Positions 1 to 64,000 of a DNA stretch of 64,000 bases are shown piece after piece. Positions within the stretch are counted from its first letter, which is position 1. The number at the start of each line of letters is the position of its first letter. Source of the DNA: Maribacter vaceletii (GTDB lineage Bacteria; Bacteroidota; Bacteroidia; Flavobacteriales; Flavobacteriaceae); the NCBI RefSeq assembly GCF_003634105.1, contig NZ_RBIQ01000007.1, forward strand, positions 248,001-312,000, given 5' to 3'. Under the pieces are notes generated by a model that searched no databases, had not been told where the DNA came from, and saw nothing but the letters and a program-made list of their open reading frames with translations. The position numbers and the translations under genes were made by a program.

Positions 1-37
1 GATAATTAAAATTTATATTATAATTAAAAAAATTCTG

Positions 38-125
38 CAGAGAGGAAGGGATTCGAACCCTCGATACCCTTTTGGGGTATACACACTTTCCAGGCGTGCG
101 CCTTCGACCACTCGGCCACCTCTCT
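38..125 (-). tRNA. tRNA-Ser (GGA)
   Basis: Read on the minus strand this is an 88-nt class II tRNA. The 7-bp acceptor stem is AGAGAGG pairing with CCTCTCT, followed by discriminator G, as usual for serine tRNA. The anticodon loop carries GGA, there is a long variable arm (CCCC/GGGG-type stem), and the T-arm has GGTTCGAATCC. The 3 prime CCA is not encoded. A T-rich stretch follows downstream on this strand. The gene lies after the TatD-asparaginase pair in the same orientation. Confidence 0.97.
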
Positions 126-192
126 AGATTAGCCTTAAAGGTGTGCCAAATAACAAAAAAAATATTAGTTAAAGAAATATTCTAAGTTATTT

Positions 193-1230
193 TTAACGCA
201 TTTCTCCTCGAAGGGATGTTTCAAAAATAGTTTTAAAGGACTTTAAAGATACACCACTACCCAACATATACATAACCTTAGCTATAGCTGCTTCTGTTGT
301 AATATCCTTACCACTAATAACTTGCATATCCTTTAACGCCTTACTAGTTTCGTACTGTCCCATTATTACACTACCTCCAGAACACTGTGTTATATTAATA
401 ATTAATATGTTGTTTTTTTTTGCTTTTTTTAACAATTCTAAGAACCATTCTTCTGTAAAAACATTTCCTGCACCATAAGTCTCCAAAATTATTGCTCTTA
501 AACCTGATGTTTTAACAACAGATTTTACAACTTGAGGGCTTAAACCTGGAAAAAGTTTTAATACAGCTATATTATTATTCATTTTTTTATGCACAAAAAA
601 CTTTTTAGATGTTTTTTGTTTGAACAAATTTTCCTCATAAATCTTTAAATGAACTCCAGATTCAATTAACGGAGGGTGATTTAAAGATGCAAAAGCCTCA
701 AAATGTTCCGCATTAATTTTTGTTGTACAATTAGCCCTATATAACTTATATTCAAAATACAAACCCACTTCTTGCACAACAGCTTTTCCTTTTTCCTTTA
801 ATGCCGCAATTTGAATAGAAGTAATTAAATTCTCTTTAGCATCGGTTCGCAAATCCCCTATTGGTAATTGTGACCCCGTAAATATTACTGGTTTTGCTAA
901 ATTTTCTAATAAAAAACTCAATGCAGAAGAAGTATAACTCATAGTATCACTACCATGCAACACAACAAATCCATCATGAGTACTATAATTATCTTCTATT
1001 ATAGAAGCTATACTTACCCAATGCTCTATATTCATATTTGATGAGTCTATTGGATTCTCAAAAGAAACAGTGCTTATGATACAATCTAATTGATTAAGTT
1101 CTGGTATTCTATTTAAGAGTTCATCAAAATTAAATGCTTTTAAAGCTCCAGTTTCATAATCTTTAACCATACCTATAGTACCACCGGTATAAATTAATAG
1201 TATTTTACTTTTGCTATTTATTAAACTCAT
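193..1230 (-). CDS. ansA: Type I L-asparaginase
   Basis: Cytoplasmic asparaginase hydrolysing L-asparagine to aspartate and ammonia. The 345-residue protein has the length of the bacterial type I (AnsA) enzymes. The nucleophile loop is TGGTIG at residues 15-20 and the second catalytic motif HGSDTM is at 92-97, giving the expected Thr and Thr-Asp pair. There is no signal peptide, which separates it from periplasmic type II enzymes. The ATG start sits 29 bp after the stop of the TatD gene on the same strand, so the two are probably co-transcribed. Function is assigned from family motifs. Confidence 0.93.
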   Translation of the reverse strand: MSLINSKSKILLIYTGGTIGMVKDYETGALKAFNFDELLNRIPELNQLDCIISTVSFENPIDSSNMNIEHWVSIASIIEDNYSTHDGFVVLHGSDTMSYTSSALSFLLENLAKPVIFTGSQLPIGDLRTDAKENLITSIQIAALKEKGKAVVQEVGLYFEYKLYRANCTTKINAEHFEAFASLNHPPLIESGVHLKIYEENLFKQKTSKKFFVHKKMNNNIAVLKLFPGLSPQVVKSVVKTSGLRAIILETYGAGNVFTEEWFLELLKKAKKNNILIINITQCSGGSVIMGQYETSKALKDMQVISGKDITTEAAIAKVMYMLGSGVSLKSFKTIFETSLRGEMR

Positions 1231-1259
1231 GATTGTTCCTTCTTTTTTTAATCTAAAAT

Positions 1260-2027
1260 TTACACACCAAACACTTCTTTAGAATTTAATGTTGTTTGTA
1301 ACGCAATTTCTTCTTTTGTCTTTTCATATACCGCAGCTACTTTTTCTAACACATTTAAAACATACAAACTTTGGTTCCTTTTACCTCTATATGGCACTGG
1401 AGCCAAGTAGGGAGCATCTGTCTCCAAAACAATATATTTTAAGTCTATTTTATTTAAAAAAGTATCTATTTTTCCATTTTTAAAAGTAACCACACCACCT
1501 ATTCCTAGCTTCATATTATAAGAAATAGCTTTTTTAGCTTGCTCTAATGTTCCCGTAAAACAATGAAATACTCCAAACAAGTTTTCTCCTCTCTCTAGCT
1601 CTAAAACCTCAAAAACTTCATCAAAAGCATCTCTACAATGTATAACTATTGGAAGTTTATATTTTTTAGCCAACTGTATTTGAGCCCTAAAAGCCTCTTG
1701 CTGTTCTTTTAAAAAGGTTTTATCCCAATACAAATCTATACCAATTTCACCTACTGCATAATATTTTCTTTTTTCTAATTGTTCTTCTACATGTTGCAAT
1801 TCTTCTTTAAAATTTTCCTTAACATGCGTAGGATGCAATCCAGACATTAAAAAGACATTATCTGGGAAAGATTTCTCTAACTCTATCATTGATTGCGTAT
1901 AGGTTGAATCTATTGCTGGGATAAAAAATCTTTCTATTCCATTATCAATAGCATTTTGAACAACCTCAGCACGATCTTCATCAAAAGCTTCACTATATAA
2001 ATGTGTATGGGTATCTGTTATAATCAT
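1260..2027 (-). CDS. TatD-family metal-dependent hydrolase
   Basis: A 255-residue TIM-barrel metallohydrolase of the TatD DNase family. The first metal site THTHLYS is near residue 6. A conserved Glu (AVGEIGID) follows around 93, then His sites at IHCRDA and FHCFTG and the terminal Asp in LETDAPYLAP around 203. Members are 3 prime-5 prime exonucleases or deoxyribonucleases acting on DNA ends, but which substrate this paralogue takes is not visible. It is the first gene of the apparent tatD-ansA pair and diverges from the aspartyl protease gene 37 bp away. Length is normal for the family. Confidence 0.92.
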   Translation of the reverse strand: MIITDTHTHLYSEAFDEDRAEVVQNAIDNGIERFFIPAIDSTYTQSMIELEKSFPDNVFLMSGLHPTHVKENFKEELQHVEEQLEKRKYYAVGEIGIDLYWDKTFLKEQQEAFRAQIQLAKKYKLPIVIHCRDAFDEVFEVLELERGENLFGVFHCFTGTLEQAKKAISYNMKLGIGGVVTFKNGKIDTFLNKIDLKYIVLETDAPYLAPVPYRGKRNQSLYVLNVLEKVAAVYEKTKEEIALQTTLNSKEVFGV

Positions 2028-2064
2028 CTTGTAAAAATAGCGTTATCTTTATAAAAAAGATTAA

Positions 2065-2520
2065 ATGACATCCCTTAAAAGTTTCTTAAACAAGAAAAAC
2101 TACATAAAAATACCTTTAACGCTTACCGCTACAAATCATTTTGAAATAATAGCATCTCTAAACGGAGTTACGGGCCGTTTTATCTTAGACACAGGGGCAT
2201 CTAACACATGTGTAGGTTTTGATAAAATAACTTTTTTTAACCTTACCACTAAAGAATCTAAAATTAAAGCTGCAGGAGCAGGAGCTACCGAGATGGAAAC
2301 CCTAGTTTCTACTAAAAATAATATAGAGATTAAGGCTTGGGGAACTAAAAAACTAAAACTAGTTTTGTTTGATTTACAACACGTGAATAACGCATTAGCA
2401 TCTCACAATAGCCTACCTGTAGATGGCATAATTGGCGCAGATGTACTTAAAAAAGCAAAAGCCATAATAGATTACAAAAAGAAATGCGTCTACCTAAAAC
2501 AAAAAAACCTAAAGAAATAA
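2065..2520 (+). CDS. Retropepsin-like aspartyl protease (single-domain, clan AA)
   Basis: A 151-residue protein with one aspartyl-protease half: the catalytic motif LDTGASNT at about residues 42-49 and a flap/end motif with IIGADVL around 125. A single catalytic motif means it would have to dimerise, as retropepsins do. There is no convincing signal peptide or membrane segment, and the substrate is unknown. The ATG is 37 bp from the divergent tatD start, and TATCTTTA just upstream is a possible -7 element. The last codons and the stop codon lie inside a terminator hairpin (see 2506-2536). Confidence 0.8.
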   Translation: MTSLKSFLNKKNYIKIPLTLTATNHFEIIASLNGVTGRFILDTGASNTCVGFDKITFFNLTTKESKIKAAGAGATEMETLVSTKNNIEIKAWGTKKLKLVLFDLQHVNNALASHNSLPVDGIIGADVLKKAKAIIDYKKKCVYLKQKNLKK

Positions 2521-2536
2521 TCTTTAGGTTTTTTTT
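2506..2536. terminator. Bidirectional intrinsic terminator overlapping the protease stop codon
   Basis: Stem AACCTAAAGA (2506-2515) pairs perfectly with TCTTTAGGTT (2521-2530), loop AATAA. An 8-T run follows on the plus strand and a 7-A run precedes it, giving a T run on the minus strand. It can end both the protease gene (+) and the odhAB operon (-). The stop codon TAA is in the loop. Confidence 0.85.
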
Positions 2537-2557
2537 ATAAATATTATAGCTAAAAAA

Positions 2558-3772
2558 CTACATTTCCAATGCTTTTTTAACGTTAGAATCCATTAGTATT
2601 TCTTCTGGATTTTCTAATGCTTCTTTTACTGCCACTAAGAAACCTACAGATTCCTTACCATCAATAATTCTATGATCATAAGAAAGCGCCACATACATTA
2701 TTGGTGCAATTGCTACAGCTCCGTCTTTTACAACCGGTCTTTCTACAATATTATGCATTCCCAAAATAGCACTTTGCGGTGGATTAATAATTGGCGTAGA
2801 TAACATAGAACCAAATACACCTCCGTTTGTAATTGTAAAGGTACCACCAGTCATTTCATCCACAGTAATCTCTCCTTCTCTTGCGCGAATAGCTAATCTC
2901 TTAACCTCTGCCTCTACTCCTCTAAAGGTTAAATTTTCAGCATTTCTAATTACAGGAACCATTAATCCTTTTGGCCCTGAAACAGCAATACTAATATCAC
3001 AGAAATCATAAGAAAGCATCTCCTTACCATCTATCATAGAATTAACAGAAGGATACATTTCTAATGCACGTACTACCGCTAAAGTAAAGAAGGACATAAA
3101 ACCTAAACCAACTCCATGTTTATTTTTAAAATCTTCTTTGTATTGTTTTCTCAATGCAAATATAGGCCCCATATCTACTTCATTAAAAGTAGTTAACATT
3201 GCCGTTTCATTTTTAACAGAAACTAAACGCTCTGCAACTTTACGACGTAGCATAGAAAGCTTAGATCTACTTTCCCCTCTACTACCTCCAGACGGAGTCC
3301 CCATTGATGGAACCGCACTAACCGCATCTTGCTTAGTTACTCTACCATCTTTTCCTGTTCCTTTTACTGAAGCAGCACTAACTCCTTTTTCACTTAGTAT
3401 TTTCTTAGCCGCTGGAGACGCACTTCCTGTTGCATAACTTTCCTTTACTACAGGTGCCTCTTCTTTTTTAGGAGCTTCTTTTGGAGCTTCTTCTTTCTTT
3501 TGTTCCGCCGCCGCTGCACCACCTTCAGGTTTTGCAGCACTAGTATCTATTAAACAAACTACAGCACCCACCTCAACTGCATCACCAACCTCGGCTTTTA
3601 GTGTAATAATACCACTCTGTTCTGCAGGTAATTCTAAAGTAGCTTTATCTGAATCTACCTCAGCAATGGCTTGGTCTTTTTCTACATAATCACCATCTTC
3701 TACTAACCATTCTGCTATTTCTACCTCTGTTATAGACTCCCCCGGAGAAGGAACTTTCATTTCTAGAATCAT
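2558..3772 (-). CDS. sucB: 2-oxoglutarate dehydrogenase E2, dihydrolipoyl succinyltransferase
   Basis: E2 core of the 2-oxoglutarate dehydrogenase complex, transferring succinyl groups from lipoyl-lysine to CoA in the TCA cycle. The 404 residues hold an N-terminal lipoyl domain (1-75, lipoyl Lys43 in DSDKATLE), an Ala/Glu/Lys/Pro linker (about 80-110), a peripheral-subunit binding domain (about 112-148) and the catalytic domain (175-404) with His367 and Asp371 in HRIIDG. The single lipoyl domain and a substrate-site sequence of succinyltransferase type fit E2o rather than pyruvate E2. It follows the E1 gene with a 23-bp gap, so the two form an operon. Confidence 0.96.
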   Translation of the reverse strand: MILEMKVPSPGESITEVEIAEWLVEDGDYVEKDQAIAEVDSDKATLELPAEQSGIITLKAEVGDAVEVGAVVCLIDTSAAKPEGGAAAAEQKKEEAPKEAPKKEEAPVVKESYATGSASPAAKKILSEKGVSAASVKGTGKDGRVTKQDAVSAVPSMGTPSGGSRGESRSKLSMLRRKVAERLVSVKNETAMLTTFNEVDMGPIFALRKQYKEDFKNKHGVGLGFMSFFTLAVVRALEMYPSVNSMIDGKEMLSYDFCDISIAVSGPKGLMVPVIRNAENLTFRGVEAEVKRLAIRAREGEITVDEMTGGTFTITNGGVFGSMLSTPIINPPQSAILGMHNIVERPVVKDGAVAIAPIMYVALSYDHRIIDGKESVGFLVAVKEALENPEEILMDSNVKKALEM

Positions 3773-3795
3773 TACTTATCTAATTTGATGTATTA

Positions 3796-6594
3796 TTATT
3801 TCTTTTGTCTTGTTAAATTGTCTTTGGTTTTATCAAAAACATAATCTATTACTTGTTGATGTCTCATTTTAGAACGCACAGCACTACCTGCAGCTGGTGC
3901 AGCATAAAAACGTCTTGATGCTACACGAAGTTTATGAGCATCACTAAAATGCATCATCATATGACTCCATGCTCCCATATTTCTAGGCTCTTCTTGTGCC
4001 CAAACAAAATCATCTGCATTTTTATATTTACTAATAATTGCTTTCATTTGGTCTGCTGGCAAAGGAAATAATTGCTCTACACGAACCAAAGCAACATCCT
4101 CTCTGCTATCTGCTTCTTTTACAGCTAACAAATCATAATAAAACTTCCCTGTACAGAATACTACCGATTTTACTTTTGCAACACTCACAGTAGTATCATC
4201 TATAACCTCTTGAAAACCTCCCTCTACAAATTCCTCAACAGTAGAAACTGCTTTTGGATGTCTTAATAAACTTTTAGGGGTAAAAATAATTAGTGGCTTT
4301 CTGAAATTTGCTTTCATTTGTCTACGCATAATATGAAACATTTGCGCTGGCGTACTAACATCAGCGATATACATATTATCTCTTGCGCACAATTGTAAAT
4401 AACGCTCCATTCTTGCAGAAGAATGCTCCGCTCCTTGCCCTTCATAACCATGAGGTAAAAGCATTACTAGTCCATTTTGTAATTTCCACTTATCTTCTGC
4501 TGCAGAAATATACTGATCTAGCATTATTTGAGCTCCATTACTAAAGTCTCCAAATTGTGCTTCCCATATAGTTAATGTATTAGGACTTGCCATGGCATAA
4601 CCATAATCAAAACCTACCACACCATATTCTGATAATAAAGAGTTATAAATTTGAAACTTTCCTTGATCACCACCAATGGCGTTTAACAATAAAACTTCTT
4701 CTTCACTTTCTTCTACTTTCATTACCGCATGACGGTGAGAAAAAGTACCTCTTTCTACATCTTGGCCAGACATTCTTACATCATAGCCTTCTTTTAACAA
4801 AGAGCCGTAAGCCAAAAGTTCTCCCATAGCCCAATCTAATTTATTAGACTCAAAGAACATTTTTTTCCTATCTCTTATTAACTTTTCAACCTTTCTTAAG
4901 AATTTTTTATCTGATGGAAGCTCAGTAATTACTTTAGCAATTTCAGTTAAATCTTTAGTACTAAATGTAGTATCTATAGGCTTCATCATTTCCCATTCAC
5001 GAACATTTTCAAATCCGCTCCATTCATCTGCCATGAAAGGGGTTATAACCGTTTTATCTTCTTTTCTAGAATCTACCAATTCTTCCTCTAAAGAAGCTTT
5101 ATATTCGTTTTCTAATTCTTTTACATAATCTGCACCTATTACTCCTTCTGCAATTAATTTAGCTGCATAAATATCTCTTGGATTTTTATGTTTAGCTATT
5201 GCTTTATATAGTTTAGGCTGTGTAAATCTAGGTTCATCCCCTTCATTATGCCCATATTTACGATATCCTAGTAAATCTATAAATACATCTCTACTAAAAC
5301 GCATTCTATACTCTAATGCAAATAGAAAAGAATGTACTACAGCTTCTGGGTCATCTGCATTTACATGTAAAACAGGGCTCAAAGTAACTTTACCAACATC
5401 TGTACAATACGTAGAAGACCTAGCATCTAAATAATTTGTAGTAAATCCTATTTGATTGTTTACCACTACATGAATTGTACCTCCAGTTTTATACCCATCT
5501 AAAGTTGCCATTTGCACAACTTCATAAACCAAACCTTGCCCTGCAATTGCAGCATCTCCATGCACCACAATTGGCAATACTTTAGAGAAATTATCCTTAT
5601 AATGTGCATCTTGTTTAGCTCTTGCTATACCTTCCACAACAGCACCAACCGTTTCTAAATGTGATGGGTTTGGCGCAATATTCATTTTTATTTTATTACC
5701 ATTATCAGACATACGGTCCGAGGTCCAACCTAAATGGTATTTTACATCTCCATCAAAAATTTCTTCTTCATAATCTTTTCCATCAAACTCACTAAAAATA
5801 TCTTTAGCAGATTTACCAAAAATATTAGTCAATACATTTAATCTTCCACGGTGAGCCATTCCCATAACAAATTGCTCTACACCCATTTCTGCAGCTCTCT
5901 CTACAATTGCATCTAAACCTGGTATCAAAGACTCATTCCCTTCTAATGAAAATCTTTTTTGCCCAACATATTTAGTATGCAAAAAGCCTTCAAAAGAAAC
6001 CGCTTGATTTAATTTTTTTAATATATGCTTTTTTCCATCAGCATCTAACTTAGGTCTATTATCATTAACATTTAACCAATCCTGAATCCATTTAACGCGT
6101 TCAGGATTACGTATATACATATACTCTACACCAATAGAATCGCAGTATATACTTTTTAGGTTTTTAATAATTTCTCTTAAGGAGCTTGGTCCAATACCAA
6201 TTATTTCTCCAGCGCTAAAAACAGTATCTAAATCGTTTTCTGAAAGGCCAAAGTTTTCAATATCTAAGCTTGGCGTATACTTACGTCTTTCTCTTACAGG
6301 GTTAGTCTCTGTAAATAAATGACCTCTAGTTCTATACCCATCTATTAAGCCTATTATCTGAAATTCTTTTTGTAAGGATTCTGGGACTTCTATTTTTTGC
6401 CCATTGGCATCAATTATTGCCCCACTGCTAGGTGCAATATCAAGCTCATCTATAGAACTCTCCATACCAAAATCAAACCCTTGAAAGAATGCTCTCCAAC
6501 TTGGTTCTACACTATCTGGGCTTACTAAATATTTGTCATATAACTCTGCAAAAAAAGAGGTATGCACAGCATTTAAAAAGGAATATTTATCCAT
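3796..6594 (-). CDS. sucA: 2-oxoglutarate dehydrogenase E1 component
   Basis: Thiamine-diphosphate-dependent decarboxylase of the TCA cycle, producing succinyl-lipoyl E2 from 2-oxoglutarate. The 932-residue length matches bacterial SucA. The short N-terminal E2-binding helix region begins with YSFLNAVHTSFFAELYDKY. Landmarks include GMAHRGRLNVL (about 245), the ThDP Mg-binding region HGDAAIAGQG, and GYRKYGHNEGDEPRFTQP. The C-terminal half has AQFGDFSNGAQ and the LLPHGYEGQGAEHSS loop. It is the first gene of the sucAB pair, transcribed away from the outer-membrane protein gene at 6696. Confidence 0.97.
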   Translation of the reverse strand: MDKYSFLNAVHTSFFAELYDKYLVSPDSVEPSWRAFFQGFDFGMESSIDELDIAPSSGAIIDANGQKIEVPESLQKEFQIIGLIDGYRTRGHLFTETNPVRERRKYTPSLDIENFGLSENDLDTVFSAGEIIGIGPSSLREIIKNLKSIYCDSIGVEYMYIRNPERVKWIQDWLNVNDNRPKLDADGKKHILKKLNQAVSFEGFLHTKYVGQKRFSLEGNESLIPGLDAIVERAAEMGVEQFVMGMAHRGRLNVLTNIFGKSAKDIFSEFDGKDYEEEIFDGDVKYHLGWTSDRMSDNGNKIKMNIAPNPSHLETVGAVVEGIARAKQDAHYKDNFSKVLPIVVHGDAAIAGQGLVYEVVQMATLDGYKTGGTIHVVVNNQIGFTTNYLDARSSTYCTDVGKVTLSPVLHVNADDPEAVVHSFLFALEYRMRFSRDVFIDLLGYRKYGHNEGDEPRFTQPKLYKAIAKHKNPRDIYAAKLIAEGVIGADYVKELENEYKASLEEELVDSRKEDKTVITPFMADEWSGFENVREWEMMKPIDTTFSTKDLTEIAKVITELPSDKKFLRKVEKLIRDRKKMFFESNKLDWAMGELLAYGSLLKEGYDVRMSGQDVERGTFSHRHAVMKVEESEEEVLLLNAIGGDQGKFQIYNSLLSEYGVVGFDYGYAMASPNTLTIWEAQFGDFSNGAQIMLDQYISAAEDKWKLQNGLVMLLPHGYEGQGAEHSSARMERYLQLCARDNMYIADVSTPAQMFHIMRRQMKANFRKPLIIFTPKSLLRHPKAVSTVEEFVEGGFQEVIDDTTVSVAKVKSVVFCTGKFYYDLLAVKEADSREDVALVRVEQLFPLPADQMKAIISKYKNADDFVWAQEEPRNMGAWSHMMMHFSDAHKLRVASRRFYAAPAAGSAVRSKMRHQQVIDYVFDKTKDNLTRQKK

Positions 6595-6695
6595 GAATTT
6601 TTTTCTGTAACTTTAGAACAAATTTCATCAAAAATACAACTTTTACCATTTCTAGTGGTATCTTAATCATTTATATTAGTAATAAATAGACTTTT

Positions 6696-7217
6696 ATGAC
6701 AAAAAAGCTAATAATCTTATCAAAAACTCTAATTATATTTATTTTTTTTGCCTTGTGTAACAATTTTTGCTTTTCGCAAAACATTACTTCCCAAAATTCT
6801 TTTTGGGAAAAAGTAAGATTTGGAGGTGGTATAGGTTTAGGATTTACCAATGGAGGTTTTAATGGGTCTATATCTCCTAGTGCAATTTATGATGTAAATA
6901 CTTATTTTTCTGCCGGTGTTGGTCTATCTGTAAATTATGCTAAATATGATGCTAATAAGTTTTTAGCTTACGGTGGTAGTATTGTTACTTTTTATAACCC
7001 AATACCTTTATTACAACTATCTGCAGAAATAGAACAATTAAGGGTTAATGAAAGTAATGCACTATTTGAAAACGATTATTGGTCTCCTGCTTTATTTTTA
7101 GGCGCTGGGTACAGAAGTAATAATGTTACTTTTGGAATTAGATACGATGTATTATATGATGACAACAAAAGTATTTATGCTAATGCATGGATGCCTTTTG
7201 TAAGAGTCTATTTCTAA
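6696..7217 (+). CDS. Small outer-membrane beta-barrel protein
   Basis: A 173-residue exported protein. It has an N-terminal hydrophobic signal (residues 1-27, ending CFS-QN), then alternating hydrophobic/aromatic strands (RFGGGIGLGFTNG, YFSAGVGLSVNYAKY, FGIRYDVLYDD) and a terminal strand ending in aromatic Phe (WMPFVRVYF), all typical of a small OmpA/OmpW-like barrel. I recall homologues of this gene beside sucA being labelled alpha-ketoglutarate decarboxylase in databases. Nothing in the sequence supports an enzyme, and the label probably spread from the neighbour. The real role is unknown. Confidence 0.75.
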   Translation: MTKKLIILSKTLIIFIFFALCNNFCFSQNITSQNSFWEKVRFGGGIGLGFTNGGFNGSISPSAIYDVNTYFSAGVGLSVNYAKYDANKFLAYGGSIVTFYNPIPLLQLSAEIEQLRVNESNALFENDYWSPALFLGAGYRSNNVTFGIRYDVLYDDNKSIYANAWMPFVRVYF

Positions 7218-7221
7218 AAAA

Positions 7222-7581
7222 CTATGTATACTTTGCCTTTAGTCTTACTTTTAGAAATTCTCTTTTTAAGATTAAAAAAGAAACTTGTTCTGCTACTTCC
7301 ACAACATCTGTTACTTTAATTCCTTTAAACACTTTTTCAGGAACATCTACAACATATAACAAATTAAGATAGTCATTAAATTTCTCCATAATAAGCACAT
7401 ACAATTTCTCATGAAGCAACTTTTGCAACTCTTTACTCTTAACATTCTCTGGTACATCAAAAGGAATATTTGCCAAAGAGAAGTCTTTTAATAGTTGCGC
7501 TATTAATTTAGTATACAACAATTCCTTTATTGCTTGTTGTATTAGCTCGTTGCTATTATTAAAGTTCTCTTCCAAAAACAC
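7222..7581 (-). CDS. Conserved hypothetical protein, helical, 119 aa
   Basis: I do not recognise a named family. The protein is predicted almost wholly helical, with no signal peptide, membrane segment or cysteines. The reading frame opens with GTG at 7579-7581 immediately after an in-frame TAG, and the next ATG is at about residue 66, so a GTG start is the best choice. It converges with the barrel gene at 6696 (4-bp gap between ends) and lies downstream of a terminator that follows galE, so it is probably transcribed separately. Confidence 0.6.
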   Translation of the reverse strand: MFLEENFNNSNELIQQAIKELLYTKLIAQLLKDFSLANIPFDVPENVKSKELQKLLHEKLYVLIMEKFNDYLNLLYVVDVPEKVFKGIKVTDVVEVAEQVSFLILKREFLKVRLKAKYT

Positions 7582-7594
7582 CTATTCTCTTAAA

Positions 7595-7634
7595 TAAAAA
7601 AAACAGGAGAAATATAAATATTTTTCCCCTGTTT
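7595..7634 (-). terminator. Intrinsic terminator after galE
   Basis: AAACAGG (7601-7607) pairs with CCTGTTT (7628-7634), extended by AAATAT/ATATTT with a small internal mismatch. An A run at 7596-7603 gives the T tract on the minus strand, 23 bp past the galE stop. Confidence 0.7.
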
Positions 7635-7656
7635 AATATAATTACATACTCTTTAA

Positions 7657-8673
7657 TTAGCTTCTTATTTTTTGCTCCCAATCCCAAGCAGATTTCATTG
7701 CCTCGTCTAAGGAATATTGTGATTTCCATCCTAAAACCTCATTTGCTTTAGTTGTATCTGCGTAAGCAGTAGTAATATCTCCCTCTCTTCTATCTACTAT
7801 TTTATAATTTAGTTTTTTTCCAGATACTTTTTCAAAGCTCTTAATTACTTCTAAAACCGTACTCCCTTTTCCTGTTCCCACATTAAAAACATCATAATTA
7901 TCAGAATTATCACCTTCTAACAATCTCTTTAATGCTAAAACATGTGCTTTTGCAAGATCTACAACATATATATAATCTCTAACACATGTACCATCTGGTG
8001 TAGGATAATCGTCTCCAAAAACCGATAACTGCTCTCTAAGACCTGCACCGGTCTGTGTAATAAAAGGAACTAAATTCTGAGGAACTCCAATTGGTAATTC
8101 CCCTATCATAACACTCGGATGCGCCCCCATTGGGTTAAAGTAACGTAATGCAATTGCATTTAAGTTTTCATTTACTTTGCAAGTATCTGCTATTATTTCT
8201 TCTCCCATTTGTTTTGTATTACCATAAGGAGATTCTGCCTGTTTTACCGGAGCACTTTCGGTTATTGGCATTTCATCTGCTTGCCCATAAACTGTACAAG
8301 AAGAGCTAAAAATAAAACTAGCTTTATTTTTAGCAGCTAACTCTTTTAACAAATATACTAATGTCCCTATGTTGTTTTCATAATACAACAATGGCTTTTC
8401 TACACTTTCTCCTACTGCTTTTGATGCTGCAAAATGAATAACACCTTTTACATCTGCATGACGTTTAAAAAAATCTTCTACTTTAGATTTTTCTTTTAAA
8501 TCTATTTTTTCAAATAAAGGAGTCTTTCCGGTAATAGAAGTAATTCCTTCCAAAACTTTTTCTGAAGAATTAGAGCAATCATCAATAATTACTACTTCAT
8601 AACCTTCATTTTGTAATTCTACTACAGTATGCGAGCCTATAAACCCAAGACCTCCAGTAACTAGTATTTTCAT
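7657..8673 (-). CDS. galE: UDP-glucose 4-epimerase
   Basis: NAD-dependent short-chain dehydrogenase/reductase interconverting UDP-glucose and UDP-galactose. The 338 residues match GalE length. The Rossmann motif GGLGFIG is at residues 7-13, the catalytic Ser is in FSSSCTVYG (about 124) and the YxxxK pair is in SPYGNTKQ (about 150). The substrate region RYFNPMGAHPSVMIGE is also GalE-like. It lies 55 bp downstream of the aminotransferase gene on the same strand and they probably share a transcript. It could supply UDP-galactose for LPS or for the polysaccharide genes further along. C4 epimerase specificity on GlcNAc cannot be excluded. Confidence 0.93.
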   Translation of the reverse strand: MKILVTGGLGFIGSHTVVELQNEGYEVVIIDDCSNSSEKVLEGITSITGKTPLFEKIDLKEKSKVEDFFKRHADVKGVIHFAASKAVGESVEKPLLYYENNIGTLVYLLKELAAKNKASFIFSSSCTVYGQADEMPITESAPVKQAESPYGNTKQMGEEIIADTCKVNENLNAIALRYFNPMGAHPSVMIGELPIGVPQNLVPFITQTGAGLREQLSVFGDDYPTPDGTCVRDYIYVVDLAKAHVLALKRLLEGDNSDNYDVFNVGTGKGSTVLEVIKSFEKVSGKKLNYKIVDRREGDITTAYADTTKANEVLGWKSQYSLDEAMKSAWDWEQKIRS

Positions 8674-8728
8674 TTATTTTTGTTTTATGGTAAATGTTTA
8701 GACTTTGCAATAATACTATTAAGCTTGT

Positions 8729-9883
8729 TTATTCATTAACAAAACCGATAACTGCATTAGTTATATAGCTAATCTGCTCATCATCTAACTCCGTATGCAT
8801 TGGTAAAGAGATTACTTCCTTTACAAGTTGGTTGGTTATTGTAAAATTCTCTTCTAAATACCTTTCATCTACATAGGCTTTTTGCTTATGTAAAGGAATA
8901 GGGTAATAAACCCCACAAGGAATGTCTTTTTCATTAAGATGTTTTACTAATGCATCTCTTTTTCCATTAGTTATTCTTAATGTGTATTGATGAAAAACAT
9001 GACAATCACACTCATCACAAATTCCATCACAATTATTTACTGTAACAGGAATTATTATATTTTCTTGCCCTTGAAAAGCTTTTGAGTATTTTCTTGCAGC
9101 TGTTCTTCTGCTTTCACAATATGCATTTAAGTTTGGCAACTTTGCGCTTAACACTGCTGCTTGGATAGAATCTAATCTAGAATTTACACCTACTACGTCA
9201 TGGTGGTATCTTTCATACATTCCATGATTAACAATTCCTCTTAAGGTATGTGCTAGAGCATCATCATTAGTAAAAATTGCTCCACCATCTCCATAGCAAC
9301 CTAAATTTTTCGATGGAAAAAAACTTGTTGAACCTACATGCCCAATTGTTCCTGCTTTTTGTTTACTACCGTCTTTAAATTTATAGTCTGCACCTATGGC
9401 CTGAGCATTATCTTCAATTACATAAAGATTATGCTTTTTTGCAATTTCTAATATTACATCCATATTAGCACATTGCCCAAATAAATGTACCGGGACAATA
9501 GCTTTGGTTTTTGGCGTAATTGCCTTTTCTATAGCTATCGGATCTATGTTAAAAGTATCTAACTCTACATCTACCAAAACTGGTGTTAGTTGCAACAAAC
9601 CTATAACTTCAACAGTTGCCGCGAAAGTAAAATCAGCTGTTATAACCTCATCTCCGGGTTGTAGCCCCAAGCCCATCATTGCAATTTGTAAAGCATCGGT
9701 ACCATTAGCACATGGTATTACATGTTTTACGCCTAAATACTCCTCTAATTCTTTCTGAAAAGCATGTACATGAGGCCCATTGATATATGTAGAAGATTCT
9801 AAAATTTGTGTAATGGATGTATTTACTTGTTCTTTAAGAGATTGGTATTGCCCTTGGAGGTCTACCATCTGAATTTTTCTCAT
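8729..9883 (-). CDS. DegT/DnrJ/EryC1/StrS-family nucleotide-sugar aminotransferase
   Basis: PLP-dependent aminotransferase making an amino group on a nucleotide-linked keto-sugar. The 384 residues include the anchor GTDALQIAM (61-69), PLP-contacting IEDNAQAIG with Asp158, the internal aldimine Lys192 in FFPSKNLG, and HLFGQ around 133, all typical of the WbpE/ArnB fold. Between the large and small domains there is a C-x3-C-x2-C-x-C cluster (Cys285, 289, 292, 294) followed by HVFHQYTLR. That cluster is not part of the core fold and could bind metal. The sugar is not deducible. It is upstream of galE, same strand. Confidence 0.9.
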   Translation of the reverse strand: MRKIQMVDLQGQYQSLKEQVNTSITQILESSTYINGPHVHAFQKELEEYLGVKHVIPCANGTDALQIAMMGLGLQPGDEVITADFTFAATVEVIGLLQLTPVLVDVELDTFNIDPIAIEKAITPKTKAIVPVHLFGQCANMDVILEIAKKHNLYVIEDNAQAIGADYKFKDGSKQKAGTIGHVGSTSFFPSKNLGCYGDGGAIFTNDDALAHTLRGIVNHGMYERYHHDVVGVNSRLDSIQAAVLSAKLPNLNAYCESRRTAARKYSKAFQGQENIIIPVTVNNCDGICDECDCHVFHQYTLRITNGKRDALVKHLNEKDIPCGVYYPIPLHKQKAYVDERYLEENFTITNQLVKEVISLPMHTELDDEQISYITNAVIGFVNE

Positions 9884-9979
9884 TTGCTCTTATTAAGTGT
9901 ATAAAATTACAAAAAATTAAGGCAGCTCTACCAATGATTTTATGGAAAGAAGTGTATTTTAGCAACAAACCACAAATAG

Positions 9980-11215
9980 GTGCATTTTTTTTATAATATT
10001 ATAGTTTTACTTGCAGGGCTGCTCCTTAGAGTTATTGCTCTTTTTAGCCCAAAAATTGCTCTTTTTACTCAGGGCAGAAAAAATGTATTTTCAATATTAA
10101 AAAAACAACTAACTTCAAATGATTCTGTAATATGGATTCATGTAGCTTCTCTTGGCGAATTTGAACAAGGGCTTCCTATAATTGAAAAATTAAAAGAAAG
10201 TTATCCTTCCTACAAAATTTTAGTCACTTTCTTTTCCCCTTCTGGTTATGAAGTAAAGAAAAATACTAAAGTTGCAGACCTAGTAACCTATTTGCCATTA
10301 GACACTAAATCTAATGTCATGAATTTTATTAATGCTACACGACCTAAACTTGCTATTTTTGTAAAGTATGAGGTTTGGCCTAATTACATAAGAGAACTTC
10401 ACAAGAGAGAAATTCCTACCATACTCATATCTGCTTTTTTTAAAAAAGAGCAATTATATTTTAAAAGTTATGGTGATTTCATGAGAAATACACTATCTAA
10501 ATTCACTCATATTTTTGTACAAGACAACAATTCTAAAACGCTATTAGATAGTATTAATTATTGTAACACAACTATAAGTGGAGATACTAGATTTGACCGA
10601 GTTTCTGAAATACTCCAAAGAGACAACACCCTAAATTTTATGCAGAATTTTAAAGGAAATTCTAAATGTTTTATAGCTGGTAGCTCTTGGCCTGAAGACG
10701 AAGAAATAATTGTAGAATACATTAATAAAAATGAATCTAATTTAAAATATGTAATAGCACCACATAATATAAAAGGAGAACACATAAATAAGTTAAAAAA
10801 ATCTATTTTAAAAAAGGTAGTACTATATTCTGAAATAGAACATACAACAATTAACTCCTATGATGTTTTACTAGTAGATACTATTGGCTTACTAACTAAA
10901 ATTTATAGTTATGCAGACATTGCTTATGTAGGTGGAGGATTTACAACTGGCCTACACAACACTTTAGAACCTGCTGTATTTGGAATTCCCATACTAATTG
11001 GCCCTAATTATAATGGGTTTAAAGAAGTAGAAGACCTTGTTAAACAAAAAGGAATATTACCTATAATAAATACTTTAGAATTTAAAGAAGTAATGAGTCT
11101 ATTACTTTCAGACAAAAAATTATTTAACGAAACTAGTGTTATTAACAAAAATTATGTGATTAATAACACTGGAGCAAGCGTCCAAATACTAGATTACCTT
11201 CGTAAATTATTATAA
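9980..11215 (+). CDS. waaA: 3-deoxy-D-manno-octulosonic acid (Kdo) transferase
   Basis: GT30 enzyme adding Kdo to lipid A precursor at the cytoplasmic face of the inner membrane. The 411 residues start with a hydrophobic anchor (4-24) and have the catalytic Glu60 in HVASLGEFEQGLP. The Rossmann features of the second lobe follow, with YVGGGFTTGLHNTLEPAVFGIPILIGP around 312-340. The start is GTG at 9980-9982, immediately after an in-frame TAG. The predicted N-terminus (MHFFYN) matches the family, so the GTG is convincing. It diverges from the aminotransferase gene. Confidence 0.94.
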   Translation: MHFFYNIIVLLAGLLLRVIALFSPKIALFTQGRKNVFSILKKQLTSNDSVIWIHVASLGEFEQGLPIIEKLKESYPSYKILVTFFSPSGYEVKKNTKVADLVTYLPLDTKSNVMNFINATRPKLAIFVKYEVWPNYIRELHKREIPTILISAFFKKEQLYFKSYGDFMRNTLSKFTHIFVQDNNSKTLLDSINYCNTTISGDTRFDRVSEILQRDNTLNFMQNFKGNSKCFIAGSSWPEDEEIIVEYINKNESNLKYVIAPHNIKGEHINKLKKSILKKVVLYSEIEHTTINSYDVLLVDTIGLLTKIYSYADIAYVGGGFTTGLHNTLEPAVFGIPILIGPNYNGFKEVEDLVKQKGILPIINTLEFKEVMSLLLSDKKLFNETSVINKNYVINNTGASVQILDYLRKLL

Positions 11216-11233
11216 CATTTTGTTACAATACAT

Positions 11234-11413
11234 ATGAAGTTACCCCAAATTACATTTTTTATAATGCTTAGCTTTCTTTGGCTTTTTTCTTGCGATAATT
11301 CTAAAAGCAATAAAAAATCAAAACCAAATAAACAAAAAATTAATTCCCCTATAAATAAAAAGAACACTAAGAAAAAAGACACTTTAAAACCAATAATTGC
11401 ATTTAAACACTAA
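11234..11413 (+). CDS. Small lipoprotein, 59 aa
   Basis: A short reading frame starting ATG 19 bp after the waaA stop and in the same orientation. It encodes a lysine-led signal peptide with lipobox LFSC (Cys20), then a very Lys/Asn/Ser-rich tail (about 38 residues) ending AFKH. Predicted to be lipidated; the function is unknown. The lipobox and the tight spacing after waaA are the only evidence that it is real. An antisense frame at 11194-11382 overlaps it and has no such signals. Confidence 0.6.
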   Translation: MKLPQITFFIMLSFLWLFSCDNSKSNKKSKPNKQKINSPINKKNTKKKDTLKPIIAFKH

Positions 11414-11595
11414 AATAGCACACATTTATCTTCTTTAATTTCAACTAAATTTTTGATTAAAATTTGTTATTTTATCGAAAAAACACGTATTTCACCGATG
11501 CAACATACTAAAAATTAAGTATTTAGTCGAATTATCTTTAAAAAAGCAGCTTTATTTATTCCTAAAACATTACATTGTAACAAATAATAATAATT

Positions 11596-11724
11596 ATGGA
11601 ACAGGAAATTACATTCGGTACAAAATTACTGAACGGATTCCTTAGTTTAACCGTAATTACTTTAGTTGGTATTTTACTTACTGTAGTAGTATGTCTTATT
11701 CTTTGGGCCGTTGGTGTTTTTTAG
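11596..11724 (+). CDS. Small single-pass membrane protein, 42 aa
   Basis: A 42-residue frame starting ATG at 11596 and ending TAG at 11722-11724. It has a polar N-terminus (MEQEITFGTKLLNG) followed by one long hydrophobic helix of about 25 residues (from FLSLTVIT to LWAVGVF). A good intrinsic terminator follows 67 bp later and there is a 180-bp leader with no other frame. The composition is coding-like rather than random AT sequence. The role is unknown; I would expect it to be conserved in relatives if real. Confidence 0.55.
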   Translation: MEQEITFGTKLLNGFLSLTVITLVGILLTVVVCLILWAVGVF

Positions 11725-11790
11725 ATTAAAAACACAGATTTCCCCAAATTAACTTCCTATTTATTGTTTAAAAATTGATTTTGACAAGTC

Positions 11791-11827
11791 AAAAAAGCTC
11801 CTTAAAAAAAGGAGCTTTTTGTTTTTT
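11791..11827. terminator. Bidirectional intrinsic terminator
   Basis: AAAGCTCCTT and AAGGAGCTTT form a perfect stem with an AAAA loop, flanked by an A run on the left and a T run on the right. It can end the small membrane-protein transcript (+) and the transcript from the MarR side (-). Confidence 0.85.
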
Positions 11828-11840
11828 AAACTATAAATAA

Positions 11841-12035
11841 TTAAAAATTATCTTCTTTTTCAATTCTTTCTTCAATAGCATTATAAACACTAATCCACTT
11901 ATCATTTAGAGACATTTCTTTATCAATTAAACTCTTAATATAATTCTCCAAATTTTCAATTTTATTTTGCTGAATTAAAGAATCTATCCAATTACTTTGT
12001 TTTCCAGATATTTCAAATGTAATTTTCTTTCTCAC
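11841..12035 (-). CDS. Small protein resembling a ribbon-helix-helix (ParD/CopG-type) antitoxin, no toxin partner
   Basis: 64 residues, GTG start at 12033-12035. The N-terminus has a beta-strand-like KKITFEI segment. It is followed by two helices with WIDSLIQQNKIENLENYIKSLIDKE, the spacing seen in ParD-type ribbon-helix-helix proteins. The C-terminal tail is acidic/basic and could be a toxin-binding segment. No toxin reading frame follows: the gene ends just before a terminator, and the gene upstream is a MarR regulator 45 bp away. It may be an orphan antitoxin or an unrelated DNA-binding protein. The family call is inference from pattern only. Confidence 0.45.
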   Translation of the reverse strand: MRKKITFEISGKQSNWIDSLIQQNKIENLENYIKSLIDKEMSLNDKWISVYNAIEERIEKEDNF

Positions 12036-12080
12036 TTTACAAATAATTTAGGATTTCACTATAACACTTTTGAATATTTA

Positions 12081-12587
12081 TTATAAACTCTCCACTTTAT
12101 TATTCTTATTAGAAGCAATCGTCATCCTATCAATAATTGGCATTTTATCAATTTCATATTCTATACTTTCAAATATTTCAATAATTTCTTGATGCTTGTT
12201 ATTATAAATACTATCCAAAGCTTTAGAATATTCTTTCCAAATTGGGACAAGTCTATCTAATAACGCAATACCATTATCCGATAAACAAACTAATTTAGAG
12301 CGCCTATCCTCTGGATTAATATTAATAAAAACCAGTTCTTTTTGCTCAAGCTCTTTTAGTACATTTTTTACAGTTATATGTGTAAAACCAACCTCTAAAG
12401 CAATATCATTTATTGTCAACTTTTCTTCAGCACATGCCAGAGTATAATATACCGGATACCAAGTTGTCTTAAAATCTATCCCCGCTACTTTATATATACG
12501 ATCTCCTTCTATATATAATTTTTCACTTATACGTCTATATCTAGAAGCTCCAACTAATCTTCCAAACTGCTTAAGAAACTCATCCAT
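12081..12587 (-). CDS. MarR-family transcriptional regulator
   Basis: 168 residues with a central winged helix-turn-helix. The recognition region LTINDIALEVGFTHITVKNVLKELEQKELV (about 57-86) is followed by the wing INPEDRRSKLVCLSDNGIALL, the diagnostic MarR DxR wing. Long N- and C-terminal helices would make the dimer. The ligand is unknown. A 44-bp inverted repeat starts 9 bp before its ATG, suggesting self-regulation. The small RHH-like gene lies 45 bp downstream and may be co-transcribed. Confidence 0.88.
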   Translation of the reverse strand: MDEFLKQFGRLVGASRYRRISEKLYIEGDRIYKVAGIDFKTTWYPVYYTLACAEEKLTINDIALEVGFTHITVKNVLKELEQKELVFININPEDRRSKLVCLSDNGIALLDRLVPIWKEYSKALDSIYNNKHQEIIEIFESIEYEIDKMPIIDRMTIASNKNNKVESL

Positions 12588-12595
12588 ATTTATAA

Positions 12596-12639
12596 TTTAT
12601 AAAAGGCCTTTCGTAAAAATATGAAAGTCCTTTTATAAA
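12596..12639 (-). promoter_or_regulatory. Large inverted repeat upstream of the MarR gene (possible operator)
   Basis: Arm 12596-12612 (TTTATAAAAGGCCTTTC) and arm 12623-12639 (GAAAGTCCTTTTATAAA) are reverse complements with 16 of 17 matches around a 10-bp spacer. It lies 9 bp before the marR ATG, where an autorepressor would block transcription or where a leader hairpin would form. The rest of the 432-bp gap (12588-13019) holds a terminator and tRNA-Leu; I see nothing else in 12640-12800. Confidence 0.55.
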
Positions 12640-12803
12640 TTCAAAAAAAACTATACTTTTTTTCAACTGATTTTTAATATTTGATAAAAACAGCCAGCTA
12701 TAACGCTTAAGCATATTGAAAAAACACCTATATAATTTTGTCTTAGAATTGTAATTCACAAAAGAGACTCACCAAACAAACAACTCTCAAAAACTATGGA
12801 AAA

Positions 12804-12832
12804 CAAAAAAACCTTTCAGTTTCCTGAAAGGT
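12804..12832 (-). terminator. Intrinsic terminator after tRNA-Leu
   Basis: ACCTTTCAG (12811-12819) pairs perfectly with CTGAAAGGT (12824-12832) around loop TTTC. A 7-A run at 12805-12811 gives the T tract on the minus strand. It lies 8 bp past the tRNA 3 prime end. Confidence 0.85.
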
Positions 12833-12840
12833 TTTCGTTG

Positions 12841-12922
12841 TACAGGCGGAGAGACTCGAACTCTCACACCTCGCGGCACTAGATCCTAAGTCTAGCGTGT
12901 CTACCAATTCCACCACGCCTGC
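12841..12922 (-). tRNA. tRNA-Leu (UAG)
   Basis: An 82-nt class II tRNA on the minus strand. Acceptor GCAGGCG pairs with CGCCTGT (first pair G-U), discriminator A. The D-loop has GGAATTGGTAGACA, anticodon stem CTAGA/TCTAG encloses a loop with TAG, and the T-arm has GAGTTCGAGTCTC. CCA is not encoded. A hairpin terminator follows directly. Confidence 0.97.
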
Positions 12923-13019
12923 AAAAGGAGTGCAAATATAAAGTAAAAAATCAATTTTAAAATAATCTATCTTTAAAAAAGTTCTTTTGTATTTTTAGCA
13001 TGACTAATTAAAACATGTA

Positions 13020-14408
13020 ATGCAAGACGTAAAAACTTATATATCAGAGCATAAAGAACGTTTTATATCTGAACTTTTTGACTTATTAAAAATACCCTCC
13101 ATAAGTGCAGACCCTGCTTTTTCCAAAAATGTAATTCAAACTGCGCAAAAAATCAAGGAAACTTTATTGCATGCTGGTAGCGATGTAGTAGAAATATGTG
13201 AAACCGATGGATTCCCTATTATATATGGGGAAAAAATTATTAACAAAAAACTACCTACAGTTTTGGTATATGGACATTACGATGTACAACCAGCAGACCC
13301 TATTGAACTATGGGATTCCCCACCATTTGAGCCTGTAATTAAAAAAACAGACAAACATCCAGAAGGAGCCATTTTTGCAAGAGGCGCCTGCGATGATAAA
13401 GGCCAAATGTACATGCATGTAAAAGCGTTAGAATTTATGGTTAATACCAACCAACTGCCTTGTAATGTAAAATTCATGATAGAAGGAGAAGAAGAAGTTG
13501 GCAGTAATAACCTAGGTGTTTTTGTAGCCAATAATAGAAAAAAACTAGCTAATGATATTATTCTAATTTCTGACACAGGAATGATAGCTAATGACATACC
13601 TTCTATAACTACAGGGTTACGTGGTCTTAGTTATGTAGAAGTAGAAGTTACTGGTCCAAATAGAGATTTGCACTCTGGTTTATATGGGGGCGCAGTAGCA
13701 AACCCAATAAATATTCTTACTAAAATGATTGCTTCTCTACATGATGAAAATAATCATATTACCATTCCAGGGTTTTATGATAAGGTAGAAGAATTATCTA
13801 CAGAGGAACGTGCTGAAATGGCTAAAGCTCCTTTTAATTTAGAGGATTACAAAAATGCATTAGACATTAATGCCGTATATGGAGAAAAAGGATATTCCAC
13901 TAACGAAAGAAATGCAATAAGACCAACACTAGATGTTAATGGAATTTGGGGTGGCTATATTGGCGAAGGAGCAAAAACGGTAATAGCTAGTAAAGCCTAT
14001 GCAAAAATCTCCATGCGATTAGTTCCCAACCAAGATTGGGAAGAAATTACACAACTTTTTAAAACACATTTTGAGAATATTGCACCAGAAGGGGTTACCG
14101 TAAAGGTAACTCCACACCATGGTGGTCAAGGCTATGTTACCCCAATTAATACTATTGGCTATAGTGCTGCATCTAAAGCCTATGAAACTACTTTTGGCAA
14201 AAAACCAATTCCGCAACGTAGTGGAGGTAGCATCCCTATTGTAGCTCTTTTTGAGAAGGAATTAGAAAGTAAAACAATACTCATGGGGTTTGGGCTAAAT
14301 AGTGATGCTATACATTCCCCAAACGAACATTTTGGCGTGTGGAACTACTTAAAAGGCATAGAAACAATACCTTATTTTTATAAATTCTTTACAGAACTAT
14401 CTAAATAA
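13020..14408 (+). CDS. M20-family dipeptidase (CNDP-like)
   Basis: A 462-residue zinc-dependent exopeptidase of family M20A/F. Metal-site motifs appear in order: GHYDVQP (about 85), the bridging Asp in ARGACDDKGQ (about 121), the catalytic/ligand Glu pair EGEEEVGS (about 155), and the late His in DAIHSPNEHFG near 440. The dimerisation lid lies in the middle (about 205-390). No signal peptide, so cytoplasmic; it probably cleaves dipeptides. Its promoter may be the TTTTG element about 32 bp before the ATG. No operon partners. Confidence 0.92.
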   Translation: MQDVKTYISEHKERFISELFDLLKIPSISADPAFSKNVIQTAQKIKETLLHAGSDVVEICETDGFPIIYGEKIINKKLPTVLVYGHYDVQPADPIELWDSPPFEPVIKKTDKHPEGAIFARGACDDKGQMYMHVKALEFMVNTNQLPCNVKFMIEGEEEVGSNNLGVFVANNRKKLANDIILISDTGMIANDIPSITTGLRGLSYVEVEVTGPNRDLHSGLYGGAVANPINILTKMIASLHDENNHITIPGFYDKVEELSTEERAEMAKAPFNLEDYKNALDINAVYGEKGYSTNERNAIRPTLDVNGIWGGYIGEGAKTVIASKAYAKISMRLVPNQDWEEITQLFKTHFENIAPEGVTVKVTPHHGGQGYVTPINTIGYSAASKAYETTFGKKPIPQRSGGSIPIVALFEKELESKTILMGFGLNSDAIHSPNEHFGVWNYLKGIETIPYFYKFFTELSK

Positions 14409-14427
14409 AAAATATAGCAACTATTAT

Positions 14428-14517
14428 GGCGTTCCCAAAGGGCGGGCTTTCCGTTATATCTTTCTTTCTTAAGAGAAAAGCTTAAGAAAAAAAGGATGCC
14501 ACTACAATCCCTAACGC
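14428..14517. repeat. Folded intergenic element resembling a flavobacterial REP-like repeat
   Basis: A GC-richer island in an AT-rich gap. The outer arms GGCGTT and AACGC are complementary, the inner arms TTTCTTAAG (14465-14473) and CTTAAGAAA (14481-14489) are a perfect hairpin, and CCCAAAGGG sits near the left end. The segments CGGGCTTTCCG and GGATGCCACTACAATCCCTAACGC look like a dispersed intergenic repeat I recall from other Flavobacteriaceae genomes. Only one copy is present in this window, so repetition cannot be shown here. Confidence 0.5.
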
Positions 14518-14587
14518 AATAAAAATTAAAAAAATGTAACTAATTTTCTAGATTGGCGTCCTATATAATTCATCAATCAATCAAATC

Positions 14588-15688
14588 ATGCTGCAAAAAT
14601 TTTTCATCCTCTGTTCTGGAGCAGATTCTGCTATTTTAAAAACTTGTTCTAATGGAGAACAAAATAAATATGCTGGTATTGGCGCTACGGTTTTCTTTAC
14701 TGCATTAATGGCTTTTATAGCAAGTACCTATGCCCTATATACAGTCTTTGATACAATTTACACATCCATATTTTTTGGATTAGTTTGGGGACTTTTAATT
14801 TTTAATTTGGATAGGTTCATCGTTTCTACTATTAAAAAAAGAGAACATTTTAAACATGAGTTTCTACAAGCCACTCCAAGAATATTGCTAGCAATAATTA
14901 TAGCAATTGTAATCTCAAAACCTTTAGAAATAAAAATATTTGAAAAAGAAATAAATCAGGTTTTACTAGAAGAAAAAAACCAACTTACCTTAGCCAATAA
15001 AAAACAAATTCTAGAACAGTATACTCCTGAAATAGAAAAGCTAGAACAGGATATTGCACAATTAAAAAATGAAATTGCTTTAAAAGAGAACGGAACGAAT
15101 GCATTGTACTCTATCTATATATCAGAAGCAGAAGGTACTGCGGGAACAAAACTCCTAGGTAAAGGACCTGTATATGAAGAAAAAAGAGAGAAACACGATG
15201 CTTCTTTGGCAGAATTGCAACAATTAAAAGAAAAAAACAACTTTAAAATCCGAGCTATTGAAGATGAAATTGCACAACTAAAGTCTGCATATACAACCTC
15301 TGTAAATACCTCCCAACCTATAATTGATGGTTTCGATGGATTAATGGCAAGAATAAACGCCTTAAACAAGCTTCCTTGGCTACCATCATTTTTTATTTTT
15401 TTACTTTTTCTAGCTATTGAAACTTCTCCTATTATAGCAAAATTAATTGCTCCTAAAGGAGAATATGATTGGAAACTAGAAGATCAAGAAAACAGTATTA
15501 AAACATGGGTTTCTCAGAAAATAAATCAACGAAATCATATACTAGAAACAGATACCTATCTTAACCATAAAATCTATTCTAAAATAAAAGAAGAGACCAA
15601 AGTCTCTAATCATAAAAAGCAAAAAGCAGAAGAACTACTAATAGTACAAGCAAATAAATTTCACAGTCTACAAAACAATAAATCATAA
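14588..15688 (+). CDS. DUF4407 membrane protein
   Basis: 366 residues. Three N-terminal transmembrane helices (about 29-50, 58-77, 96-115) are followed by a long charged coiled-coil (about 125-245). A fourth helix lies around 262-285 (PSFFIFLLFLAIETSPIIAKL), with a soluble Lys/Glu-rich tail after it. The segment GLIFNLDRF-like (LLIFNLDRFIVS, about 75-87) is the conserved DUF4407 motif. The function of the family is unknown. It stands alone, 179 bp after the dipeptidase gene and before a hairpin terminator. Confidence 0.85.
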   Translation: MLQKFFILCSGADSAILKTCSNGEQNKYAGIGATVFFTALMAFIASTYALYTVFDTIYTSIFFGLVWGLLIFNLDRFIVSTIKKREHFKHEFLQATPRILLAIIIAIVISKPLEIKIFEKEINQVLLEEKNQLTLANKKQILEQYTPEIEKLEQDIAQLKNEIALKENGTNALYSIYISEAEGTAGTKLLGKGPVYEEKREKHDASLAELQQLKEKNNFKIRAIEDEIAQLKSAYTTSVNTSQPIIDGFDGLMARINALNKLPWLPSFFIFLLFLAIETSPIIAKLIAPKGEYDWKLEDQENSIKTWVSQKINQRNHILETDTYLNHKIYSKIKEETKVSNHKKQKAEELLIVQANKFHSLQNNKS

Positions 15689-15691
15689 AAA

Positions 15692-15717
15692 AAGACCAGT
15701 TTTATAAAACTGGTCTT
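15692..15717 (+). terminator. Hairpin after the DUF4407 gene
   Basis: AAGACCAGTTTT and AAAACTGGTCTT are perfect inverted arms with a TA centre, 4 bp after the stop codon. The following T tract is weak, so termination efficiency is uncertain. Confidence 0.6.
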
Positions 15718-15755
15718 ATAGTAAAGACTCGGGGAAACTACTATTCGTATCTTTT

Positions 15756-15875
15756 CTAAAGCGTAATTAATATCAAAGCTTTATCTGTTAATTTTATTTC
15801 TTGAATTTGGTATATTTTTTTCATTTTATCATTTAAAATAAATCCAGTGTATTTCTTTTTTTTCTTAATATTCAT
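15756..15875 (-). CDS. Possible small basic peptide, 39 aa (uncertain)
   Basis: An ATG-started frame with a Lys-rich start (MNIKKKKKYTGF) ending ALILITL, in the 354-bp gap between the DUF4407 gene and the receiver-GT2 gene. I do not recognise it and it could be chance. The other contents of the gap are the two hairpins at 15692-15717 and 15988-16017; I see no other structure. Confidence 0.2.
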   Translation of the reverse strand: MNIKKKKKYTGFILNDKMKKIYQIQEIKLTDKALILITL

Positions 15876-15987
15876 AATTTTAGTTTTAGTTACACCTCTA
15901 AATTAATTTAATAAAAACCACTATTTTATAAATTAAGGCTAATAACTACTTACTATAGACAAATAGCATATTAGTAAAGCTTAAGTA

Positions 15988-16017
15988 AAAGTGCACTATT
16001 ATTTTATAGTGCACTTT
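15988..16017. terminator. Intrinsic terminator after the receiver-GT2 gene
   Basis: Perfect 12-bp stem AAAGTGCACTAT (15988-15999) with ATAGTGCACTTT (16006-16017) and a 6-nt loop, 26 bp past the stop codon at 16043. TTTT/ACTT follows on the minus strand. Confidence 0.75.
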
Positions 16018-16042
16018 ACAAAACCAACTAATTACCTCGCTG

Positions 16043-17185
16043 TCAGGTATTGTAATGAAAAGCAATTTTTGCTAATTGCCCCACAATTTTTACAGAATCT
16101 TTCATAGATAGTTTAGAACCATCTGCATGCACCCATCTTTTTAAAGGTTGTTCACATATAAGACTTTGCACATTTTTCTTTCCATAATGTTTACGCATAC
16201 GCATAAATATTTCCACATCAAAAAGCCATCTTGTAATAAACTTCTTAGAAAACATATTTTCTACAATGTCTTTATCCATGATTTTAGCACCACATTGGGT
16301 ATCATTAAATGGCATTCCAAGTATAGTTCTTATAATAAGATTAATAGTCATACTAATAATCTTCCTTGCAGATTCTTTTGTAATATTTGCTCCCATTCTA
16401 CTCATTCTGGAACCGCTAACAATTTTAAAATTAGACCCTTGAAGCGTTTTTACCAAATCATCAAAATCTCTAAAATCTGTAGACAAATCTGCATCTAAAT
16501 ATCCTATATAATCTAACTGTTCGTCTTTTGCTAAGTGTAAAACCCCTTGCCTAACTGCTTCGGCTTTACCACCATTTTTTTCGCAATCATATATACTAAT
16601 CGTATCTTCATTTCCTTTTCTAAGCTCTTGTAAAACCTCTAAAGTTTTATCTGTACTACCATCATTTACAAAACATAAATGGTATCCTAAATTACGATGA
16701 GCAAAATCTCTAAACTCTACTCCAGATAAACGCTCTTCTTCGTTATAACATGGTATAACAACACCAACACAGTATTCCTGTAACATTCTAGAAGAAGTTT
16801 CTTCCGTGTTTTTAACAGAAGTTTTATTATCTCCCAAAATACGTTTAACACGAGCTGCAACCTCATTTAAACTCACTGGTTTTTTCATGTAATCATCTAT
16901 TCCTAGATCAAAACCATCCATAATTACATTCTCATCTGTATTACCAGACATAACCATTATTGGAGTATCAGATTTTTTTTCTACTCTAATATGTTTAACC
17001 ACTTCTAATCCAGACATGTCTGGCATATTAATATCTACTATTACTAAATCTGGTTTAAAAGATTCAAACAAAACTTTACCATCATTACCACAATTAGCTG
17101 TTTTAATATCATACCCTAACTCTACTAATCTCTTCTCCAGAGATAATAGTATTAGTTGTTGGTCATCAATAGCGAGGATTCTCAT
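16043..17185 (-). CDS. Response-regulator receiver fused to a GT2 (Alg5/DPM1-like) glycosyltransferase
   Basis: 380 residues in two domains. Residues 1-118 are a canonical CheY-like receiver: acidic pair Asp7/Asp8, phospho-acceptor Asp51, switch Ser80 and Lys102-Pro103 are all present. Residues 138-375 are a GT-A glycosyltransferase of family 2: GVVIPCYNEEERL, FVNDGSTDKT, the metal-binding DAD in YLDADLSTD, then SGSR and the CGAKIM region. It resembles dolichyl/polyprenyl-phosphate sugar synthases. There are no transmembrane helices. It diverges from the GT-C-like gene at 17439 by 253 bp. Phosphorylation probably tunes sugar transfer. The fusion is directly seen; the regulation is inferred. 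Confidence 0.9.
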   Translation of the reverse strand: MRILAIDDQQLILLSLEKRLVELGYDIKTANCGNDGKVLFESFKPDLVIVDINMPDMSGLEVVKHIRVEKKSDTPIMVMSGNTDENVIMDGFDLGIDDYMKKPVSLNEVAARVKRILGDNKTSVKNTEETSSRMLQEYCVGVVIPCYNEEERLSGVEFRDFAHRNLGYHLCFVNDGSTDKTLEVLQELRKGNEDTISIYDCEKNGGKAEAVRQGVLHLAKDEQLDYIGYLDADLSTDFRDFDDLVKTLQGSNFKIVSGSRMSRMGANITKESARKIISMTINLIIRTILGMPFNDTQCGAKIMDKDIVENMFSKKFITRWLFDVEIFMRMRKHYGKKNVQSLICEQPLKRWVHADGSKLSMKDSVKIVGQLAKIAFHYNT

Positions 17186-17438
17186 AAATACATTTTTAAG
17201 TTTATAACATGATCCTTTTTAAGGTTCTTGTTTAATAAGTTTGGGTTTTTAAAAAAAATTGTACTTTACAAAAGAGCCTCACTCTAAAAAAATATTTTCT
17301 AATTCTCTAAAATATAGAGTAATATACTCAATTTGTAAGTAATTTCTTTCATAAAACGCAAGTTATTCATCTTTTATTGTAATGTACATCTCATAAATTT
17401 ATTTATATCTTTATACAGAATTGGATTTTTAATAGCTT

Positions 17439-20400
17439 TTGAAGAAAAAAACGAACACTCTCTTAATTTTAGCCCTTATAGTTGGGCTTGCCTTTCATGG
17501 TTCTGCTATTTTCTTTACTTTAGAATACACCTATGATGCTTTAATCCATCTTTTCTTTGCAGACCATTACGCAGATAGCTGGTTTGACCCATGGGAATAC
17601 CGATGGTATACTGGCTTTACGGTTCAATCTTACCCTCCTTTAGTACATCAACTCATTGGAATACTCTCTTATATTGGCGGCTTAAAATTTGGAATGTATA
17701 CTGTGGCATTAATTGCAATTGTATTATTCATTACAGGAGCTTATAGGTACACTTTATTAATGACGGGTAGTAGAAGAATTGCAGGCTATGGTGCTGTTTT
17801 GGCCGTTTTCTCCTCTACGTTTGTAGAAACGTTACATATTTTTGGACAATTACCCAGTGTATCTGCCCTTTCCATTTTGCTGCATTCCATGACAGAAATA
17901 TACCTGTATATTAAAACTGGCAAAACACGTTATTTTATTACATCGGCAACTATGCTTGCCGTGACGGTTACATCGCATCATGTAACCCCGCTATTTGGTA
18001 TGGTATTTTTTATAGCTCCATTAATGGGAATGACCGTAATGGATGCTGCTAGAGAAAAGGTAGATTCTTATAAAAAACTTTCTTTTAAAGTATTCTGGAA
18101 AACCACATTACAACACTTTTGGCGCATAGCAAAGTTTGGTGGCACTGCCATATTTTTATTGGTTTTTTGTATTTTTCCTTATTGGTACAACTCTAAAAGA
18201 AATCCAATTACCCAAGTAGCTATTCCGCATGGCTCAAGAGACAACTTTTTAGAAATAACTTCCTCTGGATTAGTTTTCTTTTTAATACCCTGGGGTGTTT
18301 TTTTATTTATTCTACCCTATTTTTTCTATAGGTATTTTAGTAAAAGGTATCTTTTCTTTGGATTATCTTTTACATTATTAACAATTTTAGGAACTGGAGG
18401 CACTACGCCTGTTCCACGTTTAATGTTAGGCGAAATGGCCTTTAATATACTTACATTAGATAGGTTTACATTATGGGCTACCATTATGGCTCTTCCCATT
18501 TTTGCAGAGTTTGCATACCGCATGGTAGAAGGAGATTTAAAAACCTTAGTACAAGAAAAATTTGGAGGTGTTTATCACAGAGTCTTAGGTGGGTTAATAG
18601 CTGGCGGAATGTTGTTCATGGTACTATTCACTATGACATTAGGCTACTTTAGGCCATCCCAACCTGCTAAAATTAAAATGCTACCTATTGTAAACTTTCT
18701 TGGAGCAGATTCCCATGATGCGTGGCGTTATTTACCATTAGGCTTTGGAGACCAAATGGCATGGCTTTCTGCACAAACTGGTGCTATGACTGTAGATGGT
18801 AATTACCACTCTGCTCGTAGATTACCAGAACTTACAACAAGAGCTATAGAGCGTATAGAAAACTCCAAATTTAGAGGTGTAGAAGGTATTGGATCCTTGC
18901 AGCAATTTTTAACCGTACCCGAAAAATATAATCTAAAATATATTTTCTCTAATGATAAATTCTATGACCCAATTCTATACTATTGTGGTTGGCAACGCTT
19001 GCAACAATTAGAAAATGGCATTATGGTTTGGGAAAAACTAAATGTAGCTCCCATACCGCAAATTATGCCCAAACAAGATGTACCCACTATAATGAAAATT
19101 ATGTGGGGCATAATACCGCTTTCTACGGTATTAATAGCAATATTTGTTAATATTCAAATGATATGGGTACGCTTATTAAAGTCTAGAAAAATAGAAGAAC
19201 ATTCTTTTATGAAACTAGAACTCCCTTATAATAAATTTCCACCTAAACTTTTAACATTTTCTCATTGGTGGTCCCTACTTATTTTAATATGTATAGGATA
19301 CGGTATGTATATATTTTATATTAAAAACGTTACACAATTATCCCCCAACAATGTTGTAGAATCTTATTATGATGCTTTAGATTTTAAAGAATTTTCTAGA
19401 GCACATTCCTATATTGATCCTGAGGATAATATTGATATTGCGCAATACATGCTAGAAGTTTCTGTAACCGATGGTATTTTAAGCTCCTATGCTAAATTAG
19501 ATTCTTTGGGTATAGAAATTTATGATAAAACAGAAAACAGCGCAAAAGCAAAAGTTGCAACAAGATGGATTACCCCCTTAGAAAATGTATTTAACAATGA
19601 CTTTCACGAACTAATAAAAAGAAAAAATAAATGGTATATAAAGTCTATAAAAGTTGATAATGATATTCCACCAGACCAACTTTTTACAGCTAATGGCACT
19701 ACCTTTTATAACCATGGCAGAAGAAAAATAACCACCCAAGAAACGTATCATGAAGATGTATTAAAACAGCCTGTATTAGAAATATTAGCAGCAAAATTGG
19801 TGAAGTATAAAGGGCAGTATAGTATTATAGGAGAACTTCAGAATGTGGATAACACCCCTGCAGATATAGTTCTTAAAGCCACACTTTATAATGATAACAA
19901 TAAAGAACTAGCAAATTATAATGCCAAACATCAAATTAAACATAAGTTAATGCCCAAGGAAACAACAACCTTTAAAATAAACTTTGAAGGTATTGCATGG
20001 TCTTCTACCAAAGATACCTTGCCGCCAACTTTTAACCCAGACGAGTTTACACCGGTTAGTTTTGAGGAACAACCCACTAAATTTAACTTACAATCTGCCG
20101 GGAACACTGCAAATACAGATTTATATAAACATGTAGCGCTACAAGATTTAGAATATACAGACCAGGGTTTTAATGGCGTACTTTTTAATTCTGGCGTACA
20201 GGAAGTTACAATTCCGCAGTTAATAATTTCTTATTATGATGAGAATGAAGAATTACTTTGGGTAGATCATAAATTTATAAAGGAAGGAGTTCGTATTCAA
20301 AGAAAACAATTTTTTAATTACAAACCTTTAGAGCTAGATAGTCTCCAAGTAATAAACAGTAGTTTAAAAAACTGTTTTGTAAATGGTTTACCAAACGAAG

Positions 20401-20528
20401 CTATTTCTGAAAAAATATTTCCAAATAGAAAAAAAGACCATGGTGTAAGACAAACCCAACCCTTTAAAGGAAAAGGTTATGAATATCTAAAGTTCGAGAT
20501 TAACAGTTATATAGGTAATCCCAAGTAG
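17439..20528 (+). CDS. Large GT-C-like membrane glycosyltransferase with periplasmic C-terminal domains
   Basis: 1029 residues. About 13 transmembrane helices occupy residues 8-625. The first periplasmic loop carries acidic/His residues (TYDALIHLF with Asp33, then DSWFDPW), as in GT-C enzymes and the related PTPS_related membrane family. These use polyprenyl-phosphate sugars. Residues 630-735 look like an NTF2-like fold (NVVESYYDALDFKEFSRAHSYID) and about 790-860 resembles an FxLYD-type beta domain. Start is TTG at 17439-17441, just after an in-frame TAG; TATCTTTA about 30 bp upstream could be the -7 element. The next gene begins 1 nt after its stop. Enzyme activity is inferred, not proven. 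Confidence 0.7.
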   Translation: MKKKTNTLLILALIVGLAFHGSAIFFTLEYTYDALIHLFFADHYADSWFDPWEYRWYTGFTVQSYPPLVHQLIGILSYIGGLKFGMYTVALIAIVLFITGAYRYTLLMTGSRRIAGYGAVLAVFSSTFVETLHIFGQLPSVSALSILLHSMTEIYLYIKTGKTRYFITSATMLAVTVTSHHVTPLFGMVFFIAPLMGMTVMDAAREKVDSYKKLSFKVFWKTTLQHFWRIAKFGGTAIFLLVFCIFPYWYNSKRNPITQVAIPHGSRDNFLEITSSGLVFFLIPWGVFLFILPYFFYRYFSKRYLFFGLSFTLLTILGTGGTTPVPRLMLGEMAFNILTLDRFTLWATIMALPIFAEFAYRMVEGDLKTLVQEKFGGVYHRVLGGLIAGGMLFMVLFTMTLGYFRPSQPAKIKMLPIVNFLGADSHDAWRYLPLGFGDQMAWLSAQTGAMTVDGNYHSARRLPELTTRAIERIENSKFRGVEGIGSLQQFLTVPEKYNLKYIFSNDKFYDPILYYCGWQRLQQLENGIMVWEKLNVAPIPQIMPKQDVPTIMKIMWGIIPLSTVLIAIFVNIQMIWVRLLKSRKIEEHSFMKLELPYNKFPPKLLTFSHWWSLLILICIGYGMYIFYIKNVTQLSPNNVVESYYDALDFKEFSRAHSYIDPEDNIDIAQYMLEVSVTDGILSSYAKLDSLGIEIYDKTENSAKAKVATRWITPLENVFNNDFHELIKRKNKWYIKSIKVDNDIPPDQLFTANGTTFYNHGRRKITTQETYHEDVLKQPVLEILAAKLVKYKGQYSIIGELQNVDNTPADIVLKATLYNDNNKELANYNAKHQIKHKLMPKETTTFKINFEGIAWSSTKDTLPPTFNPDEFTPVSFEEQPTKFNLQSAGNTANTDLYKHVALQDLEYTDQGFNGVLFNSGVQEVTIPQLIISYYDENEELLWVDHKFIKEGVRIQRKQFFNYKPLELDSLQVINSSLKNCFVNGLPNEAISEKIFPNRKKDHGVRQTQPFKGKGYEYLKFEINSYIGNPK

Positions 20529-20529
20529 T

Positions 20530-21768
20530 ATGTATTTTAGGATAAGTATCATTTTTTGTCTAATTATAGCGGGTTGCTCTTCTAAAAAAGAACAACAACC
20601 CAAACAAAAAACTACACCTAAAATAGAACTAGTGTCTAAAAAAAATAGTTTTGTTGCTGGCGATTCTATAGCACTTCTTTTTAAAATAAAAACGACTGAG
20701 GATAGTGTAAAACTGCAAGTTAAAAATGCCTATGGCAACACACTTTTATCTCCCATAAAAAAAGAGAATAACCAAATACTATTTACTTTACCAAAAAACT
20801 ATACAAGATTAGCTGGCCCATGCCGATGGAAAATTATACACGAAAACAAAACCATACTACATGGTAAATTACATATAGAAACTAACGAACCTAAAGCTAC
20901 CTATATAGAATCTTACTTTGGACCACGAAGTGTTACCGCAGGGTATAATGATTATTCTATGCTAACAATTTCTCCAACCGATTATTTTGACAACCCCTTA
21001 AATGATGGTACAGAGGTTACCGTTAAATATCAATTTTTAGAAAACATAACAGAACTACAAATTACTACGCAAAACTTTTTTGCATTTTATAATGTACGAT
21101 CTACCTTAAAATCTGGAAGAATTTTAGTAACCTCAGAATGTAATGCAACTACTTCTAAAGAACTTGCTACTATCGTTTACCCCTCTAATGCAACAAACTT
21201 TTCTATAAGTGCTTCTAGTGCTCATAACTACGCAGATGGTAATCAAATACTAACTTTTACATCAAACATTATTAAAGATGAATTTGGGAATACAGTTAGC
21301 AATGGAACCTTGGTAACCTTTGTTATTAAAAACGAAAAAGATGCCCACTTATACACTATAGGAACTACACTAAATGGTGTAGTAGAAGCCAAAACATTAC
21401 ACCCTGATAAAGCTACAAATTGGGAAGTACAAGCATTTATAACAGGTGCCGCAGAAAGTAATACTATAGCTTATAATTTTAAATCTGCTATTAAAGACTT
21501 TCCAGTCCATTTTTCTAAAGGAAATAGGAATATAGATATTGGACCGTTTGAGAGTTTTATGAAACAACTAGTCCCAGATGGTATTCTTTTGAGATTAGAT
21601 ATTCATGATAAAGACGGAAATTTTATAGAAACCAAAAAAACCACCACTAAAAATGGGGTTTGTATTATTTTTTTAGGAGAACACTTTTTACCTGAAGGAG
21701 ATTATATTTTAAAACTAAAAGCCGCAGGAATATCTAAAGAATTTAAAAAAAATATCCATGGCAATTAA
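20530..21768 (+). CDS. Lipoprotein with Ig-like beta domains
   Basis: 412 residues with a signal peptide and lipobox (IIAGCSS, Cys16). The remainder is beta-rich and contains at least two Ig/invasin-like repeats. One runs about 125-225 (SVTAGYNDYSMLTISPTDYFDNPLNDGTEV) and one about 228-320 (ADGNQILTFTSNIIKDEFGNTVSNGTLV); both have the adhesin big-domain pattern of D-x-x-GN-x-V-x-(D/N)GT. It is probably attached to the periplasmic or outer-membrane face. It lies between the GT-C-like gene (1-nt gap) and the GH5-like gene (11-nt overlap), so translation is probably coupled. A structural role in polysaccharide assembly or adhesion is inference. Confidence 0.8.
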   Translation: MYFRISIIFCLIIAGCSSKKEQQPKQKTTPKIELVSKKNSFVAGDSIALLFKIKTTEDSVKLQVKNAYGNTLLSPIKKENNQILFTLPKNYTRLAGPCRWKIIHENKTILHGKLHIETNEPKATYIESYFGPRSVTAGYNDYSMLTISPTDYFDNPLNDGTEVTVKYQFLENITELQITTQNFFAFYNVRSTLKSGRILVTSECNATTSKELATIVYPSNATNFSISASSAHNYADGNQILTFTSNIIKDEFGNTVSNGTLVTFVIKNEKDAHLYTIGTTLNGVVEAKTLHPDKATNWEVQAFITGAAESNTIAYNFKSAIKDFPVHFSKGNRNIDIGPFESFMKQLVPDGILLRLDIHDKDGNFIETKKTTTKNGVCIIFLGEHFLPEGDYILKLKAAGISKEFKKNIHGN

Positions 21769-23296
21769 ACTAAATAAAGCCTTATACAGAACTGTGCTTA
21801 TAGCCACTTTCATTGCTATAAATGCCCTTATAATATCAGGGATAGGGGCTGCCTGGGTATTTATGAATACTGGAGCAGACAAAACCTCTATGCTTCACTT
21901 AGAAGTGCCTATGGAAGATGTTTATAAACCAAACATGGAATGGGTTAATTTAGATAATCCAGGAAGGCCAATGGAAAAACAAGCGTTAGGTGAAATAACT
22001 AATGATTATATGAATGCTTGGCATGTTCGCAATATAGCTTATAAAAAAAATGACCGCTATGGTATTGAAGATTTTTATACCGATAGTGCTAGAGTTCGTT
22101 TATATGATCATATAGATTTAAACCTTAAAAACAATAACTGGTATAAGAGAACAACCTTAAACCACACATCTTCTTTAGATTTTTATACTGCAGACGGCAC
22201 CATGGTAGTTTTTAAGGATTATAATGTAGAAGAATACCAAGAAACTTATGAAGGAGAAAAACTTTTATTTAAAGAAAAAGATACTACAAGCTACCAAGTA
22301 ATGATGCTATTAGAAGATGGTTTTTGGCGCATAAGACATTTAAAAGAAATACCCACCCCAAAAGACACTACTAAAATAGAGTTACGAAACATTCAAGGAA
22401 AATTAAAAAAAATAGAGAATATAAAAGGGATAAATTACTACCCCAAAGATTCTTCTTGGGATACTTTTGGGAAGCGATTTAACGACAGTATTATTAAAAA
22501 TGATTTAAAAATAATACAGCGTATGGGACTAAATACGCTAAGAATTTTTATACAATATGAAGATTTTGGAAAAAATAGAGTTAACCCAAAAAAATTAGCA
22601 TTACTAAAAAAGGTTTTAGATTTAGCAGAAGAAACTAATTTAGAGGTTTTAATTACTCTTTTTGATTTTTATGGCGACTATGATGTGTCTAACTGGACTT
22701 TAACACATAGGCATGCAGAGCAAATTGTTAAAGCTGTAAAAGACCATCCTGCTTTACTTGCATGGGATATAAAAAATGAACCCGATTTAGATTTTGAATC
22801 TCGTGGAAAAGAACGGGTTTTAGGCTGGCTGGAACAAATGGTAGAGAATATAAAAAAATGGGATAAAAATCATCCGGTTACTATAGGGTGGTCTTCTCCT
22901 GAAGCTGGAATAGAGCTAGCCAATACTGTAGATTTTGTTTCTTTTCATTACTATAGAGAACCTAGTAAGTTTATACAAGCGTATAATGTATTAAAAGGAA
23001 AAATACCTACAAAGCCAAAACTCTTACAAGAATACGGTATGTCTTCTTATAAAGGATTATGGAATTTTTATAGAGGGGCAGACGAAGAGGGGCAACTTGC
23101 ATATTACAATGAAATGCAAAACATTCTTAAACAAGAAAACGTACCATATATGTTCTGGACACTCTATGATTTTAAGAATGTCCCTAGTTCTGTTGCAGGT
23201 AGCTTGCCATGGAAATCTAAAAAACAACATTTTTTTGGTTGCTTAGACTCTTTAGGCAATAAAAAACCAGCTTTTAAAGCCTTATCTATAAAGTAA
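21758..23296 (+). CDS. Membrane-anchored GH5-like glycoside hydrolase with NTF2-like domain
   Basis: 512 residues. One N-terminal transmembrane helix (11-37) places the rest in the periplasm. Residues 75-200 form an alpha/beta domain of NTF2-like appearance (GEITNDYMNAWHVRNIAY). Residues 222-505 are a TIM barrel of clan GH-A, GH5-like, with acid/base Glu341 in DIKNEP and the nucleophile candidate Glu425 in LLQEYG. The position of the pair on strands 4 and 7 is right for retaining enzymes. Synthase-dependent polysaccharide systems commonly carry such a hydrolase (BcsZ, PelA), so trimming or editing of the polymer is the likely job. The start overlaps the lipoprotein gene by 11 nt. Confidence 0.85.
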   Translation: MAIKLNKALYRTVLIATFIAINALIISGIGAAWVFMNTGADKTSMLHLEVPMEDVYKPNMEWVNLDNPGRPMEKQALGEITNDYMNAWHVRNIAYKKNDRYGIEDFYTDSARVRLYDHIDLNLKNNNWYKRTTLNHTSSLDFYTADGTMVVFKDYNVEEYQETYEGEKLLFKEKDTTSYQVMMLLEDGFWRIRHLKEIPTPKDTTKIELRNIQGKLKKIENIKGINYYPKDSSWDTFGKRFNDSIIKNDLKIIQRMGLNTLRIFIQYEDFGKNRVNPKKLALLKKVLDLAEETNLEVLITLFDFYGDYDVSNWTLTHRHAEQIVKAVKDHPALLAWDIKNEPDLDFESRGKERVLGWLEQMVENIKKWDKNHPVTIGWSSPEAGIELANTVDFVSFHYYREPSKFIQAYNVLKGKIPTKPKLLQEYGMSSYKGLWNFYRGADEEGQLAYYNEMQNILKQENVPYMFWTLYDFKNVPSSVAGSLPWKSKKQHFFGCLDSLGNKKPAFKALSIK

Positions 23297-23300
23297 ACTA

Positions 23301-23400
23301 CCTCGGTGGAAGCCCACGAGGCATTTATTAAGTAACTAATTTCGATTTCGAGACAAGCCTCGGAGCATTTAAATACTCGATTATTGAGTAAAAAGTATTT
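23301..23400. repeat. Structured non-coding intergenic element
   Basis: Between the GH5-like and GT4 stops lie several inverted arms: CCTCG...CGAGG near 23301-23322, and TTTAAATAC...GTATTTAAA (9 bp each) around 23370-23402 enclosing ACTC...GAGT. It resembles a recurring intergenic type I recall from other flavobacteria. There is no second copy in this window. Confidence 0.35.
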
Positions 23401-23406
23401 AAACAC

Positions 23407-23441
23407 AAAAAGGAAGATAATTTAAAATTACCTTCCTTTTT
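23407..23441. terminator. Bidirectional intrinsic terminator
   Basis: AAAAAGGAAG and CTTCCTTTTT form a 10-bp stem extended by TAATTT/AAATTA, lying between the convergent GH5-like (+) and GT4 (-) genes. The flanking A and T runs serve both strands. Confidence 0.85.
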
Positions 23442-23467
23442 CAACTAACCTAAACGAACTCTATTTT

Positions 23468-24673
23468 TTACTTACTTTCCAAAACAGGAGAACCTGTTTT
23501 CTTAGCAATAATATTGTTAAAATGATTTATGTACATTTCTGTAATCGCAGACATTGGTAAAGAACACGCTGCTTTATAATTTGCTTTACCTAAACTTCTT
23601 CTATACGCATCATTAGTTAAGATACTTTCTATTGCGTTTGCTAAAGAATTTACACTATCTGGCTCAAAAAACTCTCCTTTATACCCTTCTTCTTTTACTA
23701 AAATACTAAGATCCCCTAAGTCTGGCAATGAAACTGCTTTTCCATAACTACCAGCCTGGTGTAACACACCTGAGCTACCTGTTGTAGAGGTATACGGAAA
23801 AACAACTACAGCACTATCTCCAAAGATTTTAGGCACATCTTCCTCTGCCACATATCCTGTAAATCTTAGTTGGGAAACTTGCGCATATTTCTTAGCCATT
23901 TCATCTAAATACCCAGGAGTATTAGGACTATCAGTTCCTGCAATTACTATTTCTATATTTTCAGATGTTCTTTTTCTAATTTCCTCTACAGCCTCTATTA
24001 ATATTTCGACCTTTTTATAGGTTCCAAATTTTCCAAAAGCCATTACTTGTTTTGGCCCATCTGGCAAATTATAATCTGGCTCTGGAGGAGTTTCAAAAGC
24101 TCCATGAGGAATTAAAGCAATATTTGTAGCATTATACTTTTTCTTTAATGTAGTAACATATTTACTAATAGTTACCGCTACAATATCTGATGCTAAAACA
24201 AAACGTGTTAACGTTGTTCCTATAAAGTTATATATTCTTTGTAATAGTTTATTATTAGTAAATCCAGCATTTGCTAAATCTACCTTTTCTAAAATATTAT
24301 GTAATAAAGATATTGTTGGTATACCACGCATTTTACATATAAAAGGTAAAAGTAAACCTAATGCTGCAGGTACTTTTTTATCTCCAAACTTTAAAAACTG
24401 TAAATTAAATAATACCGCATCTGGTTTGGTAGCAGAAATTGCTTTATTAATTCTAAAAATATTAGAATAGCTATTAAAATCCCAGGCTTCTTTTACAGTT
24501 ATTTTACAACCTTTTTCTTCAAAACTTAAATCTTTACGTTCTTTAGTTTTATCAGTTATTAAGATAATTTCTGTTACTTGATCTTGTAATCTAAAATGCT
24601 TTACTAAATGGTAGCCATACTCAGTTAAGGTAACCTTACTAGGTGGGTAGGCTGTTACTATTGCTAATTTCAT
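23468..24673 (-). CDS. GT4-type glycosyltransferase
   Basis: 401-residue GT-B-fold glycosyltransferase. The N-lobe starts MKLAIVTAYPPSK; the C-lobe has FGKFGTYKKVEILIEAVEEI (about 212-231) and IVIAGTDSPNTPGY. Where retaining GT4 enzymes carry the E-x7-E motif this protein has PYTSTTGSSGVLHQAGSYG, with neither Glu. The SGVL variant occurs in some family members and may alter donor handling. It is last in the STAS-PST-GT4 set (31-bp gap from PST). By analogy with PelF it could be the cytoplasmic polymerising transferase; the analogy rests on gene context and length is shorter than PelF. Confidence 0.85.
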   Translation of the reverse strand: MKLAIVTAYPPSKVTLTEYGYHLVKHFRLQDQVTEIILITDKTKERKDLSFEEKGCKITVKEAWDFNSYSNIFRINKAISATKPDAVLFNLQFLKFGDKKVPAALGLLLPFICKMRGIPTISLLHNILEKVDLANAGFTNNKLLQRIYNFIGTTLTRFVLASDIVAVTISKYVTTLKKKYNATNIALIPHGAFETPPEPDYNLPDGPKQVMAFGKFGTYKKVEILIEAVEEIRKRTSENIEIVIAGTDSPNTPGYLDEMAKKYAQVSQLRFTGYVAEEDVPKIFGDSAVVVFPYTSTTGSSGVLHQAGSYGKAVSLPDLGDLSILVKEEGYKGEFFEPDSVNSLANAIESILTNDAYRRSLGKANYKAACSLPMSAITEMYINHFNNIIAKKTGSPVLESK

Positions 24674-24704
24674 ATTTATAGGTTTAGGTTATAACTTGGG
24701 TTTA

Positions 24705-25955
24705 TTATTCTATTTTTTTAGATATTTTCTTTTTATTGATAAAATATATAAGCTGTACTACCAAAAGTATAGTCATTGCAATTATTTGCATATGTACTAC
24801 CATTTCTAAATTTTCATGAAAAAATGCAACTAATAGTACTTGTGACATTCCTAACAAACCAGAAAGTATTACTGGTACGTAGTGGTCTAAAGACAAAAAG
24901 TAATAAGCAAAGATGTTAGAGATTGCAAAAAGTGATGTTGCTAAAGCATATTGCCATAACAAACCTGCTACAGATATATAAGCGTCTCCAAACATTAGCG
25001 TAATAATTAAGTCTGGAAAAAGATAACACACTACAACTATACAGGCCGATAGTAAACTTATATAGGAAACATATTTAAATAAAATTGGTGCCGTTGGCTC
25101 TCCGTCTTTTTGTTTTTGCACTACCGTTGGTAGTAACAACATTACAAACATCCAAGCTACAAAATAAACAACCCTACCAATTAAAGCCAAAGAAGCGTAC
25201 AAACCAGCATCTAAAGCATTAAAGTAATGTTTTACTAAAAGAACATCACTATTATTAATTATTATTTGAGTAAGTTCATAACACGCTGTTAACCAAATAA
25301 ATTGAGAAACTTTTTTGGTGTTTTCTGGTAACATCTCCCCTACTTTCTTAAAGGATAGCCCTTTAACATCTGAAGGAAATAAACCAAATAAAAACGATAT
25401 TAATATTCCTAAAGCCACTAATATTCCTGGCTGTAAAGGCACTAAATAAATTAAAGCAATGGTAATTAATAACCTACTCCACATTTCTGTTTGGTAAGTA
25501 ATAGATAATTTATTAAACTTTAATTGCCCTTGAAAAGTACCTCTATTTACACTCATAAAAAAGTAACAAGGTATACCTATAGCAAAGACTACAAACATCC
25601 AGTGACTTTCTGTATTAAAAATTATTTGCAGTTTTTTTGCAAAAACTAAAATTAGCAAACCAATAACAAGACCTACGTAACTAGCTTGTTTATATATTTT
25701 GTTTCTAAAATTTTGCCACTCTTCATCTGCAAAAATAACTGCAAATTTTGCAGTTGCTAACTGAAAAGTCATTCCCATGAAAGACAACACTAGTAATAAG
25801 GTTACTAAAAGAGCTGCTTCTGCAAATGCTGCCGGGCCTAAAATTCTTCCTAAAAAAAGATTGTACAGGTAGTTCCCTCCATTTACTAGAAGTACACTAC
25901 CCATAAACCATTGTTCGGGGGATATTTTTTTTAATACAAGTTTAAACGCGGTCAT
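24705..25955 (-). CDS. PST/MOP-superfamily polysaccharide membrane protein (Wzx/PelG-like)
   Basis: 416 residues with about 12 transmembrane helices, beginning GNYLYNLFLGRILGPAAFAE. This is the N-terminal signature of polysaccharide transporters (PST, MOP superfamily), also found in Wzx flippases. GTFQGQLKF (about 135-143) is another family mark. It may flip lipid-linked sugar or, as PelG does, pair with the GT4 to make and translocate polymer. Its start overlaps the STAS gene by 14 nt and it precedes the GT4 gene, so the three form an operon. Confidence 0.85.
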   Translation of the reverse strand: MTAFKLVLKKISPEQWFMGSVLLVNGGNYLYNLFLGRILGPAAFAEAALLVTLLLVLSFMGMTFQLATAKFAVIFADEEWQNFRNKIYKQASYVGLVIGLLILVFAKKLQIIFNTESHWMFVVFAIGIPCYFFMSVNRGTFQGQLKFNKLSITYQTEMWSRLLITIALIYLVPLQPGILVALGILISFLFGLFPSDVKGLSFKKVGEMLPENTKKVSQFIWLTACYELTQIIINNSDVLLVKHYFNALDAGLYASLALIGRVVYFVAWMFVMLLLPTVVQKQKDGEPTAPILFKYVSYISLLSACIVVVCYLFPDLIITLMFGDAYISVAGLLWQYALATSLFAISNIFAYYFLSLDHYVPVILSGLLGMSQVLLVAFFHENLEMVVHMQIIAMTILLVVQLIYFINKKKISKKIE

Positions 25956-26244
25956 TGCTTAAAATATAATGCGTTTTAGTATTTTTCATAATAGAAGCTA
26001 TTTTCTTGTTTTGCCTACCTATTATAGATATAATCTTATTTTTTTCAACAGCACCTTTATATAATTTTTCTAACATATAAGCACCACTTTTGTCAATAGC
26101 GCCTACCTTTTCTATATTAAGAGTAATACTTTCAGATATTGGAATTATAGATTCAAAATAATTTTTTAAAGATGTCATATTCTGAGAAGAGATATTTCCC
26201 AAAATTTCAAACATTCCACTATTCTCTTTAATTTCTATTGCCAT
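25942..26244 (-). CDS. STAS-domain protein (anti-sigma-factor-antagonist-like)
   Basis: A 100-residue single STAS domain. The switch motif AIDKSGAYML (50-58) has Asp51 and Ser53 in the positions of the Asp-Ser pair that is phosphorylated in SpoIIAA-type antagonists. No RsbW-like kinase or PP2C phosphatase is visible in the window, so its partner is unknown; it may contact the membrane transporter translated with it. It is the first gene of the STAS-PST-GT4 operon and its stop overlaps the PST start by 14 nt. Confidence 0.8.
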   Translation of the reverse strand: MAIEIKENSGMFEILGNISSQNMTSLKNYFESIIPISESITLNIEKVGAIDKSGAYMLEKLYKGAVEKNKIISIIGRQNKKIASIMKNTKTHYILSNDRV

Positions 26245-26354
26245 AGGTATTTAATTATTATAGGTTAAGATTTATTTCCTGCACTATTAATTACAGTATA
26301 ATAGATAACGTAATTTGTTTAAAAAATTGTAAGTTTTTTCTTATTTTATTATAA

Positions 26355-26378
26355 AATATCAATTAATTAATTGATATT
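26355..26378. promoter_or_regulatory. Perfect 24-bp palindrome in the divergent promoter region of the exporter genes
   Basis: Each half is AATATCAATTAA and its reverse complement, centred between 26366 and 26367. It lies in the 356-bp gap between the STAS operon (-) and the TPR-barrel gene (+), 111 bp and 223 bp from their starts. The gap (26245-26600) is otherwise very AT-rich and I see no reading frame in it. It could be an operator for a dimeric regulator, or chance in AT-rich DNA. Confidence 0.4.
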
Positions 26379-26600
26379 CAATAAGTTGAATTCGAAAATT
26401 AAAAAATAGATTTCTAAATAGAAAAGATATATTATCTATACAATAGATATAAAATACACACAAAATACAATTTAAAACTATATATTTCAGTAAGTTAAAT
26501 AAAAACAATAATTTTTATATAAAAAATTTATTACATAATTACCGCATATTTTAAAGAAACCTTCGTTATCACAATGTAATAAATTACTTACTTTATAAAA

Positions 26601-28673
26601 ATGCAAAAATATACTGTCCTCCTATTTCTATTTATATCCCTTATTATAAGGTCTCAAGAAGATATGAGCAAAGGATTTAAGTTTCTAGAAAACGGAAATT
26701 TTGAAAATGCAGAGTCTTTTTTCAAAGATATTTTAGAAAATAATCCTACAAATAAAACAGCAAGATTATGTTATGGTAGAGCAGTTGGTTTAAGTGGAGA
26801 ACCAAAAAAAGCAAATGCTTTATTTTCAGATTTACTTAAAGAGTACCCTGGAGATTTTGAAGTAGAAATTAATTACAACGAATCTTATTTATGGTCTAAA
26901 GATTATGAATCTGCCAAACCTTTATACAAAAAATTAGTTGCCGACTTTCCGGATAAGTTTGGTGCTGTTTTAGGATACGCTAATACTTTAAGTAATCTTA
27001 AAGAATATAAATTAGCTCTAGAATGGGTAGATAAAGCTATATCGTTAGACCCTAAAAACCAAAGTGCATTAGTTTCTAAAAAGTATATGCGTTTAGGCTA
27101 TGCAAATGAATTTGTTAATAACCAACAATACGCAAAAGGAGAAACATACTTAAAAAGTATTTTTAAAGACTTTCCAGAAGATAAAGATGCCTTAAAAAAT
27201 TTAGCAAATCTTTATCTAATTACTAAAAGTGTAGATAAAGCGAAAAGAACCTATAAAAGATATGCTACTAATTCTAAAGACTCTATAGTTGCACTAAATG
27301 GCATTGCCCTTGCAGAACATATTGGAGAACAAGATAAAGAGGCATTAAATATTGCTTCTAAGGCAAAAAAAGCTGTATTACAATTAAAAGACACAGAGTT
27401 AACAGAACGCACTTATAATAGATATATACAAGCTTTAATATGGAACCAAAAATATAAAAAAGCTAGATTAAAAATAGATAGTCTTAACAAGGCAACACCA
27501 AATAGAAATTGGATTATGGCTCTTGATGCTACTTTAGGCATGTACACCGCAAACTTTAAAAAAAGCATTAACAATTATGATAGAATACTTAAAAACGACA
27601 GTGCTTCTTTTGATGGAAATTTAGGAAAAGCAAATGCCTTATTTGCATCTGACAAAATTATACCTGCTTATAAAGCAGCTAAACAAACTTTAGTTTATTA
27701 TAAAAAACAAAAAGATGCTTCTAATTTTATTGAAAAATTAGATTTAAAATATACCCCTAGTGTAGAAGAGCATGCAAGCTATACTTTTGACAATGGCAAT
27801 AATACCGCATATTCTAGTAAAACTTCGGCAAATCTAGCATTATCCACAAAATTTGCTTCGTTCTTTTCTTATCAATTTAGAACAACAGAAAATACGTTAA
27901 ACCTAAATAAAGCTACTTCTCATGTAATGACAGCTGGCTTGGAATATAAACTTATTCCAAAAACTAATCTTAAAGCCTTAATTGGTATAAACAAGTCTAT
28001 ATCTATAGACACAGATTTTTCACAACCTGTTTTAGATATTAGGTTACAAACACAACCATTTATTTTACAAAACTTAGACTTTATTTACACAAGAGAAGTA
28101 CAGAGTTTTAATGCCGACCTTATTGAAAGAGAAATTGTTATGAACCATTATGGCTTAACCTATAATTTAGGAACTACTTTTAATTTAGGATGGTACACAC
28201 AACTTATGTACACAGAACAAACAGATAGTAACACAAGAAATTTATTATTTAGTTCTTTATATTATAATCTATTTAAAAAACCTGCTGTAAAAGTTGGTGT
28301 TAACTACCAGTACTTAAGTTTTGCCAACCAAGTGCCTACTATATACTTTAGCCCATCTATTTACCAAGCGGTAGAATTATTCGCAGATATTAGAGGAAAG
28401 TTCTCAGAAAAAACAACAGCTATGATTAGTGCTGCTTCTGGATACCAGAAAGTAGAAAAAGACCCAATGACTGTAATTTTTAGAGCAGAAACTGGGATAC
28501 AACATGAGTTCTCTAAGAGACTTAACGGTTCCGTATATGGTAAGTACAGTAATATAGCTTCTGCAACCGCAGCAGGATTTCAGTTTACAGAGATAGGATT
28601 AAAAATAAAATGGTTGTTTACTAAAAAGCCATTATTTTACAATAAGTTACAAAAGCAAATAGCGTTAAAGTAA
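26601..28673 (+). CDS. TPR plus outer-membrane beta-barrel exporter (BcsC/PelB/PgaA-like)
   Basis: 690 residues. A signal peptide (1-18) is followed by about nine TPR-like helix pairs (20-380), for example GFKFLENGNFENAESFFKD and PLYKKLVADFPDKFGAVLGYA. Residues 390-690 form a beta-barrel with alternating aromatic strands (FASFFSYQFRTTENTL, FNLGWYTQLMYTEQT), ending near TEIGLKIKWLF. This TPR-then-barrel layout is that of synthase-dependent polysaccharide exporters BcsC, PgaA and PelB, though smaller. It diverges from the STAS-PST-GT4 operon and converges with the LytTR gene (13-bp gap). Confidence 0.82.
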   Translation: MQKYTVLLFLFISLIIRSQEDMSKGFKFLENGNFENAESFFKDILENNPTNKTARLCYGRAVGLSGEPKKANALFSDLLKEYPGDFEVEINYNESYLWSKDYESAKPLYKKLVADFPDKFGAVLGYANTLSNLKEYKLALEWVDKAISLDPKNQSALVSKKYMRLGYANEFVNNQQYAKGETYLKSIFKDFPEDKDALKNLANLYLITKSVDKAKRTYKRYATNSKDSIVALNGIALAEHIGEQDKEALNIASKAKKAVLQLKDTELTERTYNRYIQALIWNQKYKKARLKIDSLNKATPNRNWIMALDATLGMYTANFKKSINNYDRILKNDSASFDGNLGKANALFASDKIIPAYKAAKQTLVYYKKQKDASNFIEKLDLKYTPSVEEHASYTFDNGNNTAYSSKTSANLALSTKFASFFSYQFRTTENTLNLNKATSHVMTAGLEYKLIPKTNLKALIGINKSISIDTDFSQPVLDIRLQTQPFILQNLDFIYTREVQSFNADLIEREIVMNHYGLTYNLGTTFNLGWYTQLMYTEQTDSNTRNLLFSSLYYNLFKKPAVKVGVNYQYLSFANQVPTIYFSPSIYQAVELFADIRGKFSEKTTAMISAASGYQKVEKDPMTVIFRAETGIQHEFSKRLNGSVYGKYSNIASATAAGFQFTEIGLKIKWLFTKKPLFYNKLQKQIALK

Positions 28674-28686
28674 CGCTACAATCTTA

Positions 28687-29403
28687 TTACTTTAAAAGAT
28701 TTAAATGCTGCATAAGTTTAGGCTTATTAGACCTGCTAATTGGAATAACGTTTTTGTCTATTAACACACTATTATCTTCTATATCTATAATCTTAGTAAA
28801 GTTTATTATATAGGAACGGTGTATTTGCAAGAAAATATCGGTAGGTAATTTTTCTTTTATTTTCTTTAAAGTATTGTGTACTTTATATTCGGTATTTTCT
28901 GTTTTTATATTAATATAATCTCCTAAAGCTTGTATTACAAGTATCTCATTGAACTTTAATTTAATTAAGCGATGGTCTATATTTATATATAACTCCCCTA
29001 AACCTAGAGAATTATTAGCACTAGAAGCACTTTCTATAATTGCTTGGTTTTGTATTGCCGTTTTTACTTTAGTAACGCATTTAATAAAACGTTCTTTAGT
29101 AAGGGGTTTTACCAAATAATCTACAATGGCTTCGTACTCATAAGCCTGTAGTGCTAAATCTTTATCCGATGTTATTAAAACTATTTTGGGGGGTTTTTTT
29201 AAAGTCTCTACAAAATCAAAACCAGTAAACCCTGGCATATGTATATCTAAAAAAACAACATCTACTTCTTGTTTATTTAAGAACTTTATTGCGTCTATTG
29301 CATTAGAAAAGTCCTCCTCTACAGATATTTCGGGGGAATCTTCACAAAATTTAGCGACCACTGCTCTAGCGGTTGCCTCATCATCTACAATAATGCATTT
29401 CAT
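28687..29403 (-). CDS. LytTR-family response regulator
   Basis: 238 residues. The receiver (1-120) has Asp7/Asp8, phospho-acceptor Asp53 (FLDIHMPG), Thr/Ser in ITSDKD (about 79) and Lys-Pro in VDYLVKPL (98-99). The LytTR DNA-binding domain (about 135-236) contains ALGDYINIKT and QIHRSYIINFTKI, both diagnostic. It is the last gene of the sensor operon, 1 nt after the Hpt gene, and is the most likely transcriptional output. LytTR sites are direct repeats, so the palindrome at 26355 need not be its site. Targets are not shown by the sequence. Confidence 0.95.
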   Translation of the reverse strand: MKCIIVDDEATARAVVAKFCEDSPEISVEEDFSNAIDAIKFLNKQEVDVVFLDIHMPGFTGFDFVETLKKPPKIVLITSDKDLALQAYEYEAIVDYLVKPLTKERFIKCVTKVKTAIQNQAIIESASSANNSLGLGELYINIDHRLIKLKFNEILVIQALGDYINIKTENTEYKVHNTLKKIKEKLPTDIFLQIHRSYIINFTKIIDIEDNSVLIDKNVIPISRSNKPKLMQHLNLLK

Positions 29404-29404
29404 A

Positions 29405-29728
29405 TTAAATATTTAAAATATAATTTTCTATGGTAATTAGTATCTTTAAAAAATCATCCTTAAGCTTACTATTTCCAAATTTTAGTTGTTCTTCAAAACC
29501 AACTGCTAAACGATACCCTTTTTGCAAGCCTAAGATATTAAATTTATGTTTTAGTTTATGAACTATTTCTGCTGTAGCATTATAATCTTCTTTTGCTAAA
29601 CAATCTATATACGTTTGTTTTTCTACTGGGAATTCGCTTTTTATTATTCCTAAAAATTTTTGCTCAAAGGATTGGTCTCCGCCGGCTAATTCTTTTACGT
29701 AATTTAAATTTGGTTGCTCTTCACTCAT
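29405..29728 (-). CDS. Histidine phosphotransfer (Hpt) protein
   Basis: A 107-residue four-helix Hpt domain. The phospho-accepting His57 lies in AEIVHKLKHKFNILGL, the HxLKx motif of the family, at the usual position in helix 2. It stands alone rather than fused to a kinase, so it can shuttle phosphate between separate receivers, such as the CheY-like protein at 34127, the LytTR regulator and perhaps the receiver-GT2 fusion at 16043. The spacing is 4 bp from the upstream kinase gene and 1 bp from the LytTR gene. Confidence 0.88.
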   Translation of the reverse strand: MSEEQPNLNYVKELAGGDQSFEQKFLGIIKSEFPVEKQTYIDCLAKEDYNATAEIVHKLKHKFNILGLQKGYRLAVGFEEQLKFGNSKLKDDFLKILITIENYILNI

Positions 29729-29732
29729 AATT

Positions 29733-30782
29733 TTATTTTTTTATTGTAAAATAAAAAGTAGTTCCATTTCCTAATTGGGACTCTAGCCATATTTCTCCTT
29801 CATAAATATTAATTATCTTTTTAACTAAAGCTAACCCAATACCTGTTGCATTTGCATTATTTTCCAATTTTTTAAACATATTAAATATGCTTTCTTGGTA
29901 TTTTTCTGGTATTCCTTTTCCGTTATCTTTAATACTAAATTTCCAATATTCTTTTTTCTCTATGGATTCTACTATTATTTTTCCTTCTTTAACATCTTCT
30001 GTTGCTGTAACCGCGTTTGTTATTAGATTTTTAAATAACTGTTCTAATTTATATTTATCCTTAAATAAAACAGGTAATTCTCCCTCTACTATAAGTTCTA
30101 TATTTTGAGGTATATAAATCGTATTTTTTATCTCCTTTAATAAATGAGCTATAGAAATATTAGTTTTTTCCTCTTCATGTGCTTCTAAAGTTGCATGCCT
30201 TAATATACCATCTATTAAATTGTCTACTTTTGTTAGGTTTTGAATAACTAAAGAGCAATTGAATTTACTTTCCTCCGAAAAATTTTCTTTTTCTTCTTCA
30301 GATATCCAACTCATTAAAGTGTGCATATTTCTTATTGGCGACTTTAAATCATGAGAAACCATATGTGCATAATTATTTAAAGACTCATTTTGTTCTTCTA
30401 AATCTTTTAGTAACTCTTTTCTTTCTGCTGTTAAATCAATAATTTTATCCGTTTGTTCCTCTATACTTGCTGCTATTTTTAATGGATCTATATGTTCTTC
30501 TTCATAATTTACAGCATCTATAGAATCATCATCCATTACTTTTACAACTTTACTCAAAGAAATAAATATATTTTTTTGAGCTTCTATTTTTTCCCTTAGT
30601 TCTGCATTTACCATAGAAAGTTCTTTAGAACTAATCGTAGTAGATCTTTGTATCATTTCTAACTTTTCATCGTTATTATAATACGATTTACTTATGGCCA
30701 ATAAAAACTCCTCCATTTCTGGTGAGCCCTCTAAATTATCGGGTAAAAATTTTCTTATTTGTCTTTTTAGTAAAGAGTGCAT
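29733..30782 (-). CDS. Cytoplasmic histidine kinase
   Basis: 349 residues with no transmembrane segment. A helical N-terminal region with long coiled-coil (40-135) is followed by the HisKA box with His144 in AHMVSHDLKSPI. The HATPase domain has N box FKNLITNAV (about 240), G1 IKDNGKGIPE and G2 GIGLALVKKI. There is no receiver, so phosphate must leave to a separate protein. The ATG overlaps the stop of the FIST gene (TAATG), meaning coupled translation. Together these suggest FIST delivers its signal to this kinase. Confidence 0.93.
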   Translation of the reverse strand: MHSLLKRQIRKFLPDNLEGSPEMEEFLLAISKSYYNNDEKLEMIQRSTTISSKELSMVNAELREKIEAQKNIFISLSKVVKVMDDDSIDAVNYEEEHIDPLKIAASIEEQTDKIIDLTAERKELLKDLEEQNESLNNYAHMVSHDLKSPIRNMHTLMSWISEEEKENFSEESKFNCSLVIQNLTKVDNLIDGILRHATLEAHEEEKTNISIAHLLKEIKNTIYIPQNIELIVEGELPVLFKDKYKLEQLFKNLITNAVTATEDVKEGKIIVESIEKKEYWKFSIKDNGKGIPEKYQESIFNMFKKLENNANATGIGLALVKKIINIYEGEIWLESQLGNGTTFYFTIKK

Positions 30783-31915
30783 TATTCACTTATAAGGGTT
30801 AATGTCATGGTTTGGTTATGCAATTTACATTTTTCTTGCCCCGCAAAAGGTGCCATTTCTCCATAAGAGTAAAAACCAGCTACTTTTGCTTGTTCTCCAA
30901 TAACATCTATTACCTCTTCCACTTCTTCTTCCGTTCTTTGGTCCATTACAAGTTTTCTGCCCACACAACTAACTAAAAGACCTAATTCTGGCTGTTTTTT
31001 TCTATCTCTCATAGCAAAATTTGCTGCTGTAAAAGCACCTTCCGCAATATCATCTACGGTTGCCATCATTAATTGTACTGTAGATCCCACTGGTACGTCT
31101 CCTGCCAGTATCATGCTATTATCCTCTTCACTTATGTTTAAAATAGTACGTACTATTGTTTCTTTTTCTCCTGGCACTTTTACACTAAGCGGATAAAGTA
31201 ATGCTGCCTCTGGTAATTCTTTTACTTTATCACCTAAATATTTTTTATATAAATCTAGAGCTGGTTGCCCATCTAATTCGTATAATATATTATCTACAGA
31301 TTTTGTAATTATTCTTTCTGGACCAAAGCCTGTCCAGCCACCATAATTTGCACAACTAACCTCTAGCGTTTCTCCATAAAGCCCTATTACAACAACCTCA
31401 CCTTGTTCGGGATTTTTATTATATGCTGCTAAAGTTTTTTCAAACCTAGAATCATCGCCACAAAGTCCGCCAGAAATATTTATATTTTTATCTAAATTCT
31501 TTTCCAATCCTAAAATTAAAGTGCTTCCATTTACGGAGCTACCTTCCGATACTACAAAGACGTGTTTAAGGCCTTCTTGGGGTAATGTTTTTAAAAGCTC
31601 TGCTCCTAATTCCTCAGTATTATCTTTATAATTTTTACTATTAGCACTTGTTATTCTAAACGTACTTTTTTCAAATTCTATAGCAGTTAAACAAATACTA
31701 TGATCTATTACTTTACCCCCTAAAATCTCGCCAGAAGTAGAACCAAATACAATCTCGCCATCTGGAAAAAGTGTTTTAATTTCTTCATAAATATGCCTAT
31801 TTTCTAATAAAAATCTATTACCAAAAACTAATACTAAAGGTTTAGTTAATTGTTCATTATTACCTAAAAAACGCCACTCTTTATTATCTTCCTTAATTGC
31901 TTGTTGTATTTTCAT
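30782..31915 (-). CDS. FIST-domain sensor protein (FIST_N plus FIST_C)
   Basis: 377 residues: FIST N (about 25-215, including GSTSGEI, ISGGLCGDD) and FIST C (about 220-365, including PALDLYKKYLG and GFYSYGEMAP). FIST domains are predicted ligand sensors, often for amino acids or redox signals, and usually sit in signal-transduction proteins. This one is a free-standing cytoplasmic protein. Start ATG at 31913-31915; it overlaps the PAS-kinase gene by 23 nt and shares TAATG with the next kinase gene. The natural ligand is unknown. Confidence 0.92.
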   Translation of the reverse strand: MKIQQAIKEDNKEWRFLGNNEQLTKPLVLVFGNRFLLENRHIYEEIKTLFPDGEIVFGSTSGEILGGKVIDHSICLTAIEFEKSTFRITSANSKNYKDNTEELGAELLKTLPQEGLKHVFVVSEGSSVNGSTLILGLEKNLDKNINISGGLCGDDSRFEKTLAAYNKNPEQGEVVVIGLYGETLEVSCANYGGWTGFGPERIITKSVDNILYELDGQPALDLYKKYLGDKVKELPEAALLYPLSVKVPGEKETIVRTILNISEEDNSMILAGDVPVGSTVQLMMATVDDIAEGAFTAANFAMRDRKKQPELGLLVSCVGRKLVMDQRTEEEVEEVIDVIGEQAKVAGFYSYGEMAPFAGQEKCKLHNQTMTLTLISE

Positions 31916-33506
31916 CTTGTTTTTTTAAGGTGAAGAAAAAGGTAGTGCCAACTCCTATTTCGCTTTCTAACCAAACTTTTCCTTCGTATAAATCTATAAT
32001 CTTTTTAACGATAGAAAGTCCTATTCCTGTAGACCTTTCTTTATTCCCTATAGATTGAAATATTTTAAATATTTTTTCGTGATATTCTTTAGGAATACCA
32101 ACACCATTATCTTTTACACTAAATTCCCAATGGGTGTCCCGATCCTCACAGCCAACTTCTACTAAACCTTTTTCACGTTCTATATGTACAACTGCATTAC
32201 TTAAAAAGTTTTGTATTAATTGATGAATTTTAGTGCGATCTGCATAAATTGTTGGTAATTTGTTTGCTGTTTTTACCGTTACATGATCTGGAATAAAAAT
32301 TATATCCTTTATCTCTTGTACTACCTCATTTACATCTACAATAGAGTTGTCTAAATTATCACTCTTTATGGTAGAATATTTTAAAATTCCATCTATAAGT
32401 TTGTCCATAGACTCTACCTTATCTTGCATCATTTTTAGATTATAAACACCATTTTCATCTAACTTGTCTTTATAATCTTCATACATCCAAGTGGTGAGTG
32501 CACTAATACTTCGTAAAGGGGATTTTAAATCATGAGAAACTATATGTGCATATTCTTGCAATCCTTTATTACTAGATTCTAAATCTTTTACTAACTGTTT
32601 TTTTTCTTCTTCTAGCGCAATTTCTTGGGTTATATCTTCTATTAAAGCTACTTCATATTTTAGTTCTCCCTTATTGTTCCTTACAGCATTTACAGATGTT
32701 TTAGCAGAAAAAGAAGTGCCATCTTTACGCAAATACTTTTTTACTACCGAAAAGTCGTCTATTTCTCCATTAAACATTTTTTGCCTATAGTCCTTAGAAG
32801 CTTGCAAAGATTCTAAAGATGTAATATCCATTGGATTAATAGTTTGCAACTCTTCTTCTGTATAACCAAGCATTTTCTGCATGGTAGCATTAACTTTTAC
32901 TAATGCATCATTAGCCGTTAACCATATACCTAAAGGAGAATGTTCTACAATTATATCTAAACGTTGTCTTTGTAAATCTAAAAGATTTTTCATTTCTAAT
33001 TCCGAGGTAACGTCTCTAAATACACCTTGCGCCCCACTTACATTTCCTTTTTTATCTTTTATTAAACTACCATTTACTTCAATAAATTTTAATTCATTAT
33101 GTTTTGTTATTATTCCTGGTCTAAATTTTCTAATTAATCCAGTTGTGTATAGCGATTTAAAAGAGGCTTTAGAATATTCTTTATAATTTGGATGAATAAG
33201 TTCTGTAAGTTTTACATTATCATCCTTGGTAAATCCTAAAAATTCTTCGGCAGCACCATTCATTTTTATAATTTTACCTCCTAAATCCATTATTAGATAA
33301 GGGTCAATAATGTTTACAAAAACATTATCTATCTCTGCTGTCTTTTGATCTAAAAGATTTTCTAAAATTTTGTTAGTCTCTTTTAAATGTAAACTAGCAT
33401 CATATAATTCTTTAGACTTCTCTTCTAAAATTCTTTCTGCTTGTTGCCTAGCTTTCTTTTGACGTTCTAAGGCTTTTTTAAGTAATGTAACTTCCTTATT
33501 ATCCAT
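31893..33506 (-). CDS. PAS-PAS histidine kinase
   Basis: 537 residues from the ATG at 33504-33506. An upstream TTG at 33519-33521 would add five residues, but the ATG gives a better N-terminus and a smaller overlap. A coiled-coil (5-58) leads into two PAS domains (about 60-165 and 180-295), then HisKA with His325 in AHIVSHDLKSPL and a HATPase with FLSNAVVHI, VKDNGVGIPK and STGIGLSIVKKI. No membrane segment and no fused receiver, so it is a soluble donor to separate receivers. It overlaps the H-NOX gene by 8 nt, the pairing seen in known H-NOX/kinase systems. Confidence 0.94.
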   Translation of the reverse strand: MDNKEVTLLKKALERQKKARQQAERILEEKSKELYDASLHLKETNKILENLLDQKTAEIDNVFVNIIDPYLIMDLGGKIIKMNGAAEEFLGFTKDDNVKLTELIHPNYKEYSKASFKSLYTTGLIRKFRPGIITKHNELKFIEVNGSLIKDKKGNVSGAQGVFRDVTSELEMKNLLDLQRQRLDIIVEHSPLGIWLTANDALVKVNATMQKMLGYTEEELQTINPMDITSLESLQASKDYRQKMFNGEIDDFSVVKKYLRKDGTSFSAKTSVNAVRNNKGELKYEVALIEDITQEIALEEEKKQLVKDLESSNKGLQEYAHIVSHDLKSPLRSISALTTWMYEDYKDKLDENGVYNLKMMQDKVESMDKLIDGILKYSTIKSDNLDNSIVDVNEVVQEIKDIIFIPDHVTVKTANKLPTIYADRTKIHQLIQNFLSNAVVHIEREKGLVEVGCEDRDTHWEFSVKDNGVGIPKEYHEKIFKIFQSIGNKERSTGIGLSIVKKIIDLYEGKVWLESEIGVGTTFFFTLKKQDENTTSN

Positions 33507-34041
33507 TTTGCACAATATCAAATTTAACTTCAGTACCGTCCTCTTTAATAAGTGTGTATTTTACTTTTGCTGTAGTATTAAAATGCTCAAAAGTTTTTTC
33601 TATTAAACCATGCGCTAATCTATATAACCCTCTTGAAGAACCATATATTAAGGATATAGAATTTTGTGTAGTTTCTAAGATTTTAAAAGTAGGCAATTCT
33701 GCCTCTGGATATAATTTTTTCACATGCACATGAATATGGTCTTCTATAGCATAAATAAGACCTAAAGGAGATTTGTAATTTTCTACAACCTCAGGATGTG
33801 CAGTTACTAAACTATTAAATAAGAAAAGGCCAAAGGCATAGATTAAATCATCTACGGGGGCTTTAACCTCTGTACTAAGGTTTGTAATTAAACTTAGCAT
33901 CTCATTAAAATCATACGTACCTATAGAGGTATAGATACCTTCTGAAGGTAAATTTGAATTTTCAATAATGGAATCAACGACTTCTAAGCCAAATTCTAAC
34001 TCCACCATTTCTAAAAATTCAGTAAAAACAATTCCTTTCAT
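33499..34041 (-). CDS. H-NOX (HNOB) haem-based gas sensor
   Basis: 180-residue stand-alone H-NOX protein that should bind haem b and sense nitric oxide (or CO/O2). The proximal His104 is in EDHIHVHVKKLYP and the porphyrin-propionate motif YxSxR is Tyr133-Ser135-Arg137 (YGSSR); both are intact. The distal pocket lacks an obvious Tyr, so NO rather than O2 is the likely ligand. It is directly followed by the PAS histidine kinase with an 8-nt overlap, the classic H-NOX/HK arrangement. TACATTTA about 35 bp upstream is a possible -7 element. Confidence 0.93.
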   Translation of the reverse strand: MKGIVFTEFLEMVELEFGLEVVDSIIENSNLPSEGIYTSIGTYDFNEMLSLITNLSTEVKAPVDDLIYAFGLFLFNSLVTAHPEVVENYKSPLGLIYAIEDHIHVHVKKLYPEAELPTFKILETTQNSISLIYGSSRGLYRLAHGLIEKTFEHFNTTAKVKYTLIKEDGTEVKFDIVQNG

Positions 34042-34126
34042 TCTAAAAAATATATAAAATTTCTTGAATAAATGTAGGAATTATACTTCTTTTTTTAAAA
34101 ATATTGTTGTGAAACGTAGTTTTTTG

Positions 34127-34531
34127 TTAGGCTTTAACTAACTCATTATTATCCCAATATGTAAAAACACTTTCCAATTTTTTCTCGTAATCCTCATATT
34201 TTAAGGGCTTTATAACATAACCAGCAATACCAATACGATAACATTCTAACAAATCTGCTCTATTTTCAGATGTTGTAAGAACAATTGTAGGAAGATATTT
34301 TAAAACAGGATCTGCCTTTAATATTTCTAAGAATTCTATGCCACTCATTTTAGGCATATTTAAGTCTAAAAGAATAATATCTGGCAAGACCTCATCAGAC
34401 TTTAAGAAGTCAAGTCCTTCTTCACCGTTTTTAGCTTCCGTAATTTTGTGCTTTAATTGTAACTTAGAAACTGTTCTATTAAGTTTCATTGTTTCAATAG
34501 CATCGTCTTCAATAAATAGTACATTTAACAT
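34127..34531 (-). CDS. Stand-alone CheY-like response regulator
   Basis: 134 residues forming one receiver: Asp9/Asp10, phospho-acceptor Asp56 in LLDLNMPKM, Thr in VLTTSENR (about 87) and Lys-Pro at about 109. The sequence is of the Rcp1 type that often works with phytochrome or H-NOX histidine kinases in phosphorelays. It is 85 bp upstream of the H-NOX gene and probably heads the operon, though a separate promoter could lie in the gap. With no output domain it would pass phosphate to Hpt or act as a competing sink. Confidence 0.93.
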   Translation of the reverse strand: MLNVLFIEDDAIETMKLNRTVSKLQLKHKITEAKNGEEGLDFLKSDEVLPDIILLDLNMPKMSGIEFLEILKADPVLKYLPTIVLTTSENRADLLECYRIGIAGYVIKPLKYEDYEKKLESVFTYWDNNELVKA

Positions 34532-34725
34532 ATCATAAGATTTATACTACAAATCTCTACTTTTTGTTGGAATAAAAAAATGATCTAACGGTAAAATGCA
34601 ATTTACTATAGACGAATGGAAAATAAATAAAGATAAGATTAGAATTAAACTATGCATTTAAACGATGAGCAATAAGTAAAATCAAGGTTAAGCTATTATA
34701 GTTTTTCAAAAAAAACAAACAGCTA

Positions 34726-36501
34726 TTAATCTATAATTTGCATCTTTTTAAGCAGGAATGATGCATTCATATTCTTACAAATGCCTTCTTTAAATTTATA
34801 ATCAAAATGTAATTCATTATTTATTATCTCTGCATCAAAATAATAATTTTTTACCTGCGAAAGTTCTTTTGATACTTCGCATAAACTTAAATCATGCGTT
34901 GCAATAATACCTGTAGACAGTGAACGAACTAATTTTTCTATAAATTTTCTAGACCCAATTGCTTTATCTGTACTATTGGTTCCTTTTAAAATTTCATCTA
35001 AAACAATAAAATAACGATCTAACTGTATTTGATCTACAATAAACTTTAGTCTTTTTAATTCTGAAAAGAAGTAAGATTCATCATCGGTAAGCGAGTCTGT
35101 GGTTCGCATACTTGTAATTAGTTTTATAGGAGAATAATATACTTCTTTGGCACAAACAGGCAATCCTAAATTTGCCATTACTATTTGCAAGGATACCGTT
35201 CTTAAGAAAGTACTTTTCCCTGCCATATTAGCTCCTGTAATAATAAAAAACTGTTCTTTTTGTATGTCTATGTTATTTAAAATAGTACTCTCAGGGTTTA
35301 GCAGTGGGTGCCCAGCCTCTTTTGCCTTAAGAATTGTTGTGCTATTGTCTTCTATAATAGGATATGTATATTTTGGATGGTTAAACGCAAAATTTCCAAG
35401 ACTGTTATAGGCATCAAAAAAAGCAATTACTTGAAACCATTTTTCTACAGCTTTTCCATGAACTGCTATCCATTTTTCTATTTTAAAACAGGTTGCTAAT
35501 CCTCTTAAAAAAAAGCCATTTCCAAAGAGTAAATAAACAACATTGTTATTCTGGTCTAAAGCTCCTAAATGGCGTGAAAACTCATGCAAAACTTTAGAAG
35601 TTTTTATATTTTCCGCAATAATTTGTTTTTTCTTTTCTTGTAGTAATAAAGATTTAAATTCTGTATTTTCTATGATTGTAAGTAACTGGTTGTATTGTTC
35701 AAAGGTGTTCTGAACTTTTGATGCATTGGCACCCAACCTAGTTATTTTTCTGGTATAAATACCTGTAATTGCTAAACCAACAAATAACCAAATTATTAAA
35801 GAGGATTCTGGTAATTTGTCTAAAAAATAAAAACAAAATACTCCAATAGATAAAATAGAAAAAACCAAAGGAATGTATTGCATTATTTTAGGCATAAATG
35901 GTGTGTAATTACCCAACCATTTTTCAATAACATGTACAGAGGTTTCTGTTTTGGTCATAGAGGCTATTGCAGAGTATTCTTGTCGCCATTTAGGCATTTG
36001 GCTAAGCTCTTCTATAGCGCCTTGTTTCTCCTTTATTGCGTTTATATCATTCTCTAAAAATAAACCTGCCAAAGTTTCACTACCATGTACTAAAGCTGTT
36101 CTATTACAATATTGATAAAAAGAACCTCGACCAAATAAATCTATATCTTGGCTATATGCATGTAATGGGTTTTTATATTCTTTTCCATCTGGCAAGTTGT
36201 AAAAATCTCTTTTTTGAACTTCTACCTCTGTTTCATTAATAGCTATAAGCGCTTTTATTTTATCCCTTTTCTTTTGTAACCCACCATGCCGGGTAACTAA
36301 ATACAGAAATACTACTACAGTTAACAAAATAATACCAACAATAATTTTTGTGTTTCCGTAAAAAAAATAGAGTCCTGCTATTGCAATACAAAAAATTAAC
36401 AAACGCAACATACTCGATGCGAATAATTGTTTTTTTATACGTGCCAGTTTATCTTGATGCTTACTTATTTCTTGGGTATAAAAGGAAATTAATTCCTGCA
36501 T
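34726..36501 (-). CDS. Membrane-anchored MutS-family ATPase
   Basis: 591 residues. Helical hairpins of hydrophobic residues occur at about 30-68 and 210-247 (membrane segments), followed by a MutS core/lever region. The C-terminal ABC-type ATPase has Walker A GANMAGKST (about 430), the signature region DSLTDDESYFFSELKR and Walker B IVLDEILKGTNSTD. The N-terminal mismatch-recognition domain with the Phe-x-Glu motif is absent, so it is not a canonical repair MutS. Such membrane MutS-like proteins are common in Bacteroidota and their role is unknown. Its gene follows the sensor operon after 195 bp. Confidence 0.85.
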   Translation of the reverse strand: MQELISFYTQEISKHQDKLARIKKQLFASSMLRLLIFCIAIAGLYFFYGNTKIIVGIILLTVVVFLYLVTRHGGLQKKRDKIKALIAINETEVEVQKRDFYNLPDGKEYKNPLHAYSQDIDLFGRGSFYQYCNRTALVHGSETLAGLFLENDINAIKEKQGAIEELSQMPKWRQEYSAIASMTKTETSVHVIEKWLGNYTPFMPKIMQYIPLVFSILSIGVFCFYFLDKLPESSLIIWLFVGLAITGIYTRKITRLGANASKVQNTFEQYNQLLTIIENTEFKSLLLQEKKKQIIAENIKTSKVLHEFSRHLGALDQNNNVVYLLFGNGFFLRGLATCFKIEKWIAVHGKAVEKWFQVIAFFDAYNSLGNFAFNHPKYTYPIIEDNSTTILKAKEAGHPLLNPESTILNNIDIQKEQFFIITGANMAGKSTFLRTVSLQIVMANLGLPVCAKEVYYSPIKLITSMRTTDSLTDDESYFFSELKRLKFIVDQIQLDRYFIVLDEILKGTNSTDKAIGSRKFIEKLVRSLSTGIIATHDLSLCEVSKELSQVKNYYFDAEIINNELHFDYKFKEGICKNMNASFLLKKMQIID

Positions 36502-36531
36502 AAAAGGGGTTATAATTAAATATTAGAAGTA

Positions 36532-36891
36532 TTAAGAAAGAGTATCTAATTGCGCCTTAAGCTTCTTTGTAAACTTAGAGACTACTAGTTCATAGGAATG
36601 GTCTATGAGCTCTTTTATTAAATCTCTAGGTAGCTGGTCTAAAAATAAAGTATTCCAATGTACCTTACTCATATGATATCCTGCTATTATATCCCCATCA
36701 TACGTTTCTCTTAACTCTATTGCACGTTCTGGATTACACTTAAGGTTAACTTGCGGTGGTTTTCTTTCTAAAGAACATAAAGCAAACATTTTACCCATAA
36801 CCTTAAAGACAAGGGTGTGCTCATCAAAAGGGAATTCTTCTGTAATTCCTTTTTTTGCAATACAATATTCTCTTAATTCTTCAACATTCAT
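36532..36891 (-). CDS. MmcQ/YjbR-family protein
   Basis: 119 residues of the MmcQ/YjbR double-wing fold. The conserved features are the N-terminal LREYCIAKKGITEEFPFDEHTLVFKV pattern, the central KCNPERAIELRE and the HMSKVHWNTLFL segment. The family is DNA-binding-like but its physiological role is unclear. No signal peptide. It lies 30 bp upstream of the MutS-like gene start, and the small genes that follow upstream are all closely spaced, so it is probably part of a long operon (39029 down to 34726). Confidence 0.85.
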   Translation of the reverse strand: MNVEELREYCIAKKGITEEFPFDEHTLVFKVMGKMFALCSLERKPPQVNLKCNPERAIELRETYDGDIIAGYHMSKVHWNTLFLDQLPRDLIKELIDHSYELVVSKFTKKLKAQLDTLS

Positions 36892-36901
36892 TAGTTTATA
36901 T

Positions 36902-37300
36902 TTACTCTGCGCTTACAGAATCATAAACTATTACTTTAGTCCATAGTTTACTAGACTCTTCTATAAACTTTAAATGCACATCTTCATCTTGATAGTTTTG
37001 TTGTGCTTCTGCAGAGGCAAAAGATACTATTAATGAAAAAGTAAAAGAACCATCTACCACATCTCTACTTGCTTTTGGAGGGTAGCCTATAAAACTAGTT
37101 TTTGCATACTTAGATGCATTTAAAAATTTTCTTAACGATGCAATAAAGGCTTTACGGTCCTCTTCTTTATCTGGGTTTTCTAGCCAAAAATAAACGGTAT
37201 GTGCAAAATTAGAATCAAATTCTTTCATGTTCTCTTTTGTCTGTCCGTAACTTTTTACGGAACTAATTAATACTATTGCAATTATAAGTAACTTTTTCAT
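36902..37300 (-). CDS. Exported Dabb (stress-responsive alpha/beta-barrel) domain protein
   Basis: 132 residues. A cleavable signal peptide (1-19, ending KSYG-QT) precedes a Dabb domain: FAHTVYFWLENPDKEED, TSFIGYPPKASRD and DVHLKFIEES are the usual blocks. Dabb proteins are typically small dimers with roles in stress or small-molecule chemistry, and most are cytoplasmic. A secreted version is less usual. It is 5 bp downstream of the DUF4230 gene and 10 bp before the MmcQ gene. Confidence 0.78.
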   Translation of the reverse strand: MKKLLIIAIVLISSVKSYGQTKENMKEFDSNFAHTVYFWLENPDKEEDRKAFIASLRKFLNASKYAKTSFIGYPPKASRDVVDGSFTFSLIVSFASAEAQQNYQDEDVHLKFIEESSKLWTKVIVYDSVSAE

Positions 37301-37305
37301 TTTAT

Positions 37306-37920
37306 TTATTTTTCTAATAATTTTCTTTGCGATTCTGTTAACTCAAGGGCAGAATAATCTAATTTCCAACCTATTGTTTGCACTATACTTTCTATAACTA
37401 AAACTGCTTCTAATGCCTCTCTCCTAGCAGTATCCATTAATCCGCTTTCTGGTATTTTTTCCTCAATATGTTTTCTTGCTTCTTTATTTAATGATGTTAA
37501 ATCATCTGGCGTAAATGAGTTAAAAAGTCCATTTTTAATATCATAAAACTCCAATTCTGGAACAATAGATAAAATTTCTGGTTGCGGAAATTGCTCTAAA
37601 ATAATTTTTTTATTTTTAGTATCGGCATGCATAAATATTTTTTTAAGGTCATATCCAATTTGTGCCTTAGCATTAATTACAATTAATGCTTTCTTTTTAC
37701 TACTTACAAGACTTAAAAAACGTTCTTTAGTATTTTCATATCTATATATTTCAGCAAAGTCCCCTTCTACAGATATTAACTTACACACACTTTTAATCTT
37801 TTCTAATAATACGGTAGATTGGTGTGTTGTTAGTTCTTTATTTTCTTTTCTTTTAAAAATAGAATATCCCCAAAATGTACCTACAACACCAAGAAGTAAT
37901 CCTAAAAAACTTTCTAACAT
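37306..37920 (-). CDS. DUF4230 protein, membrane-anchored
   Basis: 204 residues. One N-terminal membrane helix (2-22) anchors a soluble domain. The conserved parts are the central AKAQIGYDLKKIF block and EARKHIEEKIPESGLMDTARREALEAV near the C-terminus, which match DUF4230. No enzymatic residues are evident. It is 8 bp from the DUF4260 gene and 5 bp from the Dabb gene, inside the same tight gene run. Confidence 0.82.
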   Translation of the reverse strand: MLESFLGLLLGVVGTFWGYSIFKRKENKELTTHQSTVLLEKIKSVCKLISVEGDFAEIYRYENTKERFLSLVSSKKKALIVINAKAQIGYDLKKIFMHADTKNKKIILEQFPQPEILSIVPELEFYDIKNGLFNSFTPDDLTSLNKEARKHIEEKIPESGLMDTARREALEAVLVIESIVQTIGWKLDYSALELTESQRKLLEK

Positions 37921-37927
37921 AGTATTT

Positions 37928-38281
37928 TTATTTTTTTCCTATTTCTCCAAGATGTGTAAACTTAAACCCTTTTTCATATTTTAAACCATAGCCAAAAATT
38001 CTATCCAAACAAGAATGGGAAAACAGAATAGTACCTGCTAGTTGTAAAAGAGGAAATGACAAATATATTCCAATAAAATATAATACAATTGCTACTCCTT
38101 TATGATGAAATAAATTATAACTAAAAGCCCCAACTTTAGAATTTATTACATATCCAAGAGCTCCTATATCTGGAGTTAAAATTAAAACTAAAAAAAGCCA
38201 CCAAGGGTAACCTAAAATACTAAACATAAAAATGCCAAGGAAAAACATGCAAAGCTCTTCTATTTTTAGACTATTTTTCAT
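37928..38281 (-). CDS. DUF4260 small membrane protein
   Basis: 117 residues from ATG at 38279-38281. A longer frame could start 45 nt upstream, but it would run far into the upstream gene and the residues it adds (MMHRQVNLF) do not look like this family. Three or four membrane helices are present: ELCMFFLGIFMFSILGYPWW, LVLILTPDIGALGYV and GVAIVLYFIGIYL. The C-terminal segment HSCLDRIFGYGLKY with a conserved Gly-Tyr is family-typical. It overlaps the cyclase gene by 11 nt. Function unknown. Confidence 0.82.
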   Translation of the reverse strand: MKNSLKIEELCMFFLGIFMFSILGYPWWLFLVLILTPDIGALGYVINSKVGAFSYNLFHHKGVAIVLYFIGIYLSFPLLQLAGTILFSHSCLDRIFGYGLKYEKGFKFTHLGEIGKK

Positions 38282-39029
38282 TAGTAATAATTTTATACAA
38301 AACAGGTTTACTTGGCGATGCATCATTATGAAAAGGTGCCACCTGTAAATCTAACATATAGGTGCCATCATGAATACTATTATTTACAAAAACAAATTCT
38401 GTTATTGTTGCTTGTTTTCTAGGATTCTCATTTATATTCCAAAATGCTTTATGTGCTAAAAGCGCTCCGTTATCTTTTTCTTTATCTACCGAAGGCAAAT
38501 CTATTAACAAATGCTCTATACCTTTACTTACCAAAAACAATGCCGCTTCCTCTGTTAAATATGGCGGATTGGTATTAGAATATTGCTTCTCTTTTTTATC
38601 GCTTAAATTAGGAAGTGTACGTATTACTATGGCTTCTCTTTTTTTATTACCAAGAACATACTGTAATTGTTTTTTAGATATTATAAAATCTTTTTCTAAC
38701 AATTCTGGTGCTACTGTAACAACCTCAGCCAAAAAGAAAAACTTCTTTAACTGCTCATTTATAGCATAAAAATCTTCTGTAATATGCCCTAAACATTCTG
38801 TATGCGTACCATGCGCATGCGGATTAAATGTAATGTTATTAAAATTGGTAGAACTACCTTCACTAACTTTTCCCACATAATCGCCATCTGTATGGGGTTC
38901 TATTGTTGGATGTTTTACATACCAAGCATTTACATTAGATGCCACTCCTTTTAAAGGCATAGAAATATCTAATGGTTTAGATAAATCTATTTTTACGGTC
39001 TTGGTCTTATGCTGAATAGTTGCTAACAC
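38271..39029 (-). CDS. Cyclase-family (kynurenine formamidase-like) metal hydrolase
   Basis: 252 residues. The family signature HxGTHxx is present as HAHGTHTECLGH (about residues 91-102), and HDGTYMLDL appears near the C-terminus (215-225). Family members are metal-dependent hydrolases such as N-formylkynurenine formamidase; the substrate here is unknown. It is the first gene of the close run going down to the MutS-like gene. Its last 11 nt overlap the DUF4260 start. Confidence 0.82.
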   Translation of the reverse strand: MLATIQHKTKTVKIDLSKPLDISMPLKGVASNVNAWYVKHPTIEPHTDGDYVGKVSEGSSTNFNNITFNPHAHGTHTECLGHITEDFYAINEQLKKFFFLAEVVTVAPELLEKDFIISKKQLQYVLGNKKREAIVIRTLPNLSDKKEKQYSNTNPPYLTEEAALFLVSKGIEHLLIDLPSVDKEKDNGALLAHKAFWNINENPRKQATITEFVFVNNSIHDGTYMLDLQVAPFHNDASPSKPVLYKIITNEK

Positions 39030-39063
39030 TTTGTAGTATTTAATTACTAGCTAAAGATAAATT

Positions 39064-40197
39064 CTAATCTTTTGTAATCCTAAATAAATCGGAGGCAATT
39101 CCGTCTGTTAAAAAATTACCTTTAGTGGTAACCAGCAAAACGTTTTTGATTACAACCAACAAACCTTCATCTATATGCTTTTTAGATTGATGTATTATAT
39201 ATTGGTAATAATCCTCACCAAATTCGGTTTGTATTCTATCTAAAGAAACACCCCAAATAGTTCTTAGGCCTGTCATTACATACTCATTATACCTATCTAC
39301 CATAGTTAGTTTTTCTATCTCGGCAGGAAGTTTTTCTTTTTCTAGTGCTTGTATATATTTGGGATTATTTGCTACATTCCAACTTCTATTTTTACCATCA
39401 TAAGAGTGTGCAGAAGGGCCTATACCCATATATATTTTACCCAACCAATAGGCTGTATTATTCTTAGAAAAATAATTAGGCTTTCCATAGTTCGAAACTT
39501 CATACCCAATAAAGCCTTTTTTTTCTAATCGTTCTTTTAATATAAAAAAATGTTCTTGTGCCAATTCTTCATCTAAAGGTGCTAATTTCCCTTTTTTTAT
39601 AAAACTTGCCAAAGCAGTCTTAGGCTCTACGGTTAAAGCGTAACTAGATATATGTGGAACACCATAAGACAATGCTGTCTCTATATTTTCCTTCCAGCGT
39701 TCCCTAGTCATATTGGGCATACCATAAATTAAATCGATAGAAATATTATCAAAAAGTGCCGTTGCTTCTTTTAAAGATTGATGCGCTTGTGTACTAGAAT
39801 GTGCTCTATTCATTAATTTTAAATCGTCTTCAAAAAAAGATTGTACACCAATACTCAATCTATTAATGTCTGATGCATTAAGCTGTTTTAGTTTTTCTGA
39901 TGTTAAATCATCCGGATTAGCCTCCAAAGTAATTTCTGGATTCTTTGTTACCTCATAATTAGTATAAACTACATTTAATATCTGTTCAATTTCTATCGTT
40001 TCTAAAACCGAAGGTGTACCGCCGCCAAAATAAATAGTTTCTACCTGCTCATTTTTAAACTCTTCTTTTCGCAATTCTAACTCCTTACAAAGCGCTAAAA
40101 TCATAGCTTCTTTTTTTCCTAAACTAGTAGAAAAATGAAAATCGCAATAATGACATGCTTGTTTACAAAAAGGTATATGAATGTAGATTCCTGACAC
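39064..40197 (-). CDS. hemW: HemW radical-SAM protein (formerly called oxygen-independent coproporphyrinogen oxidase-like)
   Basis: 377 residues. The radical-SAM motif CKQACHYCDF is at residues 11-20 and the glycine-rich FGGGTPS follows. The HemW C-terminal domain lacks the conserved HemN residues; HemW is thought to be a haem chaperone rather than an oxidase. It is transcribed after ruvC, with a heptamer repeat at the junction (40201-40228). The ATG starts 12 bp downstream of the ruvC stop codon. Confidence 0.9.
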   Translation of the reverse strand: MSGIYIHIPFCKQACHYCDFHFSTSLGKKEAMILALCKELELRKEEFKNEQVETIYFGGGTPSVLETIEIEQILNVVYTNYEVTKNPEITLEANPDDLTSEKLKQLNASDINRLSIGVQSFFEDDLKLMNRAHSSTQAHQSLKEATALFDNISIDLIYGMPNMTRERWKENIETALSYGVPHISSYALTVEPKTALASFIKKGKLAPLDEELAQEHFFILKERLEKKGFIGYEVSNYGKPNYFSKNNTAYWLGKIYMGIGPSAHSYDGKNRSWNVANNPKYIQALEKEKLPAEIEKLTMVDRYNEYVMTGLRTIWGVSLDRIQTEFGEDYYQYIIHQSKKHIDEGLLVVIKNVLLVTTKGNFLTDGIASDLFRITKD

Positions 40198-40200
40198 TGC

Positions 40201-40228
40201 TTTACTTTTTACTTTTTACTTTTTACTT
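40201..40228. repeat. Tandem heptamer repeat, four copies of TTTACTT
   Basis: Four exact copies of TTTACTT span 28 bp. They cover the last codons and stop of ruvC (which ends KVKSKK) and the 12-bp spacer before the hemW ATG. The unit is 7 bp, so any change in copy number shifts the ruvC reading frame at its tail and moves the start of hemW relative to it. Confidence 0.85.
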
Positions 40229-40778
40229 TCGATACCCGTGACTCATTCTGCTTTACAAAAGCATCCCAGCCTGTATAGCTTTTACCAACTTCAATTCTGC
40301 CAGAATTATAAAAATGACAAACAGCAGCTGCAAGTCCATCTGTACTATCCAAGTTTTTAGGAAGTGTCTTTAACCCTAGTACACTTTGTAACATTCTTGC
40401 TACTTGCTCTTTACTAGCATTACCATTACCAGTTACCGCCATTTTTATTTTTTTAGGCAAATATTCTGTAATTGGTATTTGCCTAGACAAACCCGCTGCC
40501 ATAGCAACTCCTTGTGCTCTTCCTAGCTTTAACATAGATTGCACATTTTTACCAAAAAAAGGAGCCTCTATAGCTATTTCATCTGGATGATAGGTATCTA
40601 TAAGCTCAATAGTTCTTTCAAAAATTAGTTTTAGTTTAGTATATGGGTCTTTATACTTCTGCAAGAGTAGCTCATTCATTTGAACAAATTCCATTTTTTT
40701 ATTCACCACTCTAATTACACCAAAACCCATTATAGTGGTTCCAGGATCTATACCTAATATAATTTTTTCGTTTGTCAA
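40209..40778 (-). CDS. ruvC: Crossover junction endodeoxyribonuclease RuvC
   Basis: 189 residues; resolves Holliday junctions together with RuvAB. The acidic active site is formed by Asp11 in LGIDPGTT, Glu in IAIEAPFFGKNVQSML (about 70) and the pair in LDSTDGLAAAV (about 142-147). The start codon is TTG at 40776-40778 because no ATG or GTG sits before the conserved LGIDPG, 5 bp after the lipoprotein stop. The C-terminal tail is Lys-rich and is encoded by a heptamer tandem repeat. Confidence 0.95.
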   Translation of the reverse strand: MTNEKIILGIDPGTTIMGFGVIRVVNKKMEFVQMNELLLQKYKDPYTKLKLIFERTIELIDTYHPDEIAIEAPFFGKNVQSMLKLGRAQGVAMAAGLSRQIPITEYLPKKIKMAVTGNGNASKEQVARMLQSVLGLKTLPKNLDSTDGLAAAVCHFYNSGRIEVGKSYTGWDAFVKQNESRVSKVKSKK

Positions 40779-40783
40779 TTTTT

Positions 40784-41260
40784 TTAGTTAGAGTGTAATA
40801 CTATTGGGATTCTAAATTTTGTAGCTACCGGAATACCTTTTTTTAAAGCTGGGTCTATTTCTGGAAGACTTTTAAGACTTTGTGTTATTACGCCATCAAA
40901 CTCTGGCATTTGGTCTAATATGGCTATATCTTTTTCAATATCTAGCACCCTTATTTTTCCTAATTTATCTATTACAAAAACAACATAAGCTGTAGAATCT
41001 ATTCCTGGTTCTATGGTAAATTCAAATTCTCTTAGGGTTTTTGAAAAATGAGAAACCAATTCATCTTCAAAACAAACTCTTTGTTCTTCCTTAGTTGCGG
41101 TTTCATCACAAGTATAAAATAGCGGATAATTATCTATAGTATTCCAATCCATTTGTAATAACTCTTGGTTTACTAATTCCATAGTTTTTTCTTCTTTAGA
41201 CACAAAAGGATTACAGGAAGCAAAGCTACACACAACCATTAAGACCCAAAGATTTTTCAT
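40784..41260 (-). CDS. Lipoprotein with TonB-C-like domain
   Basis: 158 residues. A lipobox (FASC, Cys16) follows the signal peptide. The C-terminal half has the pattern of the TonB C-terminal domain (AYVVFVIDKLGKIRVLDIEKD and GIPVATKFRIPIVL), as in other Bacteroidota energy-transducer-like lipoproteins. It lacks the usual proline-rich linker and periplasm-spanning segment, so it is probably a periplasmic accessory rather than a true TonB. It is upstream of ruvC on the same strand. Confidence 0.75.
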   Translation of the reverse strand: MKNLWVLMVVCSFASCNPFVSKEEKTMELVNQELLQMDWNTIDNYPLFYTCDETATKEEQRVCFEDELVSHFSKTLREFEFTIEPGIDSTAYVVFVIDKLGKIRVLDIEKDIAILDQMPEFDGVITQSLKSLPEIDPALKKGIPVATKFRIPIVLHSN

Positions 41261-41387
41261 TTTCTACTATTCTGATGGGAAAATTACAATTTTTTAAGGA
41301 CTTTAATCTTTGTTAAAATGAATTTGCTTAACGATATATCCCTATTCCTAAAATTATATTACTGAAAAACTAAGAAAATAAAATGCT

Positions 41388-44135
41388 TTATCCTTTTTTT
41401 CTTAAATTATTAAATTTGTAGGTGAAACTAAACATGAAATATTGCTGTAAAATAGTAGTTTGTCTATCTTCAATATAGTTATCTAAAGCCGTTCGTTTTA
41501 CGTTATTGTTTTGTTTTAGTAAATCATAAGCGGTAATTTTTAAGTTCCCTTTACCTTTTAAAACCTCTATACTTAAACTTAGGTTCCAAAAAAGTGATGA
41601 TTTATCAAAACTACCTTGAATATTGCCATTGTAATTATATGTCAAATCATTTCCAAGAACTAACCCTTTTGCCCAATATGTTGTAGCTCGTAACTTTAGA
41701 CTATGCATTTTGAAATTAATATCATTTAGATTGTCTAAATTATAAGATGTATTATTGAATGAAAATCTATACGAAGGCTCCAAATCAAATATTTCTTTGT
41801 AATTTAATATAAATCCTATTCTTGGAATTATTCTAAACAATTTACTTCTAAAATTTAAATCGTTATTTAAGATGATATTTCGTCGATAGACATAACCACC
41901 ACCTATTTTTAATTTTAACGAGTATATACTATCTTTTTTTACATTTTTGGTAATACTAAAACCCCCAAAGTTATTGTAGTAATCATCTACATTGATAAAT
42001 GTAGTGTTTCTTACAAAATTATTATTCGTGTTAACAGAGGTTACTATTTTATTTTTGGAAAATTCAGATTGTGTAAAGACAAATACACTAGTTTTTGTTT
42101 TAGAATTGTATCCTGAATAATTCAATCTAACAGTTTTATGCGTTTCTGGTTTCAAGTATGGATTGCCAATCACAATTTCTAAAGGATTTATAACATTAGA
42201 GATAGGTTGTAATTCTGTAATAGAAGGTAAAGTATTATTTACTTTGTAATCAACAAATAAAGCAGAGCGTTTACTTAACTTAACTCTAAAAAGCCCGCCA
42301 AAGAAAATGTAATTATCGTTACTTCTTCGGCTTATGTTTTGTATCCCATCGTTATTTTTTAATTGTATATTTCTGTATTGAGTATTTATATTAAAACTAT
42401 ATTTTTCTCCCTGTAAACTCAAACCAATTTTTGGTTGAAATTCATTGCTTCGATATTCAAAATCAGAACTTAAATCAGGGTTAAAAATAACTTCTTGGCT
42501 TTCATTTTGGTTTAAGTCATTTACATTTTTTTTATTTTTTTGGTCAGTTATAATGTAATCAAGATTGTAATCAAGAAACAATTTGTTTTTAACTATTGGC
42601 ATTCTATATGCTAAGCCAATATTATATTTCTCCACTTTTTCATCTATTTCTTTGGATTGATTTATACTACTTATTATACCTGTATCGGAAGAATTAAGAA
42701 TTGATAAATAATCTAAATTCGAATCATCTCGTATGAACGCATTTTTAATATTTAGACTAAGAAAACCACCCTTAGAATCCGTTTTCTTAATTATGCCAAA
42801 CTGATTATTAAAATCACGTTTATTATTTTTTGAACTAGTTTCTATGTTACTAGAATTTATAATATTCAGATCCTTATCGGTTGTAACTTCTTCAGAAATA
42901 TTATCAGAATTGTTTTGAGATAAAATAAACTTTGGACGGAGGCTTATTCTAATTGTTGAATCTATATTAAAGGTATAAAGAGCATTGAATCTATGAGAAT
43001 CTGAATAACCAATCAAATCTGATTTTGAATTGGAAAAAAAACTATTCTCTGCTAGGAGATTATCACGTCTTACAGTCGTAGAGTTTCTTACTTCGGAAGC
43101 TCCAAAAAAGTAGTCTGTAGCTACATCAGAATTATCCTTCATTTGATTTACATAACTGGCACCAACATTAGATGATGTGATAATCCCCTCTTCAAAACCG
43201 AAAGAAATATTGTCCAAATTGAATCGCTCTCCATTACCTCGACTTACATTATGAGTGTTTTTGCTACCTATCATATCATATACTTCATCAAAAGAAAAAC
43301 CTGAATTATTAATGTTATTTGCTCCGGCAAGAACACTGAACCTTTCTTTTCCGTTAAAATAATTGGCAATGCTATTAACTTGATATCTGTTTTCTGTTCC
43401 ATACCCTAAAGAAGCCCTTGCTATTAACCCTTTATTTTTATCTTTTTTGATAGTAACATTTATAGTTTTATCTGTTGAAGATGACTCCTGTTTTGTAAAT
43501 TTCTGCTTTTCTGTTTTCGTAGAAGTAATCTGAACTTTATCTATTATTTCTCTTGGAATATTTTTAGTAGCAATTTTTAGATCATTACCAAAAAAGGGCG
43601 TTCCATTTATTAAAATTTGACTAACTACTTGCCCATTATTTGTTATCTTTCCATCTGGACTTACTTCTATACCTGGTAGTTTTTTAAGTAAATCTTCCAA
43701 ACTCGAGTCTGGTCTGGTCTTAAAGGAATCGGCATTAAATTCAAGTGTATCTTTTTTTACTATTACAGGTATACGATCTGTAATAACATCTACCCCTAAA
43801 AGTTGTTCCGATTCAGACTCCATTACAATCTCTCCTAAATCTAACTTAGGGTCAAAAAGGCTAATTTTCTTAGTTATTTTCTTAAAGCCGATATATGATA
43901 TATAAAGATTAATTCCTTTTATTTTAGTATTCAAGTCCAAGACAAATATACCCGATGCATTACTTATTGTATAAGAAACCAAATTATTGGTATTCTTTGT
44001 CTCGGCATAAATTGTAGCAGCTTCGAGAGGCACAGAAAATTCATCTACAAGGGTACCTCTTATTTCGTAAGTCTGTGACCATAGGGAATAAAACGAAAAA
44101 AAAAAGAGGGTAAAAAAAAATATAAAAGCTCTCAT
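41388..44135 (-). CDS. Outer-membrane beta-barrel receptor with carboxypeptidase-regulatory-like domain
   Basis: 915 residues. Signal peptide (1-20), a CarboxypepD_reg-like domain (about 22-105, YEIRGTLVDEFSVPLEAATIYAET), a plug-like domain (about 125-220, SLEDLLKKLPGIEVSPDGKITNNGQVV) and a large beta-barrel. It lacks an obvious TonB box. Proteins of this kind are TonB-dependent-receptor relatives; the substrate is unknown. It is the third gene after blaI and the M56-TonB gene (85-bp gap) and should belong to the BlaI-controlled operon. Confidence 0.88.
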   Translation of the reverse strand: MRAFIFFFTLFFFSFYSLWSQTYEIRGTLVDEFSVPLEAATIYAETKNTNNLVSYTISNASGIFVLDLNTKIKGINLYISYIGFKKITKKISLFDPKLDLGEIVMESESEQLLGVDVITDRIPVIVKKDTLEFNADSFKTRPDSSLEDLLKKLPGIEVSPDGKITNNGQVVSQILINGTPFFGNDLKIATKNIPREIIDKVQITSTKTEKQKFTKQESSSTDKTINVTIKKDKNKGLIARASLGYGTENRYQVNSIANYFNGKERFSVLAGANNINNSGFSFDEVYDMIGSKNTHNVSRGNGERFNLDNISFGFEEGIITSSNVGASYVNQMKDNSDVATDYFFGASEVRNSTTVRRDNLLAENSFFSNSKSDLIGYSDSHRFNALYTFNIDSTIRISLRPKFILSQNNSDNISEEVTTDKDLNIINSSNIETSSKNNKRDFNNQFGIIKKTDSKGGFLSLNIKNAFIRDDSNLDYLSILNSSDTGIISSINQSKEIDEKVEKYNIGLAYRMPIVKNKLFLDYNLDYIITDQKNKKNVNDLNQNESQEVIFNPDLSSDFEYRSNEFQPKIGLSLQGEKYSFNINTQYRNIQLKNNDGIQNISRRSNDNYIFFGGLFRVKLSKRSALFVDYKVNNTLPSITELQPISNVINPLEIVIGNPYLKPETHKTVRLNYSGYNSKTKTSVFVFTQSEFSKNKIVTSVNTNNNFVRNTTFINVDDYYNNFGGFSITKNVKKDSIYSLKLKIGGGYVYRRNIILNNDLNFRSKLFRIIPRIGFILNYKEIFDLEPSYRFSFNNTSYNLDNLNDINFKMHSLKLRATTYWAKGLVLGNDLTYNYNGNIQGSFDKSSLFWNLSLSIEVLKGKGNLKITAYDLLKQNNNVKRTALDNYIEDRQTTILQQYFMFSFTYKFNNLRKKG

Positions 44136-44220
44136 TTTCTATAAAAAATTAATGTATTTAATAGTATAAATTCAATAAAAGACGATTCATCTTAAAATAA
44201 TTATGCTTTATATTTTCATT

Positions 44221-46257
44221 TCACTTCTTCAAGGTTATTTCTATTACCCCATTTTTACCTTTATCACCATTTTTTTTAGTAGCGGCTTCGTCTTTAAGAA
44301 CGTTAATAGATTCTATCACATCAGTATCTATATTTTCCATTTCTTTTTTGATAGTTTCTACACCATCTACTAAAATTAATGCCGGGTTATCCATTTTAAG
44401 TTTAAACGTGTTATCCTTAACTTCTATACCACTAGATTTTTTATATATTTCGCTAGTTGGCTTTAACTTAAAGGTTATTGGCATGGAATAAGCTACAGAA
44501 ACATTCTCTCCTTTATGAATACCTGGTTTCATTTTTGGTAATTTAGAAATGATACGTTCTGCTTCTGTTTCTAATGATTCATGAGGCCCTCTTTTTCTAA
44601 TGTCCTGAATTACTCCTTCATTAGAGATAGTAAACAAAATACTCACCCTCCCTTGAATACCTAATTCCTGTGCTTTTAAAGGATACTTAAAATGTTTACT
44701 AATATGTTCTTGCATTTTTTCTTGAAAACAAGCTCTTTTATCTACTGCGTTTTCACATCCTGGAAAAACAGGAACTTTATCTACTATCGCAAAGGGGACT
44801 TTGTCTTTCATTTCTTGTTGCAATATTTGTGTATTCACTTTTCTAAATACACGAATGGCATTTTCGCCATCTGTAATTACCATATCTTTATGCTGACTTT
44901 CTTGAGCAAATATCTCTTCCACTTTTTTATTAAAAACCCTTACTTCTGCTCCAGACAAATCTTTAATATTAGCTACTTTATATACATAACTCTCCTTAGA
45001 ATAGTTCCTAGCTTTTTCTACTAAAACTGCATCGTGTGTTTTTATTGGAATGGATATATCCAAATTTTTATCTAGAATCTGAAAAGCCTTTTTTCTGTTT
45101 ACATAAAACTCATACTCCGAAGTACTTGGCAGTGTTTGTTTTCTTGGTTTGTAATCCTTCTTTACATCGTCTCCAAATCTCACATTTTTTGACATCTTAC
45201 TATTTACTATCCGGAATTTAAAATATTCATATTTAGAAAAAATATATTCTTCATTCTTTTTGTTTACCCTATTCGCAAAATTTCTAGAAACTTTTTCCAT
45301 AGAGCCTACTTCATCTAGTTCCTCATCAATCTCTTTATTAATTTTAGAGATTAAGGCTGTATCTTCTGGATTACTTGTCTCAGTATTGGTAGAAGTCCCT
45401 TCTCCATGTGCTATAGAAGTATAAAACAGCATCCCAACAATTACTGGAACTAATAATAAATACTTAAATTTCTGACTCTTTTTTGATTTTTGTTTTTGTA
45501 ACATAACTATTCGTTTTTTAATTAATGAGGTTTTAAAAAATTGATTGACAAAGGATATATTTTCAGTCTGAAAAACTTGAGACAGCAACAACTGGTATTG
45601 CTCTTTTTTGTTTGTTTTAGCAACTTTAGAGTCGGCAATAAACTCATGTAAATCAGAAATTCTATTTTGGTATAGATATACTAATGGATTAAACCATCCT
45701 ATAATTCGCATAACTTCAAAAAATAACAAATCGTAAGAATGCCTTTGCCGTATATGTACCAGCTCGTGTTTAAGAATATTTTCATAGTCTTTCTCTCTTA
45801 TTTGGTCGCCCATAAAAATGGTTTTGAAAAACGAAAAAGCTATAGTACTCTGCTTAACTAATACTTTAGTAAAAGCATCAAAAAACTGTACTTCTCCTTT
45901 TGCCCTTAAAGCCTGTATTTTATACACTTTATAGCCAAATATCAGTATTGCTATGAGCATCCCACCATATAGAATTCCGTTTTCTAAAGAAATATTCCAA
46001 AAATCAGAAACCTCTGTTTCGGATACTATTATTTCTGGCATATCTCTTTCCCACAAATAGTCCGGATATATAAACTCCTCAGGTAAACTTGCTTTTAGAG
46101 CTGCTATTTTTATCCATGGAAGCACTAACGACAATGCATAAGAAAGAATTAAATACACTCTATTCCACTGAAAAAATGTTTCTTTTTTTAAGAATAGGTC
46201 ATACACAACCAAAAACAATAATTGAAATGCTATGCACTCTACTATATATTGTATCAT
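44221..46257 (-). CDS. BlaR1-like M56 metallopeptidase fused to TonB-type C-terminal and receptor-plug-like domains
   Basis: 678 residues. Three N-terminal membrane helices (about 6-22, 35-55, 95-112) flank the M56 metalloprotease with HELVH (164-168) and HEFIADSKV (204-212). A fourth helix follows at 262-285. Beyond that the periplasmic part has a TonB C-terminal domain (about 505-605, LGIQGRVSILFTISNEG) and a last segment resembling a receptor plug (ALILVDGVETI, DVIESINVLKDEAA). There is no penicillin-binding domain as in BlaR1. Its ATG overlaps the blaI stop, the usual BlaR/BlaI pairing; cleavage of BlaI on signal is inferred. Confidence 0.85.
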   Translation of the reverse strand: MIQYIVECIAFQLLFLVVYDLFLKKETFFQWNRVYLILSYALSLVLPWIKIAALKASLPEEFIYPDYLWERDMPEIIVSETEVSDFWNISLENGILYGGMLIAILIFGYKVYKIQALRAKGEVQFFDAFTKVLVKQSTIAFSFFKTIFMGDQIREKDYENILKHELVHIRQRHSYDLLFFEVMRIIGWFNPLVYLYQNRISDLHEFIADSKVAKTNKKEQYQLLLSQVFQTENISFVNQFFKTSLIKKRIVMLQKQKSKKSQKFKYLLLVPVIVGMLFYTSIAHGEGTSTNTETSNPEDTALISKINKEIDEELDEVGSMEKVSRNFANRVNKKNEEYIFSKYEYFKFRIVNSKMSKNVRFGDDVKKDYKPRKQTLPSTSEYEFYVNRKKAFQILDKNLDISIPIKTHDAVLVEKARNYSKESYVYKVANIKDLSGAEVRVFNKKVEEIFAQESQHKDMVITDGENAIRVFRKVNTQILQQEMKDKVPFAIVDKVPVFPGCENAVDKRACFQEKMQEHISKHFKYPLKAQELGIQGRVSILFTISNEGVIQDIRKRGPHESLETEAERIISKLPKMKPGIHKGENVSVAYSMPITFKLKPTSEIYKKSSGIEVKDNTFKLKMDNPALILVDGVETIKKEMENIDTDVIESINVLKDEAATKKNGDKGKNGVIEITLKK

Positions 46258-46616
46258 TCTTCCTCGCTTTTAATATCCTTTAAAATAGCCTCTAGTTCTG
46301 TAAGACTCATCTCATTCTTTTTCATAAAAAAAGACACCATACTCTTAAAAGAACCTTGAAAATAACCATCTACTAATTTGTTTATAGATTGATTACTGTA
46401 ATCTGATTTAGGTACAAGAGCAAAATAAAAATGTCCTTTTCCTTCTTTCTCATGGTCCACAAAACCTTTACTCTCTAAAATCCTTACTATAGTAGATACT
46501 GTATTGTATGCTGGTTTAGGTTCAGGTAATTCCTCTATTATAGAAGCTACATTACATTTCTGCAATTGCCATATAATTTGCATTACCTCTTCCTCTGCTT
46601 TTGTTAGTTGTTTCAT
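46254..46616 (-). CDS. blaI: BlaI/MecI/CopY-family repressor
   Basis: 120 residues with an N-terminal winged helix (LTKAEEEVMQIIWQLQKC ... YNTVSTIVRILESKGFVDHE) and a C-terminal dimerisation helix. The cleavage region typical of BlaI lies in the mid-protein after the recognition helix. Its stop codon overlaps the M56 start (ATGA). It is the first gene of the operon, and two palindromes at 46620-46637 and 46647-46680 lie next to its start. Symbol by family analogy; this is not a beta-lactamase system. Confidence 0.92.
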   Translation of the reverse strand: MKQLTKAEEEVMQIIWQLQKCNVASIIEELPEPKPAYNTVSTIVRILESKGFVDHEKEGKGHFYFALVPKSDYSNQSINKLVDGYFQGSFKSMVSFFMKKNEMSLTELEAILKDIKSEEE

Positions 46617-46619
46617 AAT

Positions 46620-46637
46620 GAACTAAAGTTTTAGTTC
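46620..46637 (-). promoter_or_regulatory. BlaI operator 1 (inverted repeat)
   Basis: GAACTAAA and TTTAGTTC form an exact inverted repeat with a 2-bp centre. It ends 4 bp before the blaI ATG, so it lies in the leader region. The half-site AACTA is shared with the larger palindrome at 46647, which supports a common binding protein. Confidence 0.65.
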
Positions 46638-46646
46638 AACAAATAT

Positions 46647-46680
46647 AACTAAAAAACTAGTTTAAACTAATTTTTTAGTT
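46647..46680 (-). promoter_or_regulatory. BlaI operator 2 (34-bp palindrome)
   Basis: The arms AACTAAAAAACTAGTTT and AAACTAATTTTTTAGTT are reverse complements except for one mismatched pair (C versus A). It contains repeats of the ACTA/TAGT half-site and lies 31-64 bp before the blaI ATG, where a -33/-7 promoter would be. No T run or hairpin polarity suggests a terminator. Confidence 0.65.
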
Positions 46681-46759
46681 TAAACTTTAAAAACATTCGT
46701 AATTCCTTGCTCTTATGTAACAATAACACACTATTTTCGTCTTATAGAAAAAAGGTTAA

Positions 46760-47269
46760 ATGGATATTTTCTTAGTAATTATAGGTTTAGTTTTAATGTT
46801 TGTTGGCATTATAGGTAGCTTTTTACCTATTCTTCCAGGGCCTCCAATAGGCTGGTTGGGAATATTAATGCTTTATTTAACCAATGTAATTCCAAAAGAT
46901 TACTGGCTACTAGGCACTACATTAGCCGTTGCACTTGTAGTTTGGGCGTTAGATTATATTATTCCTGCAATAGGTACAAAAAAATTTGGAGGCACTAAAG
47001 CTGGCATGATTGGAACTACTATAGGGTTAATTGTTGGATTAATTGCACCTATCCCAGGTGGTATAATAGTAGGACCTTTTGTAGGTGCTTTAATTGGTGA
47101 ACTTGTAAATAATGCAGACCAAAAAACAGCCCTTAAGGCTGCTTTTGGTTCTTTTCTTGGTTTCCTTACCGGAACCTTTTTAAAATTTGTGGTTTCTATA
47201 GTTTTTTTAGGCCTCTTTATCTCTAAAACATGGGAGTATAAAAACGTGTTATTTACTTTTATAAACTAA
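46760..47269 (+). CDS. DUF456 membrane protein
   Basis: 169 residues, four to five hydrophobic helices rich in Gly: FLVIIGLVLMFVGIIGSFLPILPGPPIGWLG at the start, and TKAGMIGTTIGLIVGLIAPIPGGIIVGPFVGALIGEL in the middle, which are the DUF456 signature. Function unknown. The gene diverges from blaI, separated by the operators. No co-transcribed neighbour: the next gene is convergent after 4 bp. Confidence 0.88.
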   Translation: MDIFLVIIGLVLMFVGIIGSFLPILPGPPIGWLGILMLYLTNVIPKDYWLLGTTLAVALVVWALDYIIPAIGTKKFGGTKAGMIGTTIGLIVGLIAPIPGGIIVGPFVGALIGELVNNADQKTALKAAFGSFLGFLTGTFLKFVVSIVFLGLFISKTWEYKNVLFTFIN

Positions 47270-47273
47270 CTTC

Positions 47274-47480
47274 TTAATCCCCCTTATTCAAATCTTTAAC
47301 ATCAGATTTTGTTTTTACATCACTATCTTGTTCTCCTAGAGGCACACAATAACTACCACCTTCAGGAGTATCTTGCTCAAAATAACCCTCTTCACACTTT
47401 CCTTGTTTAAGGTCTCCATCGCAACCTAATAAGAAAATACCTAAAACAATTACTACTACATTTTTTATTTTCATAATCAT
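47274..47480 (-). CDS. Small lipoprotein, 68 aa
   Basis: Lipobox FLLGCDG (Cys20) after a hydrophobic signal peptide. A short Cys-containing segment (KCEEGYFEQDTPEGGSYCV, two Cys spaced 15 residues apart) is followed by an Asp/Lys-rich tail. It begins ATG at 47478-47480 with a second ATG 6 nt later. It lies 36 bp after the nitroreductase gene start side on the same strand and converges with DUF456. I do not recognise the family. Confidence 0.65.
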   Translation of the reverse strand: MIMKIKNVVVIVLGIFLLGCDGDLKQGKCEEGYFEQDTPEGGSYCVPLGEQDSDVKTKSDVKDLNKGD

Positions 47481-47516
47481 AACTTTAAAAAATTAATCTA
47501 TTTCGCTAGTATATTA

Positions 47517-48068
47517 TTACAACCACTCTACTTTATCATTTATAGGTTTTCTTTCTGCTTCAAGTGGCTCTTCATCGGAATAGCCCATGTAGAAAAAACC
47601 AAGACATTTTTCTCCTTCGTTTAGAGTAAAAAACTCATCCATATATTTTATAAGTCCAGGAGAACTCCAATACGACCCTATTCCCATTTCTGTACAGCAA
47701 AGCCACATATTCTGTACTGCCATTGCTACAGCAGCAATTTCCTCCCATTCTGGAACACTTTCTAAAGGGTCTCTTTGCATACAAATAGCTAGTATTACAG
47801 CAGCCTTTTTAGGGTTTTCAATTAACTTTTTTGACTTTATTTGCTTAGGATTCGCAGTAATATCTATATAGGTGTTCGATAAAAACTCTCCTAGTGCAGC
47901 TTTTTTATCGCCTTGAATAACTTTAAAACGCCATGGTTCTGTCTTTTTATGACTAGGAGCCCAATTAGCTGCTTCTAAAATTTTCTCTATATCACTTTTA
48001 TCTATGGGCTTGCTATTATATTGTGCAGGAAAAATGGAACGTCTATTTTTTATAATATCAAAAATCAT
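47517..48068 (-). CDS. Nitroreductase-family flavoprotein
   Basis: 183 residues of the FMN-dependent nitroreductase fold. The N-terminal RRSIFPAQYNSKPI with RRS flavin-binding motif, PSHKKTEPWRFKV with the Trp-Arg-Phe, and the C-terminal CLGFFYMGYSDEEP are all family blocks. The EIAAVAMAVQNMWLCCTEMGIGSYWSSPG segment is the usual mid-domain helix. It probably reduces nitro compounds or quinones with NAD(P)H; the substrate is unknown. ATG at 48066-48068. Confidence 0.88.
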   Translation of the reverse strand: MIFDIIKNRRSIFPAQYNSKPIDKSDIEKILEAANWAPSHKKTEPWRFKVIQGDKKAALGEFLSNTYIDITANPKQIKSKKLIENPKKAAVILAICMQRDPLESVPEWEEIAAVAMAVQNMWLCCTEMGIGSYWSSPGLIKYMDEFFTLNEGEKCLGFFYMGYSDEEPLEAERKPINDKVEWL

Positions 48069-48193
48069 GTGTCTTTATTTAGCGTCAAAAATTCTTTTTT
48101 TTAGCAAATTACAAGAAAAAAATATAAAGCCACTTATACTACTTAAGTCTTAAATAGTTTTGTTTAACTTTGCCCAACTATAGTTATTCTATA

Positions 48194-48526
48194 ATGACAG
48201 CAAGAACAAAAAAAAGTAAAGCATTCCTATCTCTAGTATTACTAGGGCTATTACTGCTGCCTACTGCTGTTCAGTTTATCCATACATTAGATGCTCATAA
48301 TCATTTTGAGTGTACAGAAAAAAGTGTTCATATTCATAAAAAAGTAGTAGAATGTAACATCTGCGATTTTCACTTCTTTTCTTTTTCCTATGATATTTAT
48401 GAATATTCAGACTTAGCAAAAACACTTACACCCTCAAAACTAGTTGCTAGTTTAAGAGTTATAGTTCTTACTACTTTTATTAATAACAATACTTCATTAA
48501 GGGGGCCACCTCAATTTCTTGCTTAA
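48194..48526 (+). CDS. His/Cys-rich exported protein ahead of a TonB-dependent receptor
   Basis: 110 residues. I use the ATG at 48194 because the upstream TTG at 48170 lies inside a TAACTTTG promoter-like element. Residues 8-28 are a hydrophobic signal/anchor. The following segment is rich in His and Cys (HTLDAHNHFECTEKSVHIH, then ECNICDFHFFSF), suiting metal binding in the periplasm. The rest is basic and hydrophobic. It is 39 bp before the receptor gene and probably in the same operon. A role in zinc or copper acquisition is inference from composition and context. Confidence 0.65.
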   Translation: MTARTKKSKAFLSLVLLGLLLLPTAVQFIHTLDAHNHFECTEKSVHIHKKVVECNICDFHFFSFSYDIYEYSDLAKTLTPSKLVASLRVIVLTTFINNNTSLRGPPQFLA

Positions 48527-48565
48527 TTAAAAAAACCTTTTTTTATTATTTAATCAAGAATATTT

Positions 48566-50965
48566 ATGCGTATTTATGCCTTGATGGTACTGCTATTTAC
48601 TAGTATTACCTCTATTTCGCAAAATTGCAATAATTCTCTATCCGGAAAAGTAATTGATTTACATGACGGTACCGCTTTAAAAGAAGCCATGATTATTGTT
48701 GCAGGTACAGAACAAATGGTAGTTACCAATAGTGACGGAACTTTTACAATCCCTAACCTTTGTAACCAAACCTATGCTATTCAAATATCTCACCCATTTT
48801 GCTCTACTATAGGGTTTAAAATAAAGGTAGATGGTGATACTTCCAAAGTTTTTAAACTAGAACATCATTTAGAAGAATTAAATGAAATAATAGTTAATGG
48901 AAAATCGCAGGATACAAAACTCAATTCTGTGCTAGAAGAGACTATTTCTAAAGATAAAGTTGAACAATTTAGCAATGCTTCTTTAGGGGATGTTTTAAAT
49001 ACTATTTCTGGTGTATCTTCCTTAAACACAGGAAATACAGTAGTTAAACCAATAATTAATGGTCTACACAGTAGTCGTGTAGTTCTTATTAATAATGGTG
49101 TGCGCATGCAAGACCAGGAATGGGGTGTAGAGCATGCCCCTAATGTAGATGTTAATACCGCAGAGAATATAACCTTGATTAAAGGTGCAGGTGCCTTGCA
49201 ATACAGTGGCGATGCTATTGCTGGAGTAATTATAACAGAACCTAGTAAAGTTTTTATTAAAGATAGTCTGTATGGTAAAACTTTACTTTCTCTTAGTTCT
49301 AATGGGCAAGGAGGTACTTTAACCTCTAAACTTACCAAGAGCTATGAAAATGGATGGTTTGCAACTATCCAAGGTACACTAAAACGATACGGAGATTTTA
49401 AAGCCCCAGATTATGTGTTAAGTAATACTGGTGCTTTTGAACGTAATGCATCTTTACGTTTTGGTGTTAATCGTTTTAATTACGGTTTAGAAGGGTATTA
49501 TTCCTTTTTTAAAAATGAAATAGGAATATTATCTGCTTCTCATATTGGAGGAGCAGAAGACCAGGTACGTGCAATTAATAGTACGGTTCCGCTAGTTATA
49601 AACAATTTTACTTATGCCTTAAACAACCCTAAACAAGATATTACGCATCATTTAGCGCGTATAAAAGGTTTTAAGAAATTCGATGGTTTAGGTAGACTAG
49701 ATATACAATATGATTTTCAACAAAACCATAGGTTAGAATATGATATTCGTGTTGGAGATGATGCCGATAAACCTGCCTTAGATTTAGTATTAAAAACCCA
49801 TACTTTGTTAGTGGACTTAGATAGTAAACTGTCTGAAAAAATTACTTTAAAATCGGGTCTATCAGCTCGTTATCAAGATAATTTTGCGGACCCTAGTACA
49901 GGTGTCCGAAGGCTTATTCCAGATTATGAGAAGTATGATTTAGGTGTTTACGGCATTAGTACTTATCAATTAAACTCTAGCTGGCTAATTGAAGCTGGTG
50001 CAAGGTTTGATTATACGTATATGGATGTTTTTAAATTCTATAGAACATCTTTCTGGGAATCTAGAAACTATGATGTACTTTACCCTGAGATTGTTGTTGA
50101 GGAATTTGCAAATCAAATTCTAACGAATCCTGAATATGATTTCAATAACCTTTCGGCAACATTGGGAAGTACGTATTTAATAAATGATGATTACAAATTG
50201 TTTTTTAATTATTCCATGGCTTCCAGGGTTCCTAACCCTTCCGAGTTGTTTAGCGAAGGTTTGCATCATTCCGCTTCACGTATTGAGTTAGGAGATTTAC
50301 AGTTTACTTCTGAAGTTTCTAACAAATTATCCTTGACATTACAGAAAAAGAGTGATGTTTTTGGTTTTTCTATACAACCTTATATGAATACCATTAGTAA
50401 TTTTGTAACTATTGAACCAACAGAGGTAGAACAAACCATTAGAGGAAATTTTCAGGTTTGGGAATACAGACAAACCAATGCTCAATTATTAGGTTTAGAT
50501 ATTGATGCCTCCTATACCTTTGCTACTAATTTAAGATTCAACCATCAATTTTCATTAGTAAAAGGCTATGATCGCACATTAAATGAGCCATTAATTAGCA
50601 TGCCACCTGTAAATACTACCAATGAACTTACATACCAAAACCCAAAAGCTAATAACTTAAAAATAGCATTGCAAAGTGAATTTGTTTTTGGTCAAAACGA
50701 GTACCCAAACAACAATTTTGAGGTTTATATCCCAGAAACCGAAAATTGGGAACTTGTAGATGTAAGTACTCCTCCAGATGCTTATCACTTACTTAATTTT
50801 AGATCTAGTATGGATTTTTCCATTTCTAAAAGCTCTAATCTTACACTAGGTTTTAACGTCACCAATCTCTTAAATACGTCCTACAGAGATTACTTAAACA
50901 GCCTGCGTTATTACGCAGACGATTTAGGGCGAAATTTTTCGTTAAACATTAAATTCAATTATTAA
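48566..50965 (+). CDS. TonB-dependent receptor (ZnuD-like metal uptake candidate)
   Basis: 799 residues. Signal peptide (1-19), a CarboxypepD_reg-like N-terminal domain (about 22-95), plug domain (about 105-220, with GVSSLNTGNTVVKPIINGLHSSRVVLINNGVRMQDQEW) and a 22-stranded barrel with FNIKFNY-like final strand (NLSLNIKFNY). The plug segment HSSRVVLINNGVRMQDQEWGVEHAPNVD resembles zinc receptors of the ZnuD type. Location is the outer membrane. Metal specificity is not shown by the sequence; a His/Cys-rich protein upstream and lipoprotein downstream fit metal uptake. Confidence 0.88.
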   Translation: MRIYALMVLLFTSITSISQNCNNSLSGKVIDLHDGTALKEAMIIVAGTEQMVVTNSDGTFTIPNLCNQTYAIQISHPFCSTIGFKIKVDGDTSKVFKLEHHLEELNEIIVNGKSQDTKLNSVLEETISKDKVEQFSNASLGDVLNTISGVSSLNTGNTVVKPIINGLHSSRVVLINNGVRMQDQEWGVEHAPNVDVNTAENITLIKGAGALQYSGDAIAGVIITEPSKVFIKDSLYGKTLLSLSSNGQGGTLTSKLTKSYENGWFATIQGTLKRYGDFKAPDYVLSNTGAFERNASLRFGVNRFNYGLEGYYSFFKNEIGILSASHIGGAEDQVRAINSTVPLVINNFTYALNNPKQDITHHLARIKGFKKFDGLGRLDIQYDFQQNHRLEYDIRVGDDADKPALDLVLKTHTLLVDLDSKLSEKITLKSGLSARYQDNFADPSTGVRRLIPDYEKYDLGVYGISTYQLNSSWLIEAGARFDYTYMDVFKFYRTSFWESRNYDVLYPEIVVEEFANQILTNPEYDFNNLSATLGSTYLINDDYKLFFNYSMASRVPNPSELFSEGLHHSASRIELGDLQFTSEVSNKLSLTLQKKSDVFGFSIQPYMNTISNFVTIEPTEVEQTIRGNFQVWEYRQTNAQLLGLDIDASYTFATNLRFNHQFSLVKGYDRTLNEPLISMPPVNTTNELTYQNPKANNLKIALQSEFVFGQNEYPNNNFEVYIPETENWELVDVSTPPDAYHLLNFRSSMDFSISKSSNLTLGFNVTNLLNTSYRDYLNSLRYYADDLGRNFSLNIKFNY

Positions 50966-50975
50966 AACTTTTAAA

Positions 50976-51530
50976 ATGAAAACAATTAAATTATTAAGTC
51001 TGTCTATATTAGCTTCTTTAGCATTTACCGCTTGTTCTGACGATGATGAAGCTTCAGAAATAGTAAATGAAGAAGAAGTAATAACTACACTAACTGCTAC
51101 CCTAGTTCCCGGTAATAGTACAGATACCATTACCTTAAAAACACAAGATTTAGACGGTGATGGGCCAAATGACCCAGTGGTAACAGTTTCTGGTAATTTA
51201 GCTGCAGACACTACATATGAAGGTACTATTGTTCTTCTTAATGAAACAGAAAGTCCTGCAGAAAATATTACAGAAGAAGTTGAAGAAGAAAGCGATGAGC
51301 ACCAGTTTTTCTATGCCATTAGTAGTGGTCTAAATGCAACTACAACGTATACTAATTTTGATTCTAACGGAGAGAATTTAGGAACTGAGTTTACATTAAC
51401 AACCGGAGCAGCTAGTTCTGGTAATATTACTTTCATCTTACGTCATGAGCCTAAAAAACCGAATACTGGCAGTGAAGATGCGGGTGGAGAAACAGATATT
51501 AGCGCAACATTTAGTGTTGTTATAGAATAA
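50976..51530 (+). CDS. Lipoprotein of the receptor-linked calcium/metal-binding-like type
   Basis: 184 residues with lipobox FTAC (Cys20). Beta-rich, with Asp-rich loops (LDGDGPNDPVV, SDDDEASE) that could bind divalent ions, an EHQFFYAISSG block and a repeated TLTATLVPGNSTD pattern. Databases call homologues type 1 periplasmic-binding-fold superfamily proteins, but I see no such fold. It starts 10 bp after the receptor stop and is the last gene before a strong terminator. Confidence 0.72.
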   Translation: MKTIKLLSLSILASLAFTACSDDDEASEIVNEEEVITTLTATLVPGNSTDTITLKTQDLDGDGPNDPVVTVSGNLAADTTYEGTIVLLNETESPAENITEEVEEESDEHQFFYAISSGLNATTTYTNFDSNGENLGTEFTLTTGAASSGNITFILRHEPKKPNTGSEDAGGETDISATFSVVIE

Positions 51531-51544
51531 TAAACCCTTTACCT

Positions 51545-51580
51545 AAAGTCCTTTGAATATAGTATTCAAAGGACTTTTTT
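51545..51580 (+). terminator. Intrinsic terminator after the metal-uptake operon
   Basis: Perfect 15-bp stem AAAGTCCTTTGAATA (51545-51559) and TATTCAAAGGACTTT (51563-51577), loop TAG, followed by a T run to 51580. It lies 14 bp after the lipoprotein stop and also ends the LysR transcript from the other side. Confidence 0.92.
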
Positions 51581-51590
51581 ATATCATGAA

Positions 51591-52481
51591 TTAGGTGTTT
51601 CTTAATAACATCTCTACACAATTAAATAATGCCTTGTTTCTATTATCCTCTTTCCAAACAGCCGAAAGTACTGCTCTCTGTGGAATATTAATTAATTCTA
51701 TAAACTTTACGCGCATATGAAATCCGCTTTGCAAAGCGGTAGGAACTATAGCAACCCCAAGGTTATTCTCTACCAATTTAAAAATGGTATGCGCATGCAC
51801 AGACTTATGTGATATTTTAGGCGTAAAACCAGCATCTTCACAAATGCTCATTACCGTTTCATAATACAAAGGACTATAGTCTTGAGAAAACAATATAAAA
51901 TCTTCGTTCTTTAAAATAGCCACACTATTAAAATCTCGGGTTAACACAGGATAAGATTCTGGTAAAACAACAGAAAAAGTATCTTCCTGCACCGTTTTCA
52001 TATGTAACCCTTCTGGAACCCTAGATAAGCGTATAAACCCCAAATCTAATTTATCCTTTACAATAGCACTTATTTGAGCTCCGTTAGATAACTCCTCAAG
52101 GCTAGTTTTTATCTTAGGAAAGTTATCCTTTAGTTTTACCAATAAATTAGGGATTACACTTTGCATAGCAGAACCCAAAAAACCAATACGAACCTCACCA
52201 TATTCCCCACCATCAATATGTTTTAACTGTTTGGTAGTAACTTCTAAATGATTTAAAATAAACTCTAACTCTACTTTTAAATACTCCCCAGCTTTAGTTA
52301 AAACCACTTTCTTTTTACTACGGACAAACAATTGCGTATCTAGAATTTCTTCCATTTGTTTTATTTGTCTACTAAGACCAGGTTGCGATATAAAAAGTTT
52401 CTCAGCCGCCTTACGATAGTGCAATTCTTCAGCTACTGCTAAAAAATATTTAAAATGGCGTAGTTCTATTTGATAACCCAT
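51591..52481 (-). CDS. LysR-family transcriptional regulator (likely of hut)
   Basis: 296 residues. N-terminal winged helix (4-63, FLAVAEELHYRKAAEKLFISQPGLSRQIKQMEEIL) and a substrate-binding domain (about 90-290). It is divergent from hutH across 77 bp, the normal place for a LysR activator of the adjacent operon. Between the two genes AAAAATA and TATTTTT are an inverted repeat at 52520-52538; this could be a site but is weak in AT-rich DNA. The inducer (urocanate or histidine) is inferred from position. Confidence 0.9.
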   Translation of the reverse strand: MGYQIELRHFKYFLAVAEELHYRKAAEKLFISQPGLSRQIKQMEEILDTQLFVRSKKKVVLTKAGEYLKVELEFILNHLEVTTKQLKHIDGGEYGEVRIGFLGSAMQSVIPNLLVKLKDNFPKIKTSLEELSNGAQISAIVKDKLDLGFIRLSRVPEGLHMKTVQEDTFSVVLPESYPVLTRDFNSVAILKNEDFILFSQDYSPLYYETVMSICEDAGFTPKISHKSVHAHTIFKLVENNLGVAIVPTALQSGFHMRVKFIELINIPQRAVLSAVWKEDNRNKALFNCVEMLLRNT

Positions 52482-52558
52482 AGTTATTATAAATGAATTA
52501 AATGGTATTGGTGAGCATCAAAAATAATTAATATTTTTATCTTCATAAAAGTAAAAAT

Positions 52559-54139
52559 ATGATTTCTACTCCTCCTACATTTCGTTTTGGCGAAGATTGG
52601 CTTACAACTAGTATTGCACTATCTATTGCCAATGGTACTACTAAAGGTGTAATTTCCTCTGAACAAAGAAATAAAATTAAAGAATGTGCCAAAAAAGTAA
52701 CCTCCATTGTAAATAAAGGTGAAGCTGTTTATGGTATAAATACAGGATTTGGTCCATTATGCACCACTAAAATATCTAAAGAAGAAACTCAAATATTACA
52801 AACCAATATTTTAAAAAGTCATAGCGTTGGTGTTGGTAAACCTATTGCAACAAAGATTGCAAAACTAATGCTCATCTTAAAAGCACAATCCCTAACTAAA
52901 GGGTTTTCAGGTATTGCAGAAACTACAATAGATAGAATTTTATGGCTTATTAATAATGACATAATTCCTGTTGTACCTTCGCAAGGTTCCGTTGGAGCTT
53001 CTGGAGATTTAGCTCCGTTATCTCATTTATTTCTTCCTTTAATAGGTTTAGGCAAGGTTGAATTTAATGAAGAAACAATGCAAACCTCCGAACTATTTCA
53101 ATCAAAAAATATAAAACCAATAGAACTTGGTCCAAAAGAAGGTTTAGCCCTAATAAATGGAACTCAATTTATAGCTGCACACGCAGTTAAAGTTGTAGGC
53201 AAACTACAAAGCTGCCTTTCTCAAGCAGATATTATTGGTGCTATGATGATTGAAGGCCTTCAAGGCTCCATTAAGCCATTTTATAAAGAGCTGCATGAGT
53301 TACGTCCTTTTAAAGGAAATATACATGTTGCCTCTAGAGTAAAATCTCTTTTGCACGGTTCCGAAATAATGGAAGACCATATAGATTGCGAACGTGTGCA
53401 AGACCCTTATTCTTTACGCTGTATTCCTCAAGTACATGGAGCGTCTAGAAATGCATGGTTACATTTAAAAGAATTGGTAGAAACAGAACTAAATTCAGTT
53501 ACCGACAATCCTATTATTATAGATGAGAAATTAACTATTAGCGGTGGTAATTTTCACGGACAACCTTTAGCCATGGCTCTAGATTATGCTTGCTTAGCAG
53601 CTTCTGAAATTGGAAACATATCCGACCGTAGAATATATTTAGCCTTAGAAGGTAATAGCCCTGGGGTACCAAAATTACTAATGGAAGATACCGGAATTAA
53701 TTCGGGATATATGATTTTACAATACACAACAGCCGCCTTAGCTAGTGAAAACAAAGGATTATGTTTCCCGTCTAGTGCAGATAGCATTCCTACATCACTT
53801 GGGCAAGAAGACCATGTTAGCATGGGATCTATTGGTGGTAGAAAAGCGTTACAGGTCATTGAAAATGTAGAAAAAATTCTGGCCATTGAATTGCTAACAG
53901 CTGCCCAGGCGTTTGAGTTTAGAAAACCTATGAAATCTGGGATTCTTTTAGATGAAATTCATAAAGAGCTTCGAACAAAAGTTTCCTTTGCAGATAAAGA
54001 CCGTGTTTTTTCTGATGACATTGAAAAAGGTATTCAAATGATTCAAAATAAAACCATTATTAATGTAATCAATAAAACATGCGAAAGAGAAAACATATCT
54101 CTTGAAACTGTTTATTCCAACGAATTTGAAGTATATTAA
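52559..54139 (+). CDS. hutH: Histidine ammonia-lyase
   Basis: 526 residues, the first enzyme of histidine degradation: L-histidine to urocanate and ammonia. The MIO prosthetic group forms from Ala147-Ser148-Gly149 in GSVGASGDLAPL, and the catalytic Tyr58 is in YGINTGFG. Asn in FIAAH/NGTQ and ENKGLCFPSSADSIPTSLGQEDHVS are further family marks. The ATG gives the usual N-terminus. It is first of four genes hutHIUG. A GXXGHG-like phenylalanine lyase identity is unlikely given the His-specific context. Confidence 0.96.
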   Translation: MISTPPTFRFGEDWLTTSIALSIANGTTKGVISSEQRNKIKECAKKVTSIVNKGEAVYGINTGFGPLCTTKISKEETQILQTNILKSHSVGVGKPIATKIAKLMLILKAQSLTKGFSGIAETTIDRILWLINNDIIPVVPSQGSVGASGDLAPLSHLFLPLIGLGKVEFNEETMQTSELFQSKNIKPIELGPKEGLALINGTQFIAAHAVKVVGKLQSCLSQADIIGAMMIEGLQGSIKPFYKELHELRPFKGNIHVASRVKSLLHGSEIMEDHIDCERVQDPYSLRCIPQVHGASRNAWLHLKELVETELNSVTDNPIIIDEKLTISGGNFHGQPLAMALDYACLAASEIGNISDRRIYLALEGNSPGVPKLLMEDTGINSGYMILQYTTAALASENKGLCFPSSADSIPTSLGQEDHVSMGSIGGRKALQVIENVEKILAIELLTAAQAFEFRKPMKSGILLDEIHKELRTKVSFADKDRVFSDDIEKGIQMIQNKTIINVINKTCERENISLETVYSNEFEVY

Positions 54140-54143
54140 TCCC

Positions 54144-55391
54144 ATGCAAAAACTAACACTAATAGGGCCATTTTCGCAAATAATAACAATGGCTGGACTT
54201 CCTTTAAAAAGGAAATTGAATGATGACCAAATACACCCGATTGAAGAAGGTGGTGTTCTTATTAGCAATCAAAGAATTAAAGCTATAGGGAACTACTCCG
54301 AAATGCAAAAAACGTATAGCGATGCACATGTAATTACACTTAAAGGAAAACATGTTTGCCTACCCGGTTTAATAGATGCCCATACACATATTTGTTTTGG
54401 AGGAACAAGAGCTAATGATTATGCTATGCGTAATGCTGGAAAGTCTTATCTAGAAATTGCAAAAGCCGGTGGTGGCATCTGGGACACGGTTATGCAAACC
54501 AGAAAAGCTACGCAAGAAGAACTTACGAAAAGTACGATTAAAAGAGCCAATCGCCATTTAAAAAATGGCGTTACAACTATCGAAGTTAAAAGCGGCTATG
54601 GACTCTCCGTAGCTGAAGAATTAAAAATGTTGTATGCCATAAAAGAGGCTAACGAAAAAACGGACTCTGATTTGGTACCTACTTGCTTGGCAGCTCATAT
54701 GTTGCCTAAAGATTATACCGGTACAGCAGAGGAGTACTTAGAAGAAATAAGTATTGAACTTTTTCCTTTACTAAAAGAGGAGAATCTTACCAATAGAATA
54801 GATGCCTTTATAGAAGAAAGTGCATTCTCTAAAGAACAGATTGCCCCATACTTTAAAAAGGCAAAAGATTTAGGTTTTGATATCACTGTTCATGCAGACC
54901 AATTTTCTACAAGCGGCAGCCAAACAGCAATAGAGCATAATGCTGTAAGCGCGGACCATTTAGAAGCAAGTACCGAAAAAGAAATTCAACTTTTAGCTAA
55001 AAGTAATGTTATATCTATGGCTTTACCAGGAGCTTCTCTAGGCTTGGGATGTGCCTTTACTCCTGCAAGAAAAATACTAGATGCCGGTGGTTCTTTAGCA
55101 ATTGCAAGTGACCATAACCCTGGCTCTGCTCCTATGGGAGATTTACTAACGCAAGCGGCTATTTTAGGTACTTTTGAAAAACTCTCGAATGCAGAAGTTT
55201 TAGCAGGGATTACGTTCCGTGCTGCTGCAGCTTTACAATTAGAGGATAGAGGACAATTATTAGAAGGTAAACTAGCAGATTTTAGCGTTTTTCATACCGA
55301 TAATTACAATGAAATTCTATACAACCAAGGTAACTTAAAACCTTGTATGGTATGGAAAAATGGAACTTTAGTATACGATAAGCATAAATAG
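54144..55391 (+). CDS. hutI: Imidazolonepropionase
   Basis: 415 residues from ATG at 54144, 4 bp after the hutH stop. A frame extends upstream to 54102, overlapping hutH, but the added residues look non-native. Metal-dependent amidohydrolase converting imidazolone-5-propionate to N-formimidoyl-L-glutamate. Metal motif DAHTHICFGG (about 82), the active-site His in TVHADQFS (about 250) and Asp in ASDHNPGSAP (about 325) are intact. Confidence 0.95.
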   Translation: MQKLTLIGPFSQIITMAGLPLKRKLNDDQIHPIEEGGVLISNQRIKAIGNYSEMQKTYSDAHVITLKGKHVCLPGLIDAHTHICFGGTRANDYAMRNAGKSYLEIAKAGGGIWDTVMQTRKATQEELTKSTIKRANRHLKNGVTTIEVKSGYGLSVAEELKMLYAIKEANEKTDSDLVPTCLAAHMLPKDYTGTAEEYLEEISIELFPLLKEENLTNRIDAFIEESAFSKEQIAPYFKKAKDLGFDITVHADQFSTSGSQTAIEHNAVSADHLEASTEKEIQLLAKSNVISMALPGASLGLGCAFTPARKILDAGGSLAIASDHNPGSAPMGDLLTQAAILGTFEKLSNAEVLAGITFRAAAALQLEDRGQLLEGKLADFSVFHTDNYNEILYNQGNLKPCMVWKNGTLVYDKHK

Positions 55392-55392
55392 T

Positions 55393-57396
55393 ATGATTGA
55401 TTTTAAAACAACAATACTTCAAGGAATTCCATCTAAATTACCTCCAAAAAGAATACTTTCTTCAGAAGCAAATCATGCTCCTAAACGAAAAGATATTCTT
55501 TCCGAAGATGAAAAAAAACTAGCCGTTCGCAATGCTCTAAGATATTTCCCAGAAGAATGGCATGCTGAACTTGCGCCAGAATTTGCAACGGAACTAAAAA
55601 AGTTTGGTCGCATTTACATGCACCGTTTTATGCCTAAATATAAAATGTATGCCAGACCAATTTCTGAATATCCTGCGCAAAACTCCCAAGCAGCCAGCAT
55701 AATGCTTATGATTCAGAATAACTTAGACCCCGCCGTTGCACAGCATCCTGAAGAGCTTATTACTTATGGTGGTAATGGTTCTGTTTTTCAGAATTGGGCA
55801 CAGTACCTTTTAACCATGCAGTACTTGGCAACCATGACTATGGAACAAACGCTACATATTTATTCTGGTCACCCTATGGGGTTATTCCCCTCAGGCATTG
55901 AAGCTCCTAGAGTAGTAGTTACAAATGGCATGATGATTCCTAATTACTCTAAACCAGACGATTGGGAAAAATACAATGCCCTTGGTGTTACGCAATACGG
56001 ACAAATGACTGCAGGATCCTATATGTATATTGGGCCTCAAGGTATAGTACATGGCACAACTATTACCGTAATGAACGCTTTTAGAAAAGTACTCCACAAA
56101 GATGAAAATCCTAATGGAAAAATATTCTTAACCGCTGGTTTGGGCGGTATGAGTGGTGCTCAGCCGAAAGCCGGAAATATTGTTGGCTGTATTACTATTT
56201 GTGCGGAAGTTAATGAAACTGCCGCTCGTAAAAGACACGAACAAGGCTGGGTAGATGAGCTTATTGAAAATATGGACGATTTAGTTCTACGAACTAAAGA
56301 AGCAAAAAGCAAAAACGAAACCGTTTCAATAGCTTTTATTGGCAATATTGTGAATGTATGGGAACGCTTTTATGAAGAGGAAATTTACGTTCATTTAGGG
56401 TCGGACCAAACATCTCTCCATAATCCATGGGCTGGAGGGTATTATCCTGTTGATATTTCTTTTGAAGATGCTAACCAAATGATGGCCAATCAACCAGAAG
56501 ATTTTAAAAAAGAAGTCCAGAAAACCTTAAAGAGACATGCAGAAGCCATAAATAAACATACTGCAAAAGGAACCTACTTTTTTGATTATGGTAATGCTTT
56601 TTTACTAGAAGCTTCTCGTGCAGGAGGGGATGTTATGGCTAAAAATAATATCGATTTTAAATACCCATCTTATGTACAAGATATTTTAGGACCTATGTGT
56701 TTCGATTATGGTTTTGGGCCATTTAGATGGGTCTGCACTTCGGGAAAAGCCTCCGATTTACAAAAAACCGATGCTATTGCATGCCAAATTATGGAGGAAA
56801 TAAAATTGAATTCTCCAGAGGAAATTCGGCAACAAATGCAAGACAATATTACCTGGATTAAAGAAGCTGAAAAGAACAATCTTGTGGTAGGTTCCCAAGC
56901 TCGTATTTTATATGCCGATGCAGAAGGAAGAGCAAAAATAGCAGATGCTTTTAACAATGCAGTACAATCTGGAGAGCTTTCTTCTCCTATAGTTTTAGGA
57001 AGAGACCACCATGATGTTAGTGGAACCGATTCTCCATATAGAGAAACCAGTAATATTTATGACGGCAGTAAATTCACAGCAGATATGGCTATACACAATG
57101 TTATAGGAGATAGTTTCCGTGGAGCTACATGGGTTTCTATCCATAATGGCGGAGGCGTTGGCTGGGGAGAAGTCATAAATGGTGGATTCGGAATGGTTTT
57201 AGACGGCTCCAAACAAGCATCTAAACGGTTAAAAAACATGTTGTTTTACGATGTAAATAATGGTATTTCTCGCCGTAGTTGGGCACGTAATAACGAGGCT
57301 ATGTTTGCTATAAAAAGAGAAATGGAACGCACGCCAGAACTTAAAGTCACACTACCTAATTTAGTAGAAGACAAACTTTTAGAGAATCTGTTTTAG
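55393..57396 (+). CDS. hutU: Urocanate hydratase, long form
   Basis: 667 residues; NAD-dependent addition of water to urocanate giving imidazolone propionate. Signature blocks include YGGNGSVFQNWAQY, GQMTAGSYMYIGPQGIVHGT, AGLGGMSGAQPKAGNIVG, and the active-site segment DYGNAFLLEASRAGGD and FRWVCTSGK. Most bacterial HutU proteins are about 550-560 residues, whereas eukaryotic enzymes are about 676. This is the long type, with extra sequence spread through the N-terminal and middle parts. It starts 1 nt after the hutI stop. Confidence 0.96.
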   Translation: MIDFKTTILQGIPSKLPPKRILSSEANHAPKRKDILSEDEKKLAVRNALRYFPEEWHAELAPEFATELKKFGRIYMHRFMPKYKMYARPISEYPAQNSQAASIMLMIQNNLDPAVAQHPEELITYGGNGSVFQNWAQYLLTMQYLATMTMEQTLHIYSGHPMGLFPSGIEAPRVVVTNGMMIPNYSKPDDWEKYNALGVTQYGQMTAGSYMYIGPQGIVHGTTITVMNAFRKVLHKDENPNGKIFLTAGLGGMSGAQPKAGNIVGCITICAEVNETAARKRHEQGWVDELIENMDDLVLRTKEAKSKNETVSIAFIGNIVNVWERFYEEEIYVHLGSDQTSLHNPWAGGYYPVDISFEDANQMMANQPEDFKKEVQKTLKRHAEAINKHTAKGTYFFDYGNAFLLEASRAGGDVMAKNNIDFKYPSYVQDILGPMCFDYGFGPFRWVCTSGKASDLQKTDAIACQIMEEIKLNSPEEIRQQMQDNITWIKEAEKNNLVVGSQARILYADAEGRAKIADAFNNAVQSGELSSPIVLGRDHHDVSGTDSPYRETSNIYDGSKFTADMAIHNVIGDSFRGATWVSIHNGGGVGWGEVINGGFGMVLDGSKQASKRLKNMLFYDVNNGISRRSWARNNEAMFAIKREMERTPELKVTLPNLVEDKLLENLF

Positions 57397-57408
57397 TAAT
57401 TTGTTACA

Positions 57409-58386
57409 ATGAAAAACTACGCACCTCCCATATCAAAAAATTGGAAAGGAAGAACCTCCGAAGACCAACAATATATTCACGAAAAGATAGAGTGCGTAAA
57501 TTTATTTTCTAATCCTAAAAAAATACTTTCTAAAGGTTTTGGAATTATTGGTTATGCTTGCGATGAAGGTGTAAAACGCAACAAAGGAAGAGTTGGCGCC
57601 ATACATGGACCAGATAGGATTAAACAAACTCTAGGACCAATGCCTAACCCACTTGCTAATAGTACATCTTTATATGATTTTGGAAACATAAGCTGTTTAG
57701 ATAATAATTTAGAAATAACGCAAGAAAACTTAGCAACCTCTATTGCCAAAATATTACATGACAATTGCTTTCCTATTGGTATTGGAGGTGGTCATGATAT
57801 TGCCTACGGACATTACAATGGTATTAAAAAACACTTAGGAAATAATAAAAGTATTGGTATTATTAATTTTGATGCACACTTTGATTTACGTTCCGATGAA
57901 AACAGACCAAATTCTGGAACACCATTTTATCAAATTGCAAAAGATTGTCTTGCCGAAAATCTTCCTTTTAATTATTTATGTTTGGGTATTAGAGAAGACG
58001 CTAATCCCAAAATATTATTTGAAACCGCAAAAGAATTTAATGTAGATTTTATCTATAATAATGATTTTAACTTACAAAATATAGAAGCAATAAATAACAT
58101 TTTGGATTCCTTTATAAATAAAGTAGATGCAATTTATGTAACTATAGATTTAGACGGCTTTTCATCGGCATACGCTCCAGGTGTTAGTGCTGCCTCACCA
58201 ATGGGTTTTGCTCCTGATATTGTTTTAATAAGTCTTCATAAAATCATAGCATCAAAAAAACTTATTTCTTTAGATTTAGCAGAATTTAATCCCAAATACG
58301 ACCGAGATAATCAAACAGCAAAATTAGCCTCTTCTTTGATTCATTTTGTCTTAAGAAAACATAAGCACCTAAATATCAATATTTAA
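57409..58386 (+). CDS. hutG: Formimidoylglutamase
   Basis: 325 residues of the ureohydrolase (arginase) superfamily, converting N-formimidoyl-L-glutamate to glutamate and formamide. The binuclear manganese ligands are GGGHD (about 125), NFDAHFDLR (about 151) and TIDLDGFSSAYAPG (about 245), in the usual order. It completes a four-enzyme hutHIUG route directly to glutamate. It starts 13 bp after hutU; no good terminator follows on the plus strand. Confidence 0.94.
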   Translation: MKNYAPPISKNWKGRTSEDQQYIHEKIECVNLFSNPKKILSKGFGIIGYACDEGVKRNKGRVGAIHGPDRIKQTLGPMPNPLANSTSLYDFGNISCLDNNLEITQENLATSIAKILHDNCFPIGIGGGHDIAYGHYNGIKKHLGNNKSIGIINFDAHFDLRSDENRPNSGTPFYQIAKDCLAENLPFNYLCLGIREDANPKILFETAKEFNVDFIYNNDFNLQNIEAINNILDSFINKVDAIYVTIDLDGFSSAYAPGVSAASPMGFAPDIVLISLHKIIASKKLISLDLAEFNPKYDRDNQTAKLASSLIHFVLRKHKHLNINI

Positions 58387-58397
58387 CCTCAGTTCAC

Positions 58398-58625
58398 AAA
58401 AAAAGCCTCCCATTATGGAAAGCCTTTCATTGGATAGTATCGATCACCATCGATATCTACACCTTGGCTTCAAATAAATTTGAAGCACAACACAACGCAT
58501 CAAAGATACTAAAGTATTTATCTAATTCAATATACTAAACATTAGTTTTTAAAGAAAACAAGCATAACTAATATACCTGTAAACCATTAGAAAAGTATAT
58601 TCACCGATACTATTGTACTAACCGG
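58398..58625 (-). ncRNA. Candidate structured non-coding RNA (minus strand)
   Basis: Read on the minus strand, the 386-bp gap between hutG and the lipoprotein gene contains nested inverted repeats. ATAGTATCG and CGATACTAT are complementary over about 170 nt. Hairpins include CTTCAAA/TTTGAAG (58469-58486), ATCGAT/ATCGAT (58440-58455) and AATATAC/GTATATT. A final GCTTTCCA...TGGGAGGC stem is followed by a 7-T run, making an intrinsic terminator. There is no open reading frame of note. A 6S-like regulatory RNA is one possibility; boundaries and identity are not certain. Confidence 0.4.
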
Positions 58626-58740
58626 CAATACCTGAATCTAGATGAAAAGCAAAAAAAGGGGTTTATGAAATAAAAAACGTCCATGGAACGAAAAACCTTA
58701 CACTACAACGTAATTCTCTTCATGTAGCTCTAAGGGAATT

Positions 58741-58748
58741 TACCTTTG
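58741..58748 (+). promoter_or_regulatory. Bacteroidota -7 promoter element of the lipoprotein gene
   Basis: TACCTTTG matches the TAnnTTTG consensus of Bacteroidota primary sigma factor. It lies 24 bp before the ATG at 58773, giving a short leader. A convincing TTTG -33 element about 19 bp upstream is not visible. Confidence 0.55.
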
Positions 58749-58772
58749 TAAACATATAGTAATAAATATGTT

Positions 58773-59963
58773 ATGGGTAAGTTTAATTTATTTCTAATTT
58801 GTATTTCCTTAGTAGTAACTTCTTGTTCTAAAGAAGAAGTAATTTTTGAAGAGATAGCTAAAGACAAGTTAACTCCAGAAATTATTCCAATAGAAGAACC
58901 AAACGTTATTAATTTATCTGCGGCAGCATCTAAAACCAATACATGGGTTTCTAATATGCAACAAGCTAACGGACTTTTAGAAAGTGCAGAAAACACAAAT
59001 TTTGTTTCTTTATACGATAACTCTTTAGCTGCTTTAGTCTACATAAAAGAAGGAGAAATTAAAAAAGCTGAAAAAATATTTAATTTTTTTAATGGCAAAT
59101 TAAATGCAGAATTACTACATGGTACTGGAGGTTTTTACCAATTTAGAAATAATAAAGGAGAACAAGGCAGTAGAACTTGGATGGGAGATAATGCTTGGCT
59201 GCTAATTGCTCTTAACCACTATCATGAAGCTACCCAAACACAAAAATATAGTGCAATGGCTAATGCTCTAGAGCAATGGCTACGTTCATTACAAAAAGAA
59301 GATGGCAGTTTAATAGGAGGTTATAATGAAGATGGAACCGAAATTCCAAAAGTAACCGAAGGCATAATAACCGCATTTAATGCGGTACCTGGCTATGATA
59401 ATTTCCATACTAATATTCTTTCTTTTTTAAAATTAAATAGATGGGATAGCTCTGAAAAATTAGTAACTGCTTGGCCAGAAAACCCAGATTACAAATACGC
59501 TTTAGACTTGCATGGCTTAAGTATTGGTATTTTTCCGGATTTTCCTATTGAAGCATTAACTAAACTAGACCGCTACAAAAACACACAAATTAACACTACA
59601 AATGGTGAGTTAATTACAGGCTATTCTTTTGACGAGGATAAAGATGTAATTTGGTTAGAAGGTACCGCACAAATTTTAGTTGCTTTTCAACAAAAAAATA
59701 AAGATAAAGAAGCAAACGATATTATTAAAAATTTAGAAAAAACATTTATTACTAGTACTTCTTTGGAAGGCGCACAAGGAATACCATACACTACTAACCA
59801 TGGAACAACGTATGGAGCCGGTCTACTTTGGGATCATGCAGACCTTACTCCTGCAATATCTTCCTCTGCTTGGTATCTTTTTTCTCAATTAAAGTTTAGC
59901 CCTTTTACTTTAGGAAACAATAAAAACATTCCTGAAGCTGATAAGTTTTGGAAAACTAACTAA
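58773..59963 (+). CDS. Lipoprotein of six-hairpin (alpha/alpha) glycosidase type
   Basis: 396 residues. Lipobox VTSC (Cys18). The rest is helical with repeated hairpins: SLYDNSLAALVYIKEGEIKKAEKIF, TWMGDNAWLLIALNHYHEATQTQKYSAMANALEQWL, DVIWLEGTAQILVAFQQ. These are the pairs of an (alpha/alpha)6 barrel. Acidic residues in RTWMGDN and WLEGTA could be catalytic, as in other glycosidases of this fold. It is probably periplasmic or outer-membrane attached; the polysaccharide substrate is unknown. Own promoter upstream; not linked to hut. Confidence 0.75.
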   Translation: MGKFNLFLICISLVVTSCSKEEVIFEEIAKDKLTPEIIPIEEPNVINLSAAASKTNTWVSNMQQANGLLESAENTNFVSLYDNSLAALVYIKEGEIKKAEKIFNFFNGKLNAELLHGTGGFYQFRNNKGEQGSRTWMGDNAWLLIALNHYHEATQTQKYSAMANALEQWLRSLQKEDGSLIGGYNEDGTEIPKVTEGIITAFNAVPGYDNFHTNILSFLKLNRWDSSEKLVTAWPENPDYKYALDLHGLSIGIFPDFPIEALTKLDRYKNTQINTTNGELITGYSFDEDKDVIWLEGTAQILVAFQQKNKDKEANDIIKNLEKTFITSTSLEGAQGIPYTTNHGTTYGAGLLWDHADLTPAISSSAWYLFSQLKFSPFTLGNNKNIPEADKFWKTN

Positions 59964-59969
59964 GGCTTG

Positions 59970-60872
59970 TTATTTAACTAGAACTTTTTGTTCTTTTTTA
60001 AAAGCATTAGATGGTGGAGCCATTCCTAGTTCAGGAATTACTAATAGTGGTATTTGGGTATGAAAAGCTATACGTTTTACAACAGGTTCTCTTGTCATTT
60101 TTTCCATATAACTATGTTGGTAATTAAGCATAGCCAATAAATGAATATCTAACTCTGAGCTAAAAATTTCTAATGTTTTAGAGACAGAATTTAACTCGGA
60201 CACGGTATGCACATAATGCTCTACCTCATTAAAATATTTACGAAGCATTCCTAAGTTAAAATGCTGTAATTCTGTTAATGCCTTAATCTCATATTGCACA
60301 TGTACAATACGTATTACAGATTTAAAAGTTTTAGCCAAAGTAATTAATGGTTGTAATTCTGACAGAGAATAAAACCGATTAAAATCTGTTGCAAATGCCA
60401 TTTCTATAGGGCTACTATAGTCAAAAAGCTCTGGTATTGCTAAAACTGGACAATTTTTAATAGATTTAATAATACGCACTGTATTACTACCCATAAAAAC
60501 TTCTTCTAAACCAGAACTTCCTTTAGTACCTGTTACTATTAAGTCTATATTCTCTTCTTCTACAATTTCTTTTATTTCATCTACTAATAAATTAAAAGAA
60601 GATATAATATTAAACTTATGCCTTGGGTTATCGTAATTTTTCTTTATTTTTTTTACTACTGTTTGTAAGCCTTTTTTAGATGCTAAAGAAACACTATCCT
60701 CTATTGTTACTCCATTTATAGCTGCGGCCATAAAGCGACTATTTGCTATTGCTGGAGTATAGGTGTTAACTAAAAAAAAAGTACATTCTTCCTCTTTAAA
60801 AAGTTCCAATGCATATTTAGTTGCATTCCAAGCGTTATCCGAAAAATCGGTGGGTATTACTATTTTTTTCAT
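59970..60872 (-). CDS. Tandem universal stress protein (UspA family)
   Basis: 300 residues with two Usp domains. The first (1-145) has the ATP-binding-type end DLIVTGTKGSSGLEEVFMGSNTVRIIKSIKNCPVLAIP with G-x2-G-x9-G(S/T). The second (about 150-285) is more degenerate and lacks the glycine-rich signature. Proteins of this kind respond to oxygen limitation and energy stress. The gene is preceded at -43 to -44 from its probable start site by an FNR-like site (60925-60936) and lies downstream of the Crp/Fnr gene on the same strand. Confidence 0.92.
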   Translation of the reverse strand: MKKIVIPTDFSDNAWNATKYALELFKEEECTFFLVNTYTPAIANSRFMAAAINGVTIEDSVSLASKKGLQTVVKKIKKNYDNPRHKFNIISSFNLLVDEIKEIVEEENIDLIVTGTKGSSGLEEVFMGSNTVRIIKSIKNCPVLAIPELFDYSSPIEMAFATDFNRFYSLSELQPLITLAKTFKSVIRIVHVQYEIKALTELQHFNLGMLRKYFNEVEHYVHTVSELNSVSKTLEIFSSELDIHLLAMLNYQHSYMEKMTREPVVKRIAFHTQIPLLVIPELGMAPPSNAFKKEQKVLVK

Positions 60873-60924
60873 GCTACTCTTTTAACTGAGTTGTAAAGTT
60901 AGCTTTAGAGTATTTTTAAAACTA

Positions 60925-60936
60925 TGACAAATGTCA
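60925..60936 (-). promoter_or_regulatory. FNR-like operator upstream of the Usp gene
   Basis: TGACAAATGTCA is an exact inverted repeat of TGAC-N4-GTCA, close to the FNR consensus TTGAT-N4-ATCAA. On the minus strand it lies about 30 bp upstream of TAACTTTA (60894-60901), a -7-like element. The operator centre would fall near -43, as in FNR class II activation. Confidence 0.6.
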
Positions 60937-60958
60937 GTTTTAGCTCTACTTAGTTTTT

Positions 60959-61648
60959 TTAGAAACCATCTATTAAAGATTGTAGTTCTTTCTCTTTAAC
61001 TATACCTATTCTTTTTCCTGAAGTTTTAAGAAATCCTTTTTTCTTAAATTCCGATATAATACGAATACAAGATTCTGTAGCTGTACCAACCACATTAGCT
61101 ATATCTTCTCTAGATAAAGTAAGGTTTAAAAATCCTTCCTCATCTACCCCATAATTATTTTTTAAATATAAAAAAGCTTCTGCTACACGTTGCTTTACCG
61201 TCTTCTGAGACATATTTACAATAACATCATCGGCCTCTTTTAAATCATGTGCCATATGCCGTAAAACTTCTAAAGTAAAATCGGGGTTTTTATGCATGCT
61301 ATCTACAATAATCTCTTTAGGAACAAAGCAAACCTCCATATCATTTACAGCTACAGCACTTAAATTGGTAGGTTCTTCTACAATTACGGCACGCTGCCCC
61401 ATAACTTCACCTGTGGTTGCTAATTTTACAATCTGGTCTTTGCCATTTGCACTAAGTTTAGAAAGTTTAGATACGCCATCTCGCACACAGTAAACTCCGT
61501 TTAACTTTTCGCCTTCTTCAAAAAGAGCATCGCCTTTTTTAAACTTTTTAGTAACCTTAGCATCAGAAACTTGTTTTAACTCTTCCTTATTCATTGCTCT
61601 TAAAGAATTAAATTTCCGGACTATACAATTTTCACATCTTGTTTCCAT
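60959..61648 (-). CDS. Crp/Fnr-family transcriptional regulator
   Basis: 229 residues from ATG at 61646-61648; a GTG at 61655-61657 would add three residues. N-terminal Cys pair in RCENCIVRKF, cyclic-nucleotide-binding-type jelly roll (about 20-125), and C-terminal winged helix with LTLSREDIANVVGTATESCIRIISEFKKKGFL (about 170-200). Only two N-terminal Cys are visible, so it does not have the four-Cys 4Fe-4S site of E. coli Fnr; another sensing mode is possible. It is divergent from the CcoI gene and upstream of the Usp gene. Confidence 0.93.
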   Translation of the reverse strand: METRCENCIVRKFNSLRAMNKEELKQVSDAKVTKKFKKGDALFEEGEKLNGVYCVRDGVSKLSKLSANGKDQIVKLATTGEVMGQRAVIVEEPTNLSAVAVNDMEVCFVPKEIIVDSMHKNPDFTLEVLRHMAHDLKEADDVIVNMSQKTVKQRVAEAFLYLKNNYGVDEEGFLNLTLSREDIANVVGTATESCIRIISEFKKKGFLKTSGKRIGIVKEKELQSLIDGF

Positions 61649-61704
61649 AATTACCACTTTTTACCTGACACAACAAAATTACACCTAACAAGGTAAACAA
61701 AACC

Positions 61705-61716
61705 TGACATATATCA
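61705..61716 (+). promoter_or_regulatory. FNR-like operator between the Crp/Fnr and CcoI genes
   Basis: TGACATATATCA has the same TGAC-N4-rTCA pattern as the site before the Usp gene. It is in the 128-bp divergent region. If the ccoI -7 element is AACCTTTG (61740-61747), the site centre is near -44, again class II position. Confidence 0.55.
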
Positions 61717-61776
61717 TGTTTTCTCCTTCTATATATAACAACCTTTGTATCAGGTATTAGCAAATGTTTAAATAAA

Positions 61777-64000
61777 ATGGAAAAATGTTACCATTGTGGC
61801 GACGATTGTACAAGCACTATAGTAGATTTTGATGAGAAAAAGTTCTGCTGTAATGGGTGCAAAACCGTCTATGAAATATTCTCTACCAACAATTTATCTT
61901 ATTATTATGATATAGAAACTTCTGCGGGAGCTACACCGAATATTGTAGAAGGCAAGTATGATTTTCTTGATACTACTGATATCTCAGAAAAGCTGTTAGA
62001 ATTTAAGGATACCAACATACAAATAATAAACCTATACATTCCGCATATACATTGTAGTTCTTGTATTTGGGTATTAGAAAACCTGAATAAACTAAACCAA
62101 CACATTAGTAATTCTCAAGTAGATTTTCCTAAAAAAACAGTCCGTATAAGCTATAATCCAGAGTCTATTTCTTTAAAAGAAGTAGTACTATTATTAACGC
62201 ATATTGGGTATGAACCCACTATTTCTTTAGAAGACTATAATAACCCAAAAAAAAGTACTAACAACACACTCCTTTATAAACTAGGAATTGCAGGTTTTGC
62301 TTTTGGCAATGTTATGTTTTTATCCTTTCCAGAGTATTTTGATTTAGCTTCTAGTGCCAAAAATGGCGGCGAATTTTGGCTAAATAAATACCAGGATATT
62401 TTTAGGTGGATTATGTTTGCTTTTTCTTTACCAGTAGTTTTTTATGCTGCGCAAAATTATTTTATTTCGGCATATAAAGGATTACGTTCTAAACTTTTAA
62501 ATATTGATGTTCCAATTGCACTTGGAATTTTAGTTTTGTTTTTAAGAAGCACAACAGAGATTATACTACAATGGGGTCCCGGTTTTTTTGATAGTCTTAC
62601 AGGTCTTGTTTTCTTTTTATTATTAGGAAAATTTTTTCAGCAAAAAACTTATTCTTTTTTATCTTTTGAAAGGGATTACAAATCTTACTTTCCTATTGCC
62701 GTAACACGTATTTTACCCAATAAAAAGGAAGAAACTGCTCCTATTCATGATATAAAAAAAGGGGACAAAATTCTTATTAGAAACGAAGAATTAATTCCAG
62801 TAGATGGTGTTTTAATAAGTCCCATTTCTCGAATAGATTATAGTTTTGTTACAGGAGAATCAGAACCTGTTACCAAAGTCTCTGGAGATAAAATTTTTGC
62901 TGGTGGCAAACAGTTACACAGCGCCATAGAAATGGAAGCTTTAAAAACAGTTTCTCAAAGTTACCTTACCCAATTATGGAGCAATTCTATTTTTAAAACT
63001 AATAAAACCAGTAGGTTCCAATCTATTACAGATAGTATTGGAAAACGCTTTACTATTGGTGTTTTAAGCATTGCCTTTTTAGCAACTTTATTTTGGCTGT
63101 TTTATAATCCAAGTATGGCATTAAATGTTTTTACAGCAGTACTTATAATTGCTTGTCCTTGCGCAATAGCGCTAGCTTCCCCATTTACACTTGGAAATAT
63201 GCTCCGCATTTATGGTAAAAATAAATTTTATCTAAAAGACACGTACACTATAGAACAACTTGCAAAAATAGACACTGTAATTTTTGATAAAACAGGAACC
63301 ATTACAACAGCTAAAAAGAGCACAGCCAGCTATGAAGGTTATTCCCTCACCAAGGAAGAAGAAGCTTTATTAAAAAATACACTTCGCTCTTCTAATCATC
63401 CATTAAGCAGGTCTTTATATAGTATGCTTTCTGAACAAAATATTGTAACTCTAGATGCGTATGAAGAACATTTAGGAAAAGGAATAATAGGTACTAAAGA
63501 AAATGCTACGATTAAAATTGGCTCGGCAAGTTTTGTGAAAAACACTAGCACTAAAGATGCTAAAAACACATCGGTACACATAAGTAGTAATGATGCTTAT
63601 AAAGGTAGATTTATTTTTAAAAACGAATACAGAGAAGGAGTTTCTAATTTGTTTTCCAAAATGTCTAAAACATTAAAATTAGCTATACTTTCTGGAGATA
63701 ATTCTGGCGAAAAATCTAGACTAGAAAAATTACTTCCAAAACTTACTCCGCTATATTTTAATCAAAAACCAGAAGACAAATTAGAGTTTATAAAATCGTT
63801 ACAAGACCAAGGAAAAACGGTAATGATGGTTGGCGATGGTTTAAATGACGCTGGAGCTTTAGCACAGAGTAATGTTGGCATTGCAATCTCAGAAAATGTA
63901 AATGTATTTTCTCCTGCCTGCGATGGCATTTTAGATGCTACAAAATTTCAGGAATTATACACTTATATCCTTGTCTCAAAAAAAGCCATGAATATAATTA
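61777..64000 (+). CDS. ccoI: CcoI/FixI-type copper-translocating P1B ATPase (partial, runs off the window)
   Basis: 741 codons visible; the gene continues past the window end with no stop. The N-terminus has a Cys-rich metal-binding domain (CYHCGDDC and FCCNGC), then an HMA-like domain with HIHCSSC. Membrane helices flank the ion-binding CPC motif in IACPCAIAL. The P-type motifs DKTGT (phospho-Asp), SSNHPLSR (the SEHP site) and GDGLNDAGAL are intact. Together these match the CcoI pump that loads copper into cbb3 oxidase. It is divergent from Crp/Fnr. Confidence 0.93.
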   Translation, partial: MEKCYHCGDDCTSTIVDFDEKKFCCNGCKTVYEIFSTNNLSYYYDIETSAGATPNIVEGKYDFLDTTDISEKLLEFKDTNIQIINLYIPHIHCSSCIWVLENLNKLNQHISNSQVDFPKKTVRISYNPESISLKEVVLLLTHIGYEPTISLEDYNNPKKSTNNTLLYKLGIAGFAFGNVMFLSFPEYFDLASSAKNGGEFWLNKYQDIFRWIMFAFSLPVVFYAAQNYFISAYKGLRSKLLNIDVPIALGILVLFLRSTTEIILQWGPGFFDSLTGLVFFLLLGKFFQQKTYSFLSFERDYKSYFPIAVTRILPNKKEETAPIHDIKKGDKILIRNEELIPVDGVLISPISRIDYSFVTGESEPVTKVSGDKIFAGGKQLHSAIEMEALKTVSQSYLTQLWSNSIFKTNKTSRFQSITDSIGKRFTIGVLSIAFLATLFWLFYNPSMALNVFTAVLIIACPCAIALASPFTLGNMLRIYGKNKFYLKDTYTIEQLAKIDTVIFDKTGTITTAKKSTASYEGYSLTKEEEALLKNTLRSSNHPLSRSLYSMLSEQNIVTLDAYEEHLGKGIIGTKENATIKIGSASFVKNTSTKDAKNTSVHISSNDAYKGRFIFKNEYREGVSNLFSKMSKTLKLAILSGDNSGEKSRLEKLLPKLTPLYFNQKPEDKLEFIKSLQDQGKTVMMVGDGLNDAGALAQSNVGIAISENVNVFSPACDGILDATKFQELYTYILVSKKAMNII

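Follow-up and report, generated by a model that had tools for sequence, protein, structure and literature searches.

Genes of the locus

The locus lies in a 64,000-nt stretch of DNA, here called the window, and comprises 15 ORFs whose positions and strands all agree with the preliminary description. The polysaccharide set starts with REC-GT2 (16043..17185, minus strand), in which a receiver (about residues 1–115; PF00072) is followed by a GT2 domain (about residues 140–380; PF00535, Glycos_transf_2) resembling polyprenyl-phosphate glycosyltransferases. The relatives of this GT half, by sequence and by fold, are ArnC, sll0501/GtrB, and DPM synthase (sequence E 4e-9; ArnC chains at Foldseek ranks 1–4), so that it matches the ArnC/GtrB/DPMS fold, and it is predicted to transfer a sugar to polyprenyl phosphate. 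The plus strand then encodes a large GT-C-like membrane protein (17439..20528), whose gene adjoins GT2 in most syntenic relatives; a putative lipoprotein (20530..21768; lipobox assigned by eye, weak Invasin_D3 match below cut-off), whose position is kept in relatives' loci at 33–43% identity; and a clan-A glycoside hydrolase (21758..23296). The hydrolase has a TIM barrel of the GH2/GH158/GH5 type, with Glyco_hydro_2_C as the top Pfam match (PF02836, over cut-off) and a GH158 enzyme ahead of GH5 mannanases among its PDB matches; its earlier label, "GH5-like", is therefore a loose one.

The minus strand carries a GT4 glycosyltransferase (23468..24673; PF00534, PF13692, Glycos_transf_1), a PST/Polysacc_synt_3 flippase-like protein (24705..25955; PF13440), and a STAS-domain protein (25942..26244; PF01740). 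On the plus strand, a protein with Pfam TPRs (26601..28673) is modeled by AlphaFold2 with a C-terminal barrel of 16 strands (mean pLDDT 86.9), and its Foldseek list contains the polysaccharide exporters BcsC, PelB, and 4y25; we regard it as a putative BcsC/PelB/PgaA-like outer-membrane exporter. Pfam reported no PilZ, GGDEF, or BcsA-type synthase and no Bac_transf (phosphoglycosyl transferase) at the window's locus, nor any GGDEF, EAL, or HD-GYP partner among its 15 proteins.

The signaling set lies on the minus strand. It consists of a LytTR response regulator (28687..29403; PF00072 and PF04397, the DNA-binding domain scoring 72.4 bits), an Hpt phosphotransfer protein (29405..29728; PF01627), a NosK-like histidine kinase, HK2, with HATPase_c-type domains only and no recognized sensor domain (29733..30782), a NosP-related FIST_N/FIST_C protein (30782..31915), a PAS-PAS-HisKA-HATPase_c kinase presumed to be the H-NOX partner (31893..33521), the H-NOX sensor (33499..34041; PF07700, HNOB), and a stand-alone CheY-like receiver that is the first gene of the operon (34127..34531; PF00072). 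Most of the domains first proposed for the two sets exceed the curated Pfam cut-offs; the Hpt (19.4 bits against 24.6) and the GT-C-like protein (PTPS_related, PF10131, E 3e-4; 19.8 bits against 26.4) fall below them. Hpt H57 is conserved in at least 93% of 40 sequences. The overlapping frames described earlier for this operon are present: by ORF coordinates, HK2 and FIST overlap by 1 nt and FIST and the PAS kinase by 23 nt. The PAS kinase and H-NOX overlap by 23 nt if the listed TTG start is used; the PAS kinases of relatives start where a later ATG aligns (by eye), so that ATG is probably the true start and the overlap is probably shorter.

Sensors and outputs of the proposed phosphorelay

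The H-NOX protein scores 128.4 bits against a cut-off of 25.5. H102, the proximal His, and Y133, S135, and R137, the YxSxR heme motif, are each conserved in at least 93% of 44 sequences, and the nearest solved H-NOX is PDB 6bde/6bdd, from Kordia algicida. Both observations argue against a signal other than NO, with H-NOX binding O2 or sensing redox and FIST sensing heme or something else. We consider such a signal doubtful but deserving of weight, as the FIST protein reaches 67.1 bits against the NCBIfam NosP equivalog, for which 450 are required, H-NOX redox sensing is among the topics of a review (PMC8738867), and a paper cited in the literature refers in its title to NosP as a heme detector. 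Judged by its sequence, the FIST protein is NosP-like, not NosP, and a PDB search (177635 sequences) with FIST alone found nothing at E ≤ 0.01. It had been proposed as a signal input separate from NO; the FIST_N and FIST_C domains were found, but its relatedness to the NO sensor NosP, although far below the family cut-off, suggests that it need not sense a separate kind of signal. FIST is optional (23 of the 46 H-NOX genomes have it no more than 6 kb from H-NOX), and so is its kinase HK2.

LytTR operators are outlined in PMC6193735 and PMC11347149 as paired ~9-bp direct repeats about 12 bp apart at the regulator's own promoter. A direct repeat of 21-bp period upstream of CheY, in the window and in relatives, fits this pattern, and we infer that LytTR binds it. 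A PWM was built from 36 CheY promoters with the window left out of training. It yielded 166 distinct sites in 1.56 Mb (36 training sites included), none of them with its center inside an ORF of 130 aa or more, although ORFs of this size cover 87.2%. The best site in the window, a candidate LytTR-type operator 52 bp upstream of the CheY gene (34583..34624, plus strand; 20.9 bits), has two half-sites 21 bp apart, one of them worn, and is also the top match in its own genome.

The operator is present at all seven same-genus loci that have CheY, window included. Among 20 relatives, 19 carry it no more than 250 bp from the start of a polysaccharide gene (G011, with no operator at the locus, is the exception) and 18 at CheY, the signaling promoter; a LytTR-type operator at both the polysaccharide genes and the signaling promoter is the new finding of this work. 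A scan of 120 whole genomes placed 90 of 110 matches (E ≤ 1e-3) within 25 kb of an H-NOX or polysaccharide marker and 20 elsewhere. Such a match lies this close to a marker in 35 of the 46 H-NOX genomes, and one occurs anywhere in the genome in 40/46 with H-NOX versus 4/74 without. In G100, G002, and G117, operators stand at polysaccharide genes not linked to the operon. A promoter element that is conserved in alignments also lies near GT-C and TPR-barrel. The window's genome has a second Hpt-LytTR pair that adjoins one of the next best PWM matches, and hence the window's LytTR may not be the only regulator to use the box.

The operators at polysaccharide genes are compatible with a phosphorelay that reaches the polysaccharide solely through LytTR, the GT2 receiver serving another pathway or only dimerizing or placing the enzyme. 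The GT2 of five family genomes (G005, G010, G019, G059, and G076) lacks REC, and in G059 and G005 (L089, L091) the locus is otherwise the same, with operators at GT-C, GT4, and TPR-barrel. Nevertheless, we judge control by transcription alone to be unlikely. The receiver residues D7, D51, S80, and K102 are retained in 81/81 aligned REC-GT2 proteins and D8 in 80/81; two Aquimarina carry REC-GT2 beside a lone Hpt, apart from the rest of the locus, the flanks retrieved containing neither LytTR nor operator; and the window has the GT2 receiver, but its polysaccharide promoters (REC-GT2/GT-C and STAS/TPR-barrel) contain no PWM site of 9 bits or more. The conserved residues and the Aquimarina pairs are consistent with direct control through the GT2 receiver.

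The converse, that the window's LytTR controls no more than its own operon in this genus and REC-GT2 is the sole route from NO to the polysaccharide, is distinctly unlikely in our estimation. The proposal of transcriptional control by LytTR gains support from the sequences at polysaccharide genes of relatives; in the genome that contains the window, a convincing operator stands at the signaling promoter only. The near relatives L153–L156 likewise have it at the CheY promoter only, and the sites at REC-GT2 in L157–L159 are weak. However, a PWM derived from other genera could miss diverged operators, and a run of weak half-sites lies at 15930–15992, 3′ of REC-GT2 in the window.

Two further candidates were set aside. 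Flavobacterium hydatis and strain CRH (L219, L238), where Hpt adjoins REC-GT2 and no LytTR lies in the fetched stretch, were dropped as LytTR-free proof of the direct branch; the operator is still at CheY, so a LytTR probably acts from elsewhere. A receiver fused to the transferase as the single mechanism in all loci is ruled out by the type-B relatives, in which the phosphoacceptor Asp of the transferase's receiver-like domain is S, E, K, or Q (7 distinct copies that align) and a canonical lone REC adjoins the transferase.

Linkage of signaling and polysaccharide genes

REC-GT2 was found in 24 of 120 family genomes at ≥63% identity, and additionally in G113 (43%) and G117 (39%). The gene is carried by named Maribacter, Zobellia, Arenibacter, Kordia, Winogradskyella, Polaribacter, Flavobacterium, and others, and another family of the class has nearly the entire locus as well (G282). 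H-NOX is present in 24 of the 27 family genomes with the TPR-barrel gene versus 22 of the 93 without it; in a phylum sample of 395 genomes, it accompanies REC-GT2 in 12/12 versus 15/383 others. These counts rule out a chance neighborhood. The two gene sets, first described as linked in the window, do not occur separately in most relatives: TPR-barrel and H-NOX lie at most 21.5 kb apart in 22 of the 24 genomes having both.

The same signaling operon also adjoins unrelated polysaccharide loci in relatives, and the 22 H-NOX genomes without the TPR-barrel gene have it without this polysaccharide locus. Although H-NOX thus occurs apart from the locus, and no polysaccharide gene was recognized in the stretch fetched around some of these operons (e.g., L062 and L064; surroundings scanned in part), it is very improbable that the operon controls something else, such as nitrosative stress, and is linked to the polysaccharide genes merely via inheritance or transfer, given the common operator, present at unlinked loci too, the pairing with unrelated polysaccharide genes, and the 12/12 co-occurrence in the phylum sample.

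In two genomes of another family, the H-NOX-adjacent kinase is a single HNOBA-PAS-HisKA-HATPase-REC-Hpt protein. Near this fusion kinase are a stand-alone REC and an initiating transferase.

Proposed circuit and relation to known systems

We propose, with a probability of about 0.68, that the locus encodes a multistep phosphorelay that responds to NO and controls an exopolysaccharide machine by way of transcription and, probably, by way of the receiver carried on the lipid-sugar enzyme. The proposal draws on domain content, synteny and co-occurrence, on the repeat and where it stands, on conserved residues, and on the modeled exporter fold. With NO as the presumed ligand, H-NOX would act on the PAS kinase and the NosP-like FIST, where present, on the sensor-less second kinase, so that the sensors determine how active these two related kinases are. 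Phosphate would pass to Hpt, most likely via the CheY-like receiver, and from Hpt to two ends, LytTR and the GT2 receiver. LytTR would bind the 21-bp-period direct repeat at the signaling operon promoter and, in most relatives, also at the polysaccharide units. The GT2 receiver would set the supply of polyprenyl-phosphate-sugar, the predicted product of its enzyme, for the GT-C-like protein; GT4 would extend the chain, the flippase move it, the hydrolase trim it, and the TPR barrel export it. By analogy with Vibrio fischeri, NO may lower polysaccharide output.

A broader reading, to which we give even odds, is that of a portable NO-to-glycan cassette of Bacteroidota, in which different lineages would couple one H-NOX/(NosP-like)/Hpt/LytTR phosphorelay, together with its operator, to two or three unrelated polysaccharide machines. 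In the two that are best resolved, a receiver domain or receiver protein is joined to, or lies next to, the presumed initiating enzyme of the lipid-linked chain. NO would then control surface glycan at two levels, transcription and the first committed step itself, and the locus encodes no c-di-GMP protein.

How NO controls biofilm polysaccharide is understood mainly in proteobacteria, often via c-di-GMP (outlined in part in PMC8738867). Literature searches suited to finding REC-GT2 or H-NOX with polysaccharide in Bacteroidota gave, in the titles and abstract openings of open-licence papers among the matches listed, nothing on this locus. The locus offers a candidate circuit, conserved in marine Bacteroidota and free of genes for c-di-GMP proteins, a candidate DNA operator now defined, and a function to try for Bacteroidota H-NOX and a widely conserved exopolysaccharide locus. 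It may be how marine flavobacteria decide when to make their outer coat, and might add to EpsW-EpsZ a second example of a polysaccharide-starting enzyme acted on by a receiver.

The TPR superhelix and 16-strand barrel of the model resemble BcsC/PelB/PgaA, but the window's locus differs from those systems in the synthase and regulatory domains that Pfam did not report there (PilZ, GGDEF, BcsA-type). Receivers are also joined to glycosyltransferases in Methanobacteriaceae (archaea), where the fusions outlined in PMC5847659 are BcsA-like (PF13641) with one or two RECs, whereas the window's GT2 is ArnC/GtrB/DPMS-like. In NosP-NosK-NosR of Burkholderia pseudomallei and others, as summarized in PMC12570481, a FIST protein is encoded with a kinase without a recognized sensor domain. 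The window's FIST is similarly encoded with a sensor-less kinase, but its NosP score is far below cut-off and its locus is without a c-di-GMP-type output domain. In Myxococcus xanthus, a receiver protein, EpsW, is described as acting on the polysaccharide-starting enzyme EpsZ (outlined in PMC12802240). The window's receiver is instead fused, and to a GT2 rather than to a phosphoglycosyl transferase; the type-B loci of relatives are closer to EpsW-EpsZ, with a canonical REC that stands alone next to a transferase in which the receiver-like domain no longer has the phosphoacceptor Asp.

The V. fischeri pathway HnoX-HahK-SypF(Hpt)-SypG/SypE-SYP combines, as outlined in PMC12369376 and PMC8738867, H-NOX encoded with its kinase, an Hpt step, a transcription branch, a sub-transcriptional branch (SypE on SypA), and a polysaccharide as output. 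The window similarly encodes H-NOX with a kinase, Hpt, a transcription factor, and polysaccharide genes, linked in one locus, with two proposed branches, one through the transcription factor and one below transcription. The window's STAS protein invites comparison with SypA, which is a STAS protein. The outputs themselves are non-homologous, with LytTR in place of SypG and a GT2-fused receiver in place of SypE/SypA. Unlike in V. fischeri, the window's Hpt is a free protein, the FIST/sensor-less kinase pair lies within the same operon, and regulators and polysaccharide genes share one locus.

Gene content and predicted polysaccharide machinery

The mechanically called ORFs at 16043–34531 number 15, and their positions match those of the preliminary description. 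Most of its domain assignments are supported by Pfam, with the Hpt and the GT-C-like protein falling below cut-off. Pfam reports no GGDEF, EAL, HD-GYP or PilZ domain among these 15 proteins. The window occupies positions 248001–312000 on contig C1 of its genome (G000), which totals 3.89 Mb. Eight genomes in the collection belong to the window's genus, and the REC-GT2 protein of the uncultured Maribacter sp. isolate 2-618 is 99% identical to that of the window. A DUF4407 gene (14588–15688) adjoins REC-GT2 in a 3′ to 3′ arrangement, as it does in several relatives.

In terms of chemistry, sequence comparison relates the GT half of REC-GT2 to ArnC, sll0501/GtrB and dolichol-phosphate-mannose synthase, and Foldseek finds the same proteins for its AlphaFold2 model (mean pLDDT 82.1, pTM 0.71). 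The products of this class are polyprenyl-phosphate-sugars. The neighboring GT-C-like membrane protein has a weak PTPS_related match (Pfam), which presumably points to the GT-C enzymes, users of polyprenyl-phosphate-sugar donors. The AlphaFold2 model of the TPR-barrel protein (pLDDT 86.9) consists of 22 helices followed by 16 strands. Among its first 50 Foldseek matches, the polysaccharide exporters are BcsC (ranks 1, 2 and 31), PelB of the PelBC complex (rank 8) and 4y25, annotated as a "polysaccharide outer membrane secretin" (rank 16, target TM 0.78), which we take to be PgaA; the remainder are mostly TPR proteins. In 12 loci of relatives, the gene between TPR-barrel and LytTR encodes X1, a DUF4114 protein that is secreted and bears a type 9 sorting tail (for example, at 13485–16358 of L033 and 3652–6282 of L042, two of the stretches fetched around such loci). 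X1 is absent from the window and is possibly a matrix protein.

Linkage of the signalling and polysaccharide genes

The proposal that the two gene sets form one locus was examined in 120 genomes of the family, each from another genus, searched for REC-GT2, HNOB, FIST and the TPR-barrel. The TPR-barrel is present in 27 genomes, H-NOX in 46 and both in 24, and H-NOX occurs in 22 of the 93 genomes lacking the TPR-barrel (Fisher 1e-9, a value overstated by the kinship of the genomes). The linkage is borne out by distance: of the 24 genomes with both genes, 22 have TPR-barrel and H-NOX no more than 21.5 kb apart on a single contig, G100 has them 2.28 Mb apart, and G002 has them on different contigs. 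The genomes with a TPR-barrel and no H-NOX are G005, G048 and G062 (completeness 90%, 82% and 84%). A REC-GT2 of at least 63% identity occurs in 24 of the 120 genomes, the copies of G106 and G062 being cut by contig ends; full-length REC-GT2 of lower identity occurs in G113 (43%) and G117 (39%). A GT2 without REC (49–52% identity) is found in G005, G010, G019, G059 and G076; in G005, G010 and G059 its neighbor is the GT-C gene, and the fetched stretches of G019 and G076 end before that gene. Signalling genes lie within 20 kb of REC-GT2 in 16 of the 20 loci first fetched; G044 and G072 gain them when the stretch is extended, and the loci of G100 and G002 show none.

The association recurs among 395 genomes sampled across the phylum, of which 12 encode REC-GT2 (threshold E ≤ 1e-55) and 27 encode H-NOX. 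All 12 REC-GT2 genomes carry H-NOX, compared with 15 of the 383 others (Fisher 7e-16, again overstated because the genomes are akin). By listed positions, the two genes are within 23 kb of each other in 9 of the 12, and they are on different contigs in G214, G380 and G435. The gene order of the locus is kept in G282, a genome from a different family within the class, with X1 added and the STAS gene not recognized. A metagenome-assembled genome labelled Saprospiraceae encodes a REC-GT2 of 56% identity (L225, 9989–11134) among genes that look housekeeping-like by eye; no other gene of the locus was recognized in that stretch.

The signalling operon is itself a recurrent unit. The order CheY, H-NOX, PAS-kinase, [FIST, HK2], Hpt, LytTR is repeated both with and without this polysaccharide locus, and 23 of the 46 H-NOX genomes have a FIST gene no more than 6 kb from H-NOX. 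Among 44 H-NOX sequences, H102, Y133, S135 and R137 are each conserved in 93% or more, as is H57 among 40 Hpt sequences. In two stretches, HNOBA-PAS-HisKA kinases replace the PAS-kinase (L219, 13863–16811; L238, 13873–16821; assigned by Pfam on L219 only), and no separate H-NOX gene was recognized in either.

The same operon has other polysaccharide partners. In relative G034 it is followed by STAS, UDP-glucose dehydrogenase, an epimerase, a lone REC and an initiating transferase in which a receiver-like part is fused to Bac_transf, with OEP, a Wzz-like protein (below cut-off) and a Wzy_C protein beyond; G109 has the same genes up to OEP, as judged by clustering. This transferase (E ≤ 1e-40) occurs in 7 of the 120 genomes, lying within 10 kb of H-NOX in five, unlinked to it in G117, and in G082 in a genome with no H-NOX. 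Its receiver-like part matches the Pfam receiver, yet has lost the Asp; the adjacent lone REC keeps the usual residues. In G083 the operon adjoins UDP-glucose dehydrogenase, a TackOD1 protein and a membrane GT2, with operators (see below), and G090 has the same gene clusters, also with operators. One such TackOD1 gene, at 6712–8025 of stretch L065, stands beside those for UDP-glucose dehydrogenase and a membrane GT2 and next to the H-NOX operon; the available text of PMC5847659 describes TackOD1 as an output domain found mainly in archaea. In G251 and G274, from another family, H-NOX is followed by a single HNOBA-PAS-HisKA-HATPase-REC-Hpt protein, a fusion that suggests a phosphate order of kinase, REC, Hpt. 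This fused kinase stands near a lone REC and transferase of the G034 kind, and neither stretch holds an operator site of at least 9 bits.

A candidate LytTR operator

The aligned promoters of relatives repeat a TGTAGACGAATGG-like word, which forms a direct repeat with a 21-bp period in the DNA upstream of CheY, GT-C/REC-GT2 and TPR-barrel. LytTR sites are described, in the available text of PMC6193735 and PMC11347149, as paired direct repeats of ~9 bp spaced ~12 bp apart; the repeat found here is a candidate LytTR operator. A weight matrix trained on 36 of the 44 CheY promoters found, the window excluded, gives 171 merged sites of at least 9 bits over 1.56 Mb of fetched loci, compared with ~0.13 per 100 kb in Markov shuffles. 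None of the 166 distinct sites (36 training sites included) is centered in an ORF of 130 aa or more, with a 40-bp margin, such ORFs making up 87.2% of the DNA scanned; for 149 of the 166, the nearest ORF start is no more than 200 bp away.

Among the 20 REC-GT2 genomes first fetched, extension loci included, 18 have an operator at CheY and 19 have one no more than 250 bp from where a polysaccharide gene starts; at this matrix threshold the locus of G011 has none. X1 carries an operator in at least eight of the 20, one count giving nine. Across named loci, 40 of 81 REC-GT2 copies have an operator within 250 bp, and a number of the others carry one at GT4 or PST instead. Operators also stand at polysaccharide genes unlinked to the signalling operon in G100, G002 and G117.

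The 120 family genomes were further scanned with a sequence-only covariance model of 54 sites, using the stricter Infernal filters. At E ≤ 1e-3, 90 of 110 matches have H-NOX or a polysaccharide marker no more than 25 kb away. A match anywhere in the genome is found in 40 of the 46 genomes with H-NOX, as against 4 of the 74 without (G005 and G062, which have the TPR-barrel, G115 and G047); six H-NOX genomes have no match at this threshold. Matches near the markers occur in 35 of the 46, and G002, G011, G049, G057 and G118 have distant matches only. Of the 20 distant matches, 19 were fetched (all but G057:C561), their neighbors being judged by N-termini only. Those of G115 and G011 adjoin LytTR/CheY-like genes, and the remainder have no evident link by these N-termini. 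G115 has look-alikes of CheY, kinase, Hpt and LytTR, again by N-termini, and no H-NOX. At G071:C1:2367439–2367951, three matches stand 238 bp apart with a fourth ~1.6 kb off, which suggests a repeated promoter region.

In the window's own genome, the best match is at 34583–34624. It ends 52 bp short of the CheY gene, on the upstream side, and pairs a good half-site with a worn one. Every same-genus locus that contains CheY, seven in all with the window counted, has an operator at this position. At REC-GT2/GT-C, operators score 12.7, 11.2 and 7.7 bits in the same-genus loci L157, L158 and L159 and are absent from the window and L153–L156; none was found at STAS/TPR-barrel in same-genus loci. 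The candidate operators of the relatives are consistent with the transcriptional control by LytTR proposed in the preliminary description; within the window's genus, control of the polysaccharide units through this operator is thus not visible. A weak run of three half-sites (5.4, 3.1 bits) lies at 15930–15992, in the gap where DUF4407 and REC-GT2 meet 3′ to 3′, and the same gap contains a different weak site in L153 and L154. The matches ranked second and fourth in the genome lie on contig C2, directly downstream of the LytTR gene of a second kinase (HAMP)-Hpt-LytTR-REC set (2505–6897 of L138, G000:C2:12000–23000; Hpt assigned only by its position and N-terminus), which makes cross-talk or a paralogous circuit possible.

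Comparison with known signalling systems

The window's FIST/HK2 pair has a layout like that reported for NosP/NosK, in which NosK, encoded with NosP, has no recognized sensor domain according to the available text of PMC12570481. The NCBIfam NosP model scores 67 bits on FIST against a cut-off of 450, and FIST is here called NosP-like, not NosP. The lone REC and Asp-less transferase of the relatives with the Bac_transf-type enzyme resemble Myxococcus EpsW-EpsZ, as far as that pair is described in the available part of PMC12802240.

In our proposed mechanism, the H-NOX-linked kinases would act through Hpt on LytTR, which may bind the candidate repeat; we infer both the phosphate route and the sign of the effect of NO on the polymer. 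In Vibrio fischeri, as the available text of PMC12369376 has it, HahK, restrained by HnoX, acts with the SypF Hpt on SypG at the level of transcription, and SypE acts below transcription. The V. fischeri HnoX-HahK circuit is the closest working model for the window, whose outputs differ and which falls outside that family.
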